Assembly: GCA_002794735.1 (NCBI GenBank) | Contig: NBAZ01000033.1 | Coordinates: 83,281 to 147,280, forward strand | Length of the DNA stretch: 64,000 nucleotides | DNA from: Pyrrhoderma lamaoense | Lineage: Eukaryota; Basidiomycota; Agaricomycetes; Hymenochaetales; Hymenochaetaceae | Direction: 5' to 3' | Shown: positions 1 through 64,000 of the stretch, in pieces | Layout of the letters: each line of letters starts with the position of its first letter | Numbering within the stretch: the stretch's first letter is position 1 | The notes under the pieces: model-generated | What the model was told of the DNA's origin: nothing | The model's input: the letters and a program-made list of their open reading frames with translations, nothing else | The model's database searches: none | Translations under genes and position numbers: made by a program

Positions 1-1534
1 AGATTAGACGTGCAAAACGTGTGAGAGTTCTTCAGAACAGACCAGTCTAAGACTCAAAGAGAGCTTCGCAGTGACGCAGGAGTCCTAGGCGCGGTAACGG
101 GTGTCATAAACATTAGCTCAAGAAAGAATGGAGGATGTTAAGGGTGATATATCTGATACTTTTTTATATCCTTGGAGGTGCTGAGTTCTAGCTCAGACCG
201 AGGTAGACGCAGCGAAAAAGGTGGCATTAAAAATTATGGAATTAACTTGGCTATATATAGTGTCTGTATAGAAAGAGATTAGATAAGATAAGTCATATAT
301 AGTAATTTGTATATAGCGCGTATACATAAATAAAATAACGTAAGCCAATTTTTCAATATTGTGGGTGATTATTCTGCAGCTAACTTAAAAGCATTCTTTC
401 AGTATAGAAAAATGTATATACGTTTCTTCTCAAGGCCGTATATGTTCTTGTTTCCACCTAATAATCCTCCAGTTGGTTGGGTATAGATAATTATAATTTT
501 TAGTCGCTGGACCTAGGACTCGACGAGGTCAAAAGTTTGCATTCTCTGAGACTTAGTAACAGAAAATCACTTTCAATTCTTGAAAATGCTATGGGCTGTT
601 GTTGCACTCAAGTGGCCGCTATTACGTTTTTCTAAGTACAAGAAGTCAGGAACAGAGTCTCTATGCACAGAATCGGTCCTTAACCCGAGTTTAACTACTC
701 ATCTCTTAATTAATCTATCATCATCATTTCATCAAACTTTACAAATAGCTGCTTATATGATTTCCGAGAAGCACGAGATCCTGTTCAAAAAAATAGTAGA
801 TTTTCATTTAAAAAAAGAAGACATGTACGATGGGATTGACCAAATGCTTATTTCCATTCGCTCCTGACTCGTCTAGGGCTGTCCTTAAGTATGTAGTTTG
901 GATCAACGATCTCTCTGCCCCTTGAAGTATTTCTATCGTGGATCTATTATAGCGTTACTTTTGAGGCTACTGTCTCATGCATTTATACCTTTTGGTATAA
1001 TCTGGTGCATCGTTGATATTAAGGGCACTCTATAACCTCAAGTATAGTAGTACCTCTGTACGTTGTAGACATAGGATCATAAGACACGTAAACGCCTTTG
1101 GCAAGGTGTACGATCAAAAGTGACCGTAAAAAGTTCTATACTTAGATCTAGGATGGGAGCTCGATATGAGCAATCATCTCGAACATTGCCTCAGCGATTG
1201 ATTTGATTGTTGATACACTGCATCCTGGATCAACAAATTTATCTCGTTATGTATACACATTTCTTAGAACCAAGAACTCGAAAAACAGAATACAGATGTA
1301 TAAATCCGAGATCTCATACCCTGTGACGATCTTTGAAAAAAGTGCTATCAACGGATGCTTCTCTGTACACTAGTCAGGGGCCAATTTTGATTTTTTGATC
1401 ATCTATCGCCTAGGCGTCAAATCATGCTATTTCTGGTATATCAATCCCCTAATTTAACATTTGGAAGCCCGAATCTTGTATATGAACATCACTAAAGATT
1501 CTATTGAACTCAAGCTTGACTATTACCCTTCCCC
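1..1534. other. 5' flank of NLR gene, no gene seen
   Basis: No reading frame here shows protein-like composition or a recognisable motif. The longest ATG frame (580-867, 95 codons) has no family resemblance and no plausible splice partners. The stretch is AT-rich and presumably holds the promoter of the NLR gene starting at 1535. Confidence 0.5.
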
Positions 1535-4500
1535 ATGTCGAAGTACTACATTCTGAAAGGTCTGTCTAAAAATCAAGCGCCTTTTTATACTATTATTCAG
1601 GCTGATAGTATCTCTGAACGCCCTAGTTATCCATGCTGACCTCACAGAGCTCTGGAGCAAGCGTCCATTTCCTTTGAAGCTATTCAGAGACCTCAACTTT
1701 CGTGTTGATATCAAAACCGCTGATGTGACCCAGAGAACTCGAATGGTTCATCACACAACCACACCCACTTGGAATGAGTCTTTTCCCTTGTCCGTTCAAC
1801 TTCATGTTATATGCAGTGTGAATATTAGCTAATAGCTTAACTGATAGACATGTATCAGATGAAGTGGCAGCAGTAAACATAACGGTGACGCATGTATCCG
1901 CAAAGGATTTTCAAGTTGGTCACAGTCAACTTGAATTGAAGAGTAATGACCAGGAAGGTAGGCTGTATTATTGTTCATTACATATCAATATGCTAAGCTG
2001 AGCTTTGGAAAGCACGTCTCGCTCTACGCACAAAAGCAGAGGGTACATTAGAATCGTCCAGCTTCATAGTCCTTTTTGTGAAATCCTCAAACGCAATACA
2101 GAGTGCTAGGACCACTCTTGAAAATATTGTACGTGACGTGGTTGGTGAGGATGTCGAAAATGTAGTGGACCATGTTGAAAAGATAATCCAAGAAGGAAAG
2201 ACAGTACTTCAAAGCAACCTCATGAAATCCTGCAAATCCTTACCTATCACAGACACAATTGTTGCTGGTGTGGACTGTCTCTCAGACGTAAGTCGAATCT
2301 ACAGAGAAGATCAGGAATCCTCTAATAGATACCTAGTCACATCCATTACTAAAATTAGGGTGGTGTATGATTTCGGTGCTGTATAAGGTAGGCAGGGCAA
2401 TAGGTCACCAAAAATAGTATACTGAGAACGTCTAGCTTGTATCACAGCAGAAGAAACTAGATCAAAGAATATATAATTTACTTGACGAACTCTTAAGTCT
2501 ATTCCAAGTAATCGTTAATGCATCCACCATACGCTGGACCATCGATTCTCTCCAACGACTCATCGAGGAACTCATAGACTTCATCATGGAGTGCGGTTTG
2601 TTCATTCGTGCGTATATTCGGCGCAGCTTCCTTGGTGAGTATTGTGTTCGTTTGAAAATCCTTCTAGTAACATTATTTAAGGGCGTGTACTCCGCCAAAG
2701 CGAGAAGTCAACAGTGGATACATATGAAGAAGGAATCGCAATTCTTAGAGTTAAACTGAATACTGGCATTGCCATTCAGAGCTCCAGCATGATAGCAGAG
2801 AACACTATTACATTAGCAGAGAATACCAGGACGTTAACGGGGAACACCAAAGCTACCGTTCTGCTCAGTACGTACTGGTAAACCGTCTAGAAGCCCGATA
2901 CTATTCTAATATCAGTCCATAGAAATAGCAAATATTCTTCGCCCTGTCCATTTATCCGGTATAGATAGACCAGAGTGCCTGAAAGACACTCGTGCCAAAG
3001 TCAGGGAAGAGATTTGTAGTTGGGCTTCAAACTTGCAATATCCCAATCTACTCCTACTTATCGGTGCTGCCGGCACTGGTAAGAGTACAATTGCTACCAC
3101 AATAGCAAGGGAGTTTCGGAAGAGGAAACAGCTTGCTTCTTATAATTTTTTCATCAGAGGAAAGAGTAATCCCGACTCTGTTTTCCCAACCATCGCATAT
3201 GATCTCGCCCAGTTCAACGGGCATTTTGCAACTCGCATCGATTCTGCCTTGGAGGGAAGGGGAGACCTCCACTCCGCAACGATTCAGGAACAATACGTTA
3301 TACTGATAAGAGAGCCTCTTCAAACCCTTGTACAGTCTGGATTTAAGGATTGTGTCCTCATCGTTCTTGATGCCTTAGACGAGTGTGGTACAAGTCACAC
3401 AAGGAAAGCAGTTATTCGCATTTTACAAGAAGAATTGCCTACGTTACCTCCTAATTTCCGCTTTCTTATTACTGGAAGACCGGAGGAAGATATCGTTCCG
3501 TTGAGATCACTGTCTTATGTACATCCCGTCTCTTTGAACCAACAATCACAAGATAGCAAACGTGATGTCCTTGCCTATATCAAGTACGAATTTGGAGCAC
3601 TAAGGACTTCAAACATGTTGAAAGTACCTGGTGATTGGCCTTGGGAGAGCAATTTAAGAACTCTCGCAGATACAGCAGAAGGATTGTTTATTTGGGCATC
3701 TACTGCAGTCAAGTTTATCTCCGAAAGGGGGATAAATCGCCTCGCACGGATGGACCGACTGGTCAAAGATGCACATACACTCGACCTGAATGAGCTATAT
3801 GTATCGATACTCGTGAATTCCCTCGTCTGGGATGACGACACAAGACGGGTGTTCGTGAGTGTATTCTCCCTTATCTTTCTTGGGAAATCCTCATTATGCG
3901 ATACAGACATTGACAATATCCTAGGACTTGAACAAGACACAACTGCAAACTTGCTCTCCCATCTTCGATCTTTAGTATCATACGAACCTGGGCAGCCCAT
4001 TACACTCCATCATGAATCTTTTTATGATTATATTGTAACATGCGAGGGGAGAGAATGGCATATAAACATCGCGGCAAAAAAAATAAACCTTGCCGATATA
4101 TGCTTCCATAGGATGAAGGAGTTGCTACGGTTTAATATCGGTGGACTTAATTCATTCTTTATACTTAATGAAGAAATCCCTGATCTTGACGTACATATTA
4201 CGCGCTGCGTTCCATCTTTTCTACAGTATTTATGCTGCAACTGGGTACATCATCTGCGAGATGTATCATACTTGGAGGCACTACACGATCGTTTGAAGCT
4301 ATTCGCAAAGAGTCAGATGCTCTTTTGGTTTGAAGTGCTGAGCCATACAAAGACATTTAACGATCATGTTGGGATTGCACTCATGCATGCTATTCTGTGG
4401 CTTGAGGTAAGTGTTTGAATCCGACGATCCATACTACCGAGTGTGACATCTATATAGGACAAAGATCCCGAGCTTTCTACATTTCTCCGCGATGCCCATC

Positions 4501-6696
4501 TACAGGCCACTACATTTTCCGACCCGATAACACGGAGTACACCCCACATTTACTGCAGTCTTCTACCCCTCACCAAAGATGAGTCTATTGTCTCAAAGCA
4601 CTATGCGGCATACGCAAGTCAGGCCGTTGGAGTCGAATATATTGGACAGAAATCGCACAGCGCATGCATCAAAACGATTTACGGTCTAGATGATGGTGTT
4701 TCCGTCGTAAAGTTTTCTCCAGATGGGACTAAGATATTATCCGGATCGCTAAGTGGAAGTATCTGTACATGGGATGTGGTAAGTGGGGAGTTGATTTCAG
4801 AGACGAGAATCACCGGGACACAAGAACAAGATCAGAGTCTAATTTCTGAAATCACTTTCACTACTAACGGTAGATTTGTCGCAATGGGGGATCTCAAGGT
4901 TCTCTTCGAGTAGTGGATGTACCAAGTAATGAGCTAATCCATGATCTTGGAGGCGAGGACGATGATACCGTAGTAAGGTTGGCTAGATTTTCTCCCGATG
5001 GGAAGTATATTGCGTCAGGCTGCGAAGATGAGAGAGTTCATTTATGGAGTATTGGAGGCAGAGTGGTTGATAGGGAGCTACTAGAAGGGCACATTGATCG
5101 CATTAGTACAATATCGTTCTCATACGACAGCCGATATCTCGCATCCGGGTCGTATGACAAAAGTATCATAATATGGGATGTGAAAGAGAGAAGGATGGTG
5201 CATGCACCTTGCAGAGGACACGATAAAAAGGTTATTTCTATCGTATTTTCCCCAGATGGGGAGAACATCGCATCAGGCACTGATGATGGGAGCGTTTGTA
5301 TCTGGAAAGTGTCCACAGGTGTTATGGTTCATCAGCTCAGGTTTTCTGGATCTCTCTCCGATATCTCGTATTCGCCCAACGGCCTTCACATTACTATAGT
5401 GGGGTATATCCCTGATAATTCCGATATTGGGATCATAGAAATGTGGGATACGTTGAACATCGATGAACCTCCGAAACACTTCGAAGATAGCCTTGCATGT
5501 GCATGCGACAGTATCTCATTCGCCTACGACAGTGCACGTTTTGTGTCCAGTCACACAGACGGAACAATTCGAATCTGGAATGCCGCTGGTGGTATAACAG
5601 GTACAAATTCTCTTCTAGGACAAAATATAATTAGGTCTGTCGCAGTTTCGCCGAGTGGAAGATATGTTGCCTCTGGATGCGAAGACGGTACCATTCGTGT
5701 GTGGATTGCGGCTAAGGGCGAGCTCGTTTCTGGGCCGTGCAAAGGAGTCACTAGCGAGATTACTTCTATTGCGTTCTCTCATGACGATAGACTGATTGCA
5801 GCTGGCTCTTCATCTTGTAGTGATGGGACAGTAACGATTTGGAGGATGCTAGATGAAGACACTTTGCCACTAATAGAAGTTTGCACCGGTCTAGTCACAT
5901 CAATTGTTTTTTCTCCTGACGGAAAACATATCGCTTCAGGCTCTTTTCACTCCACAATTTGCATCTGGATATTAGAACGTGGTGTATTAGCCATCGAGCC
6001 ATTAGAAGGACACAGTGGCAATGTTTTGTCAATTGCTTACTCACCTGATGGAGGGAAAATCGTCTCTGGATCCAAGGACGGGACTACCTGTATCTGGAAT
6101 GCTATAAATGGCTATTTGATCTCAACGCTTGAAGGTCACTTTGATACAGTCCCGTAGCATTTTCTCCTGATGGATCCTACATCGTCTCTGCATCTAGCGA
6201 TCAAACGATACAAATTTGGAATGCAGATACTGCAGAGATTCTTCATTCAATGAGCCACGGAGATCTCAGGAGGTCAGTGTCCTTCTCACCCGATGGAAGG
6301 CAAATTCTGTCGGCAAACGATAGCGAGTTTTATGTATTGGATTCTTCAACTGGTATACCTCTTTATGATACATGGCCAGATTATGTAGGATGTCATACAT
6401 GTGCTTCCGAAACCGTCTGCTTCTTTCCTGATGGAGAACATTATACTGTAACGGATGGCGAAATACTCAGAATCTATATGCTAACTGATGTAGATCCATC
6501 TTGGTCTTTTACTACTCTAAGCGGTGATAGTTGGATTGTCGACAAATACAATAATTTGCTCATGTGGATCCCTCAGGAGCTTCGTAGATCGATTCTTACT
6601 CCTAAAAATCTTGCTATTCTCAATTTGCCCTTCCGTACGAAATTAGATTTTACGTTTTGTCTTACAGGGTACGAGTGGACGGGATTCATCATTTAA
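1535..6696 (+). CDS. C2-NACHT-WD40 NLR-type STAND protein, two single-base breaks
   Basis: Inferred exons: 1535-1559, 1609-1815, 1859-1957, 2040-2287, an uncertain short exon near 2358-2386, 2448-2634, 2682-2867, 2923-4406 and 4458-6696. Splice phases agree throughout apart from the uncertain exon. The protein opens [20 protein letters not shown] and continues as a C2-like beta domain (key stretch [10 protein letters not shown]). A helical NLR linker follows, then a NACHT domain with Walker [10 protein letters not shown] (about 3069-3095) and Walker B-like [13 protein letters not shown] (about 3350-3390). After the intron at 4407-4457 come about 12-14 WD40 blades (repeated FSPDG..IASG and IWDV), enough for one or two propellers. 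Fungal NLRs of this layout are cytoplasmic receptors thought to act in non-self recognition and heterokaryon incompatibility. The frame is broken after the G run at 4886-4890 (TAG at 4911) and after the C run at 6151-6153 (TAG at 6155). Adding one base at each site restores WD40 sequence. The gene is either mis-sequenced or recently inactivated. Restored length is about 1,560 aa. Confidence 0.85.
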
Positions 6697-7595
6697 ACAT
6701 GTATTCGTATTCTAGACATCATTATAAATCATTGATTGTAATTGGAAGCTCAGTTTCTACCATAATGAATGACATTCGTTGGCTTTAACCTCATGTTGTC
6801 AAGCCATAACGGTCGTGCAGTAAGAGCGGGCCGGGCTCATCTTGACGTTGCTAAGACCAGATAAGAATATCCTCTGATTCCGGTCGCCATAAAGCATGGT
6901 ATCATCGACGTGTAACATTAGACTTATAGTCAGTCGTTCATAATACTCTAAGAATCTGGCACGTAAGCAAGGTATTCCCACGAAACAGAGTATAATCATC
7001 TTGAAGGTGGCTATCACAGGCAAACAAGCTGACAAGAAAGTACTGTTCCTCACGGTGACCCTGGATGACAAGACAAAAAGTCCCGTTTCTAATTGTGTTC
7101 ATTACGTGCTTGTAAGAAAGGAATGTGATATAAAAATAGGAGTTTCCACCTTATACACGGATTTGCCCAAACTTTGAGGATAATGTCGAGATGGAAACAG
7201 AAAGACTAGTGCTCCTGATGACGGTGGTACAACACAGAAATTAACTTCATAATTGAGTGAAAAGAGGCGAGATCGTCGAATGAATGTGAATATTGAGCAC
7301 GAGGGCATTGATATCAACACACTAAAGAGTGAGCCTCCATAGAGGTGAAAAAATGATGTATAAAAGATACCGTAAGATATATAATTAGATCCGTTGATGC
7401 AACGTGTAGTTGCATTAAAAGGTACTCAAGTATATAGACTAAAAAGATCATTGAAAACAAAGAAGTGCCCCTTCGTATAGAACTGGGTGAAAGTGGTTAT
7501 ATGTCAGGGTCAGAACCATAACAGAAAGAGAAGTTCATACCTGTCATTATCATTATAGTCATTAAATATACATCCATATACATATATCCAGTCCC
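6697..7595. other. Convergent intergenic region, no gene seen
   Basis: This lies between the 3' ends of the NLR (+) and the kinesin (-). It has short frames on the minus strand (6799-7071, 7102-7320) without recognisable motifs, and AT-rich stretches near 7370-7440 and 7540-7590 that may hold the two polyadenylation regions. I see no repeat or RNA gene. Confidence 0.4.
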
Positions 7596-10500
7596 TTATG
7601 CTTCAATTATTAACGAGTTTCGTACCCATTCTGCATCATCATCATCGTCGTCGTCTAGTTCTTCACCAGAAGACCGGATGCCATTATCTGCCAACTCGCG
7701 TCTTATTTGTTTCTTGGGAGATCCTAATAGCTCCAGCTCCGGCTCCGATTCTCCGGCATGACGTTTAGGTTTTGAGGTTTTCTTAGTACTATCACTAAAA
7801 GCCGAGTCGAGACCTATCAACCTGCCCGGCTGGTTCGTGGCTTCATCGAAAGGAACCCGATTAGTACTCTTCTGCTTCCGAGATTTGCGACTATCCAGAC
7901 TCCCGGGATCACTTTCCTCATCCGAATCACTTTGTGTCCTGTCAATTGTACTAGGGTCTGCTACTGCCGTTTCTGTACCAGATAAATTGGCGCTACGAGG
8001 TTTGATTTGACTCTTCTTTGACCGACGAGGGACAAAGGGAACTTTGTTCTTGACTGCGTACTCAATCTCAATTATTCTTTTCGTACGATACAGTGATTAG
8101 TGGGCAGGGGACAATCATACAGAATATGACAAGGGAACGTACCGGCCCTTTAGTTTCATGTTATCTGGTACGTAAGTTTCCGCCTTGCGATAAAGGTCAA
8201 GTGCAACCTCTAGATCACCTCTGCAGAGATACATTAATTCATGTTCATTCGACGGTGTTGAGAAAATCGTACTTTTCAGAATGAGCCCTTGCAAGAGAAA
8301 TATAAGCTCTGCCAGTCTTCTTTTTTGATGATGGAGATAGAACATCAGCTAGCTGAATTTCCCGGCTGCGCTCTTTATGGTTTTGCTCACTAAAAAAAGT
8401 CACAATTGCAAGTTCCAAGAAGCCACATAATTGTAGTTTATCAGGCGCAATAATGAAGTCATGGTGGTATTTCATGAGTGAAAGCTCAAAACGATCAAAT
8501 AGAGTATTTACTATTTGTCCTCAAGCTCAACCAGTCGACGGCGCAGCTCATTATCAAGATCTTCGTGTCTTTTCAATAGCGGAGTTAGTACTCCCGACGG
8601 CAAGCCAGATCGAGTTTTCATATCTAGTGGATAGAGGTCTGGCGTTGATGAAAGGCTAGAAGGCTGTCTTGCCAATTGCTGTTCTGCTTCCTTTTTCTCT
8701 GTTTCAGCTCGTTGCTTCTCGAGTTGTTCGAGCCTACGTGCAACCTCTATCTCGACTGCTTTTGATATCTATGGAATTCGACGATCTCATTAGTTGCACT
8801 AGCTTTATGACTCCCTGGTAAGGGCTTACCCGTTCGTCGATCTCTTCTTCTGACAATCCTAGAATACCAGAACTGTTGTTGCTTCCTCGCCCATTCCCTT
8901 TTGTAGATTCAGCACTTGTTTTCCGTACAACACCACTGGGGCCAGAAGTGGCTGTGGAGAAAGATTGAAAAGCTAAGCCATTTCCTAAACCGAATGTCGA
9001 CAAACGCCCTTTAGTAGATCCTAGAAGTTTAGAAGAACCTGCAGTAGGTAAGAGAGATGGACGCCCAGATTGGCCTATTTGAGGTTGATAAAAAGTATGA
9101 GTAAGCAGGCGGTCATGGACTGATAAACTAATACACACGGGATGAGGATGCGACATTAGCAGAAGGTAATGAAGGAGCCTGCTGGGCAAGAGCAGCGAAA
9201 TGTGGTTTCGGTACCGGTTGGTTATCCCGGACGTTTATAACTGGTTTGTTTTCAATTTCCTTTGTTCGCGTTGCAAAACTGAGAAGAGGATATGAACGTT
9301 TAAGAAAATGTTCAAAGACAGAATAAGAGTGACTTACTTGAGTGTGTTCCAAGTGTCTTGTCTAAATTTTGTTCCTGGGGCTAGATTACATATCAGAAGG
9401 CCAACAGCCGTCCCACCAAGAGCATCTTGTAAGATGCGAGTAAGCTTAGAGTTTCTATAAGGAATTCTCGACTAAGGCTTGGATTAGTGAATTAGTTTTT
9501 GGGTAACGAACTCAGTAACGTACAGCTCCTTGGTTTAGAGCATGGACAACTTGCCCAAGTACGCTTAGAGATTTATTGATTGCGGCAGATTCCGCCATTC
9601 GTGAAGGGTCGTTTCCAGTAAGCTATGGGATCTTTAGGACGTCATACGTAAACTAGACAACCCCTAGGACAAACCTTGTTATTTTCTGAGCCAGCCAGAT
9701 CGACAAGGTTTATTTTACCAGTAGTTGCTATGAGAATATAAGCAACGTTTCTAGGTTCATAGTAGCTAATACATACTTTGATTGGTGGAAGAATCAGACA
9801 TTTGAACATGTAAGGTCAAGATAGCATGTGACCGAGATGATGCATGATTGAGGTTGGTTGAGCCCACAGAACGACGTTTGGTCGCTGCACTGATACATTT
9901 ACATCAGTTCGCATATCACAACGTTGACTATAGAGAAAAATAGCTACGAGTATATCTTATCAAACTCCGAGACACTTGAAATCGGAATGGAGCTCAGATA
10001 CGCGACGAACACTTGTCCAGCTTCGTTCTCTCTAACAGGAAGTTTTGGGGCCTGGGAGGACATATGAGAAACAAGACAGCATCAATCTAAATCACAGTAA
10101 CATACACTCTCGCGATCAACAAGCAGATCATACACTTCTTCCTTGTAAATTTCCATATACGATACAGATATGCTAACTTCGGCATTGCTAATCGTCGCTT
10201 GTCGGTCAAAAAGGTCCTAGTATGATATGCTAAGCATTCTATGAAAAACTCTATTTCCAGTAGATTTACCTACCTGAACAACACGAGGAATTATCCCAGG
10301 TTGCACTTTCGACCCTTGTATCGTATGTGTTTTCCCTGATGAAGTCACGCCATATGCAAAAACTGTGACTGTCTAACTAGATTTTTAGCACATATATTAT
10401 GGTGGCACGAAGGATACCCACCACTCCATCAAAGACGACATCAAGAAGAGGTTTCACATCATTCATATAGATCTCATCTTGAGAAGAGTCTGGTCCATAA

Positions 10501-10661
10501 CAAGAGGAGAAAGGAAACTTGAACCGTTGTGTTTGATCGCGAGGGTGATTAACCATAACGAATGAGCCAGATTCGTCGTTCTGAACCGAGACAGCCTCAT
10601 CATTGACTTCTCCTTGAATCTTTGGTCGTAAGCGCGCGGCAATCCGAATTTTTGTTGACAT
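7596..10661 (-). CDS. Kinesin motor protein, kinesin-10/KIF22-like
   Basis: The protein starts at 10661 ([18 protein letters not shown]) and ends at 7596, with many short introns that I did not fully resolve. An N-terminal motor runs from about 10661 to 9230. Visible in order are the beta1 strand IRIAARLRP, the P-loop [14 protein letters not shown] (about 10370-10330), [13 protein letters not shown], switch I NHASSRSH (about 9860), switch [11 protein letters not shown] (about 9700), [18 protein letters not shown], and [16 protein letters not shown] (about 9440). The neck [15 protein letters not shown] resembles kinesin-10 (KIF22/Kid) more than other classes. A Ser/Gly-rich linker, a short coiled coil (about 8760-8680), a TPR-like segment ([15 protein letters not shown]) and an acidic, Lys-rich tail ending in a run of Asp follow. 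KIF22-type motors push chromosomes along the spindle. The usual C-terminal helix-hairpin-helix was not seen, so the subfamily is tentative while the motor itself is certain. It is divergent from the Sos7-like gene 160 bp away. Confidence 0.85.
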
Positions 10662-10821
10662 GTTGTGCCTATTAGAATAACGAAAGTGAATCTAAGGCAG
10701 CAGCAAGGAACGTCAAAATAAGAAGCGATTGAGTAGCCTCAACCACTTGATGTCACGTGTACGTGTATGTTCGCGTCGCGTCTCTAAACTCTTTTTCAGT
10801 GGCTCATTCTACACAATCATT
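10662..10821. promoter_or_regulatory. Bidirectional promoter between kinesin and Sos7-like gene
   Basis: Only 160 bp separate the divergent start codons of the kinesin (10661, -) and the kinetochore gene (10822, +), so one compact region must serve both. No canonical TATA box stands out. An upstream in-frame ATG at 10750 could give a longer Sos7-like N-terminus. Both products are expected to act in mitosis, so shared cell-cycle control is plausible but not shown. Confidence 0.5.
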
Positions 10822-12106
10822 ATGGATGATAACTTGGCACCGCATATACGACCATCTCTGGATACTCTAGACTCAAACACTGAAATCGAGCGTGCAAATG
10901 ATCTAGTGTCCAATTTTGTTAAGACACCGCTCACTATCACTCGAGCTCAAGGAGATTTTGAAAATAAGCTCTCTGAATTGAATGACAATGATCCTGGAGT
11001 ATCGATTACTCCTCGACAAATCCCAATGCATATCGCAACCGAAGTGGAAGCACAGCTAGTGTGTCACGCCGAGCTCTTTGCAATGATTAATTGCCTTCTA
11101 ACTTCAGTTAAATAGTCATTTTTACGCAAGCTTAAATTTAATTATCTCGAACAGAGTGCAAAGGACAAGTACATCAAAACTATCGTTGATGATGATGCAG
11201 AGATAATCACTGTAGATGACAATGAGGCACTCAAAAGAAGCAATGAAGAGAAAAAAGCACGTCTCAAACAGGCTAAAGACAATCTTGCGGCGAATAACGA
11301 ACGAGTTCACGAACTTGCTGTTGAAGTAGAATCAAGTAGGTGTTCCTTTATACACTCGTAAACCTCTCATTTGCCGATGCCCAACCAAATATCAGAGTAC
11401 AAATCGGCTGAAAGCCTCAAGGATGAGATATCTCGTCTTAGCTCTGAGATACTGGATGCACGCCTCGCAATTTCTCGTCTTCGTACGATCTACCCTCCTG
11501 ACTCACGCATGTCTGTTGCATCTGCAAATGCCAAGCTTGAGGAGCAGACAGAGCAAATGGCTAATCTTGACATGCAAGTATCGGAAAATGCATCTCGTAC
11601 TGAACGTATGAAGGAGAAGGTTCAAGAAACTATGCGTGAGGTCGAGAGACTTCGCGTCGAAAGATCAGCAAAAGAGGAAGAAGCTCGACAGACGAGAGGT
11701 GAGGAAGAGGATGAGCGTGTTCAAGGTCTCTATGATTGGTATAGTCTCAAACTCTATTACTCACGATTTAGACTAATTCATCCTTCCCTGCTCTAGGTAC
11801 ACAGCCCTTATCGCTATCCACCGCTCACTATTTTCCCTTACGTCGACTAAAGTTGTTGCCGAGAATGAACTCGAGTTATCTTATGAGGTCTCAGTATCCA
11901 CTTCTCCTACCCCACAGCTCGTACCTTTCACCTTGACACTCCTGTTCCAACCTAATACCCGTGTTCTTGCCGATGCTGCAGTCACTTCCCCTTCCCCATT
12001 GATATCTGATCTTGATCTGGATGAGCTTATTGGTATTCATGTCCAAGCGAATGATGTACAAGGGCTTGTGCGGGATCTAATGGCTCGTGTTCGCTCTGGT
12101 GTCTAA
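10822..12106 (+). CDS. Kinetochore protein Sos7-like coiled-coil protein
   Basis: Inferred exons are 10822-11058, 11116-11335, 11396-11738 and 11797-12106, with all phases consistent, giving 369 aa. The apparent TAG at 11113-11115 is the 3' end of a 57-nt intron (branch-like TTCTAACTT), not a stop. The joined sequence reads FLRKLKFNYLEQSAKDKYI. That block, followed by a long coiled coil (about residues 130-270) and a compact C-terminal domain (YTALIAIHRSLFS ... VRDLMARVRSGV), matches the fungal Sos7 (Kre28/ZWINT-like) pattern. In fission yeast Sos7 binds Spc7/KNL1 at the outer kinetochore. The identification is by pattern only; a different coiled-coil kinetochore subunit remains possible. It is divergent from the kinesin gene. 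Confidence 0.6.
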
Positions 12107-12523
12107 ACTTTGTTGTAATGATATTCAATATTTTGATTTTTTTCTCTCTGTGTGGGCATATAAAGTAACAGTATGCGCCATGGATCCACCAGTTTCTCTC
12201 AGGTGAGGTATCTTCATTGCTTTGTTTGTTACAGACATCTGACACAAAATAGTTTCTCTTATTTATCAATCATCTGACACATGTAAATTTCATTCTATAG
12301 CATAGCTATCACGGATCATATACGTAGGATATGGTTTTTATTGATTTCATAATTTAAAAAAAATACTTTATATTTCAATGGGAATGACCTTTGTCATCAA
12401 CATATAGTGATATTTAACATAAACATATAATCATAGTTATTGCGCAAACAGTTTATTATATTGATAAAGCCTTGACTCAAACCATACGAAGGAGGGTAGG
12501 CGATGAAATTGCGGAAATTCGGA
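12107..12523. other. Convergent intergenic region
   Basis: AT-rich 3' region between the Sos7-like gene (+) and the coiled-coil gene (-). A 12-codon-scale microsatellite or RNA gene was looked for and not found. Nothing beyond likely 3' UTRs is visible. Confidence 0.4.
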
Positions 12524-14721
12524 TTAAGACGTGGCGCTTCCTGTTCCTAATGGTTGCATCTTTAGCTTCTGTAAATAATGTCTTTCATTAGTTTCTTGAT
12601 TTCTATTAATTTAGAAATGGTAAAAACTGACTACTAAATCCAATTTCCTCAGATGAGCCGCCCTCTCCTTGGCCTTTGCTTCCTCTTCCAATCTCCTCTT
12701 CCTTTCCTCCTCTTCTTGTCTTAAAAGCTGTTCTTCCAAGTGTTCTCTTAAGTTCTTGTACGCTTCCATCATATTCTCTTCTGCATCTTTAGCCTTCTTC
12801 TCCATGTCGCGCAATTTCTTGTCATGTTCCTCTCCGAGCTCTTTCAGTTGTATATCCTTCTGAGAAAGAAGCTCATTAAGCGAGTTTATCTGTACGAAAA
12901 GCACTTTTGGTCAGTACAAAAGCCTTATTAGAATGAGAATTTATTTACCTCTTCCACATGTCGACAAATTGGAGCTTTATTAGCTAAAAGTTTCTCTAAG
13001 TAGATACCTTCCCCAAGACGAGGCAATGTTTCAAAGCCATTAGTCTCATTTACCATAGCTAAACAAGCTTGCATTTGTCTCGGTAGCCGCAAAGGCGAAG
13101 GCTCAGGAGATAACACCTGATGTATCGCAAGTTCCTTTGTGATTTCCTTGCCTTTACCTTGCTGGAAAGATGTCGAAGGAAAGATGGTCCGCGAGTCGTC
13201 GTTGACGCAAGTCGTGTCTGGATCAAACGATGTATTGTTTTCATCTAATTGATTGCTATCCCTGACATCGGTTTCATCACCATTTCTAGCTGAAAAAGAC
13301 TGATTGATAGTTGCTGCATCTTCTTCACCATCTCCATCAGTCGAGAAAGTGGGAGAACCAGGGGGAGAGCCTATCTCGGACGGTGCAGGTGTCGGACGTT
13401 TGCTTATCTGAGAGATGATTGAACCTGTGGCTCTCAAAGCACTTCCCCTTAAAATTGATGATGCACTGGAAATTGTGCGCATTAAACTAGACGGAGGTTG
13501 ATCATCTATTTCGGTCGGAGCTGGAGAAGGACATTCTCGCGTATCCTGTGTTTCACAGGACATGAAGCTGGGAGATGTCGGAGTTTGTGGAATTTCTGTA
13601 TGTAAGTTGTCCATGGCACTATCCATAACAACGTCTGAGAAAGATGGCGGATCTATGAACATGCTATTTTCCATGATACTATCTGCATCTTCAGACGTGG
13701 AAAAAGTCATATCGCTATCACGTCCGTCCTTGGGAAGACCTTCAAACCTTTCCTTGAGTTCCTTTATCTCATCTAGAAGGTCTAGGTGTATATCGTCTCT
13801 CGTTTCTAGTTCAGATTTCAGACCCTTGTTTGCTTCCTCTAGCTCGACTATCTTTGATAGATACGTGCTCAATGTAGTAAGTCCTTTCACAAGCTAACCA
13901 GAATTTTAAAAAAAAACTCATGTCTCAGTATCCTATTCCTTTGTCTTGGTCAAGACATACCTCAGCCTTCCTTAGCCTCATTAACTTCTTTTCATTCCCA
14001 GCATTTTCCATTAGATATTCTAGATCAATCTGAAACTGAGGACGACCCGAAGCCCGGCGGTCCCATTCTTTATGGCTTATAGATTGACTCTCGCACAGGA
14101 AATTTCGAATATGCATAGGCTCCTTGCATTCAGGAGCATGCTTATGTTCTGGCTCAAGTTCGAGGGCTGCTGATGCCTCATTCAACCTAGATAATGAGAA
14201 GGTTATGTGGTGTGGTTATATGAGATTTTTGTGTAAGCTCACTTCTTTCTCCCTTCTGTTGTCAGTACTACTTGACCCGGGGGAGCTTGTCGATCAATAA
14301 TTCCAAGATTTATCTGGTTTTACAGTTGATTAAGCGTCGTTAACGAATCAACACCTAAAATAAGATGGACGTACAAGTTTCTCACATGCTAAATCTACCC
14401 ATCTCTTCCACCCCTTGCGAAGCGGATCATTCTGAGCTTCCGTATTCTTCTTCACTATAAGTATTCATTTTAGCATGTTATCTTGAGATATGTTCATATG
14501 AGGTACCTTGATTCCTAAACGCTCTCAATGAGTGGCGCTTTGATCCATCTCGTACCTGTAGATCCACAAGCGCACCAAGTGCATCTATATTGTGACAATA
14601 ATATGTGAGAGGGTGCCTTTGATTAAGGATACAAGCTGCTCAACGTACGATCAAGAATCGAGAACCTCCTTACTTTCCGGTCTCGATTTTCCAACGTCTT
14701 TTGTGACTTTGTATATACCAT
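12524..14721 (-). CDS. Coiled-coil protein of unknown family
   Basis: The likely start is at 14721 (MVYTKSQKTLENRDRK) and the likely end at 12524 (tail KLKMQPLGTGSATS after a last intron). The first intron near 14580-14670 could not be resolved. The N-terminal part contains a compact domain (ALGALVDLQVRDGSKRHSLR, then GWKRWVDLACEKLINLGIID and PPGQVVLTTEGRK). By appearance this could be a winged-helix fold, which is inference only. A coiled coil (about 13880-13720), a long Ser/Pro/Asp-rich disordered middle with SPAPTE and TPAPSE motifs that look like phosphosites, and a highly charged C-terminal coiled coil (about 12890-12660, rich in Glu/Lys/Arg) follow. I do not recognise the family. Its neighbours are mitotic and RNA-processing genes, which gives only a weak hint of function. 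Confidence 0.6.
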
Positions 14722-15327
14722 TATAAAACCAATTTATAATTCACTTGTATTCGTAATAAGTTTCACAAGTATGTTTGACCACCTCCAGAGCTGTCCTTTC
14801 CCGAAGAGCAGAGCGAAGAAGGTAAATGAAGGGATATGAAAGTATATCAAGAATGAAGAAGCCACTGAAGAAAAAAAGATCAATCTAGAAGAGAGTAGCT
14901 CGCTTGCTACACGCGCAAATCTCGCGTGCTGAGGTGAAGAAAGAAAGTGAAAGAGGGGGCGAGGGGTGATCATAGAGAGAGATATCCCTATTTATACATA
15001 GCAACCAGCGGTAAGGCCTTGTAGACGAACCACAGTGGGCCTCATTGTATTGGCACATAGATGCTAATGAATGATGTCTAAGAACCACCTTTACCCTCAG
15101 ACTAGTATATATTAGGTAATATTAGGTAATTTAAATGTAACATGTGCTTGTGAGAAACATTTTCCAATTTGGTAGATCCGCGCATGCGTTTGGCATGCAT
15201 TCTTGTTAGTCTACTGTCGTTGAACGTCTAGAGGTTCATCAGACATCCGACTTCAGGTTTACTCATTCGGCGTAACGAAGTGATTTAGTAGTGATAGAGC
15301 GCGTAGCCGCTTTTGAACCAATAAAAG
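14722..15327. other. Divergent promoter region, coiled-coil gene and SmD1
   Basis: Intergenic DNA between two divergent genes. It contains a small tandem duplication of 'tattaggtaat' at about 15107-15130. No open frame here has protein-like composition, and no TATA box is obvious next to the SmD1 start. Confidence 0.4.
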
Positions 15328-16042
15328 ATGAAGCTCGTCAGGTGCGTAGTGTGTTTCAGAGCCTGAACAGTCGAAATTATTCTTTCTTTCACTCGCAATC
15401 AATCAACCCGATCGTTGTCCTTCTTTGCCATTGCTTTCCCTGCTATAATTCTCACAATAAAATTCTTTCTCGGGACTGCCAATGAATATACACTGTGTCG
15501 TGTTTTTAATGGAACAATTGCACGAAATGGGGCGCTTCTCGGGATGCATAATAAAGCCCTTCACTTCCTTTCGTTCAAACGACCCACTCTTTAACATCCC
15601 CATCCTATCTGTTGTTGATACACATAATCTTGTAGATTCTTAATGAAGCTCAACAATGAGACGGTAACAATCGAGCTGAAAAACGGTTCGGTTATTCACG
15701 GTACAATCACTGGTATGCGTCTATCACACTCCGAGAGCTGGAGAGAGACTAATTCGTCTTTGTGTAGGAGTTGACATGCAAATGAATACGCATCTGAAGA
15801 CTGTCAAACTTACAGCTCGCAACCGCCCTGTGACGGCCCTTGACTCATTGTCGATTCGAGGGAACAATATACGGTACTTTGTCCTTCCCGACGCGCTCCC
15901 CCTTGATACATTGCTTGTCGATGATGCCCCAAAACCCAAAGGAGGGCGTAAAAAGGATGATAGTGCACGAAAAAGTGGTGCTAGGGGAAGAGGTGTGGAC
16001 AGGGGACGCGGAAGAGGAAGAGGGAGGGGAAGAGGCCGGTAA
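15328..16042 (+). CDS. SMD1: Small nuclear ribonucleoprotein Sm D1
   Basis: Exons are 15328-15341 (a 14-nt first exon reading MKLVR), 15636-15712 and 15768-16042, with matching phases. The protein begins [20 protein letters not shown] and carries the Sm1 motif ([11 protein letters not shown]) and the Sm2 motif ([13 protein letters not shown]), then the typical SmD1 sequence [10 protein letters not shown]. It ends in an RG-repeat tail, which is the usual target of arginine dimethylation. SmD1 is one of the seven proteins of the Sm ring on U1, U2, U4 and U5 snRNAs and is essential for pre-mRNA splicing. The length (about 121 aa) is normal. The 294-nt first intron is several times longer than others in the window; I saw no convincing snoRNA boxes in it. 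Confidence 0.95.
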
Positions 16043-16861
16043 ACATGAAGGTGTAGTGAATAAGGACAGCTGTAAAAAAAAGAGGGGTGATAATTTTTGG
16101 CTGCTTTTACCCCTTCAATATTGCTCCTATCTGATTCTCTCGTCTGTATTTGTTGTACGTTCCATGTTCTATATTTTGTCGCAACTTATCTATCTTCAGA
16201 GTTTCGATTTTACCCTTACGAGCTACCATAATGTCAACAACGTTCATTCAGATAGTAAGAATTATGAGTATTGGCTTCAGTTGATCACCATTTAACAATT
16301 TTCAGAGCTGAAATTGATTAAAAACTGTGTCTGTACAGGTACTGTCGTTGACATCTCTATACGTACGTGTATATGTATTGCTGAGGCCCGCAAATTTCAG
16401 AGACTTTTCTTATGTCTACGACTTGAGAAAAACTTGATTTATGTGGTATTTTGTGCGTTGATATCGCTTTCCTTGGGACAACCCCCATCGCGTGATCATA
16501 CAATTGGAATCTCACAAGCTTTTAAGTATATCTAATAGAAAGTCGTCTATAAGTCCCTGTCCTCAAGATTATCGTTATCTAAGTTCGTATATATAAGGGT
16601 TTCTCATATGATTAGCTTGCAGATGTGTTCTCAAACGAGTTTCACGCGCGTAACTATCTAATAATCTTCTGACCTTTTCCTATTAACCACAGTGTACCAC
16701 GAATCACCACCATTTACGGCATAGGAGATCAGATAATCCTAAAAGCTCAAGGCTTCCTGCTGGCCTTGTTGACTTGAGACCACATCGAGTCTGATAGTTC
16801 TCAGAGCTTGCCCTCTAAAAGCGCTCACATATCATAGATATCATCACACTACTAATTCTTA
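16043..16861. other. Intergenic, SmD1 3' flank and kinase 5' flank
   Basis: Long frames here (for example about 15840-16295) are out-of-frame readings of SmD1 and its 3' flank. The stretch is AT-rich with no recognisable gene, RNA or repeat. Confidence 0.4.
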
Positions 16862-18474
16862 ATGATTCTAAATCCGTTTACCTTTATTTCCTCCAGGGTA
16901 TTAGACAAAATAAAACACCTGCAGATCACAGAATCGATCGATATGACAAAGTCAATATTCAAAGGCGGTGGAGCGTTCAGTGATGTCTTTCGCTATGAGC
17001 ATACTTTCTCTAATGAACCCCAAAAGCAAGTAGTGGCTATAAAACGACTACGATTCTATATGAAAGAAGACATTGCGATGGTACGTGTCGGGGCATCACG
17101 TCCTCAAGACAATCGTTATACGGTTTTTCTGCACATGAATACACTGATAATGAATAATTTATATATTTATTTGATCCATTTATATAGTTGTTTGAAAAAG
17201 AAATAGCGGTTTGGTCTAATCTGCGGCACAGGAATATTGTTCCTCTTCTCGGATTTACTTTTGATGCTGATTGTGGATATCCCCTTTTGATCTCGGAATG
17301 GATGGAGAATGGTTCTGCGTGGAGATATATCTATGACAATCCCAAATGTGACGTTCTAAAATTGGTCTGATACATTCCTTCATATCCGTTACTTTACTTT
17401 TCCATCTTACATCTTGGATTCTAGATACATGATATTGCTAAAGGGCTGTCATACCTTCATGATAATCGCATAGTTCACTCCGACATCAAAACAGTAAGTA
17501 AATCAGATTGTGTACATTATTCAACGGTTAGCTTACCAAGATCGATCTTATAAAGGATAACGTTCTTGTTTCTTCAACCGGGGATGCTATGATATGTGAT
17601 TTTGGATTGGCGCGAGCAATTGCGTCTAGTATGTCCTTCAAGGCAACTCGGTCCGGTAGTTTGAAGGGAACTTCGCGATACCTAGCCTATGAGCTTTTGG
17701 CACTGCCTTCCAAATATCCCACTCACACAAAAGCAACAGATGTCTGGGCATATGGTATGACTGTCTACGTAAGCTTAACTCTTTCTCTGAATGGCTCTAC
17801 TACTATCGAGACATTGATAATCTGAACTAGGAGCTACTTGCTCGCGAAAGAGCATACGGGGATAGGACAGATATCCAAACCTCAATAGCTATTTTCAATC
17901 GCGAGCTACCCGCACTGCCTAGCTTTGATGGATGTGAAGGGCGTATCGCAAGTGATTCTGTGTTACATAGTCTCTGGCAGATATGTTTGTCTTGCTGGGA
18001 ACACGACCCGGAGCAGAGAATCGATATGATTGCGATATTATATCACTTGAGTCTTATTTCAAACTCTAATCGTTTGAGTACCTGTGAACCATCCCACTCG
18101 GAAGTCGCTTCTCAAGTTGATTATGGAGCTACTGAAGACATAGTCATACCCGATGAAGTGATTGCTTCTGGGCTTGGTATAGCCGAAGGTATCCCTCAGG
18201 GATTTTATTATCTTTTCACACCCCAAAAGCTCAGAACATGTTTCTTTTTCCTCTTAGGTACTCGAGAAACTGCGATAGATGCTGATAGATCCCTGTCTGA
18301 GAGTGCCCACAAGGAATGGAGGAAGGGTACTCGGCTGTTAGAACGAAGTTTACGCCTATTTGCTTCAGGTAACTCACTTTTATGTTGATCGAAATCGGCG
18401 AATAGCAAACATTGACGTATATATATATTTATATAGATTTTGTAGCTGATGCCCAGAAGAAGTGGAGGCTTTGA
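16862..18474 (+). CDS. Protein kinase of the basidiomycete-expanded TKL-like type
   Basis: Inferred exons are 16862-17080, 17188-17364, 17425-17493, 17556-17768, 17831-18188, 18258-18368 and 18437-18474, with all phases matching. An ATG at 16941 is an alternative start. Kinase motifs in order are the glycine loop GGGAFSDVFR, VAIK with the catalytic lysine, an alpha-C glutamate in EKEIAVWSNLRHRNIV, the hinge LISEWMENGS, the catalytic loop IVHSDIKTDNVL, and DFGLAR. SRYLAYELL stands where APE usually sits, and DVWAYGMTVYELL follows. HRD is replaced by HSD, but Asp, Lys and Asn of the loop are kept, so it is probably active. The HSD form is common in kinases amplified in mushroom genomes. After the domain, about 80 residues have no recognised motif. 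The 69-nt intron at 18189-18257 is a multiple of three and free of stops, so intron retention would also give protein. Confidence 0.85.
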
Positions 18475-19449
18475 AGAATCAGTGTTCTGAATACTTTTCT
18501 GAGGGTTATTGATCACCCTGGTATAGTGTATATTTTGAGGGTTGATATATGCAGCGAGATACTTAAAATCAAGCTTTCAGTGTTGATTGAAGTCTGACGT
18601 GACTCTTCGCACCTTTTCCATTATCTTCTCATCTTATTGATTGTATAAATATGAAAACTCTTGTACTTATATATGTGTTGATTCAAGTAGCCTCATCCTT
18701 CAATCCTGTTCATCGAAAATTTCCAGCTTCCCAAGTAATCGCTACTAAACTTTATATATATATCGGGAGATGGAGAAATATTGCTATATAACGGAAGATG
18801 GTTTTCTCGGGTATTCTAAGCGCTTAAATCCACACTTTAGCTAAAGATAAAGATAGAGTAACCACTCTATAGATACTCTTTGGATCAGCCCATTACTGAG
18901 TAGAACATTACGTGGGCTGATAAACTGATCTCTGACGTATGTATCCTCTTATTTATCTCCAAAAATGTTATTGTGTTAGAATATGTATCCAGTCAGTGTC
19001 CACGCCTCACATCCTTCTCTGAATGTACCAGATCAAAGACTTGGTAAGACTCAAACTTGATATCTCATACTTCTTGCCTCATTCGTCCATGAAAGGGTAA
19101 AATTCAATTTGATATTATCTTTATAATTCATCTCTGAACTGCCCTCAGTGCTGAGCTACAGACGTCAACTTTACAATATCCATCATAACCGAATACTCTC
19201 TCCATGCTAATTGATCGCCATTATTTTTGTTAATTCTGAAAAAGCAAAGATTAGTATATAGTTATCGAGCATGTAATCATATTCTCACAATATCGATCCT
19301 TGACTTCCCTTCATTTTAACTCATCCCCAAACATCCTATTTATATACTGAAAAAGAGGTAACACTCAAAGATTAGAAAAAAAAAACTAGGGAGCGACAAA
19401 AATCATTCATACTGGTGTGTTGTCGGATGCTGGGTCTGTTGTAGCTTGA
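18475..19449. other. Intergenic, no gene seen
   Basis: AT-rich DNA between the kinase (+) and the small Asn-rich gene (-), which converge. No frame, RNA gene or repeat is supported. Confidence 0.4.
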
Positions 19450-19704
19450 CTAGGAAAAGTTGATAGTTCCCATGTTGTTACCAGAATTGTTACCAGTGTT
19501 GATACCCGTATTAAATGCACTCTTCGCGTGAGTTTGGTTATAATTGTAGATATTGTTGGAGCCGGCGTTGTGAGTATTGTTATAGGTCTTATTGTGAGTG
19601 GTGTTACTTGTGGGGTTGTTCTGATAGTTGTTTGTTTGATTGCCCGAGACATCATTATAAGTCCCAAAGCTCGCGCTACTGCTCTCATTCTGTTTGAATG
19701 TCAT
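19450..19704 (-). CDS. Small Asn/Gly-rich protein, family member A
   Basis: An intronless 84-aa frame starts MTFKQNESSSASFGTYNDV and is about one-quarter asparagine. The head matches the 'TF.Q......FGTYNDV.GNQ.NN' pattern found at the N-termini of the genes at 28419, 59399 and 63027. The tail (AFNTGINTGNNSGNNMGTIN) echoes the GINFG pattern of the other small members. There is no signal peptide, membrane segment or cysteine. A TATA-like TTATAAAG lies about 80 bp upstream (near 19786). The reverse-strand frames over the same DNA are shadows. I do not know the function. The low-complexity Asn/Gly composition suggests a disordered or self-assembling protein, which is inference. Confidence 0.65.
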   Translation of the reverse strand: MTFKQNESSSASFGTYNDVSGNQTNNYQNNPTSNTTHNKTYNNTHNAGSNNIYNYNQTHAKSAFNTGINTGNNSGNNMGTINFS

Positions 19705-20886
19705 TGTTGCGATCAGTGGGAAAGGGTCGAAAATGATTCAAGATGCGAATGGTCAGCTATGAAAAGTGTTGGAAGCACAGCTTTATAAATTTACACCAGG
19801 TAACCACGTTTTGTGCACGATGAGTAAAGTTACTACTATAACTAGAATGGAAAAAATTTATATAGGCTCAATGTCTCAACCCATATTCAAACTCGCATTC
19901 TTCTATCTTCGTATCTTATAAGCAGCTGTATCGGTGTATATGGCTGACTAGATCAACAAAATTTTATGCATTCTTTATTAATTGAAAACATAAGATATTT
20001 TGCTAACATTTACTTCAACTGATTATAAGATAGTATTAAATTTACAATTGATTTATATGCTTGGAATACATTCATTTCTTATATTATACAGATAATTCTT
20101 GATCACGGATTCTTTCTCAAGCTTAAATATCTTAGAGTCGCTAATCAAAATCTTCGTAAGTAAACTTAGTTTTCTTGTGGTTACTCTTGTAATTTCCCGC
20201 TAACATATACTTAGGCTTCCAAATGATAGATGTTGTATAGAAAGGATAGAGAGAGTGTTCTATACTGTGATCCTATTATTCTAGTATCCAAGTTTTGACA
20301 CAGATCACTTGAATCTGGGGCTTGAATCATCAACCAATATATTTGAGGACGAGCATATTTCTTTATCCAGGTTCTTCAGCCGCTGTTCCTAAAATTTCGA
20401 TTTTTCGGTTCGCGCAATAATATCCGGGCATTGGGACCCCTACATAGATCTGGATGCTAACCTGCTTTTTGTAATCAAATATTCATTGATATTATCAATA
20501 TAGTTTCGACAGACATGGAAGTTAGAGCAAGAGATCGTGAGAGAAGAATATAAAGAGACTAATTTGGAAAAAATAGAAAAAAATTTGAGTATTGATACAT
20601 ACTGTATGGTAGTTGTCCTACTATTTGTACTAGTGACGTGACACGGAAGTTATAGGGTATAAACACATATATGTTTTAGTTGCTATCCGAAAGTTAATGG
20701 AAAAGCCTTCGTGCAATTACTGCTTTCTCCGAACATCTGTATAAAAATACTGAATATAACTTATCAATATTGTCTACCAATATTAATGACATAGTATAGT
20801 TAAGAAAATTACGCAATGACTAAACTTGAGCGGTGTGATACTTAATCCATAATTTTGACATAAATCTAGGCTGTCATACATTCCTC
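19705..20886. other. Intergenic, promoter of member A
   Basis: AT-rich DNA. On the minus strand, the TATA-like site near 19786 presumably serves the gene at 19704. The rest shows no gene or repeat. Confidence 0.4.
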
Positions 20887-23598
20887 TTAAAGCAAAACTC
20901 TACCAGCCCACCTCGGAACAGGAATGCACTCTCTTACACTCCCAGAGCCCGTAAGCGCCATGACGAGTCTTTCAACGCCCATACCAAAACCTCCATGCGG
21001 CGCACCTCCATAAACCCTTAAGTCTCGATACCACGAATATTGACCAAACTCCTGGTCTCCGTCTCTCGTCTCGTTACCTTCTATGATCCCTTCCTGTTTT
21101 ACACCTGAGTACGAAGGAACTGATAGACCAGCAATTCTCATCGACTCATCCAAGACTTTCAGTCTTTCCTCCCTCAAACTCCCACCCGCAAGCTCCCCAA
21201 TACCAGGTATGAGCAAATCAAAACACTCTACTGTCTCTCCTTCCTCTCCTTCCTCCTTTTCTCCTTCTCATAATTAGCAGGCGATGTTGATGAAAACGAA
21301 TTCGTAACACGCATGTAAAAAGGCTTGATGGCTCTTGGGTAGTGTGTCACAAACACTGGAGTTGGGAGTTGGAGTTCTGTCCAACCAGCCTTCTCGGCCA
21401 GCCACCTTTCATGTTCGCTGCCGAGTTGTTCACCCCATTTTGGTACGCCACTCTCAAATTTCACCTCTCCTTCAGCTTCTGCTCGACTCAATAGCCTGAG
21501 CGCGGCTGTGTATGTAATTTTTGGCCATTTTCTCGTTGCCAGCCCACCACATTCTCGGCTTCAGAATAAAGTGCGAAAACTCTTCTCGCTCTCTTCGCAA
21601 TTGTCTCTTTCTCCGCATCTCCAGCTCCAATCCCATTCTCGCCTTCAGAGAGACCAACAGAAGATTCTTCGGAGTTAGAGAAACTAGAACCAAGGTCGAG
21701 ATCAGATTGATAAGGTGCGTAAAGTTCCTTAACCCTTCTTCCCTTCCTCTGTCTTTACAGCTCTCTCGATAGTACTTTTCACAACAGCTTCAACAACATC
21801 ACAGACCTCTCCAACTCCTCTTGTACCCTCACTCGATCCCACTGCAGACCCGATTCCGGCCCAACTCCACTCAGCCTCGAGCATCCAAAACTCCGCAAGA
21901 TGTCTCCCTGTTTGAGAATACTCAGCTCTAAACGCTGGACCAATGGTGTACACTCTCTCGTGGGAGTGGGCGAGAGCCTCTAGATGAAGCTGAGTCGATA
22001 CAGTCAAGTATGCTGGAGTATTAAAGAATAGGTGGTTGGATTTCGAATTGCCAGCATCTAAGCTATTACCGAAGTTGTTGCTAGTATTATGGTTCTGACT
22101 TGTTCCTTCGTGAGGGAGTGATGAGAGCAAGGTCGAAGATGGAACCGAAGCGGAGGAGGGGACCTGGAATCAGGGGGGCATAAACCGAAAATGCCTCCCC
22201 TGCTCCTTCGCAGTCATTAGAGGTGATTACTGGTGGATGGACGTACAAGAAACCTTCGTTCTTAAAACCAAGAAAAAGGGAAGAAGTGAATTATCAAAGG
22301 TCAGTACAAGCTCAACGTCTCAGTATAGAGAAGCAAGTGTGAGAATAGCAACAAGCTTGTATCTGCCAGGATGAAAGAGAGTAGAGAGGTAGTAGCAGTA
22401 TAAAGTAAAGGATAGATATAAGCACCGAAAAGTTCATAGACTCGATATAAAGCATTATATCTTACCATACGAACAAGCTCAAGAGTACAAATAAGCTTAG
22501 AATACAAGGATTAAGCAACTCACATCAAAATAATCCTGTACGCCTCTTTGAATTTGATGCCTTACCCGAATCATCTCTCCAAGCTTATTCGTCCTAGTCC
22601 TCAAATGACAATAGTCTCTTAAGTATGCCGCTGAGAGCTCCTTTTTTTGTAATGGATAAGTCTGTGCAAGGCATAGCATGCATATCACGGTTTGTAGGGA
22701 GTATATTGCAATATGGAAGACGTATTATGCATCCGTGTCGTACAGTATATATATAACAGTCAGACCCGAGTGTTACATCATTCCAGATTCAGACAAGGGT
22801 GGTTAATTATACATTTTTCAGCTATTCGAGCTAAGAGATAATAAAAAGAAAGAGCGCACCTCTGGAGGACAATCTCCAACGTATTCAACAGCATTTACAA
22901 CAAACTCCGGTTCTCGTCGTCCTTAGCTTCCAATGCTACATCAGAAGGAGTAGCAGTTGGGATCCTTTGAGAAGGGTTCCTCAATGTACCTCTAAGTCTC
23001 ACACTTGCACCGTTTCGAATTCTGTATTCCAGTTCATACATCAAACCCAAGCCGTTCATGTTTTCCATTCACAGCAGGAGATAGTATCATCCAAAGCCAG
23101 TATCGGAAAGTTATATCAATAAATAGTGAATGACTGAAACCGATAGCAAAAGACGCACATTTTATCCACTCTTTCCTTCTTTTCTTCTTCGTCGCTAGTT
23201 CCATGTCTAAACACCGCCTGCACCGTTTTACTCGTTGAGCCGTCTGCGAGTACAACAAACGTGACACGCTTCATCCTGCGAACGGATTTTACCCACCCGC
23301 ACAATATTTGTTCCCCCCCTGCTACCTGTGTAGCCTGTTCTGTACCATTGCCGCTACTGCTTCCATGTTCGTTACTAGCAGTAGCGTTTTCATCAGACCT
23401 ATTTGACACAGATGCATAGCTTGACTCCAGCAGTTCTCTGATAGTTGGATTCAGTAGGCGGACTTGAGTCGAATATTGTCTTTGTTGCTGTTGTACCGAC
23501 GCGCGCGCGCCTGCCCGAATGAATACCCCGAGTTTGTTGGATCGACCGTCGACACGTACCCAGTCTCGATCCACTAGCACTACCAGAACCGACGACAT
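20887..23598 (-). CDS. Asparaginyl-tRNA synthetase, probably mitochondrial
   Basis: A class II aminoacyl-tRNA synthetase that charges tRNA-Asn. The ATG at 23598 gives an Arg-rich, acid-poor leader ending RQYST, which fits a mitochondrial presequence. A second ATG at 23683 opens another frame. An OB-fold anticodon-binding domain follows ([20 protein letters not shown], then [20 protein letters not shown]). The catalytic core shows [48 protein letters not shown], motif 2 [22 protein letters not shown] (22960-21880 region, about residue 300), and motif 3 [13 protein letters not shown] near the C-terminus. An Asn-rich insert precedes LFFNTPAYL. Introns were not fully resolved. The frame slips by one base near 22913-22922, at the G6 run 22173-22178, and in the purine tract 21241-21270. 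In a housekeeping gene, three such slips look like sequence error rather than decay. Confidence 0.88.
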
Positions 23599-24702
23599 GT
23601 AATAAAGAAGGGGATAGCGCCGAGGCCTCTCTCGAAGCTGATGAAGTAGAAGAGGCGAGCAGTCCTAATCTCCGAACAGCCATGCTTGACACCAACTAGA
23701 TCACTCCCTGACACTAGTATCTCACCCACGACGGAAACACACTCGGGCACAGATTAGAGTAAAGATCGATATGACAAGAAAGCGCCTCGATATAGGTGCC
23801 AAATTTGAGTGAGGAATAAATAAATATCTTGAACCTGAGAGAGAACAGAAGAAGAAAATCGAGTCGTCGCGTGAACAATTGAGTTCGGCTCCGAAGCTGC
23901 TGTGGCAAGGAATTTGCAAGTTCGAATATCAAGGTTGGTGTAAAAAATTTCATATGCAGTTGATCCTTTACTCGTTCCACATCAAAGAAAGGGTTTCAAA
24001 CGGTGCAAGCTCCCTCAATTAATCCTATTTAAGGCATCTACGGATAATCGATGTATAACCCGATTATTGGTAGTTAGTAAAACAAGCCCTTTGACTAGCG
24101 GTCCAGCGATATGAAAAGATATTGGCCAAAGCCTTCATAAGCCTCTAATATAAGGAGACTGCTGTACAGTTCCAATTTGATACGTAAGAGAGAAGCTCAT
24201 ATGCGCACTGCTTCGCCAGACAACATCCGCTTCAAGTATACTTTATTCGACATCTACCATCATTCAAATGTACGAGCTATGATGGCTCCCTAGGAATCGA
24301 ATATGTTATGCACACAGGTCTACGAGCTGCAATGTTGATATTCGAAGGCTATGTGTACGACTCATAAATCGATCTTACAATAACTCAAAGCTTTTTTTTC
24401 TTAATCAATCAGAGCCAGAACAGGTTACGTAATATAATTGTATATCTCTCTAAGTTCTCGAAAAAATATGAGTCCTTGTTATTAATTATGTCTATCAAAC
24501 TATTTCAAACACCATTACAATTGAAGTAATTATCTCTAGCTCATTGCCACGCTGTTCTGCTCCATTATTGCATGATCAGTGCTCAAATACCTATCCACCT
24601 TCGGAGCGGGGAAAATCTTATTTATAGTCCTTTTGTCAGACTGAATATATTAAGAGATATCACATCACAACTCGTACCTACAATATGGAGGGTACTCCAT
24701 TT
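23599..24702. other. Intergenic, no gene seen
   Basis: This holds the AsnRS 5' flank, including the alternative in-frame-looking ATG at 23683, then AT-rich DNA. No gene, RNA or repeat is supported. Confidence 0.4.
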
Positions 24703-24964
24703 TTACTTCTGGGTTTGTTGTTGCGCTTTATATCTGATCGTGCCAAAGTTGATGCCATTATTGGCGCCGTGACTCTGGCGGTTTGGACCTTTATTGTTGG
24801 AGTTGATAATATTGTCGTGTATTGTGATTGAGGGAACACTTTTGGCCTCGGGACTAGTGTTACTAGTAAATATAATTTAGCTTTGACATTAGAGTTGATA
24901 GCTACATGTACATCTCGACTTACGCTTCTGGGGAGGTGCTGGCCTGGGCTTCTTTCTGATCCAT
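24703..24964 (-). CDS. Small Asn/Gly-rich protein, family member B
   Basis: Two exons, 24924-24964 and 24703-24862, are joined across a 61-nt GT..AG intron with matching phase and give 66 aa. The protein starts MDQKEAQASTSPEANTSPEA, where the intron interrupts a duplicated 'TSPEA'. The tail carries the family signature: IINSNNKG, then a 10-residue spacer, then NGINFGTI. It ends in a Gln-rich stretch. It is too short and split to be seen as a simple frame and was found by matching the signature. There is no signal peptide or membrane segment. The function is unknown. Confidence 0.6.
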
Positions 24965-25689
24965 TTTCACCGCAATGATGTGTAGTAAAGTGAGAATATG
25001 AAGAAATTGTGCAAGTAGCGTTAAGAGATAGTTGGCCCCTCAGGAGTTATACTTATAGTATTTAAGCCCTGCAAACTAGGGACACAAGCGTGAGAAGAGT
25101 CTGACCATGATCTAAATAATACCTTGCCGAGTCGGTGTATAAGCTAGAAGAAGCCTACTGTATCCCTTTACAGGTTAACGCCAGATTAGATTGGCAGGTT
25201 TATCTGTGCGTCTTCACACATTCATCCAATAGAGATTATATCGACGAGTGTCTATATTTGAGAGGCGCTCATACATTTTACTATTAGCTTAAATCACAAT
25301 AAGCTTAGGCTACTAGTGCTTCCCTGTCTGTAGATGACAATGAGCCACCATAACTTTTATATGACTCGTCTACTACCAAATGCAATCCAATGAGTCCCAT
25401 CCATATTATTTATAAGTATCATTTCAAATAGCGGCTCGTAAACGACGAGAAGCTTGAGTTAGATAAGGAGTGCATAAGACACAGGAACAGATGTATCCAA
25501 CTATACTGAAATAGATATCGTTTCAGGAAAGAAATGTACACTCGTGACTGTGACGATACTCCTGATTTAATGATTGGTTGTATGTAACCAAGAAAAACTT
25601 GTTCCCAAACACCCAAACAATTCTATTTCAGATGATTAGAAGCAACAGTTCAAAACCAGAGATTTCTGAAAAGAAAAGAAAAAAACTCA
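24965..25689. other. Intergenic, member B promoter
   Basis: AT-rich DNA upstream of member B, with a TATA-like stretch (minus-strand 'ctataagtata') near 25055. No gene or repeat is supported before the segmental block begins near 25690. Confidence 0.4.
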
Positions 25690-26451
25690 CCTAAAAAGAA
25701 CTGCGTCAGTCATAATACATGTGGTATGAACCTTATCTGGGACGTCGTTAGCACAGGTTGTGCTGGGCGCTACTCTGTAGTTAGAGTTTTATTTTCTGAA
25801 AAACGAAGACCTGTCCCATTATAATACAGCTTGGGTGATATTTGTATACATACACGTACATATACGTCAAAAAAGTTGCTCAAGATGGCCATCATTATTG
25901 TATCATGCAACAAAAAATAGATATACTTAATATATGCTCAAAGTCGATATTCTTTTCCCACTTTAGATTGTTATCACAGTAGAAGCTTAATGGCTGTATA
26001 CCAGGACTAATAGCACACGTTTATAGCGCCGGGTCATTGAAAAAATCTAGAGCGGATCGTACGAAAACTGATTCATGAACCATATTTGGGTTTGCGCACA
26101 TTGTGGTAACGCCGTAACCCCTAGTCATGACTTCCAATCATATATCGCCACCATATAGCATGTTGTAGAGAGTCAACAAAAAGCTACGACAATTTGCCTG
26201 ATCGTGATTCTCCTTAGATGAAGAAGTGGCTTATTGGGATCGCGCTGAAGTAGGTAAGCGCCCCCCCCCCTTTCTTCTCTCTCGGAAGTAGCTTCTCATA
26301 GATAACAAAATGTAAATGAAGATCCTATTATCCAGCTAAGAAAGGATAAGTCTCCTCAGTTCTTACTCCGACTCGGCGAGAGATTTTTATCATCATCATT
26401 AAGAGAATCCTATCATTTTCAAACCTATCCATCTATTAGACATGAATCGAG

Positions 26452-26459
26452 TATAAATA
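26452..26459 (+). promoter_or_regulatory. TATA box of member D
   Basis: TATAAATA lies 103 bp before the ATG at 26555. The same site and context precede member E. Confidence 0.55.
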
Positions 26460-26554
26460 TCTTTTCAAGAGGACTAAAATCGCCTGAAAACGACTTGCAT
26501 AAAGCCCCCTTCGTCAGACTCTTAGCTTTACTGCATAATATTACCAAAGTACAA

Positions 26555-26880
26555 ATGTCGAACGGCACGTCTAATAACATTCATACTATGCAAGAGCTCG
26601 TACAAATAAATACTCTAGGCAGAACTATCACACAAACACAGACTCCGAATACTTCAATCAGTTTAAAGAGTCCGGGCATACTCTCAACTCTGCCTCCAGC
26701 TCTGATCCCGAAGCTGAGGCCTCGGCTACTGACGGAGACTGTGCTCCATCTTCTTCGTCATGGGCAAATCATTCGATTATAATTAGCGAAAACACCCTTA
26801 ACAGTCATAACGAGGGAGAGTGTCAAGATAATAGCGGCAACACCGGTATCAATTTTGGAAACATCGAATATGGTTCTTAA
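26555..26880 (+). pseudogene. Small Asn-rich protein, member D, frameshifted E-type copy
   Basis: It starts MSNGTSNNIHTMQELV and aligns codon by codon with the intact gene at 36484. At about 26643 one base is missing compared with that copy (cagatctccga against cagactccga). The ATG frame then runs on in a wrong frame and stops at 26782. In the next frame the family tail is fully preserved to 26880, including NTLNSHNEGE and TGINFGNIEYGS. The intact downstream frame implies that the break is recent, or is a sequence error like others in this window. Confidence 0.65.
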
Positions 26881-28189
26881 TCAGTCTCGTATGTATCGAG
26901 GGTATGTTCCATGATATCACTTCAAATAAGTTACATGTGTAAAATCTGATAAAGAGAAAACCTATTTAATCTAATTTGCTAATAGTATGATAGTTGGGAG
27001 CTGAGTTGATATCATTCATCACTGTCATTATCATCTATGTACCTGTACATGACTATTATATATAAGAGTCTTTCGAATATACTATCATAATCGTGGTGTC
27101 AAGAAATCGATGGAATTCTTTGAGATACGAAGAAGATACTAGAATAGCATCTATAAAAACTCTACGGACGTACTTTCCATAAGATGATTCTCTTCTATCT
27201 CATATACTGTGGCCATAATCTGATGAGTTTGTCGCACGTTGTTGATAGAGAGCTTACTCTCTTGATATAGCCTAACATTAAATAAATGCATGTATTCAGT
27301 TTCCCCTGGTTCTTCCTTTGTTGGCAGTATGACACGTTGAAAGCTCAAGGAATACCACATGTTTGATTATACGTGATGTAGCTCATATGATCAAAATGAT
27401 TTCTCATCTCGAAAAAATCACTATTTCAAAGCCCCTCATTGTTTATAGGCTCTTCTCCTATTTGAGATAACATCCCAAACCTGTAATCACCCCCAATCAG
27501 CAACTGATCCAGCCATTCAATCGCCAAGAACATCACCTCTGCGTACATATTAAAACCCCAAATCAAATGAGTACTAATAAGGATGTGTATTCTCCGATGT
27601 AACAAGACTTCTCTCATAATTTCCGCACTTATCGCTGCCGAGAATAGATATGCATGATCACTAATTGGCTTTTGGGTTTCACGGCTGTCACGCAAGAACA
27701 CAGTGGATGGCAGAACTTGCCTTAAGCACGTATCTACAGTAGTACTAGTAGTGGATATACTTTAAAGATCTGAAGGCTAGTCTGTCACAAACCAAACTTG
27801 AAACGAGTTGGACGAGATTTTTATATCTATAGTATCAACTCAGAAGAAAATCGTTATAGCGAAAAATGATTTTTATCATTGTATATAGTGCTCAAACTAC
27901 TAGGAGAATGAGAACATGAAGAGAACTTTTCCGCATTCTTGCGTCTCACTAAGATCCCAACTTATAGTGTGTATATGTAGATTAAAAAAGCGACACGAGC
28001 AACATGCAGAACCACACAACTCCCTATTTCTGTAAAACCCCACAACAGCTATCCAGAGAACGATGACACTGAATTACTACTTTGTCATAGTGTGAACCTG
28101 ACAAATATCAGACCTTCACTTGTTGGGATAGACTGATTAAAGTGCGATAACAAGAATCATACCTGCAAGATGGTGGATGCTTTTAGTCC

Positions 28190-28419
28190 TTATTTCTTCA
28201 CATCCACAGACGAGCTGTTTACAATGCTACCGAAATTTATACCAGCATTAACGCAATGGCTTTGCTGAGTGTCTCCTTTGTTGTTGGAGTTTATCGTGTT
28301 GCCGGATACAGTGTAGTGGTAAACAACCTTAGATTGATCGTTATTTATTTGATTTCCTGCTACATCGTTATATGCCCCATGAAATACAGCTGTACTTTCC
28401 CCAGGAGGTTGAATGTCAT
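28190..28419 (-). pseudogene. Small Asn-rich protein, member C, head out of frame
   Basis: The frame ending at 28190 encodes PPGESTAVFHGAYNDVAGNQ, then SGNTINSNNKGD and NAGINFGSIVN, the full family pattern. No ATG occurs in that frame. The expected start (ATG at 28417-28419, reading MTFN) is one base out of register, with the slip lying between about 28402 and 28411. Either one base is missing in the sequence or the copy is dead. It is the counterpart of member F in block II. A TATA box sits about 100 bp upstream. Confidence 0.55.
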
Positions 28420-28518
28420 GGTGAAAGAGCAAGGTGGTGGGTATGAGAGAGAATTGATATGTGTGGATTTGTGTAGGGCAGTGCTTTGAGTAAGATGTGT
28501 GTATTACTCTCCAACGAC

Positions 28519-28526
28519 TATTTATA
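28519..28526 (-). promoter_or_regulatory. TATA box of member C
   Basis: Minus-strand TATAAATA about 100 bp before the ATG at 28419. The surrounding 'ccaacgactatttatacata' is shared with member F and, inverted, with the fusion gene. Confidence 0.5.
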
Positions 28527-29539
28527 CATACTACTTCAAAGGTTACGTAACACAGACCAAGTTCTTGGTACAAAAAACAAAAGGAATTCTTCAATAAAGT
28601 AATCCAGTCGGCGAACCTTATTTAGCATGTTGATCTATCGCGATCAATCTATCCCGACGCATGCGATAGCGCAGAAGAATGGCAGGAGTACTATTAAAAC
28701 GACGTTAATCGCCGCAAAGCAAGCTTTGAATTAATATCAGGGCTCGGGGAGTGTAGCCTATTTCTGAGTAGCCAAATCAAAGGGAAAGGGCTGCTTAGAG
28801 ATTGTTATAGTTTTGTGACATCTGAAGAGGCAGTGCAATACTTCCGTATATGTGTATGGAAGCGTCGATGCATAGCTAGCCTATGTTTGAGAAGAAAAAT
28901 GTTTGTACGAAATATCAAGTGCTTCATTTTTATAAGAAGTATAGATCCATATGGCACCTCTAAGCTCTGATAATGCGATTATATGATTGGGCTCAACGGA
29001 AAGTTGATCACATGAGTTGTGGCTCAGTTTATCCTAGCCTGAATAGCCGACATCGCTAGCCGTAGCTAAGGTGCATCTACACATATGAAGAAAGCTCGTA
29101 ATATATGTGACATACACTTTCAAGCTCACAGAAGAGTACTATAGAGAGATATCGTATAAGTGATGTCTGGGGCTTGTGTAAGATACCGTTTTGGTAACAC
29201 CCCAAACCGGGCAGCAGAGCCTAACAAGCTCTGATATGTTTAGTGTTAAGTTATCTTTAATCGTCCTATTCTACGTCCTCTCTTTCGATCTACCAGACAC
29301 TTCATCTTCGACATTTATATTAGAAGAGCATTGTATCGAGATATGCTAGCAGCAGTCCAAGGAGGACATCAGTTTACACAGTTAACTCAAACCACGGAAA
29401 CTTCTTAGTTAGCCGAATTGTAGAGCATGAGTCACCCATTTAACCGTGTCGGTGGTGGATACTCATCAGCACAACTCAATTAAACGATCATACTAGCACA
29501 ATATAAGTTGAATTTTTTTCTGTGTCTATCAAAACGCAA

Positions 29540-29720
29540 GCTAAAGGGAAATAAAGAGAGTGCGCATCTCCAGACAACAGTATCCATGCCAAAGCACTTA
29601 ACAACGAGCTCTGGTTCTCGTTACCGTTCCTTAGCTACACTGTTGCACCAGTAAAGATTCCAATGGAGATCCTCCGAAAGAGTATCCTTCTTTCGTCATC
29701 CGCCAACACCTCTAAATGCG
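29540..29720 (-). pseudogene. Relic of asparaginyl-tRNA synthetase exon
   Basis: This stretch resembles 22860-23010 of the AsnRS gene in the same orientation. It shares 'ctctggttctcgt' against 'ctccggttctcgtcgt', then 'ccttagct', 'gatcct.cgaaag.gt' and 'cacctctaa' in the same order and spacing. Reading frames are interrupted, and nothing else of the gene is visible nearby. It appears to be an old partial copy carried next to the segmental block. Confidence 0.55.
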
Positions 29721-32700
29721 GCTCGTACCATAAATTATATGTGAGTGTGTTAATCACCAATGGTTTTGCGACCTCTATCAACCATTACTTACACAAGGAG
29801 TTCAATCTTTCATTAAAGTAATCGAGATGGATTTTTAGGCTTGTCCTTATATTCCCTCCGCTTAAAAGTAGTGATAAATAGATCTGATTTTGCCTCTGCC
29901 CCAGATTTGTACGTATCCTGTTCCGTTACCCCTAGTATCTGCTTACTACTTGAGGCTTATATGTGGTGTGATAGAAACAATTATTTTTATGCATATGAGC
30001 TCTTACGCTGTGCAATCCTCCCACTTTAATATTTTTGGCGGTGTTTGTGATCTACGTCCGTAAATAAGCACATTGAAATCGCCGGATCTCTCGCGTAATT
30101 ATCCTATGCAATACTACAATAGGATAACAGAATAGAAATCCGAGGTGGCATGTTACCGTTGTACATGTAATATTGTGATTACCAAAGTGCAAGTCTTCAC
30201 TTTACGGAATCATTTAATCAAACCTGTATCCATCATCCGATTGCTAGCATCAAGCATCCTGAAAACACCGGAATCGGAGGTCTGGCCAGCCCGAGCTATG
30301 AAATGAGAGATTCACAGCATTCAGTTTGGCATTACCTAATTTGAGTTCGGTTAATGCTACTGTGCCTGAACCAAATCTACAAGCAAGGAACTAGTGCCAG
30401 CGTTAGAGGTAGAACTTGTTCATCATCGGCCTGAAGTGATAAACGCCTGTATGCCAACTCAATTCCATCCTTTATACTGAAAAGTATACATTACTGGCTG
30501 ATCGGTAATGACAAATACTGATTTTGGTTCTTTATTCGTTGTTACAGTTCTAGAATCAAGATTCTCAATAGTTCTTCGATTCTGATATTCTAGGCTAGCT
30601 TCTAGTCCCGGATGGTATTGGATACTTACAGCTCACTGATATAACGCCTGTGGTGGTAAGATATGCTGAAGTTAACACAAGGTTTGGTCTCAGTGGCTGT
30701 GAGTACTAACGGAGAGATTCTAACGCTTCATGAGGTGACAAAGAACGACACTGCTTAACTCTCCAAATCGAAGGTGTTTTTCGTGTACCCGAGATTCCTT
30801 CCGTTCCATTACAGAATAGAAGCTAACGGATGGATTATGGAGTACATCGAAAACATGGTATAATTATACTTCTTATGCTATCTGATGAACTTTTGGAAGC
30901 TCCTTTACACACATAAATACGGGATTTAAAACTTCGTCATCACTAGCCTCCCTTCCCTCCTGATTCTACTGTACCGTAAAGAGCTCTCACCTTATGTCTC
31001 TGGAAACCGACATAGAAGTTATAAAACACACTACTCTTGGGCAATACATTCAGGTCTCAATATGTACGCTCCTTATTTACGATACTTGTAAGTATCCGCA
31101 TATCATATCTTTTTAGTATTCCGTATTCCAAATTGAAGCCGTCGTAACCAGTAATAACCACACATAAAGAAGTAAGCATCGGCACACGCACATCGCTTTA
31201 ATCCCTTACAAATCTAGACAACCGACCTTCTTTTCTCAGGTCAAGTACTTTTGGGTAAACCTGATATTGTCATAACCTATGTGATGAGTCATTCAAGAAA
31301 CGTATTTTGGCCTAGACGGGGAACCAATATAATCTATTACATATCGCTTACTTTACCGTATGTATCTTCAATTTCTTCCTGATTCAGTGCTGATACATAA
31401 AAAACAGAATCGTTACTTTGGTATAATTGACGCACTCTCGAGGATTCCATGTACGTGATAACAAATAGTACCCCTCTACAACACCGATAGTCGTTTGTTA
31501 ACCCATTGGGCCACAGATGATTCTTTAACTGTTACCACGAAGTTGTGTGTACGTCAAACCCATTCTTTAGTCTATGCGATTTCAAACTGACTTAAGCGCC
31601 TCAGACGTATTTACTCATGAGTCTATATAGTTGACCGCTAAATTTATGGACTATGCAGGTGCTTTCAGTCTTTGGACTAGAGATATAGGAGGTATGGTTT
31701 TTATCGTGTCATACTAGAATCAAGCTAAAAAAAGTTTGAAGACCTCTTAACCGTCATAATTGTCGATTGCAAGTATTCTTATATGCCGAGCTCATAGAAG
31801 TGTCTTAATGTGTATAAACAGATGTACTAATTTTGAGAGTACTTGCATTTTGGAACAATAGTCAGTTCTTTCACCCATCATCGTATACGGAAGTATACTA
31901 AAGCTATACAGACAAGATATTAGCGATCACTTTCAAATCATTTCTAATATTTGAGGCAGCTGCAAAACTAGTTATATTTGTGACAATGATTTTAAAGGAT
32001 GATCGTGCGTCCAAAGTTACTCTAAAATGCTAATATGAACTGACCAGTAACAGCCCGCGCAACTGTCTTAGCGAAAGGAATTACAGTCTGTGGAGGTAAC
32101 CAAGATCAGCTCGCACTTATAGCTAAGCTAGAGATGATTGACTGGTAAGAACTGAAGTAATTTTGCTTTCTCGTAGTTAATCCATAACTATAGGTTGATG
32201 CCGACAATCTTTGAGTTCTTACTCATGATAATGACGTTTTATCAGACGGAAAGGTACTGGAGGATGTCAGGCGCTAAGGTATCTCGCCTGATCAAAGTGA
32301 TCGTAACGGACCAGATCATATACTATTTCATGCACGTATTGCCGTTCTATAGATCTCATTACCTGTATCTAATACCCTCCAATGAAGGATCCTGTTCTGC
32401 AGCATAGTGAAGATTGTATTCTTCAGGATTCAGTCCTCAGCAACGTATACCAATTTGGGCGCTTTCCAAGTTCTTGGTAGCCCAAGTTTCTTGTGCCTTC
32501 TTGGAAGTCGTATGTTTTTCAATTTGAAGGAAGCTGCTATTATAGAGGAGAATGGAGATATAAACCGCCAAAACACTGTCTTTAGCACAGTCAGTAACCT
32601 TAGGTTTAGAGCTCCCTCTCATTCGTCCGCAGGTAGATTCATTTGTCTAAATTTCGCATATGAACTATTTCCGTCTAACGCTTTACTTAAATGAATTAGA

Positions 32701-33353
32701 AAGTTCCGTTACTACTCGTGTTGATGAATCTATGAGTGGATCTGCACCACAGACAGCATCGGCTAAATGCGTATAAGGACATTTTTCCGATCACAAAAAA
32801 CATGCTACAAGCTTCCTAGAGGACCTATGGCACCTCGTCAAATGGGGCTCGCTGAGAAATCGCATCAGTTTACAAATAATCTCAAGTAGTCTGGATTAAT
32901 GTATACTATAAAGGACATACTTCGCATTTCTATCGTAGCACGGACCCTGTACATTAGATACATAGTGTGTGCATATTTTCTGATGTTCGTGTAGGAATAA
33001 TATACCTGAAACTTGGAATGTCGTGGAGGTATGGTCTGCAGCTTGCTGCATATATTCCTATCCAGCTATCCAGGCAATGCTTTAAGAAGTGAGAGTAATG
33101 GTACAGGTGATCCTCGCAAGAGCAACATTGATGGCAGTATTGAAAGAAAACGATTATCCTGATGTATCTCCCGCTTTTTGCAACAATAAGGTGATGATGC
33201 ACTTGTGGAAGTTAGAGGTTATGTGTGCAGAAGGATGAGAGAAGCTACTTGGAAGAGAAGGTTTTACAATTAGAGTTAGATTATGATGATGTCCAGTATA
33301 TTTCTGAATAGAGTGGGCGAATTGATTACAAGTTGTTGGATAATCCAGGCACC
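29721..33353. other. Gene-poor AT-rich region
   Basis: About 3.6 kb with no frame of protein-like composition, no RNA gene and no repeat I could pair within the window. The longest frames (29841-30029, 32195-32407, 32407-32694) have no recognisable motif. Decayed remnants, perhaps more of the FunK1 relic downstream, are possible. Confidence 0.4.
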
Positions 33354-33633
33354 CCATTTATGTCTGTCGGGACATTAAGAGAGCGGAATAGAATCCTGCA
33401 CAGCTACTACCATGATCTGAAATCCACATTCTATGTATTAATCTGGATTTTGTCTTAAGCAGAGTCGTAAGTGGTTTAAAAAGCGAAAAGAGGATCAAGC
33501 TACCACAATCCTAGAGGAATGGCATCTTCCTAATACTTCGAAGCAAGCTGCTCTCTTCAACGCTATATTTGTCTTCCAAACGAGTTTCTCGGGGAATGCT
33601 AGACTGTCTTACCCTGAGCTTGCCAGTATCTAG
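33354..33633 (+). pseudogene. FunK1-type fungal protein kinase relic
   Basis: One frame reads PFMSVGTLRERNRILHSYYH followed by DLKSTFYVLIWIL. This matches the C-lobe hallmark of FunK1 kinases ('GTLPFMS...H..HDLES.FYVL.WI'). It then meets a stop at about 33458. A second frame continues with EEWHLPNTSKQAALFNAIF and ends at 33633, like the FunK1 tail. The N-terminal lobe and catalytic loop are not visible. FunK1 is a kinase family expanded in Agaricomycetes. This copy is broken by at least one stop and one frame change. Confidence 0.55.
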
Positions 33634-35589
33634 AAATAAATGTACCTGGAAGATTTAAAAGTTTTTTTTTTCAACACTCGTATAGATGCAGGTCATATGG
33701 CCAGAACGAAATATAGGGGCGGGGGGAGGAGTCAGACAAGATATTCACGTGGAATCAAAGAGAGATACCTAGAATACACGAAGAGGCGCTTACTGAGTTA
33801 AAAGGCTATAGAGACAGGACAGCGTTCAAACGAATCTTCTTCCGAAGAAGTTGCTAGCCTAGTGTCTGTCTCACGACAAGGAGGCTCTGACATCTCTGAG
33901 GAGCTACAACGGGTCCCAATGTGGTACCCTTTACAGAAGAAGCTAATAATCGTGATGATGGACATTCGGCGGGCGGGTCAAAACGTGCAATGACTTTTAA
34001 TACTTCTGAGAGATCGACCTGCAGAACATACATCTGTACGATCTGCAGAGAAGAGAAGTACATCTGATTGTTCAAAAGGGCTGAAATGCAAATGGCGAGC
34101 CGATGATGAGCAAGGGAAACTTATAAATTCAAGATTATAGAGGTAGAAAGAAAAGTAGTGAAATATAGATATCTCATTAAATCTAGTTAAATAATATGCA
34201 TAACTTATTTTAACACAAGTCAGATAGATAGACAGCTGAATAGATATTTTTATAGATACATTAAAATAAAGATAATCTTGGAGGCCATCGGGTGAAAAAA
34301 GTAAGTAGATCTTGAAGTAAAGTGGTCTTCAGTGTATCAAAACACAACTGACTCCCCTTCACCAACACAAATGTCTGAGTAAAAGGAACCTTCAGATATG
34401 AGGTAGGAGTCGTCCGTCTGTCACTCTCCTTCTTATTCCTGCTTTTTATCACCGAGTCATCAATTTTTCTTCCTACTTCCACCTACCACACACAGTTTCG
34501 GATGCTCTTTGATAGTCGAGAAAACAATTGACACTGTGATATAAGCGACGGCAGCTTCACTGATGGCTGCCTATTTAAGTCTTGACTTTGCTATCGACCT
34601 CTTAGATGTGAATCCGTCAGAATCTCTAATTAAGATATCAAAAAAGTTTAGTGAGTGCATTATGAATACTATATCCATTGATCATATACAAAAGGGTATC
34701 AACAAGAATCACCGTTCATGTCTCTGTGTATCAATTTGTTGTTTAAACTAGAAGAATTAAGAATTAATATACAAATAAATGTAAAATGCTAATGCAATGA
34801 TATACAGCCAGCATCTATACTCTAATGTGGATTTTGTCGAATTGTAGTCATGACTAGTTTAAGGACATTGAAAAAGATCAGACATCATTATCTGGAGGTC
34901 CGATCCCATATTTCGGGATCGCAGATATGAAGATCAGATTCTGGTCTGGGGAAGGGATTGCCCACTCGCAAACCACGGTTGTGCTTGTCTTCTGAGCACA
35001 TCCAGTTTCACGGCAAGCGATGACAGCACAAGGTACATACATACTTCATCTTGGGAAAGCATGGCACAGACAAGAAAGATAAGGGTCAAAGGAGATACTC
35101 ACGTTCGACCAAGAAAATAAGATCCTTAGGATCACAGGAAGGAAAGGAGTAGCAAGATAAAGGATGGCGAGAGAGACGGGGGACGGGAGAGTGTTTGCGA
35201 CACATCTTCTTCTCTCAAGAGAATCATACGCTAACATTCTTAATCAATAACCACTTCATAACAGAGAGCCAACAACTCTGAGATGTCCATGTCTCTATAT
35301 GAGCACTCATGTGGTCACGTCTTATGTCTTATGTGTAGACTAGGACTTGTGGCTCAAGATAGGTAAGGGACTTGGGTGTTCGAGCTCCCCAACGAGTACT
35401 GACCTTTGTGATGGATCATGAAAACAATATGTGCGTGTACTACGTGTAGATCACCAATAAATGATAATATGTATCGTGTCACATGTAAATTATGCGATCA
35501 TCAGATAAACCAATCCATAAACAAGTTCTACTTCAGTTATGTTGAAAGCTATTATCCGAAACTTGAGCCTTTGAAAAAAAATCACCTCG
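33634..35589. other. Gene-poor region
   Basis: No supported gene. Short frames (33854-34075 -, 34261-34482 -, 35046-35237 -) have no recognisable domain. A stretch near 35285-35360 ('gtcacgt...tcaagataggtaagg') resembles 43035-43075, a possible small dispersed repeat. Confidence 0.35.
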
Positions 35590-36376
35590 AAACTCACCGC
35601 GTCAATCATAATACATGCATGAAAAATGAGTTTTTCTTGGATTCGCCGTCAAAACCGGGTGTGCTGGGCGCTAATCAGTAGCTACAGTTTCTTTTCCGAA
35701 AAAAAAATATGCCTCAGCCCCATTATAATACAGCTTGGGTGGTATTTGTATACATGCATGTACACATACGTATACGTCAAACAACTTGCTCAAGATATAT
35801 TGTTGCATGCAACAAAAAAAACAGATACATTCGACTGTATACTTAAAGTCCATATTCTTTTCCCACTTTAGATTGTTCCAAAAGTATAAGCTTGCGACTG
35901 TATACCAGGACTAATAACACACCTTTATAGCGCCCGAGTCATTAAAAGAAGCTAGATCGGATCGTGCGAAAACTGATTCATGAACCATATTTGGGTTTTC
36001 GCGCACAATTGCGGTAAACACCGTAACACTCCTGTTTATAGCTTCCAATTATATCTTGCTACGGTATAGTGTGTAGTGTTTGGAGGCTCAACAAAAAAAT
36101 TTATGACAATTTGACTAATCCGTAATACTCCTTAGATGGGGAGTGGCTTATTGGAATTGCGCTGAAGTAGGTAAGTGCCTCTCTTTTCTTCTCTCCTTGA
36201 GATAGACTTTTTATCGATAACGACATGTACGAAAGTATCCTCAAGCCTTGATTAGCCAGCTAACAGAATAATCTCTGTAGTTTATGCTCTGACTCGGACG
36301 AAAAAAAAATCATAATAATCACTAAAAGCGTCATATCCTCTTTCAAGCCTATCCCCTCAGTTAGACATGAATTGAG

Positions 36377-36384
36377 TATAAATA
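36377..36384 (+). promoter_or_regulatory. TATA box of member E
   Basis: TATAAATA lies 107 bp before the ATG at 36484, in a context shared with member D. Confidence 0.55.
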
Positions 36385-36483
36385 ATTCACCAAGAGGTCC
36401 AAGTATCATCTAACCACCCACTTGCATAACTCCCGCTTCCCAGCCTTTTAAGCTTTACTACTTTACATCGCCCGCAGTGAACA

Positions 36484-36810
36484 ATGTCGAACAATCCATC
36501 CAGTAACATTCATACCATGCAAGAGCTCGTATCAAAGAGTACTCCAAACAACACTACCACACAAACACAGATCTCCGACCACTTCAATCAGTTGAAACAG
36601 CCTGGAAATACTCTTAACTCTGCCTCCAGCACTGAGCTCAAAGCTGAGTCCTCGGCTACTAGCGGAAACTGTGCTCCGTCTTCTTCGCCATGGGCAAATC
36701 GTTCGATAACGATTAGTGGAAACACCCTTAACAGTAATAACGAGGGAGGGTGTCAAGATAATAGCGGTAACACTGGTATCAATTTTGGAAACATCGAATA
36801 TGGTTTTTAA
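36484..36810 (+). CDS. Small Asn/Ser/Thr-rich protein, family member E
   Basis: An intact, intronless 108-aa frame starting MSNNPSSNIHTMQELVSKST. The head is Thr/Gln-rich (TTTQTQISDHFNQLK), the middle is Ser-rich with one Cys (SGNCAPSSSPWANRS), and the tail carries the family signature SGNTLNSNNEGG and TGINFGNIEYGF. 'PGNTLNS' in the middle and 'SGNTLNSNN' in the tail form an internal pseudo-repeat. There is no signal peptide or membrane segment. It converges with member F about 1.35 kb away. This is the best reference copy for the broken member D and the C-terminal half of the fusion gene at 40391. The function is unknown. Confidence 0.7.
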   Translation: MSNNPSSNIHTMQELVSKSTPNNTTTQTQISDHFNQLKQPGNTLNSASSTELKAESSATSGNCAPSSSPWANRSITISGNTLNSNNEGGCQDNSGNTGINFGNIEYGF

Positions 36811-38160
36811 TCCGTCTCGTATGTGCCGAAGGTATGTTCCATGATATCACTTTACATCGTCTGCGTGTATATATCCTAATAAAATATAAATCTCTAAATC
36901 TAGGATACTAGATTTTTCTGGACAAATTTTAGATATTGTGATAGTACTAGGAGGACATAGAAATAGTGAGTAAAAGCAAAGAACCCTTAGTATTATTCTT
37001 ACATATAATTAGCTAGTTTAATTGTGCTAAAGACGGAATGATGGTTAGAAGTTGATTTGCTACTATTCATTGTTGTTATCATGAACTTTACCTATGTACA
37101 CGACTAGTGTTGCTAATGCAAGTGTCTTTCGCATATAACATCATATCAAAGGTGTACAAAACTCGCTGAAAATACGTATGAAGTGTAAAAAAAACAACAT
37201 CTCAAAAGCCTACAGATTGTTCTTTTTTGAAGCATTATATCATATATTAAGATGTGTTCCCTTTTGTGTTTTATATGTTTTATACTATAGCCACTCACAG
37301 GTAGATGTTGACTTTTCTGTATAACAATAGTAGACATACTTTTCTCTTGAGACGATCTGACATACATGAGATGCTTGCACCAGTTTTCCTCTATATCAAT
37401 GGTATAACATATGTAAGCTCAAGTAAACCACATGTTTGATTATATGTATCGTGGTTTATATCATTACCATAATCCATCGTCCTGGATCAATCACATTAAT
37501 AGAAGCCTCTCTTCGTTTATTGGTTCTTCTCCTATCTATTATAACACCCCAATAATGAAATCAGCTCCAATTGCCAACCAACCCACCCTTCTAGTCGTCG
37601 CAAACAGCCAAGAACATTATCTCTGAGCACATAAGCGAGACTTCGAATGAAATGATCATTGAATAGGGTTTGTAATAACCGTTCTAACAGGATATCTCTC
37701 GATATATTCTTCGCACATACCGACCCCGAGAACAGATTCAATGCACGTGCACTTGCGTCTCATGGGAAGAGCGCAAAACCATAATGAACGATAAATCTTG
37801 TTTTGAACATGTATCAGACATACTACTAGTAATAGACATCCTTTAAAAGCTCTGAAGGTTAGTTCCTCACAAACCAAGTCTTATCAATGATTTCAAACTG
37901 AGTTTTTATTTATAATGTAATACATGTTAGAAGGAAAAGAAAGCAACAAGAGCAGCAATGTGAAACCACGAAAAATCCCCTATTTCCGTAAAGTAACTTC
38001 AACAGCTATCCTATTATAGAAGAAACGATCCGACACCGAACCACTGCTTTATCATAGTATCACCCTGCCAAATATCAGACATCAGGTTAATTAGATTAAA
38101 GTGGCAACAACAACAACGCCAATGAACTCATACCCTTCCAATGATGAACAGGATGCTTCT

Positions 38161-38472
38161 CTAGTCCTTACGTCCTCGATGCGTAATACTAATGTTCCCA
38201 AAATTAATTCCACAATTGCCTAACCGATCTCGCTTAGGATCATTATTACTGTTGATAGTGTTTCCACATATCGTAATTTGATGTACTCCCCAGGGCTGGT
38301 CGAAACTGGGCCAGCTTACTGTAATACCAGAGGTTACTTCACGAACCTCCGACTCACTTTCCCCAGACGTGTGGGTCTCTTCGGACTGGCTGGTCTGCAC
38401 AGACTCCTTGTTCTCCCCAGACTGGTAGGTTTCTTCAGTTTGGTTAGTTTCCTCAGGATTGATAGCGGTCAT
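38161..38472 (-). CDS. Small Glu/Ser/Thr-rich protein, family member F
   Basis: The ATG at 38472 gives 103 aa. It begins MTAINPEETNQTEETYQSGE and has a run of near-repeats of the type (S/T)(E/Q)ET..SGE, then SWPSFDQPWG. The family signature ICGNTINSNNDP and GNCGINFGNIS follows, and the tail is basic (THRGRKD). The frame stays open for 27 codons upstream, but the lower ATG is preferred because the fusion copy keeps the same context and the TATA box sits 122 bp before it. The acidic, low-complexity head differs from the E-type head while the tail is shared, so the tail is the conserved module. The function is unknown. Confidence 0.65.
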   Translation of the reverse strand: MTAINPEETNQTEETYQSGENKESVQTSQSEETHTSGESESEVREVTSGITVSWPSFDQPWGVHQITICGNTINSNNDPKRDRLGNCGINFGNISITHRGRKD

Positions 38473-38593
38473 GATGGATAGAGTAAAGTGATGAGGACGA
38501 GTACGAGTACGAGCGTGGGTGAAATCTGATACGTGTGGTTTTGTATAGAGCAATGGTGGTTCGAGTAAGATCTATGTACCGCTCTCCAACGAC

Positions 38594-38601
38594 TATTTAT
38601 A
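38594..38601 (-). promoter_or_regulatory. TATA box of member F
   Basis: Minus-strand TATAAATA about 122 bp before the ATG at 38472, in a context shared with members C and G. Confidence 0.5.
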
Positions 38602-39038
38602 CATACAGCTTCAAAGGTTTACGTACCTCCCACCAAGTTCTTGGGTACAAAAAACAAACAAAATGAATTCATTTTAATAAAGTGGTTTGAGCATACTTAA
38701 AACGGTAATCGCCGCAAACCAAACACCGCATCAATATCAAGGGCACTAACCATTTAGCCTACTTATAAGTATCCAAGACAAAGGCAAAGATTGCCTAGAG
38801 AAAGATAGCGTTATGGTGTCTAAAGTCCCAGTCTCGATTCGAAGTGGGAAATGTCAGGCCATGTTCTATAAATAATAATTTTAGACCTATAAGGCAACCC
38901 TCTAAGCTCCGATAGCTGTATTGTATTATAAGGTTCAAAGAAAAGCTGATCACATAAGCTGTGGCTCAGTTTATCCTATCCAGAATGGCCGCTATCTCCA
39001 GCCACAGGTAAGGTGTATCGAGACTGAATCAATCAAAT

Positions 39039-39399
39039 AGCTAGGAAGTAAAGTAAGAAGTAACATAGAGTATATATCGTTCCATAAGTGACCATCTTAC
39101 CCGTTTTCTACCTCTCATAGATACGAGTGTGTAGGGTGTAACAATTCGTAAGCACAGAAGAAGAACATTATCATAATCTTGATTGGTGGGTCCTTGGTAC
39201 CAAATCCGAAGGACAAAGAAGGAAGAGTAGGAAGTAGGAATAGTATCGTTCCTTTTTATGTTCTTCTTGGTTGAACTAATTATTACCTTTATACACACCC
39301 GGTTGGTTGGGTGGTAAGGGGTAAAAGGTCGTCTCCCGACGTCCCTCCTACATATGCTCAGGATTTTCTCTCTTGTTACGCTTTATAATGTTATGGTGG
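39039..39399 (+). repeat. Dispersed repeat, copy 1, at palindrome centre
   Basis: About 360 bp that recurs inverted at 48428-48808. Shared stretches include 'gctaggaagtaaagtaag', 'gtaggaagtaggaa', 'ttcttcttggttgaact' and 'catatgctcaggattttctc'. It has no coding capacity. It sits between the two arms of the large palindrome. It could be a solo LTR or a non-autonomous element; I could not define terminal repeats or a target duplication. Confidence 0.6.
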
Positions 39400-39695
39400 C
39401 GCGATTGTCATCACTCATTCTTTTCATGTATTGTATTGAGTCCCGTGATTCGAGTTAACAAAGTCAATTGATGTACATGTGCATGTACCTCCTTGGATCT
39501 CATGATGATATATCTCGTAACATCGCTCTGCTGGCTGCTACGCTTAATAATTGAATGTGGAAGAAGATACTAAAAGATAATTACTCATTAAACATAACAG
39601 AGCTTGGTAGGCTCTTTCTTCTTCAGTCTCGATACACCTTATCTGTGGCTGGAGATAGCGGCCGTTCTGGATAGGATAAACCGAGCCACAGCTTA

Positions 39696-39906
39696 CTATA
39701 CTCCACAAAAGTTTTGCGACAGCATGAGTTTTTAATGAAAAAATATATAGACTTAGTATATAGTATTATCAATTTAAATACATATAAATCTATCTATTAT
39801 CTTTAGCTAACATACATATTTGATCAGAACGAAGACGTGTAGTTCTTGTACAATATCTACGACAAATGAATTATAAGGTGTGTCGCAAAACTTTTGTGGA
39901 GTATAG
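39696..39906. mobile_element. MITE with 26-bp perfect TIRs and TA target duplication
   Basis: A 211-bp element whose first and last 26 bases are exact inverted repeats, beginning CTATACTCCACAAAAGTTTT. It is flanked by TA on each side (39694-39695 and 39907-39908). It has no coding capacity. The matching position in the sister arm (about 38955-38965, cacaTAagctgtgg) is the uninterrupted empty site with a single TA, so the borders are exact. TIRs of this kind and a TA duplication fit a Tc1/mariner-type non-autonomous element. No transposase is present in the window. Confidence 0.9.
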
Positions 39907-40261
39907 TATGTGATCAACTTTTCTTTGAACCTTATAATACAATACAGCTATCGGAGCTTAGAGGGTTGCCTTATAAGTCTAAACTTATTATTTATAGAAC
40001 ATGGCCTGATATTTCCCACTTCGAATCAAGACTGAGACTTTAGATGCCATAACGCTATCTTTCTCTAGGCAATCTTTGCTTTTGTCTTGGATACTTATAA
40101 GTAGGCTAAATGGTTAGTGCCCTTGATATTGATGCGGTGTTTGGTTTGCGGCGATTACCGTTTTGAGTATGCTCATACCACTTTATTATAATGAATTCAT
40201 TTTGTTTGGTTTTTGTACCCAAGAACTTGGTGGGAGGTACGTAAACCTTTGAAGTCGTATG

Positions 40262-40269
40262 TATAAATA
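40262..40269 (+). promoter_or_regulatory. TATA box of fusion gene G
   Basis: TATAAATA about 125 bp before the ATG at 40391, inherited from the F-type promoter. Confidence 0.5.
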
Positions 40270-40390
40270 GTCGTTGGAGAGCGGTACATAGATCTTACTC
40301 AGACCACCATTGCTCTATACAAAACCACACGTATCAGATTTCACCCACGCTCGTACTCGTACTCGTCCTCATCACTTTACTCTATCCATC

Positions 40391-40978
40391 ATGACCGCTA
40401 TCAATCCTGAGGAAACTAACGAATCTGAAGAGACCAGCCAGTCTGGGGAGAACAAGGAGTCTGTGCAGACCAGTCAGTCCAAAGAAACCCACACGTCTGG
40501 AGAAAGTGAATCGGAGGTTCGTGAAGTAACCTCTGGTATTACAGTAAGCTGGCCCATTTTCGACCAGCCCTGGGGAACACATCAAATTACGATATGTGGA
40601 AACACTATCAACAGTAATTATGATCCCAAGCGAGATCGGTTTGGCAATTGTGGAATTAATTTTGGGAACATTCATACCATGCAAGGGCTCGTATCAAAGA
40701 GTACATGTACTCCAAACAAAACTACCACACAAACACAGATCTCCGATCACTTCAATCAGTTGAAACAGTCTGGAAATACTCTTAACTCTGCCTCCAGCAC
40801 TGAGCACAAAGCTGAGTCCTCGGCTACTAGCGGAAACTGTGCTCCATCTTCTTCGCCATGGTCAAATCGTTCGATTACAATTAGCGGAAACACTCTTACC
40901 AGTCATAACGAGGGAGGGTGTCAAGGTAATAGCAGTAACGCCTGTATCAATTTTGGAAACATCCAATATGGTTTATAA
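40391..40978 (+). CDS. Fusion of F-type and E-type small Asn-rich proteins, member G
   Basis: An intact frame of 195 aa from the ATG at 40391 (MTAINPEETNESEETSQSGE). It is open for a further 27 codons upstream. Residues 1 to about 94 copy member F up to GNCGINFGNI. The frame then passes without a break into the E-type sequence HTMQGLVSKSTCTPNKTTTQ and ends with a second family signature, SGNTLTSHNEGG and ACINFGNIQYGL. The protein therefore carries two copies of the signature. The junction falls in 'aacatt' (40667-40672), which is common to both parents. The gene is driven by the F-type promoter. Keeping one open frame across 588 bp in such degenerate surroundings suggests it is either young or selected. 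Confidence 0.68.
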   Translation: MTAINPEETNESEETSQSGENKESVQTSQSKETHTSGESESEVREVTSGITVSWPIFDQPWGTHQITICGNTINSNYDPKRDRFGNCGINFGNIHTMQGLVSKSTCTPNKTTTQTQISDHFNQLKQSGNTLNSASSTEHKAESSATSGNCAPSSSPWSNRSITISGNTLTSHNEGGCQGNSSNACINFGNIQYGL

Positions 40979-41391
40979 TCAGTCTCATACGAGGGTATGT
41001 TCCGTGATATCACTTTACATCATCTGCGTGTATATATCCTAATAAAATATGAACCCCTCAATCTAGGATACTAGATTTTCCTGGACAAACTTCCAATATT
41101 GTGATGGTACCCGGGAAGACATAGAAATAGTGAGCAAAGAATTTTTAGTATTATTCTTACATATAATTAGCTAGTCTAATTGTGCTAAAGATGGGATGAT
41201 GGTTAGAAGTTGATTTGCTACTATTCATTGTTGTTATTATGAACTTTACCTATGTACACGACTACTGTTGCTAATACAAGTGTCTTTCGCATATAACATC
41301 ATATCAAAGGTGTACAAAACTCGCTAAAATTACGTATGAAGTGTAAAATAACATCTGAGAATTCTACAAATTATACTTTTTTTGTAAGGAC
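40667..41391 (+). repeat. E-type segment inserted into F-type gene copy
   Basis: About 725 bp that match 36504-37230 (coding and 3' flank of member E), placed inside the inverted copy of gene F. Left of it the sequence follows member F. Right of it, from 'gtaaggactagagaagcatcc', it resumes the member F 3' end exactly where it left off. The left junction has 6-bp microhomology (aacatt). Confidence 0.7.
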
Positions 41392-42520
41392 TAGAGAAGC
41401 ATCCCGTTCATCATTGGAAGGGTATGAGCTCATTGTCGTTGTTGTTGTTGTCACTTTAATCTGATTAACCTAATGTCTGATATTTGGCAGGTTCATACTA
41501 TGATAAAACAGTGTTTCGGTGTCGGATCGTTTCTTCTATGATAGGATAGCTATTGAAGTTACTTTACGGAAATAGGGGATTTTTCGTGGTTTCACATTGC
41601 TGCTCTTGTTGATTTCTTTTCCTTTTAACATGTATTACATTATAAATAAATAAATAAAAACTCAGCTCGAAATCATTGATAAAACTTGGCTTTGTGGGGA
41701 ACTAACCTTTAGAACTTTTAAAGGATGTCTATCACTAGTAATATGCTTGATACATGTTCAAAACAAGATTTATCGTTCATCATGATTTCGCGCTCTTCCC
41801 ATGAGACGCAAGTGCACGTGCATCGAATCTGTTCTCGGCGGCAGTATGTGCGAAGAAGATATTAAGAGATATCCTGTTAGAACGGTTATTACAAACCCTA
41901 TCCAATGATCATTTTGTTCGAAGTCTCGCTTATGTGCTCAAAGATAATGTTCTTGGCTGTTTGCGACGACTAGAAGGGTGGATTAGATGGTAATTGGATC
42001 TGATTTCAGGATTATAGATAGGAGAAGAACCAATAAACGAAGAGAGACTTCTCTTAATGTGCTTAATCTAGGACGATGTATTATAGTAGTCATATAAACC
42101 ACGATACATATACATAAACAAACATGTGGTTTTACTTGAGCTTACATATATTATACCATCAATATAGAGGAAAACCTGGGTGCAAGCATCTCATGTACGT
42201 CAGATCGTCTCAAGAGAAAAAAGTATGTCTACTATCGCTATACAGAAAAGCCAACATCTACCGGGTGAGTAGCTATAGTATAAAACATATAAAACACAAA
42301 AGGAAACACATCTTAATATATGATATAATGCTTCAAAAAAAGAAAAAAAAGAATAATTTGTAGACTTTTGAGACGGGTTTTTTTTTTTTTACACTTTCAT
42401 ACATACTTTCAGCAAGTTATGTACACATCCAATATGATATTATAATTATATGCGAAAGACTCTTGTATTAGCAACGGTAGTCATGTACATAGGTAAAGTT
42501 CATAATGACAACAATGAATA

Positions 42521-43436
42521 GTTTTATATATAATCAATGGACTAATGGACTAGATATAAATTTATATAGTGATATACGGGTTAGGATTTTAACGCACCCT
42601 CCCCCCCCACTTAACACTAAAAACTTTTTTGATATCTATATCTCAATTTAGTTTAGAAATTCTAATGGTCAAGGTGAATGTACAGAGATCAAAGGACAGA
42701 GTTCCGAGATCAGAGTTTCCCGATATCAAGCCAACAAACAGACAGAGAGCCAGACAGACGAGGACGACAGGACGAGGCATACACAAAATCACGCAATTAC
42801 GGTTACGGTATACCAAAAAAAAATAGGACACCAGCGACGCAAACAACCCAGAAAGAAAGAAGAAAAAGAAAAAAATTTTTAAAAAAAGAGAGAGAGAGAC
42901 TTCTTACTCAAGAACACATACGGAAAAAGCAAGGCGATCGTACCCGTCCAAACAAATAGAAAAAAGACTTAGACTACAATATCAGTCTCAGTCTCAGTCA
43001 GGATCAGTGTATGTAGTTACAGTAAGAGCGAATAGGTCACGTGGTTCAAGATAGGTAAGGGGACTAAGACTTGTGATAGAAAGAAGTGAGAACTCGAGGG
43101 AAGCCCGTCACTCGTCACTCGTCACCAGTCACTACGTGCGGCGCGTGTGAAGGGAGTCGCGGGAGTAATGGCTGGCTGATGGGATGGGATCACCGATTGC
43201 CATCTGGGTTTTGAAATCGGAAAAGAAGGGAAAAAGTCGTGGACGGGGGGGTCAAGAAATGGAAAGTGTGAAGAATCGTTCGGGAATTAGAAGAAAAGAA
43301 GGGTGTGCACAGCCACTTCAGGGCCGATCGCGAGGGGGGGATCTGTGGGTTCGTTGCATATAACCTCCCTCCCCCTAATAGTCCCCCCCCCTCCCCTCCC
43401 CTCCGTTTGTGATAATAACGCTCCCCTCCCCTCGCG
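42521..43436. other. Low-complexity 5' flank of hydrolase
   Basis: Purine-rich and A-rich stretches (about 42800-42960), short repeats such as 'gtcactcgtcac' (about 43108-43125), and G and C homopolymers up to 43430. Frames here (for example 42629-42959) are artefacts of biased composition. Pyrimidine-rich DNA just before the ATG at 43437 probably belongs to the hydrolase promoter. Confidence 0.4.
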
Positions 43437-44598
43437 ATGCCGTTCGTGAAGATCAGCAGCGGGACAAACTTCTTCTACCAAATCCCTTCCTGTCCAGACC
43501 ACAAATCGCCCTTCCTCGACCCCTCAAAGCCGACCGTGCTCCTCCTCCACCCCCGCCTCTTCGACTCCTACTTCTTCGCTCCCCAATGGCGTGACCCCCG
43601 TCTCTCCCTCACCTACAACCTCCTCGCGATCGACCACCACTACCACGGAAAGACAAAGGCGAAACTCGATGATGGGCCATACGACTTCCAACTCGTCGCT
43701 CACGAGCTCCTCATGGCCCTCGACAAACTAGGCGTCAAAAAGTGTCACATCTTTGGAAACTCCCTCGGTGCGCCAATCGCGTTCAGGATGTACGCCCAGC
43801 GGAGGGAGATGGTGTTGTCCATGATCCTGTGCGGGAAACACCCACCGGTGGAGACAGAGGAGAACAAAGAGCAGTACAAGTTCATCCGGGATTCCTGTTT
43901 CGCGCGAGACGACCAAGGGAGGGACAGACTAGCCTCAGACGTCGTTCACGGTCTCCACTACGTCTATTTCGGGGACGAGACAGGCGCAGACGCGATCATA
44001 GACGAATGGGCAGCGACGTCCTCATTCAAACCGTCCAACGTCCCGCTAATCACTAAAATCTTCTCCTCCCTCCTCGATCGTGTACCTCTCCCGCAATCGA
44101 CGCTGGACACGATCACCTGTCCGATTCTGATCATTCATGGAGGCGCGGACGTACCGTACCCCGTCCAGTGCGCGTACGACCTCTACGACTCCCTGCCGAA
44201 CGCGAAAGAGAAGAAGATGGTCATCGTGGAGGGTGCCCCCCATTTTTTGAGCTGGACGCATGCGAGGGAGGTGAACGATGCGCTCGTCGACTTTTTGGAT
44301 GGGATTGAGCATGTCGATTCTGGGGAGGTCGTCGAGAGGGTTGTGAAGGAGAAGGTTGGGAAAGGTGAGGACCCCCGGTCTCTGATCTCCCACTTTGATT
44401 ATGATTGTTATTATTGTTATTATTATTATGGGGGAGACCATTCCCCGTACTTTCGCCTTTTCCTTCCTCCGTTGATACCACTGATTCTGAATAAACCTAA
44501 ATTACTGATGACCCTTCCCCTCCCCCGCATAATTAGACGCAGACCCAGTCACAGGTCTACAAAAGAAAAAATCGTTTTGGAAGAAGATCGTTGCGTGA
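43437..44598 (+). CDS. Alpha/beta hydrolase
   Basis: Exons 43437-44364 and 44537-44598 are joined in phase across a 172-nt intron, giving about 329 aa. The start is MPFVKISSGTNFFYQIPS, and the C-terminus after the intron reads DADPVTGLQKKKSFWKKIVA. The fold markers are in order: an HP..FDSYFFAPQW segment at the oxyanion region, LLAIDHHYHGKT, the nucleophile elbow GNSLGA (Ser about residue 105), ILIIHGGADVPYP with the acid Asp, and GAPHFLSW with the catalytic His. The substrate cannot be told; it could be an esterase, lipase or epoxide hydrolase relative. Codons end mostly in C or G (for example GAC TTC, CTC GTC), unlike neighbouring genes. The readthrough of the intron gives a long false frame to 44843. 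It sits alone in a GC-rich island with low-complexity DNA on both sides. Confidence 0.88.
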
Positions 44599-45592
44599 GG
44601 GGAGAGAGAGAAGGTAAACAAAAGGACCAACTGTCCCTCCCTCTCCCTCTCCCCCCTTCTTCCTTATCTCCTCATCTCCTCACTAGTTTTCCTTTCCCCA
44701 TACCCCTCCTACTCCTCCTTTTACTCTACTCCTTCTTCCCTCCCTCCCAGACTTTTTTTTTTTTTTTACTTTTTAACTTTTTACTTTTTACCGTTCTCGG
44801 ACATTTCTTTTTTTTTTTTTTTTTTGCTTTTTTTGGATTTTAGACGTGACCCCCGGCCCCTGCCCCCATCACCCATCACCCCAGCCCCTCCTCCGATCCC
44901 TACCCACCCACCCTTTGATCCCCCCCCTCCAACTTTCCTACCTCCCTACCCTCCAACACCCCAACACCCCTTACCTCCTGACACAGATCCTAACGCAGAC
45001 GCAGACAAAGACACAAAGACACAGACACAGAACCACAGCGACCAGCCCTGGCCCTATCCTCCCTTCCCTCTCTCTTTTCTAAATTTTTCTTTGGTGGTTC
45101 ATCAACACGGCAGCACGGGACTCTCCCCATCCCGAGATCTCTTCACCGTCTATGTCCATCTCTCTACCTATCGTCTATCGTCTATCGTCTGCTACATACT
45201 GTCTACTGTCTACTGTCTGCTGTCTACTGGCTTACTGGCCTACTGCCTATTGTGTATTGCGTATTGCCTAACTCCCTTGTAACCAAAACGACGCCGGGCG
45301 GGGGGTAACCCAATAACTTTTCTCCTTCCTCCTCCTCCTCCTCCTTCTTCTTTCTTCTTCTTCTTTATTCTTCTTTCTTCTTTCTTCTTCACACACCCAG
45401 TTTTACGCATCCAGTTTTACGCATCTAGCTTTAACGCTTAACGCTTAACGATTATGAAAAATTGAAACAATGAAGGAATGGAAAATTGAAACAATGAAGG
45501 AATGAAACAATGAGATTTTGTTTTTTTTAAGTGTTTAGTGTTAATGCGTTAATGCGTTAATGCGTTAAAGGTAATTGTGGACCCCTCACAAA

Positions 45593-45628
45593 ACACAGGA
45601 CACAGGACACAGGACACAGGACACAGGA
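45593..45628. repeat. Tandem ACACAGG repeat
   Basis: Five consecutive copies of the 7-mer ACACAGG, with a degenerate second array to about 45745 (cacagcacacagcac). Confidence 0.8.
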
Positions 45629-46413
45629 GACGTGTGTGTGAGGGGGGGGGGGGTACAGGCACACAGAACACAGAACCCAGGACACAGGCACACAGAACGC
45701 GGAACGCGAAAACACAGCACACAGCACACAGCACACAGCACACAATACAAACAGGACAAACTGAACAAACTCGTTATCTAATACCTAAGACCCTACACCA
45801 AGCACCAAGACACCAAGACCCCCAACACAGAGGGGGCGCCCCCCAAAACCAAAACCAAAACCAAAACCAGTTGGGTCACTGGCTAGTTATTTTGTCAGTT
45901 TGTAGTTCATCAGTTCATCAGTTTGTCAGTTCTTCAGTTTGTAGTTTGGGGTTAAATGTGTGGTAGGTGGGGGGGGGGGGAGGGGAGGGGGGGGCTATGT
46001 GGTTTCGTAGTTCAGTTTCGTCGTCAGTTCCAGTCAGCTCATTAGTCAGTTAGTCTTAGTTAGTTTAGTCTTAGTTAGGTGTACATTCATTTATCATACT
46101 TGCTACGAGATACGAGATACGAGATACGACAACGTCCCTTATGCCCTTATGCCCTTATGCCCTTATGGTCTATTGACTATGTGATACACGCTTACATTAA
46201 ATTTATATATATATATATGATATGTATTATATGATATGTAATATGTAATACGTACTGTGTCTATGTGTTATGTACTGTGTAATAACGTGTGTGGGATACG
46301 TGTGTGAGGGGGGGGGGGTACGTGGACGAGTATCGAGTATCGTGTATCAAGTATCAAGTATCGTGTTCGTGTTCGTGTTCGTGTTTGTGTTTGTAAGCTT
46401 GAAAGTTGTTAGT

Positions 46414-46484
46414 TGTTAGTTATTAGTTATTAGTTATTAGTTATTAGTTATTAGTTATTAGTTATTAGTTATTAGTTGTTAGTC
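46414..46484. repeat. Tandem TTATTAG repeat
   Basis: About ten near-perfect copies of the 7-mer TTATTAG (TTGTTAG at both edges), directly followed by GTCGTAA units at about 46486-46508. It is one of the clearest arrays in the low-complexity region. Confidence 0.8.
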
Positions 46485-48060
46485 CGTAAGTCGTAAGTCG
46501 TAAGTCGTTAGCTGGCTTTAAGGCTTACAAACGAGGTAGGGACGTGGGGGCGTGGGGGCGTAGGGCGTAGGACATTAGGTTATCAAGATTTTCGAATATA
46601 CTATATAGCCATAGCCATTCTGATTATATAGTATAGAACATAGGACATAAGACGTTAGAGTTTAGGTTTTTCAGATATCGGGTTGTAGGTTATAGGTTAT
46701 AGGATATAGGTTATAGGTTGTAGGTTATAGGACATAGGATATAGGAAATAGGTTGTAGGTTGTAAGACAATAGTTCAATAGGTAAGTTACACACGGAGGA
46801 CACCCTCACAACTACCAACTACCACATATCAATTGACCCTCGTCGTATCCTCGTATATACTTTGATACTTATATCCTAGCCTAGAGCCTAGATTCAGCGT
46901 GTCCAATGGGTTCAGTGGGGTGGGGGGGGGGGGGCGGGGGCGGTGGAGTCAAGGTCCCCGGTCCCGGTCCCCCGACTGTACCTCAAATCTCTAACTCTAG
47001 CCCTACTACAAATCTTTAAATCACCATATACTATCTACGATTTACAACCTAAAGCCACAACCTACTCACCAACGATATACTCTCAACACACCAAACCCAG
47101 GGTTCAAAAGCCACACACGTATCCATAGACGGTAGAAGTTACCCCCCCCCCCCCCGCGCCCTCTACCCCCATGTCCCATGTCTCTTCTATTGCTTATAAA
47201 TCTAAATTAAAAAAATAAGAAATAACATGCATATCTCGGTATTAACAAAAAATTCGCGGGGAAGAAAAAGAAAAGAGGGAAAAAGAGTAAAAAGTAAAAA
47301 GAAAAAAAAAAAGGGGGAAGGGGGGGGTTAAAGGGAAAGTTTAAATTTCCCCTCCCTAATCGGTACCTAAGCGCACGTAAATAAACATGTTGTGTTCTAT
47401 GTTCTATGTTCCTATGTTCCTATGTTCTACACAACGTCCCCCTCCCCCCTTAGCCCCCTGGACGTCTAGCCCCCCCGGTAATCTCCTGTGGTTCACTAGC
47501 ATTGAACATAGAGACATGTATACATCTCTTGGCTATTGGATACTTGGGTTATCATTAAATCATTAAATCATTAATTAATGAACGTAATCACAAAAAGCAC
47601 AAAGAGCCCGGATTAAACCCGACTTTTTCCTTAGACTTTTCCTTTCTCTGAAGACTTTTAAGATGTCTTTCTTTCCTTTTTTTTCTTGTTTCCGTACACT
47701 TCGTGCTATCACGCTATTACGCTGCTGAATGTTTTTTGGTTTATGGAATTCGTACATGATGACACCGTGTGAACACGTTCGTACGGTTACGACTTCAACT
47801 TACATGTATTTATCGAGAGAATTCCTAATTTTTTTTTCTTCTTTTCGCTCACTCGCTCGTTCGTTTGCCTCCTACTACCCCCAACAACCCCCCCCCCCCT
47901 CTTTCTCAAAGACAATCTCAATCTATTTCAAACTCATTATCTCATAAATCACCTAAAAAAAAAGCTTAAAAAAGAACCACTACCGACCACATCAATTTTC
48001 TTTACTTTCATACAACATACAACATACAATAAACAATTCACCCAGAACGTAGCAGTTATG

Positions 48061-48159
48061 GGGCGTCTAGCTCAGTGGTAGAGCGTTCGCTTTGCACTTC
48101 ATATCTGTTCTGTTGTTGTTGTGTGCGAAAGGTCACGTGTTCGATCCGCGTGTCGTCCA
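48061..48159 (+). tRNA. tRNA-Ala(UGC): tRNA-Ala, anticodon TGC, with intron
   Basis: It folds as a cloverleaf. The acceptor GGGCGTC pairs with GTCGTCC, with one T-T mismatch at the sixth pair and a G-T at the third, and the discriminator is A. The D arm is GCTC-AGTGGTA-GAGC. The anticodon stem TTCGC/GCGAA carries the loop TTTGCA. The T arm is ACGTG-TTCGATC-CGCGT. The anticodon TGC is at 48093-48095. A 27-nt intron (48097-48123, T/G-rich) lies one base 3' of the anticodon, the standard nuclear position. The mature length is 72 nt before CCA addition. A box TAGCTCAGTGG and B box GTTCGATCC are present, and an 11-T run follows. Confidence 0.93.
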
Positions 48160-48176
48160 TGATAAAGACGTTGGTC

Positions 48177-48187
48177 TTTTTTTTTTT
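48177..48187 (+). terminator. RNA polymerase III terminator of tRNA-Ala
   Basis: A run of 11 T starting 18 bases after the tRNA 3' end, the standard pol III stop signal. Confidence 0.85.
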
Positions 48188-48427
48188 CAAAGAACTACCT
48201 ACACTCTTTTGTTTGTTTGGGTGTGGGGAGATTGAAGGCGTATTTTATTTTTATTTTTTTTCTTTATTTTGTTTTCTTCTGAGCTCGTTCTTAACTTCTG
48301 GAGAAGAATGGATTGTAGGGTAGTACTGATAGAATTGGGAGGTAGAAAATTGATGATACGACGTAAGTCGCAAGCGTGTATAGAGTTACTATTATCATTT
48401 TTATCCTCTGGTCAATACTCTCCACCT

Positions 48428-48808
48428 CCACCATAACATAATAAAGCGTAACAAGAGAGAAAATCCTGAGCATATGTAGGTGGTAAGTCGGTGGACTGCC
48501 TCTTTACCTCTAACCTTTCACCGTCCAACCATCCGGGTGTGTAAAAAAGAAGGTGGTAATCAGTTCAACCAAGAAGAACAAAAAAAAAGAAACGACACTC
48601 TTCCTACTTCCTACTCTTCTCTCTTCTCTCTTCGATTTTGGTTATATCAAGGGACCCACTAATCAGGATTCTGTGTTGTTCTCTTCTCTGTTTATGTGGC
48701 TGTAGTGTAGTCACACGGATCTCTGAGCGATTAACGGAAGAGATGTGGTTACCTATAGATAATAAATATGCTAATGCTATGATTACTTTCTTACTTTACT
48801 TCCTAGCT
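48428..48808 (-). repeat. Dispersed repeat, copy 2, near tRNA-Ala
   Basis: Inverted match to 39039-39399 over its whole length, with scattered differences. It begins about 270 bp downstream of tRNA-Ala. Elements that insert close to tRNA genes are often LTR retrotransposons; whether this is a solo LTR is undecided. Confidence 0.6.
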
Positions 48809-51800
48809 TACATGTAATCGAGTGGGATGTGTAAAGTACGTCTGACAACCTGAAAACTGAAACTCTTAGTTATGAGTATCTACTTACGATACACATATAT
48901 TCACGTACTACCATATGAGCACCGGTTCGATACCCGGATCAGGGGAAGCAACGAGAAGAAAATTCTTTTTTTACCAAGTTATAGGTGTGTGTGAAAGTAA
49001 GATACCATGAAAACATGGACACGATGATCAACAAGCATATAATGCGATTTTTTCATCCTATTGCATATGCATGTAAAGATCTCCCCCACCCATCCTCTTC
49101 TTTCTTTCGTTTTCGCTTGATCTTCTCTTGATTGTATTCTCAATATTGTTATATATATATGTACATATGGATGTGACACAAACAGGCGCACGGAACAGGA
49201 ACCGAGAGAAGGAGAAGGAGATATTAAATAAGAGAACAGGAAGAATAAAGAATAGGGAACGAGGGACGAGAAGCCGTTGAGAAAATATGCTAGAAGGCCC
49301 AAAAGAAATAAAAAAAGCAATAAGGAATTTCCGATACCCGGTCGTACTCTGAGAACGAGAACTTCCCCCCTTCACAAACCTATTTGAATCTGAAGAAGGG
49401 GGAGGGGGGTAGAAGGGGGCGAAAACTTGTGAGGCGCATAAAAGGACGTGAGCGAAACGGACTCCGTGGTTCCTTGCTCAATAGGATTCGTACACGCTTA
49501 ATAAGTGTGCTGATATAGAGATTACTTCATAAGCTGAGGCTACACGCCGCAACTCGTTAACATGATATGTAATCTACAGAACACGTTGAACAATGAATCA
49601 TCCAAAGAAAGTTTACTATTTTTGTTTTTCCTAAAACAACAAAACACAACCAACCATGACTAGATCATATACTCCTCCGTCGGGACATGTGTGAGAAAGA
49701 AGGGCTAATCATTATTTGTAACTAGCAGTACATGGATAACTCATTGGTCAGAGAAATAGAATAATATCCGACTCGTCAAGCATGGATAACAAGTTGATTT
49801 AGCCGACGGGTGTAAGTTTATCACTTGCTTTACAATCTCTTTACCTATCAACCATCTAATCATCTAATACACATTATAACCTCTGACGCATCGTTTTTTA
49901 GATAATACCTAGTGGGTAAATGAAGTAACTCTGTGGCAATAAGCCTGTGGTAGTTGGTAGGGCACACCTTAGTCTCTTACTCATGATAAATAGTCCTCTT
50001 GCAACAATCAACGATACCCATGATACCGGCAAAACCCTATCTTGCAATATTGAGGAGAGACCGGGGGAATCACATAGGTAGGGTCGGAGCTGGGATAAAG
50101 TTCGATTTAGCAAGAGTCATCCGGATGGATAGAATAAAGATTTGGATGAGGACGCAGCAAGGGCAGTACATGTGCCATAACATGTTGCATCCTGTATCTT
50201 GGATTACATATGTACATATGTAACCACTCCTAACAAAAGGCTGCTAGGGACTAGGATAAGCCCATCGTCTGCGTTGCCCATCTAAATCAAATGAAACAAA
50301 AGGAAGTAAAATCATGCTCACACCATCAAAAAATATATACTGTCTCAATTACCGGTGCGATGAAGCGGAAAACGGGTCCTGAAGGTCAATTTCTGAAAAG
50401 CTTTCTTTTAGTACCAAAAAAAAGGTTCTCTTTCCGGCCGGGGAGGGGGCCCTTCTTTCATACCAGTCCCCATGTATCATTCTTGTTCAACAATTTTCGG
50501 TATATTTATCATGGTGACTTCTAGTTTACAAACTCACTAACATCGTATAGGTGTATTAGATTATGAAGACAGAGAAAAAAGCGAGCAGTCGTAGATAAGC
50601 TAATTAAAAGAAAAAAATGACTTGATTAAAGCACGTGTAATCTATAATCTCGGATTTACAACTTGCGCCGGACTACTGTTCTTTTTTTGCCTCCCCCTTT
50701 CTTCGGACCGAAATAGTGGACGCAAGTAAGGGTCGTCCTGGAATCTACCCTGAACGGGGAGAGATTCATGCAGATAACCGAAGACACATTTTCATCATAC
50801 AAGTAGATACATTCTTATTTCTTCATGCTCAATTCATGTGTTAGTTTGAGAAGAAGAAAGAAATATAAAGATACTCATAAGGATGAGAGACGGTTTCTTA
50901 CCCTTTACTCATGTATATACATTCTAGACTTCCACACTATTAATTTATAAGAAAACGTTTGCAAGGAAAAGCTCAAGCTCAGGGCTGGAAGCTTGTAAGC
51001 GCAATGACGAGTAATGACGAAGATACACATACCTACGAATACCGCGGCATCGGAAGTTTTCCCCTTTTTTTCCCTCTTACTCTCCTTCCCCCCTTACACA
51101 CTTCTATTTCGCCAGTTTCCGAGTTCGTATAACTACCCGAAAGAAGAAGGGGAGGGGGGTGAGGAATGAAATGGAGGGACGGAAAGAGTAAAGAAGGAAG
51201 AATGGTTGCGCCAAAGTGATGGGGCGGGGGAAAGGAAAAAGACAGTCGTCACCGAAGACGGATCAATGGGCTTATTCGTCTATCTCCTCCCCTCCCCCCT
51301 CTTTTTTTTTTCTCTCGAGACCGAAAATCTCGCTCCCTATTGCTTCGGATCCTTTTGATGTTGTATAGTGAGATATGAATAGGTATATTCATGTATGTAT
51401 GCACTTGTAATATCGAGTATCGAGTGTAACGATCTGTATCTTGTAAATTAATCTTGAAACGAGTATCTTTTACTAGAAACACAGATATTCTTCCGGTTGA
51501 CTGGTTGTCGTGGATATCCCTAAGCCCCTTTATTCAAGATTAGTTCCAGAGTTCTCCTTGTTACATTCTTCGGAATACCATTTTTCTGAGGCAGACACTA
51601 GAGAAGAGCACCCTTTCCCCTGAGAACGTCGCATCGAAATTTTTTTTTCTGAGGGTGTGCGTCAAGCATGCTCAGGTGGTCGTAGCTCTCTACTCGTATT
51701 GGCTACCTGATATGAGTTACCCGTTGAGTTTAGTCCAAAGGGGTACATATATATATCCGAGCTGGGCGTCTTAACAAGCGATTGGACAGTGGTACATACT

Positions 51801-52805
51801 AGTCGATTAATCTGTCCCATACATCATCCAACTGGAAAACGAATTGCCTTCGCCTTCAATTTGTGTAAGAAATCTTGTGAGGTTCTGAATAAACAGTAAA
51901 TCGAGACTAGTTCTACACGTTGCGTCGTTACAGTGCTATTTTTTTTATCGATCTACCCCTATCCAAGCTTGTTCGGTCAAGATATGTAAAATTTATTACT
52001 GCGGATGACTGAATCAAAAATTTGGCTAAATCATGCAATTCCTTGTCTTTACTTCTACTTATCATAATATCATACATCATACAAAATATCTAGCGGATTA
52101 GAGAACGACAAGTAAAAACGAGCCAATTAGATGATGAGTTTTTGTAACCACTGGCATGCATGAGAGAACCACAGCATAAGCTACCCTCAGTCTTGAACCA
52201 TCTATAGGCTGAGCGGAGCAGAGGCCCTTTTCTCTATCAACTCAGTTATAAGGTTATATCTTGAAAGTTTATGGTTTGGAGTAAGTAAGCTCCAAACCGA
52301 ACCTTAGTTACTTTGAGATGGCTGGAGAAGATATATTAATTTTTTTGAAGAGTAGTATGATGATTGGCTGTTGAACTCGATCTTGAAATTTGTCCTGTTC
52401 AATACACACTGGATCTTGATTACTCTATCTTAGCTGATGGCTAGTAGTTCAAATGTGTAAATGCTCACGCTTCCTCTTTTGACAATTCTAGAATATGAGC
52501 ATTCTTTGAGTATGAGGAGAAGAGTAAAAACCATATATAAGATATGTATTGGACAATAACTTCACACTTACTTGAAAACAAATTAGATAAGAGAAAAATA
52601 AAAGAGAAAAAAGATATTTGCCGATAATCAGTTTGCTTCCACAAGTGACAGTGTTAAGAGGTTTGGATCTTGAATTTCTGGATTAGGCATGTATCCTCGA
52701 CTTGATGTCACGTAGTGTCACACATGACTAATGATTATTAATAATAATATTATGTGTGACCACCTTTTTTCTAATAATATTCAGACAATCATTTCAAAAG
52801 TAGAT
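48809..52805. other. Gene-poor region
   Basis: Roughly 4 kb without a supported gene. Frames at 48979-49375 (-) and 51249-51482 (-) come from biased composition. Pyrimidine or purine tracts occur near 49370-49420, 51060-51180 and 51280-51310. A hairpin lies at 52273-52298. Confidence 0.4.
52273..52298. repeat. Perfect 9-bp hairpin
   Basis: GGTTTGGAG, the 8-nt loop taagtaag, then CTCCAAACC, standing alone in AT-rich intergenic DNA about 500 bp upstream of the J-protein gene. No known function; it may be chance. Confidence 0.4.
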
Positions 52806-54153
52806 ATGAGCTCAGAGGAAGGCCCAAACGCATTCGAACTACTAAGTGTTAGTGTTGAAGCTACAGATGCAGAGATCCGGACGGCATATCGTAAACTTTC
52901 ACTCAAAGTCCACCCAGATCGCGTATGTTTCCTGTTAGTTCACGTTCATTACGCGTTTACTAACTTGTCCACTCTTTGGACTCTATTTAGAACCCGAATA
53001 ATCCCACTGCAGCGCAGAAATTTCATGAGCTCAACCAAGCATATGAACTATTACTAGACCCCTTCGTCGTCTTGCCTTAACCACATCACTCAAGGCATCT
53101 CTTGCACGCAAGGCACGCTTCGCAAAGTTCGACCAAAGAGAAAGAACTTACAAGAAGAACTTGAACAACGTGAACGAGAATTTAAAAGCGAAAGTTAGAT
53201 GAGGCCAAAGAGAAACGGGATCGGGAAAACGAGAACGCGAGAATCATAGATGAAGGAAAGAAGATGTTGGAGAGGAGAATGGAGGAGGAAAAACGAAGAA
53301 ATGAGGAAATGTTAAAAAAGGAAGAAGTCGAAATAGCTGAGGAGGAAGTTCCACCCTTAGGTACGTAAATCGTAGACCAATAATATCGATATGACCATAA
53401 CTTATAATGTTTGTAACAGGCGACCTTGATACCACAGTCAAATTGAAGTATACACTCTCTATTGTTCCTCACCTTTCAACAACTTCTGCCATCGCGCAAC
53501 TTCTTTCTCAATTTGGGGAAATTGACGACTCTTCGATCGTTCTTTCGTTGAAGGAGAAAACTTCGAAATCTACCTCTGCTAAATCTTCGAAGAAACCTAC
53601 TCGGACCCTTGCAACAGCTCTTATTCCATTTCGTACGATTGGTAGCGCCTTCGCTGCCGTGTGTGCTAGTAAGCAAAGTAGGAATGGTTTAGCTGATTGT
53701 GAAATCTCATGGGCTGGAGGAACGGAACCCCCTATTGTCCAATGGTTGAGGAAGATGGGGAAGCTAGGAAACCTACCGAGTAAGACACCCGTTACCCAGA
53801 CAGATTCGGATGTAGGAACGAGTGAACCTACTGTAAAAGGTAGTTCAGTACTGGAAAGGCTACTTGGAAATGCAGCAAAGAAAGTTCCGACGTCTTCTGA
53901 ACCCGCTTCAGTGGGGACGTTCTCTTCCTTCCCTGATCTCGTACGTTGCCATCTGCATATATCTAAATTATATCTTAACCCAATTTAATAATTTTAGCCG
54001 ACTGAGACAACAAAATCTCCATGTCAAGCAGCAGCACCAACATTGAAAGCTGCAGGTCTAAATTATGAATCTCTGACACTCATGCGTCTTCGCCAAGCCG
54101 AACGCGATCGTCTGGAACGTGAAATCCGGGAAGCGGAGGCATCCGAAACGTAG
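52806..54153 (+). CDS. DNAJC17/Cwc23-type J protein with RRM, three single-base breaks
   Basis: Exons are 52806-52922, 52991-53360, 53420-53940 and 53998-54153. An N-terminal J domain (FELLSVSVEATDAEIRTAYR, HPDR with the HPD triad, then NPNNPTAAQKFHELNQAYEL) is followed by a highly charged helix and a C-terminal RRM-like domain. The RRM-like part runs from VKLKYTLSIVPHLSTTSAIA to FRTIGSAFAAV and CEISWAGGTEPPIVQWL. The tail is another charged helix (MRLRQAERDRLEREIREAEA). J domain, coiled coil and RRM in this order define DNAJC17 (Cwc23/Cwf23 in yeasts), a spliceosome-associated co-chaperone. Exon 2 is broken three times, at C4 (53059-53062), A3 (53135-53137) and A4 (53184-53187). Adding one base at each run restores a continuous charged helix. 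Three homopolymer deletions in one housekeeping gene argue for sequence error. Confidence 0.85.
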
Positions 54154-55106
54154 TACACAACCCTTTCAGTCTTTCCCTTAGAAATGATGCGCTGTTTATA
54201 TATGAGCAGGGTTTTGGAAATTTTCTATCTATCAACATGTATGTTTCTCGACTCATCTTCCTGGATATGAAAGCCTAATGAAATTATGCATGTATTTCAA
54301 ATGACCTTCATATATAATACCTGAAGAATTCTAAGTTTTGTGTGTGGTGGGCCAACCCTATGACTTGCCTTTGTACTCCAAACCATCATCCAATTAGGAA
54401 ACATACGAAAGAATCGTCCCGGGTGATGCAATATCTGGAATGGCCCGTATAGAGGTATGATAACTCTTATATGGGTTTCAAAGAGTTGGGGATTTGAAAG
54501 TTCTTAACTTAATGAAATCCGTTACAACTCCAGATACGTCTAGAGTTTATCCACTATGTTTGCGTGCATATATGTGATGCGTGCGGATTTTCAGCTCTTG
54601 CCATGAAGGAATGGCAAGATGTTATGTTGTGAAATGATAAAGATTCAGTATGAGTCACAATTTATACAATTTGATACACTTCAGTCTGTTCTTTCTTCTA
54701 AACACTTTCATGTTATGCATGTTTTTTTGGGTCCCACATAGGAGCCGATTTTTTTATATATCTTCATATTAAAAGTTCGGTTACATGCACGTAAACAGTC
54801 CTTATGAGTGGAATGTCATATCAACACGATGCGAATTGTCAGTGGTGTCAATCTATAATTGGCTCCCAACCTTGCTTTTCCCTAGCAAAAGTTGATCATG
54901 GTACTATTTCTACTTTCTCCCTTCCCCAAGAGATGTCCCTGATTCTTTTTAACCTATGGTTTTTCCTGAAGAGATTTCAGCAATGAGTCTTAATTCTTGT
55001 TTGTTAATTCAAATCTCACGGATTGATATAAGAGCTGGTCCGCGCACAACAACTACAAAAAACCCTTTAACTCCTCAGGAAAGTAGCGTGTTTTCTAGCT
55101 GCTCGT
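54154..55106. other. Convergent intergenic region
   Basis: AT-rich DNA between the J-protein gene (+) and the first of three paralogous genes (-). The frame at 54804-54986 has no recognisable motif. Nothing else is seen. Confidence 0.4.
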
Positions 55107-57154
55107 CTAAATGTCGGCGAATAGCTGGCATGCCATCGCCACGCCCTGATATATCATTTTGGAGAATGTGAGTAAGGAGATAGGATCGGATACTTCCTCA
55201 ATGATAGGGCCTGATGCCACACTTGAACTTGAAAAGAACACTTTAATTCCGTGTTCGAGTGCCGATTTAAGTCCTGTGGTTGTCGTAGTACTACTGCCTG
55301 GGTCGTTAGCCTCACATTTTCCTGCATGAATGCTGTATGGAATTTGATTTTGTGCTTCCGCTTTGGTAATTACAAGGTCAACTGACCTAGATCTGAAAAT
55401 TCCTGTTTGATTTCCTCCTTTTACAACGTAAAAAGTATCTGTTGACATAATATCCTCATACTGAGTGCGCTCGTAAAGGTCGTAAAGAGACTTATAAGTT
55501 GGATTTACTACGTCCTGGTAAAACATTTCAAAATATATGAATGTATATATCAGAGGCTACCGAGTTCGATGTACATACCAAGACAGCTTCAAGTGCCCTT
55601 TCCGTTTCTTCCGCCGCGCCATACTCTACATTGTCGCGTACTTTGATGTGATCTATGGGTCGAGAATATAAGAATGTCTCTGACTCTTTCTTCGATTTCT
55701 CTCCCTTTTCATCCTCTCTTTTCCCAGCCCATGCGATGTCTCGAGGCTCAAGAGGAGCGTATATCATACCATCATTTATATACTAGATAAATAGGGTGGT
55801 TCCCAAAGATGAATCTCCAATACAATGACAACGTTGTCCAACGTACCGAAAGCTCTGTGGGAACTTCTACTGCTTTATCTGTGGCTATTTTTTGCGTCGT
55901 GTCCTCATCAGCATTGGCTTGTGACACACGTCAAAAAACAATAATACCCAAATGACAACACCCTGCAACATGCGAACCTCTCATCGGATCAGAGCCTTCA
56001 AACTCCTGGGCACCCTTATCCGATGTCATGTCAAAAGTACTAGAGTTGAGAGTCAAAGTGGGGGATAAACTCCCGTTTTCGTATAGTATATCAGAAATTG
56101 CATATACAGATAGCTCACACCCAGGACAAGCGATTGACACTGAGTACGTTCCATCCTCTGTTTGTACTAGAGTTATCAGAGGTATAAGGTGAGCCGGCAT
56201 CTTTAGAACGATTTCGTCTTCGGCACATCTCCCAAGCTTAAGCTTGACAGTCACTGGTTGGACGTTAAGTATTAAAGAGTCGGCTTGAAAAAGCTTCGCT
56301 CCAGACTCCGTACCACCATTGGTAGTCGCCTTAGATATTAAGTACTCCGGCCTATCATGATTATTAGTATCTTCAAGCGTAATAGTGGACGTATCAGTAA
56401 CTAATACTTGCCTGACCATTCCTGGATCTTCTAGAGTATCCGTACAGTCGTCCATTGTCTCTATGATAAGTGCATCATCTTCTATATGATCCCCATTAAC
56501 ATTGATATCAGGGTTGGAAGGCTGTTTTCTATCATCACTCGTTTGTACGTGGATCGCCCCAGTATCTGTATCCATACTTTCTGGATTCCTTTTATCCTTT
56601 GATTTTGATTGTGTTAGCACCGCACTCTCGCCAATAGTAGACTCAACATCAGCTGTACTTTCTGGTATTTTACTTGCTTGGTGTGAGAAGCCTCGAAGAA
56701 ACGCTGTATTGGTTATGAACACAGTAAACAAGGATTGATGAATATGACTGGTTAAAAGCATAAAAAGGTATGTATATCTTACAAGAGCAATCTGCACCAA
56801 TAAACGCAGTATTTCTACTATTGTCGATGGAGTCCCCATTCTTCGTATTCGAAATATTATTGAAAGTGTCCCCTGCTCTGTTATAGATGTCGTTTCCTAC
56901 ATTCCCCGTCCCAAAGTAAGCCGCAACTATCTCGAAATAATTATATGTATCCTTTGTTTGTAATCGTCGACTAACCATGGCTACTAATAGACTTCACTCC
57001 TATTAAAGTGCACGATCATTGATCAGACTCTGGCTGAGGTACTGGGGGAGATAAAGCTACCGTTCACTACAGATTTTTGTATCGTTTCGATATTCGTCGT
57101 ATTGCGATGCCCCTTTCCTAGCTCAGAAATGTCAGATGTGTTGCAGTTTTCCAT
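55107..57154 (-). CDS. Asn-rich-head protein with RNase H1 N-terminal-like tail, paralogue P1
   Basis: The start is at 57154 (MENCNTSDISELGKGHRNTT). Exons are inferred in part. A second conserved exon reads FGTGNVGNDIYNRAGDTFNN, then TKNGDSIDNSRNTAFIG. A long acidic Ser/Thr-rich linker leads to a conserved middle domain (QPVTVKLKLGRCAEDEIVLK, YSVSIACPGCELSV). The last part contains TDTFYVVKGGNQTGIFRSRS and YSIHAGKCEAND. This looks like the RNase H1 N-terminal (viroplasmin-type) fold that binds nucleic acid in RNase H1, although no RNase H catalytic domain follows. A TGA at 55931-55933 interrupts the frame between the middle domain and the tail, so the tail may be read only after splicing, or the product may be shorter. 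P2 and P3 downstream in sequence are tandem paralogues. The function is unknown. Confidence 0.6.
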
Positions 57155-58068
57155 GTCGTTAACACTGAACAGCTCCAGTACTAGTATTAAGTATACTTAT
57201 GTGGTAAGAGATTTGTGTATCAAGGGCTGAGGTTGTTCAATCCACCTGTAAACGGTGCAGTATACAGTTTTTAATAACGAAAGTTAGCAGTACACTACTA
57301 CCCTGTGTAAAAGGATGAAAATAGGTATGACATGATACAGGTGTGGGTAATGGGGAGTAAAAGCAACCCGAGTGGGGCACCCGAGAACCTTTGGGCTTTT
57401 CTCATAGAGCTAAACTGGGAATAGGGCGTTTTAAGATGAAATTACACATATGATGGTAGGTTTTTGGGCGTAGATACCTTAGATCATGTGAGTACTTCGC
57501 CCTAAATAGTATATTCACTTTTCAACGTAGAGTAACACCGAGCCAGGTGAATGTTCCGCGTTTCCTGTTAAGTTCAAGAAACGCACACAGCTCAGGAGAT
57601 ACTAATACAGGCGGGTTCCTTTTCATGAGATGAGGTATGAGGCGCTTATATGAGGCATGAGAAATGTCACATACGGGTACCTCGTGGTCTACAACATGTG
57701 AAACAGTCACAGAATCAGGCATGTGCAATTGCAAGTATCAGAAGATTGTGATTATCCGTAGATTCCTAGTGGACTGCTAGCCGTAGCTCCATATTTATCA
57801 ATCGGTATATTTACTGCAAGTTCCCTTGTTTTTCAGACCAAGTTATGTGTGGGTTACATAAGATTCGTCGATACATAACCGCGTCAGACTAAGGTTTTCT
57901 TTTGAGATATGTTACAACTTGTGGTACGATTGGTACAAATTCACTAAGCGAGCAAAAATATCAACTGTCATACATATTTATCATTGTCTACATTCCCGAG
58001 GTAAAATAACCAATTATCAACGCATCCAATCTTGTAGCAACTGCTGCCTCCTTACCATCTCTGGCTTG
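57155..58068. other. Gap between P1 and P2
   Basis: No clear gene. A minus-strand frame at 57522-57734 (MQLHMPDSVTVSHVVDHEVP...) has ordinary composition but no relatives I recognise. It lies where the tail exons of P2 would be expected, yet does not resemble the tails of P1 or P3. Confidence 0.35.
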
Positions 58069-59399
58069 TCAGGCACTTTGCTGCATGTAAGAGCCCTTAT
58101 GATAAGCTTCCACAATACGTGAGCCCTTCATCACATCCATATCCGAGGAAATGGTTTCTGTAACCTGAAAACCCTTCTCAATTGTTAAATTACTACGTTC
58201 CGGCAGAGGAGGGGCCAGTGCGACAATAGATGCCACATCGGGACTGAATTTGGCATCACTGATACGAGAGTCTGCATCGTTTTCATTGAGGACTTCTGAA
58301 GATGGTGATACAGACAGTTCTAGGCCATTACAGGAGATCGAGACTGAACAGGAACCATCTTCTAGCTGGAGGAGCGACAAGCGTGGGGTAAAGTGATATG
58401 GGATATTGATGGCGACTCCATCTCCAATATACTTCTCGGGTCGTATTCTGAGAGTCAGCGACTGGAAGGTTGGCATCAAAGAATCAGATTGTGGGATGGT
58501 CTCCCTAGCCTTTGCAGCAATGACGGCAGTCTCTCCTCCGCTGGTCTCCTTTTCCCCTGTTCTATGAGAAAAACCCTTTTCACCAATCATAACTATAGGC
58601 GCGACACTAGACTGTAGTCCTCCCTTCGCATGCTCATATAAAGGCTTTGTACAGGATTCTGAGGAGCCCGAGGTTATTATTTCGCCCTGACTACAAGCTT
58701 CGTTTAGTATCAGCTCAGAAGAAATCTCCTTTCTGCCCTTGCCTCCTTGGGCTAGACTCGCGTTTATATTGGCAACCGTGCTTTCTGGGTGCGCTTCCTT
58801 GATAATAATTTGTTCTGCTAGCTTATTGTAGTTGCTATTGGATGTGGTATCACCGAGATGATCAATAGCTGCACTAGCTTGAGACGTTAAACCTTGGAAT
58901 GCTGCTTTAATTGACAGAGATGATGCAATAAGTACAATAGAGTTCCGAGTAAGCTTGAGATTTATTACAACATGACAGCGATCAAATAGCTTACATGACA
59001 ATCCCGTATTGATGTAAGCCGTATTTTTACTGTTGTTTATCGAGTCACCACTTTTTGTATTAGAGACACTATTAAAAGTATCCCCTTCCTTATTGTATAT
59101 GACATTTCCTACATTTCGACTCCCGAAGTTCTCTATAACTATTGCAAGTTACTGAGAAGCACTATAGAATATATATAATATTTGCTTACCTTTTCTGACA
59201 GTCTTTGCACCTGTCCGTGCACCTTCAATTCGAATGCTGTTATTTCTCCCTGTTTTCAAAACAAGCATCAAGTAAGCTTACTATTAATCACTGTATTTTG
59301 AAATGATTCGTTATTTGTTGTATTGTTCTGATCCCTTCCAACATCGTTAGAAGTTCCAACATTTGCAGTAGCGTGTTCGCCGCTCTGATCGAATGCCAT
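58069..59399 (-). CDS. Asn-rich-head protein, paralogue P2, lacking the RNase H1-like tail
   Basis: The start is at 59399 (MAFDQSGEHATANVGTSNDV, then GRDQNNTTNNESFQNT). Short exons follow (SIRIEGARTGAKTVRK; FGSRNVGNVIYNKEGDTFNS, then SGDSINNSKNTAYINTG), and a long last exon ends at 58069. That exon carries the conserved middle domain (QSLTLRIRPEKYIGDGVAIN, LSLLQLEDGSCSVSISCNGL) and a Ser/Glu-rich linker. It stops with YHKGSYMQQSA. After the stop, similarity to P1 continues for a few codons (QARDG), then fades. The RNase H1-like tail found in P1 and P3 is absent, so P2 seems to be a truncated but possibly still functional paralogue. There is no signal peptide or catalytic motif. Confidence 0.6.
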
Positions 59400-60564
59400 T
59401 GAGAGCTGAGATTAGATTAAGTGTAGTAAAGAGTTGCGGTACGGTGATTCGATGTACTGCTCTAGTGGGAGTTAAAACTACCTGGTACCTTATATGATGT
59501 GGATGAAGGAGCTTTATGCATTAAATGATGAGTGGCCGAGGCTGTGCTTGCTGATTCTCATGATCAAGAATGTAGAGGAAAAAATCATTTAAATGCGGAT
59601 ATCGAGATATAAGTGTCATTATGGATGAGCGCAGCATCAGCGGAGCCTTACAAAAGGAACATTTGAGTTTCATCTGAATATTTATATGTCATTGCAGTCA
59701 GGCGAGTTCCAGTCTAGGAATCAAGCGCAATCCCTCCTTTACCATCAAAACCATAGCTAGTGTCTTTTTTGTATAGAGAGGTACCGAATTTCACCTAAAA
59801 GTGCGCCCATTTCTTCCATTGATCCCAAGTTTATCACCAGAACCGCAAAAGGTAGCCTCTATTGGTAGTAGATGCTATAGAAGAAGGATTTCGCTGGTCC
59901 GACTCTCGGTATTGTGGACATTCATCCCGACTCGGAGTCCTCTATTCGATTTACATATAGTTTATCCAAGGAACTTTATCTCAGAGATTTTCTCATTAGG
60001 AATAGAAAGAACTCTATGAGCAAGCGATATCCCGTTAACGTGAGTCTGATTTACAGAGATTCTGAAAGTTAACATTACAATTCAGTTGATATTTGATATT
60101 TGCAAGTCACACGCGAGAAGAGTCTGAATTTGTCGCAGTCTCTATCGTACGTATTTATAAGGTCTATTTGTGATAGAAGATTATATTTTTTGAAACAGCC
60201 CAGAGTCTGACATACAGAGTAATGATTTAAAACAGAGTCCTAACAGCCAACGATTACTGATATAAGTTAGGCTAGGATGAATGTGATCCTCTTCTAACTA
60301 TAATCTCCCTCTCCCAGAGATAAAGATAAAGATTTTCCATTCTCTGTATAAAATGCAGGTCTTTCTAGATGTAGACTTTTGTTTAAAAAAGAGAGCGTGA
60401 CCTCGTCATAATGTAACGCTTGATGATGACATAACTAATTCTCACGTTTTGGTATTGATGTATTTCAAGAATAGCCATAAGTGACTAGGACTAAGTGTTA
60501 ATCATTTTAATGGTTGTGCTGATACATAGGTTTCTTTTGCTAGCGACAGTAAAATACAGAACAA
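59400..60564. other. Gap between P2 and P3
   Basis: P2 promoter region and 3' flank of P3. No supported gene; the frame at 59801-60019 has no recognisable motif. Confidence 0.4.
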
Positions 60565-63027
60565 CTAAGAACATAGAGACTTGTTACTCCAAGAGTTAGT
60601 TTTTAGACTTAATCTTTCCTTGTAGAAGTAAGTTTTGATACCATGCTTCTGCATCCGATCGTGAATTAGGTCCAAAATTTTTACCTTTCCCCAAGAAACC
60701 CCACTGAGTTGTTCCGTATACTTCTCCCTGCAGAAGTTATCAGCGGTGTCCTTGATCACGCTAAATGGCAAATTTTTGTCTTACTGATCAATATAAATCC
60801 CAGGTTCTCGCCCAACAGCAACGACGTAATATCCTTCAACTCTCTGAGAATATGGTAGTTTTCGTATTTGCTCATCTAATCGTCGGCGAATAGTCGCTAA
60901 ACTTGTGCTAAAGCCCCATATAACATTCCGATTTGGGCTTCTGACTTCAAGCGGAGTAGTGGGCTCGGGTACCGCTTCGATAGTTACTTCGGAGTTTGAA
61001 GCTCCAAGTAAAGACACTAGCCTGTTTCCATGATAATATTCAAGAGCCGACCGGAGTCCCTTGAATGACGTGGTAGAGCTTTCTGGGTCATCAGCCTCAC
61101 AATCTCCCGCGAGAACGCTGTACAGGAATGGTGAGTGGGGTTTGTAAGTATTTCTCCCAGGCCATCCCTCACTCTAATGCAAACTGACCTTGAACTGAAA
61201 ATTCCTGTCTGAATCCCTCCTTTCACAACATAGAAAGTATCTGTCGTCATGATATTCTCATACTCTATCTGCGTATAAAGTTCATAAAGTGCTTCATACG
61301 ATGGGTTTACCGTGTCCTAGTAAAAAAAGTATCAAGTTCAGTTGGTAAGATCAGGGTAAAAAATGCAGATACCAAGACAGAAGCAACTAAATTGTCCATA
61401 TCTACAGTGCTTTCGACTTCCGTTTCGTCATTGGACTCAAGTATGCTGAATGAAGGGGATAAAGAATGATCTTGATCCTTCCCATCATAACGGCTTGAAT
61501 CCAGTTTCTCGTCATCGCTCTCGTTAGAGAGACTATCTAGGATCCCTTCGCTATGATCCAAGTATTGTGTGGGTAACTGAAGTAATGAGTATATGCTGAT
61601 ATGATGATAGAGCTAGAAGACATACCAACAATGATAGAGACGTCTCAACCGGTAAGTCTTCGACAGCTACTTGCGTCGTGTCGTCATCGGTACTAAGTTG
61701 TGGTATCTTTCGACAATCAAGACAGTCCTTGCTGTGACTCTCCATAAGACGGTAACTCTCGACTACGTTGGAAGCAGTGGTCTCAATAACCTGAACACCC
61801 TTCTCGAATGATATGATACTACATCTTGATGCTGAGGAAGGAGAAGAGCTAACAGAAGTCGTGCCCGAGTCGCTACTTGTAGCCCTGGACATAGGGGGCA
61901 ATGTTCGAGATATATTCACATTTTCGCTTCGTATATCAGAAGTCGGCGAGACAGATAGCTCCATGCTAGGGCACGCAATTGACACTGAACATGAGCCATT
62001 TTCTAATTGCTGAAGCGACAAAAAGGGTGCGAAATGGTAAGGAATTTGTATTGCTATCCCATCGCCAGCGCACTTGTTAAGCTTGATTTTAACAGTAAGT
62101 GACTGGAAGCTACTTAGTAGGGAGTCAGTCTGCGAAGTATCTGGTCCAGCTTCTCTTTCATTAGCGACGAAGTTTGTAGCTACTTTTACCTCTTCTTCGG
62201 AATATTGACATTTTCTCCTAGAGTAGCAACAGCTGTGTCAACAACAAGCTCCGGCTTTTCTTTCCCAACTCCGTTTGATAATTTTGTACAATCCTTTGTG
62301 GAATCTGCTATGAGTGCATCGTCTTCTTGATTGGCCTCGTTCAGAACAAGCTCAGGCGTTAAAGTATGTTCTCCCTCGCCATTTTCCATCCGAATGGAAC
62401 TGACTTCCGTATCAGACACTGTGTTTTCTGGGACTGCTTTCTCGCTTGATATAACTTCGATCGGATCGGTGCATTCGACGCCATGTGAAGGACGTCTAGC
62501 ATCCTCTGTAGTGCTACTAGGCTGGGATACGATCCCTCGAGGAAATGCTAATTCACAATGCAATTAAAGGGTAAGATCATCAGCTTTAGAGCGGTATAAG
62601 ATGATCTTACAAGAGTAACCAGCGTAACCTGTGTGAGTCCCATTCACATAAGCATAATTTCTGCTATTGTTTATTGAATCTCCATTTTTCGTGTTGGAAA
62701 CACTATTTATAGTATCCCGGATTTGTTGTAAATGACGTTCCCCATATTTCTACTTCCAAAGAATCCCGCAACTGTTCAAGCGAATAATCTATCAGTGATC
62801 TACACATAGATTTTCATTGTGCCTACCTTGATTCCTTACGTTCTTTGCTCCTGTTATCACACAGGCTCATCAGTATTATTAGACCTGCTAGGAGTAGTAA
62901 AACTACGAACCCTTCAACACAGTGTTTTGCAGTGTTCCATTGTTTGTCGTATTGTACTGATCCCTACCAACATCGTGATAGGTATCAAAATTTGCAGTGG
63001 CAGCATCACCGCTTTGTTCGAATGTCA
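60565..63027 (-). CDS. Asn-rich-head protein with two RNase H1 N-terminal-like tails, paralogue P3
   Basis: The start is at 63027 (MTFEQSGDAATANFDTYHDV, then GRDQYNTTNN), very close to the head of the small member A. The second block is FGSRNMGNVIYNKSG, then NTKNGDSINNSRNYAYV. An acidic linker and the conserved middle domain (FQSLTVKIKLNKCAGDGIAI, LSLQQLENGSCSVSIACPSM) follow. The tail holds a first RNase H1 N-like segment (TTDTFYVVKGGIQTGIFSSR) and a second (VEGYYVVAVGREPGIY). The second likely continues past an intron near 60777 into GVSWGKVKILDLIHDRMQKH and ends at 60565. The frame slips in the C3 run at 62716-62718 and near 62203; one added base restores it each time. No catalytic RNase H motif is seen. 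Exon borders are approximate. Confidence 0.58.
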
Positions 63028-64000
63028 TGATGAAGGACAGTCAAAGTAATGCGATGAAGTGTATAAGAGCTTGATATAACAAGAAAAAGGTGATTAATGG
63101 AGTTTTCGATAAGACGAGGAGGTCAATTTATAGTTCTAAGTTGTGACAGTCTTCTCGATGTTGATCACAGAAAAAAGGCATGAAGCTGTAGCCTAACGGG
63201 GAGCCAAGTACACGATGTATTCCTCGAGCTACTACTCAAATTTAGAGCTTTGGATAAGTTCCGAATCTCAAGTACTCAGGCGATTACTGATTTGGGATCA
63301 AGTATGAGGTATTTTCCCTGGGAATCAGGCGCAGAATCTCCCCCAGCCATTGAGCTATATTCAAATACTTTTTTCTGGAGAATGGCGCTTATTTTGATAT
63401 AGGAATTCAATGCTTTCATCAGACTTCAAAGGGTAAGTTTATGTGCAATTCCAAGAAAACATGAGGTCAGGCCATTCACTCAGCGGGATGACTCGTAATG
63501 CATCCCAGAAACACTAGGTTCGTTCTAGCACCATTCAAAAGGAAATGATTCTGTGCAAGAGACGTAGTTGGTGCTTACTTCTTTGTAGCTCCTTACCCCT
63601 AAATGAAGCTTCATTTACCTGAGCCTGTTTAAGGATAGTTCAGGTCAGTCTTATGGAAGCTTTACTGTATAATAAGTCCGAGTCTCTATTGTCTCTAGGC
63701 GCGCATTCCATCGACTTTGTCTCCCATTGATCGGATGTGCTATCTTAAAGTATCCTTACGTAGGACGTAGGAGTTATCGGGAGCTTTTCTTCTCAACATG
63801 TGTGTCTTGTATAATAATAAGGTTGATCTGAATGCTAGGGAACTCAAGAATCATAACCAAGCTCCGACGCGCTTTCCTACCACCCGTAATTCAAGGTTCT
63901 CGCGGTGGTTCAGTCTCGGACTGTTTCAACGACCCTTGTGTTGATATCGAGCCCTATCACTAGTAGATTCACCATCTTATACCCAGCTGTAGGTGTGAAT
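63028..64000. other. Upstream flank of P3, no further gene seen
   Basis: Apart from the P3 TATA-like site, no frame, RNA gene or repeat is supported to the end of the window. Confidence 0.4.
63125..63132 (-). promoter_or_regulatory. TATA-like box of P3
   Basis: Minus-strand CTATAAATT about 98 bp before the ATG at 63027, the same spacing as in the small family members. Confidence 0.45.

What the first reader, a model, noticed from the sequence alone, without database searches (positions are those of the whole stretch)
19450..42520. A dispersed family of small Asn/Gly-rich proteins with a shared tail signature
Members A (19450), B (24703), C (28190), D (26555), E (36484), F (38161) and G (40391) share the pattern GNT(I/L)NSNN, a spacer of about 8-12 residues, then GINFG(N/T/S)I. 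Their heads are different (TSPEA-type, E-type, F-type, MTF-type). The tail is thus the conserved module. The alternation of Asn, Gly and beta-branched residues in two near-repeats resembles the general look of fungal amyloid signalling motifs such as that of HET-s. No family name comes to mind. The signature is visible in the sequence; a prion or signalling role is inference.
Basis: partly seen in the sequence, partly recalled or inferred. Interest (0 to 1): 0.78.

Follow-up and report, generated by a model that had tools for sequence, protein, structure and literature searches.

The report
Small fungal proteins sharing receptor motifs
A mushroom-group fungus carries a cluster of tiny asparagine- and glycine-rich proteins with a conserved tail that looks like the self-assembly motifs of immune cell-death signalling, and two of them also carry the short front motif of the fungus's own immune-type receptors, so the cluster may be a small signalling module, although this has not been tested.

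Summary
The tail is real: seven copies in six genes (B to F once, G twice), from about four lineages. Member A lacks it. Profiles trained without a group recover that group (E 3.2e-8 to 2.5e-12). Between lineages synonymous sites are near saturation (pS 0.74-1.21) while pN is 0.24-0.36, so the tail is under purifying selection. No other copy was found in this 30.65 Mb genome. Its second half, N-x-G-I-N-F-G, resembles the PP/RHIM amyloid core (G-phi-Q-phi-G) with Asn for Gln, rather than HET-s.

The receptor link is in the head, not the tail. A and C carry the N-terminal motif (YNDVxGNQxNN) of the fungus's NACHT receptors: a profile of receptor N-termini ranks C and A first of 2,131 window frames. 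Of 60 places with this head, 45 lie 133-306 bp before a listed NACHT-type domain; 15 do not, A and C among them. None of 30 receptor loci examined carries the tail.

Best reading: small motif-only proteins tied to receptor signalling, the tail being a lineage-private homotypic assembly motif. Amyloid formation is untested. C and D have interrupted frames. New variant of a known kind.

The parts
19450..19704 (-). A: 84-aa Asn-rich protein; NLR-type head (19600-19698), no tail
   Evidence: head found by a profile made from NLR N-termini (E 5.4e-6); tblastn with an NLR protein also lands on it (E 0.003); no tail profile lists it
24703..24964 (-). B: 66-aa protein of two exons (24924-24964 and 24703-24862; intron gtaagt...tag), tail at 24730-24834
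   Evidence: left-out group recovered at E 5.4e-10; the intron is read from the sequence, not from transcripts
26555..26880 (+). D: copy of E with an interrupted frame; tail frame still open, tail at 26770-26877
28190..28621 (-). C: open frame with both NLR-type head (28349-28372 core) and tail (28220-28324); no in-frame ATG at the expected start
   Evidence: head E 1.9e-6; tail left-out E 2.5e-12
36484..36810 (+). E: open 108-aa frame, Ser/Thr/Asn-rich head, C-terminal tail (36703-36804)
38161..38472 (-). F: 103-aa protein (from its first ATG), Ser/Thr/Glu-rich head, tail at 38188-38286
   Evidence: left-out E 3.2e-8
40391..40978 (+). G: 195-aa fusion of an F-type and an E-type unit; two tails (40580-40675 and 40871-40972)
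37223..42340 (.). Palindromic duplication that made F/G1 (largest inverted repeats 777, 323 and 267 bp, 91-95%)
   Evidence: I1-I5
59286..59399 (-). I: exon with a diverged NLR-type head at the start of a larger non-NLR gene (limits by eye, to about 58069)
   Evidence: (E 0.12 with the NLR-only profile, weak)
62915..63028 (-). H: paralogous exon with a diverged NLR-type head (gene limits by eye, down to about 60600)
   Evidence: (E 0.09, weak)
2910..6157 (+). NACHT-WD40 NLR of the same window; no significant head or tail match in front of it

Best explanation
The locus encodes a small, locally duplicating family of motif-only proteins attached to the fungus's NLR signalling repertoire. Shown: (1) a 30-32-residue tail, usually near the C terminus, is a conserved module under purifying selection; (2) A and C carry the N-terminal motif of this fungus's NACHT receptors, and C carries both modules in one frame; (3) elsewhere in the genome the same head occurs in front of small N/G-rich frames without a receptor (two places read). 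Inferred: head and tail are short homotypic assembly motifs of the amyloid-signalling kind. A triggered NLR would expose or multimerise its head, recruit head-bearing small proteins by like-to-like beta stacking, and a protein with both modules (C type) could hand the signal on to tail-bearing proteins (B, E, F, G). As none has a recognisable effector domain, they would act as adaptors, amplifiers or decoys of the signalosome, not as killers.
For: Tail real and selected: (pS 0.74-1.21 against pN 0.24-0.36; Fisher p 1.5e-3 to 2.4e-9 in 6 of 6 pairs of E, F, C, B; pairs share sequences and are not independent). Tail's second half N-x-G-I-N-F-G mirrors the published PP/RHIM core G-phi-Q-phi-G / NxGxQxGxN (passages of PMC7885112, and of PMC9815663) with N for Q; the spaced pattern has 6 hits in the window six frames, all tails, and 0 in 120 NLR proteins or 31 other loci. 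Head shared with NLRs: a profile from 6 NLR N-termini finds C 1.9e-6 and A 5.4e-6 as the best 2 of 2,131 frames; tblastn of three NLR proteins against the window hits, besides the window's own NLR, the heads of A (E 0.003-0.014) and C (0.043-0.097) best; 22 exact matches of the core pattern against 0 in the reversed control, A and C among them; 45 of 60 head places stand 133-306 bp before a NACHT-type domain. Two head places without a listed NACHT were read and look like small free-standing proteins (C39, C10). Two Pyrrhoderma noxium NLRs start with the head (E 2.1e-5 and 7.5e-5 over 120 proteins).
Against: No NLR examined carries the tail (30 NLR loci, no match better than E 3.9; no genome-wide match found outside the window), so the classical pairing of one motif on receptor and partner is not met for the tail. 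C, the only window frame with both modules, has no in-frame start; A has no tail. No Pfam domain reaches its cut-off in A, C, E, F, G or the B and D tail frames (below cut-off: BORCS8 in E at 0.0018, FAM176 in G at 0.068). AlphaFold2 gives no confident fold (pLDDT 33.9 and 43.0), and a recalled prion-propensity scale did not separate the proteins from NLR controls. The tail misses the PP core Gln, and the PP comparison was made after seeing the sequence. The unspaced G-phi-N-phi-G also occurs once in the 120 NLR proteins. Recent copies show no significant constraint. No expression data.
Confidence: 0.4

Rival explanations
1. The tail family is a lineage-private family of short, mostly disordered proteins whose tail binds some other partner (protein, nucleic acid or membrane) as a monomer; no amyloid, no NLR role. 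The head in A and C is a coincidental capture of an NLR first exon.
For: Tail under selection but absent from the 30 NLR loci examined and not found elsewhere in the genome; no confident beta fold.
Against: Does not explain why two small genes of the cluster carry the NLR motif, or why head-bearing small frames without a receptor exist elsewhere, nor the PP/RHIM-like core.
Confidence: 0.3
2. Debris of NLR genes: A and C are decayed NLR N-termini left behind by receptor turnover, and the tail genes are duplicated relics of one such fragment.
For: C and D have interrupted frames; recent palindromic duplication; constraint between the recent copies is not significant; NLR families turn over fast (general knowledge).
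Against: Four tail lineages keep amino acids while synonymous sites saturate; A, E, F, G have open frames; three NLR proteins run by tblastn against the window find the heads of A and C but no NACHT remnant beside them (other matches there E 1.8 or worse); the two other small head genes that were read have their own putative intron and Gly- or Asn/Gly-rich end.
Confidence: 0.15
3. Allorecognition or mating-type-like determinants: a rapidly duplicating cluster where copy number and head sequence differ between strains, with the tail as a common docking site.
For: Recent direct and inverted copies with different heads; NLRs with short N-terminal motifs act in fungal incompatibility in ascomycetes (literature, recalled).
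Against: No second haplotype covers 19-42 kb: the overlapping contig C56 covers only window 52220-64000, so no polymorphism could be seen.
Confidence: 0.1

Closest known systems
PP (pseudo-palindromic, RHIM-like) amyloid signalling motif of fungal NLRs and HELLP/CgHELLP; mammalian RHIM
   Same: Short N/G-rich motif near the C terminus of a non-NLR protein; core of two glycines flanking hydrophobic-polar-hydrophobic (G-I-N-F-G against G-phi-Q-phi-G) with Asn four residues before the centre
   Different: Central residue is Asn in 7 of 7 tails; the Asn after the core, where present, is at +3, not +4; no NLR with the motif found; no HeLo-like domain found; amyloid formation untested
NLR05/08/22/29/44 amyloid-like motif group of Agaricomycete NLR N-termini (PMC9815663)
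   Same: Head motif lies at the very N terminus of dozens of NACHT receptors of one basidiomycete genome
   Different: Published profiles could not be compared (figures and supplements not readable here); the paper's Table 1 lists 0 neighbours and 0 effectors for the group, whereas here small frames without a receptor carry the head at their own N terminus
HET-s / HRAM beta-solenoid motif
   Same: N/G-rich, two near-repeats, fungal, proposed self-assembly
   Different: By inspection no pair of 21-residue repeats; no HeLo domain found (the control genomes of that search gave nothing either, so not decisive)
CARD-only and PYRIN-only proteins of animals (recalled, no call)
   Same: Small proteins made of little more than the assembly module of a receptor
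   Different: Folded death domains, not short N/G-rich motifs

Membership tests
PP / RHIM-like amyloid signalling motif (tail) | Core G-phi-Q-phi-G, pattern NxGxQxGxN | tested here: not met
   Tails read N-x-G-I-N-F-G-(N/S/T)-I in 6 of 7 (G2 has C for the first G); centre is N in 7 of 7
PP / RHIM-like amyloid signalling motif (tail) | Same motif on an NLR N terminus and on a partner protein | tested here: not met
   30 NLR loci (of 90 listed): no profile match better than E 3.9; no genome-wide match found outside the window
PP / RHIM-like amyloid signalling motif (tail) | Forms amyloid and propagates as a prion | not testable with these tools
   Needs peptides or GFP fusions; AlphaFold2 and the composition score were uninformative
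HET-s / HRAM | Two 21-residue repeats at the C terminus | tested here: not met
   Tail is 30-32 residues; by inspection of the alignment no such repeat pair
HET-s / HRAM | HeLo domain on the same protein | tested here: not met
   No Pfam domain at cut-off in A, C, E, F, G or the B and D tail frames; the genome-wide HeLo search is undecided, its controls were silent
Basidiomycete NLR05/08/22/29/44 amyloid-like motif (head) | Lies at the very N terminus of NLRs, in dozens per genome | tested here: met
   45 of 60 head places precede a listed NACHT-type domain by 133-306 bp; the places were collected with NLR-like and H/I-like queries, so the ratio is not an unbiased census
Basidiomycete NLR05/08/22/29/44 amyloid-like motif (head) | Matches the published motif profile | not testable with these tools
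Head of A and C as the NLR N-terminal motif of this fungus | Detected by a profile made from NLR N-termini only, above all other frames | tested here: met
   C E 1.9e-6 and A E 5.4e-6, next frame 0.09; tblastn agrees
NLR fragment or pseudogene (A, C) | Remnant NACHT sequence downstream of the head | tested here: not met
   tblastn of three NLR proteins: nothing beside A or C but the heads, other matches E 1.8 or worse; no listed NACHT or NPHP3_N place downstream (lists scored 90 of 187 and 150 of 226 candidates)

The most novel reading that the evidence does not exclude
A two-motif relay: NLR heads template a head-plus-tail adaptor (C type), which templates tail-only proteins. The tail would be an Asn-centred, RHIM-like amyloid motif confined to this lineage, and the free-standing head proteins (A, and those on contigs C39 and C10) would be partner proteins for the large basidiomycete group of NLR N-terminal motifs that Table 1 of PMC9815663 lists without neighbours or effectors.
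Probability: 0.15. Interest if true: 0.85.

Novelty: new variant of a known kind. Interest (0 to 1): 0.56.

Why it matters
Hundreds of basidiomycete NLRs carry short N-terminal amyloid-like motifs, and Table 1 of PMC9815663 (section 19) lists no neighbour and no effector for the largest group. If small proteins that share the receptor head are its partners, the question of what these receptors act on becomes directly testable with peptides and GFP fusions. The tail would add a selected, apparently lineage-private relative of the RHIM-type core.

Tried and rejected
Tail in NLR N-termini: not found in 30 of the 90 NACHT places listed (best chance matches E 3.9 and 5.3); for the rest only the genome-wide searches apply. 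One search scored only 7 first-look candidates, and sees exact matches of the second block only.

Homologues in other species: E found none (9 candidates) and the NLR N terminus none (44 candidates). A control with the NACHT part of the same NLR found 594 proteins, of which the best 120 were seen; named ones come from Pyrrhoderma, Sanghuangporus and Fomitiporia. So fungi are held, but one search missed the two head-bearing Pyrrhoderma proteins that one search shows, so the negative is weak for a motif of this length.

Structure: AlphaFold2 on G without alignment (pLDDT 33.9) and on E with 6 sequences (43.0): no usable model, so no fold search was made. PDB by tail profile: one chance hit at E 4.3.

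Prion-propensity (PAPA-like) and aggregation scales, constants recalled: rejected as evidence because 117 of 120 NLR control proteins also passed the threshold.

HeLo domain in the genome: none, but the control genomes also gave nothing: undecided.

dN/dS of the recent pairs: E/G2 0.50 and F/G1 0.42, with intervals of pN-pS spanning zero; D/G2 tails 0.97: inconclusive. The deep pairs carry the argument; the 22-codon version used blocks chosen for conservation, so the whole-tail version is used (for E/B the counted synonymous changes exceed the sites, i.e. saturation, and were capped for the Fisher test).

First count of heads before a NACHT was 29 of 60; two more were seen by reading (L059, L060); with the broader NPHP3_N list it became 45 of 60.

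PMC12261475 was opened (first part of six) and not used.

Full report
What was checked. The window is G000:C33:83281-147280 of a 30.65 Mb assembly in 72 contigs. Named relatives among the 120 NLR-like proteins seen are Pyrrhoderma noxium (Hymenochaetales), Sanghuangporus and Fomitiporia, so the fungus is probably one of the Hymenochaetales; this is inference. Six-frame reading finds the signature in B, C, D, E, F and twice in G, but not in A. Strictly, the first block GNT(I/L)NSNN is exact in 3 of 7 tails and the second, GINFG(N/T/S)I, in 6 of 7; the spacer is 10-12 residues.

Independence and chance. E, D and the end of G are direct DNA copies; F and the start of G are arms of a 777-bp inverted repeat, 95% identical, within a larger palindromic duplication. 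G is therefore a fusion, and there are about four lineages: E/D/G2, F/G1, C, B. Profiles trained without a group still found it: E/D 1.6e-10 and 1.4e-8, F 3.2e-8, C 2.5e-12, B 5.4e-10 over 2,131 window frames; A is listed by none of the five tail profiles even at E 1000. A peptide search of the whole genome gave 7 places, all in this window (only 7 candidates passed its first look). The DNA pattern for N-x-G-I-N-F-G has 7 exact matches in the genome against 0 for the reversed control; 6 are tails and the seventh contains a TGA in frame.

Selection. Over whole tails, spacer included, the six comparisons among E, F, C and B give pS 0.74-1.21 and pN 0.24-0.36, Fisher p from 1.5e-3 to 2.4e-9; the pairs share sequences and are not independent. 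The letters of the tail have been kept while silent sites were replaced. The recent pairs E/G2 and F/G1 have ratios of 0.50 and 0.42, but their intervals include no difference, and the D/G2 tails have a ratio of 0.97. Two members are not intact: D's frame is interrupted before the tail, and C has no in-frame ATG at the expected start. They are described here, not mended.

What the tail looks like. The isolated tail has no Pfam match, and no Pfam domain reaches its cut-off in A, C, E, F, G or the tail frames of B and D. Its second half reads N-x-G-I-N-F-G-(N/S/T)-I. In passages read, PMC7885112 gives the RHIM core as G-(I,V)-Q-(I,V)-G, shared with the PP motif, and stresses flanking N and G residues; PMC9815663 gives PP as NxGxQxGxN. 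The tail has this layout with Asn for the central Gln. The spaced pattern N.G-phi-(N/Q)-phi-G has 0 hits in 120 NLR proteins (60,203 residues), 0 in six-frame translations of 31 other loci (30 NLR loci and L058), and 6 in the window, all of them tails; the shorter G-phi-N-phi-G has 1 hit in the 120 NLR proteins. Shuffling a tail's own letters reproduces its spaced N-centred form in 97 to 467 of 200,000 trials. The comparison was made after seeing the sequence, so it is a lead. By the strict rule the tail is not a PP motif.

The head. Of 30 NLR loci of the same genome (of 90 listed), 8 have an N-terminal motif of the type MPFNQTGPSNYAHFAGTYNDVTGNQIHNVYN. A has MTFKQNESSSASFGTYNDVSGNQTNN, and C has AVFHGAYNDVAGNQINN in the frame of its tail. 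A profile of six NLR N-termini alone ranks C (1.9e-6) and A (5.4e-6) first of 2,131 window frames, followed by exons H (0.09) and I (0.12) of another gene family at 55-63 kb. Three NLR proteins run by tblastn against the window find its own NLR at 2910-4436, then the heads of A (E 0.003-0.014) and C (0.043-0.097); no other match there is better than E 1.8, so no NACHT remnant is seen beside A or C. A degenerate DNA pattern for the core has 22 exact matches in the genome against 0 reversed; A and C are two of them. Pooling searches gives 60 places. With the first NACHT list (90 of 187 candidates scored) 29 of 60 had a NACHT within 1.5 kb downstream; with the NPHP3_N list (150 of 226 scored) 45 of 60 did, at 133-306 bp. 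These places came from NLR-like and H/I-like queries, so the ratio is not an unbiased census, and a place without a listed domain may still have one. Of the 15 others, 6 are A, C, H, I and the two C56 copies of H and I; 4 are on C39, 2 on C10, and 1 each on C27, C14 and C57. Two of the 15 were read beyond the window: C39:32440 and C10:34049 look like small proteins with the head, one putative intron and a Gly- or Asn/Gly-rich end. Of the 120 NLR-like proteins seen (of 594), 2 begin with the head, both from Pyrrhoderma noxium (E 2.1e-5 and 7.5e-5 over 120 proteins); of the 9 entries that bear an organism name, those are 2 of 9. Many of the unnamed entries start after the head region, so this is a lower bound.

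Interpretation. PMC9815663 (sections 19, 28 and 56 read, others by passages) describes a group of motifs at the very N terminus of Agaricomycete NLRs (NLR05/08/22/29/44), often dozens per genome, for which Table 1 lists 0 genomic neighbours and 0 effectors with the motif at their C terminus. The head found here has that position and abundance; whether it matches those profiles could not be tested. Small proteins with the head at their own N terminus would have escaped a search of C termini. I therefore read the locus as motif-only proteins connected to NLR signalling: A (head), C (head plus tail, interrupted), and B, E, F, G (tail). The mechanism of like-to-like beta stacking is inferred from these families, not shown. 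The lack of any examined NLR with the tail (30 loci; and 67 genome-wide) means the tail would act downstream of, or apart from, the receptors.

Limits. No transcripts, no strain comparison (contig C56 overlaps only window 52220-64000, at 98.9%), no usable structure, no informative aggregation score, and a protein search too weak for so short a motif. Literature searches: 4 of 4 listed; 15 of 16; 1 of 1; 12 of 3,516; 10 of 43; no title or abstract start listed there concerns this tail or small head-only NLR partners in basidiomycetes. That library holds openly licensed papers only, so this does not show that nothing is in print.

Noticed in passing
window 55000-63100, minus strand: Three paralogous multi-exon genes (J, I, H) with a second N/G-rich motif (FGSRNVGNVIYNKEGDTFNSVSNTKSGDSINNS) in an early exon and, further on, weak matches to the RNase H1 N-terminal (Cauli_VI) domain, below Pfam's cut-off. 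H and I begin with the diverged NLR-type head.
   Followed up: partly
window 52220-64000 and contig C56:32825-44607: C56 is a 98.9% identical overlapping copy of the window's end and continues beyond it, as a second haplotype or an unmerged overlap would.
   Followed up: partly
window 37223-42340: Large palindromic duplication (arms of 777, 323, 267, 110 and 76 bp among others) that inverted F into the first half of G and fused it to an E-type unit.
   Followed up: yes
window 2078-6696, plus strand: A NACHT-WD40 NLR in the same window without a significant head match in front of it.
   Followed up: partly
window 20887-23598 minus, and 29560-29860: A multi-exon gene that looks like an asparaginyl-tRNA synthetase (recalled motif, no call), and by eye a decayed partial copy of it near 29.6 kb.
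   Followed up: no
G000 contig C39:26053-44797: Four head-motif places within 19 kb and no listed NACHT domain on that strand of the contig; the one read (L058) looks like a small head plus Gly-rich protein, so this may be a second cluster of free-standing head genes.
   Followed up: partly
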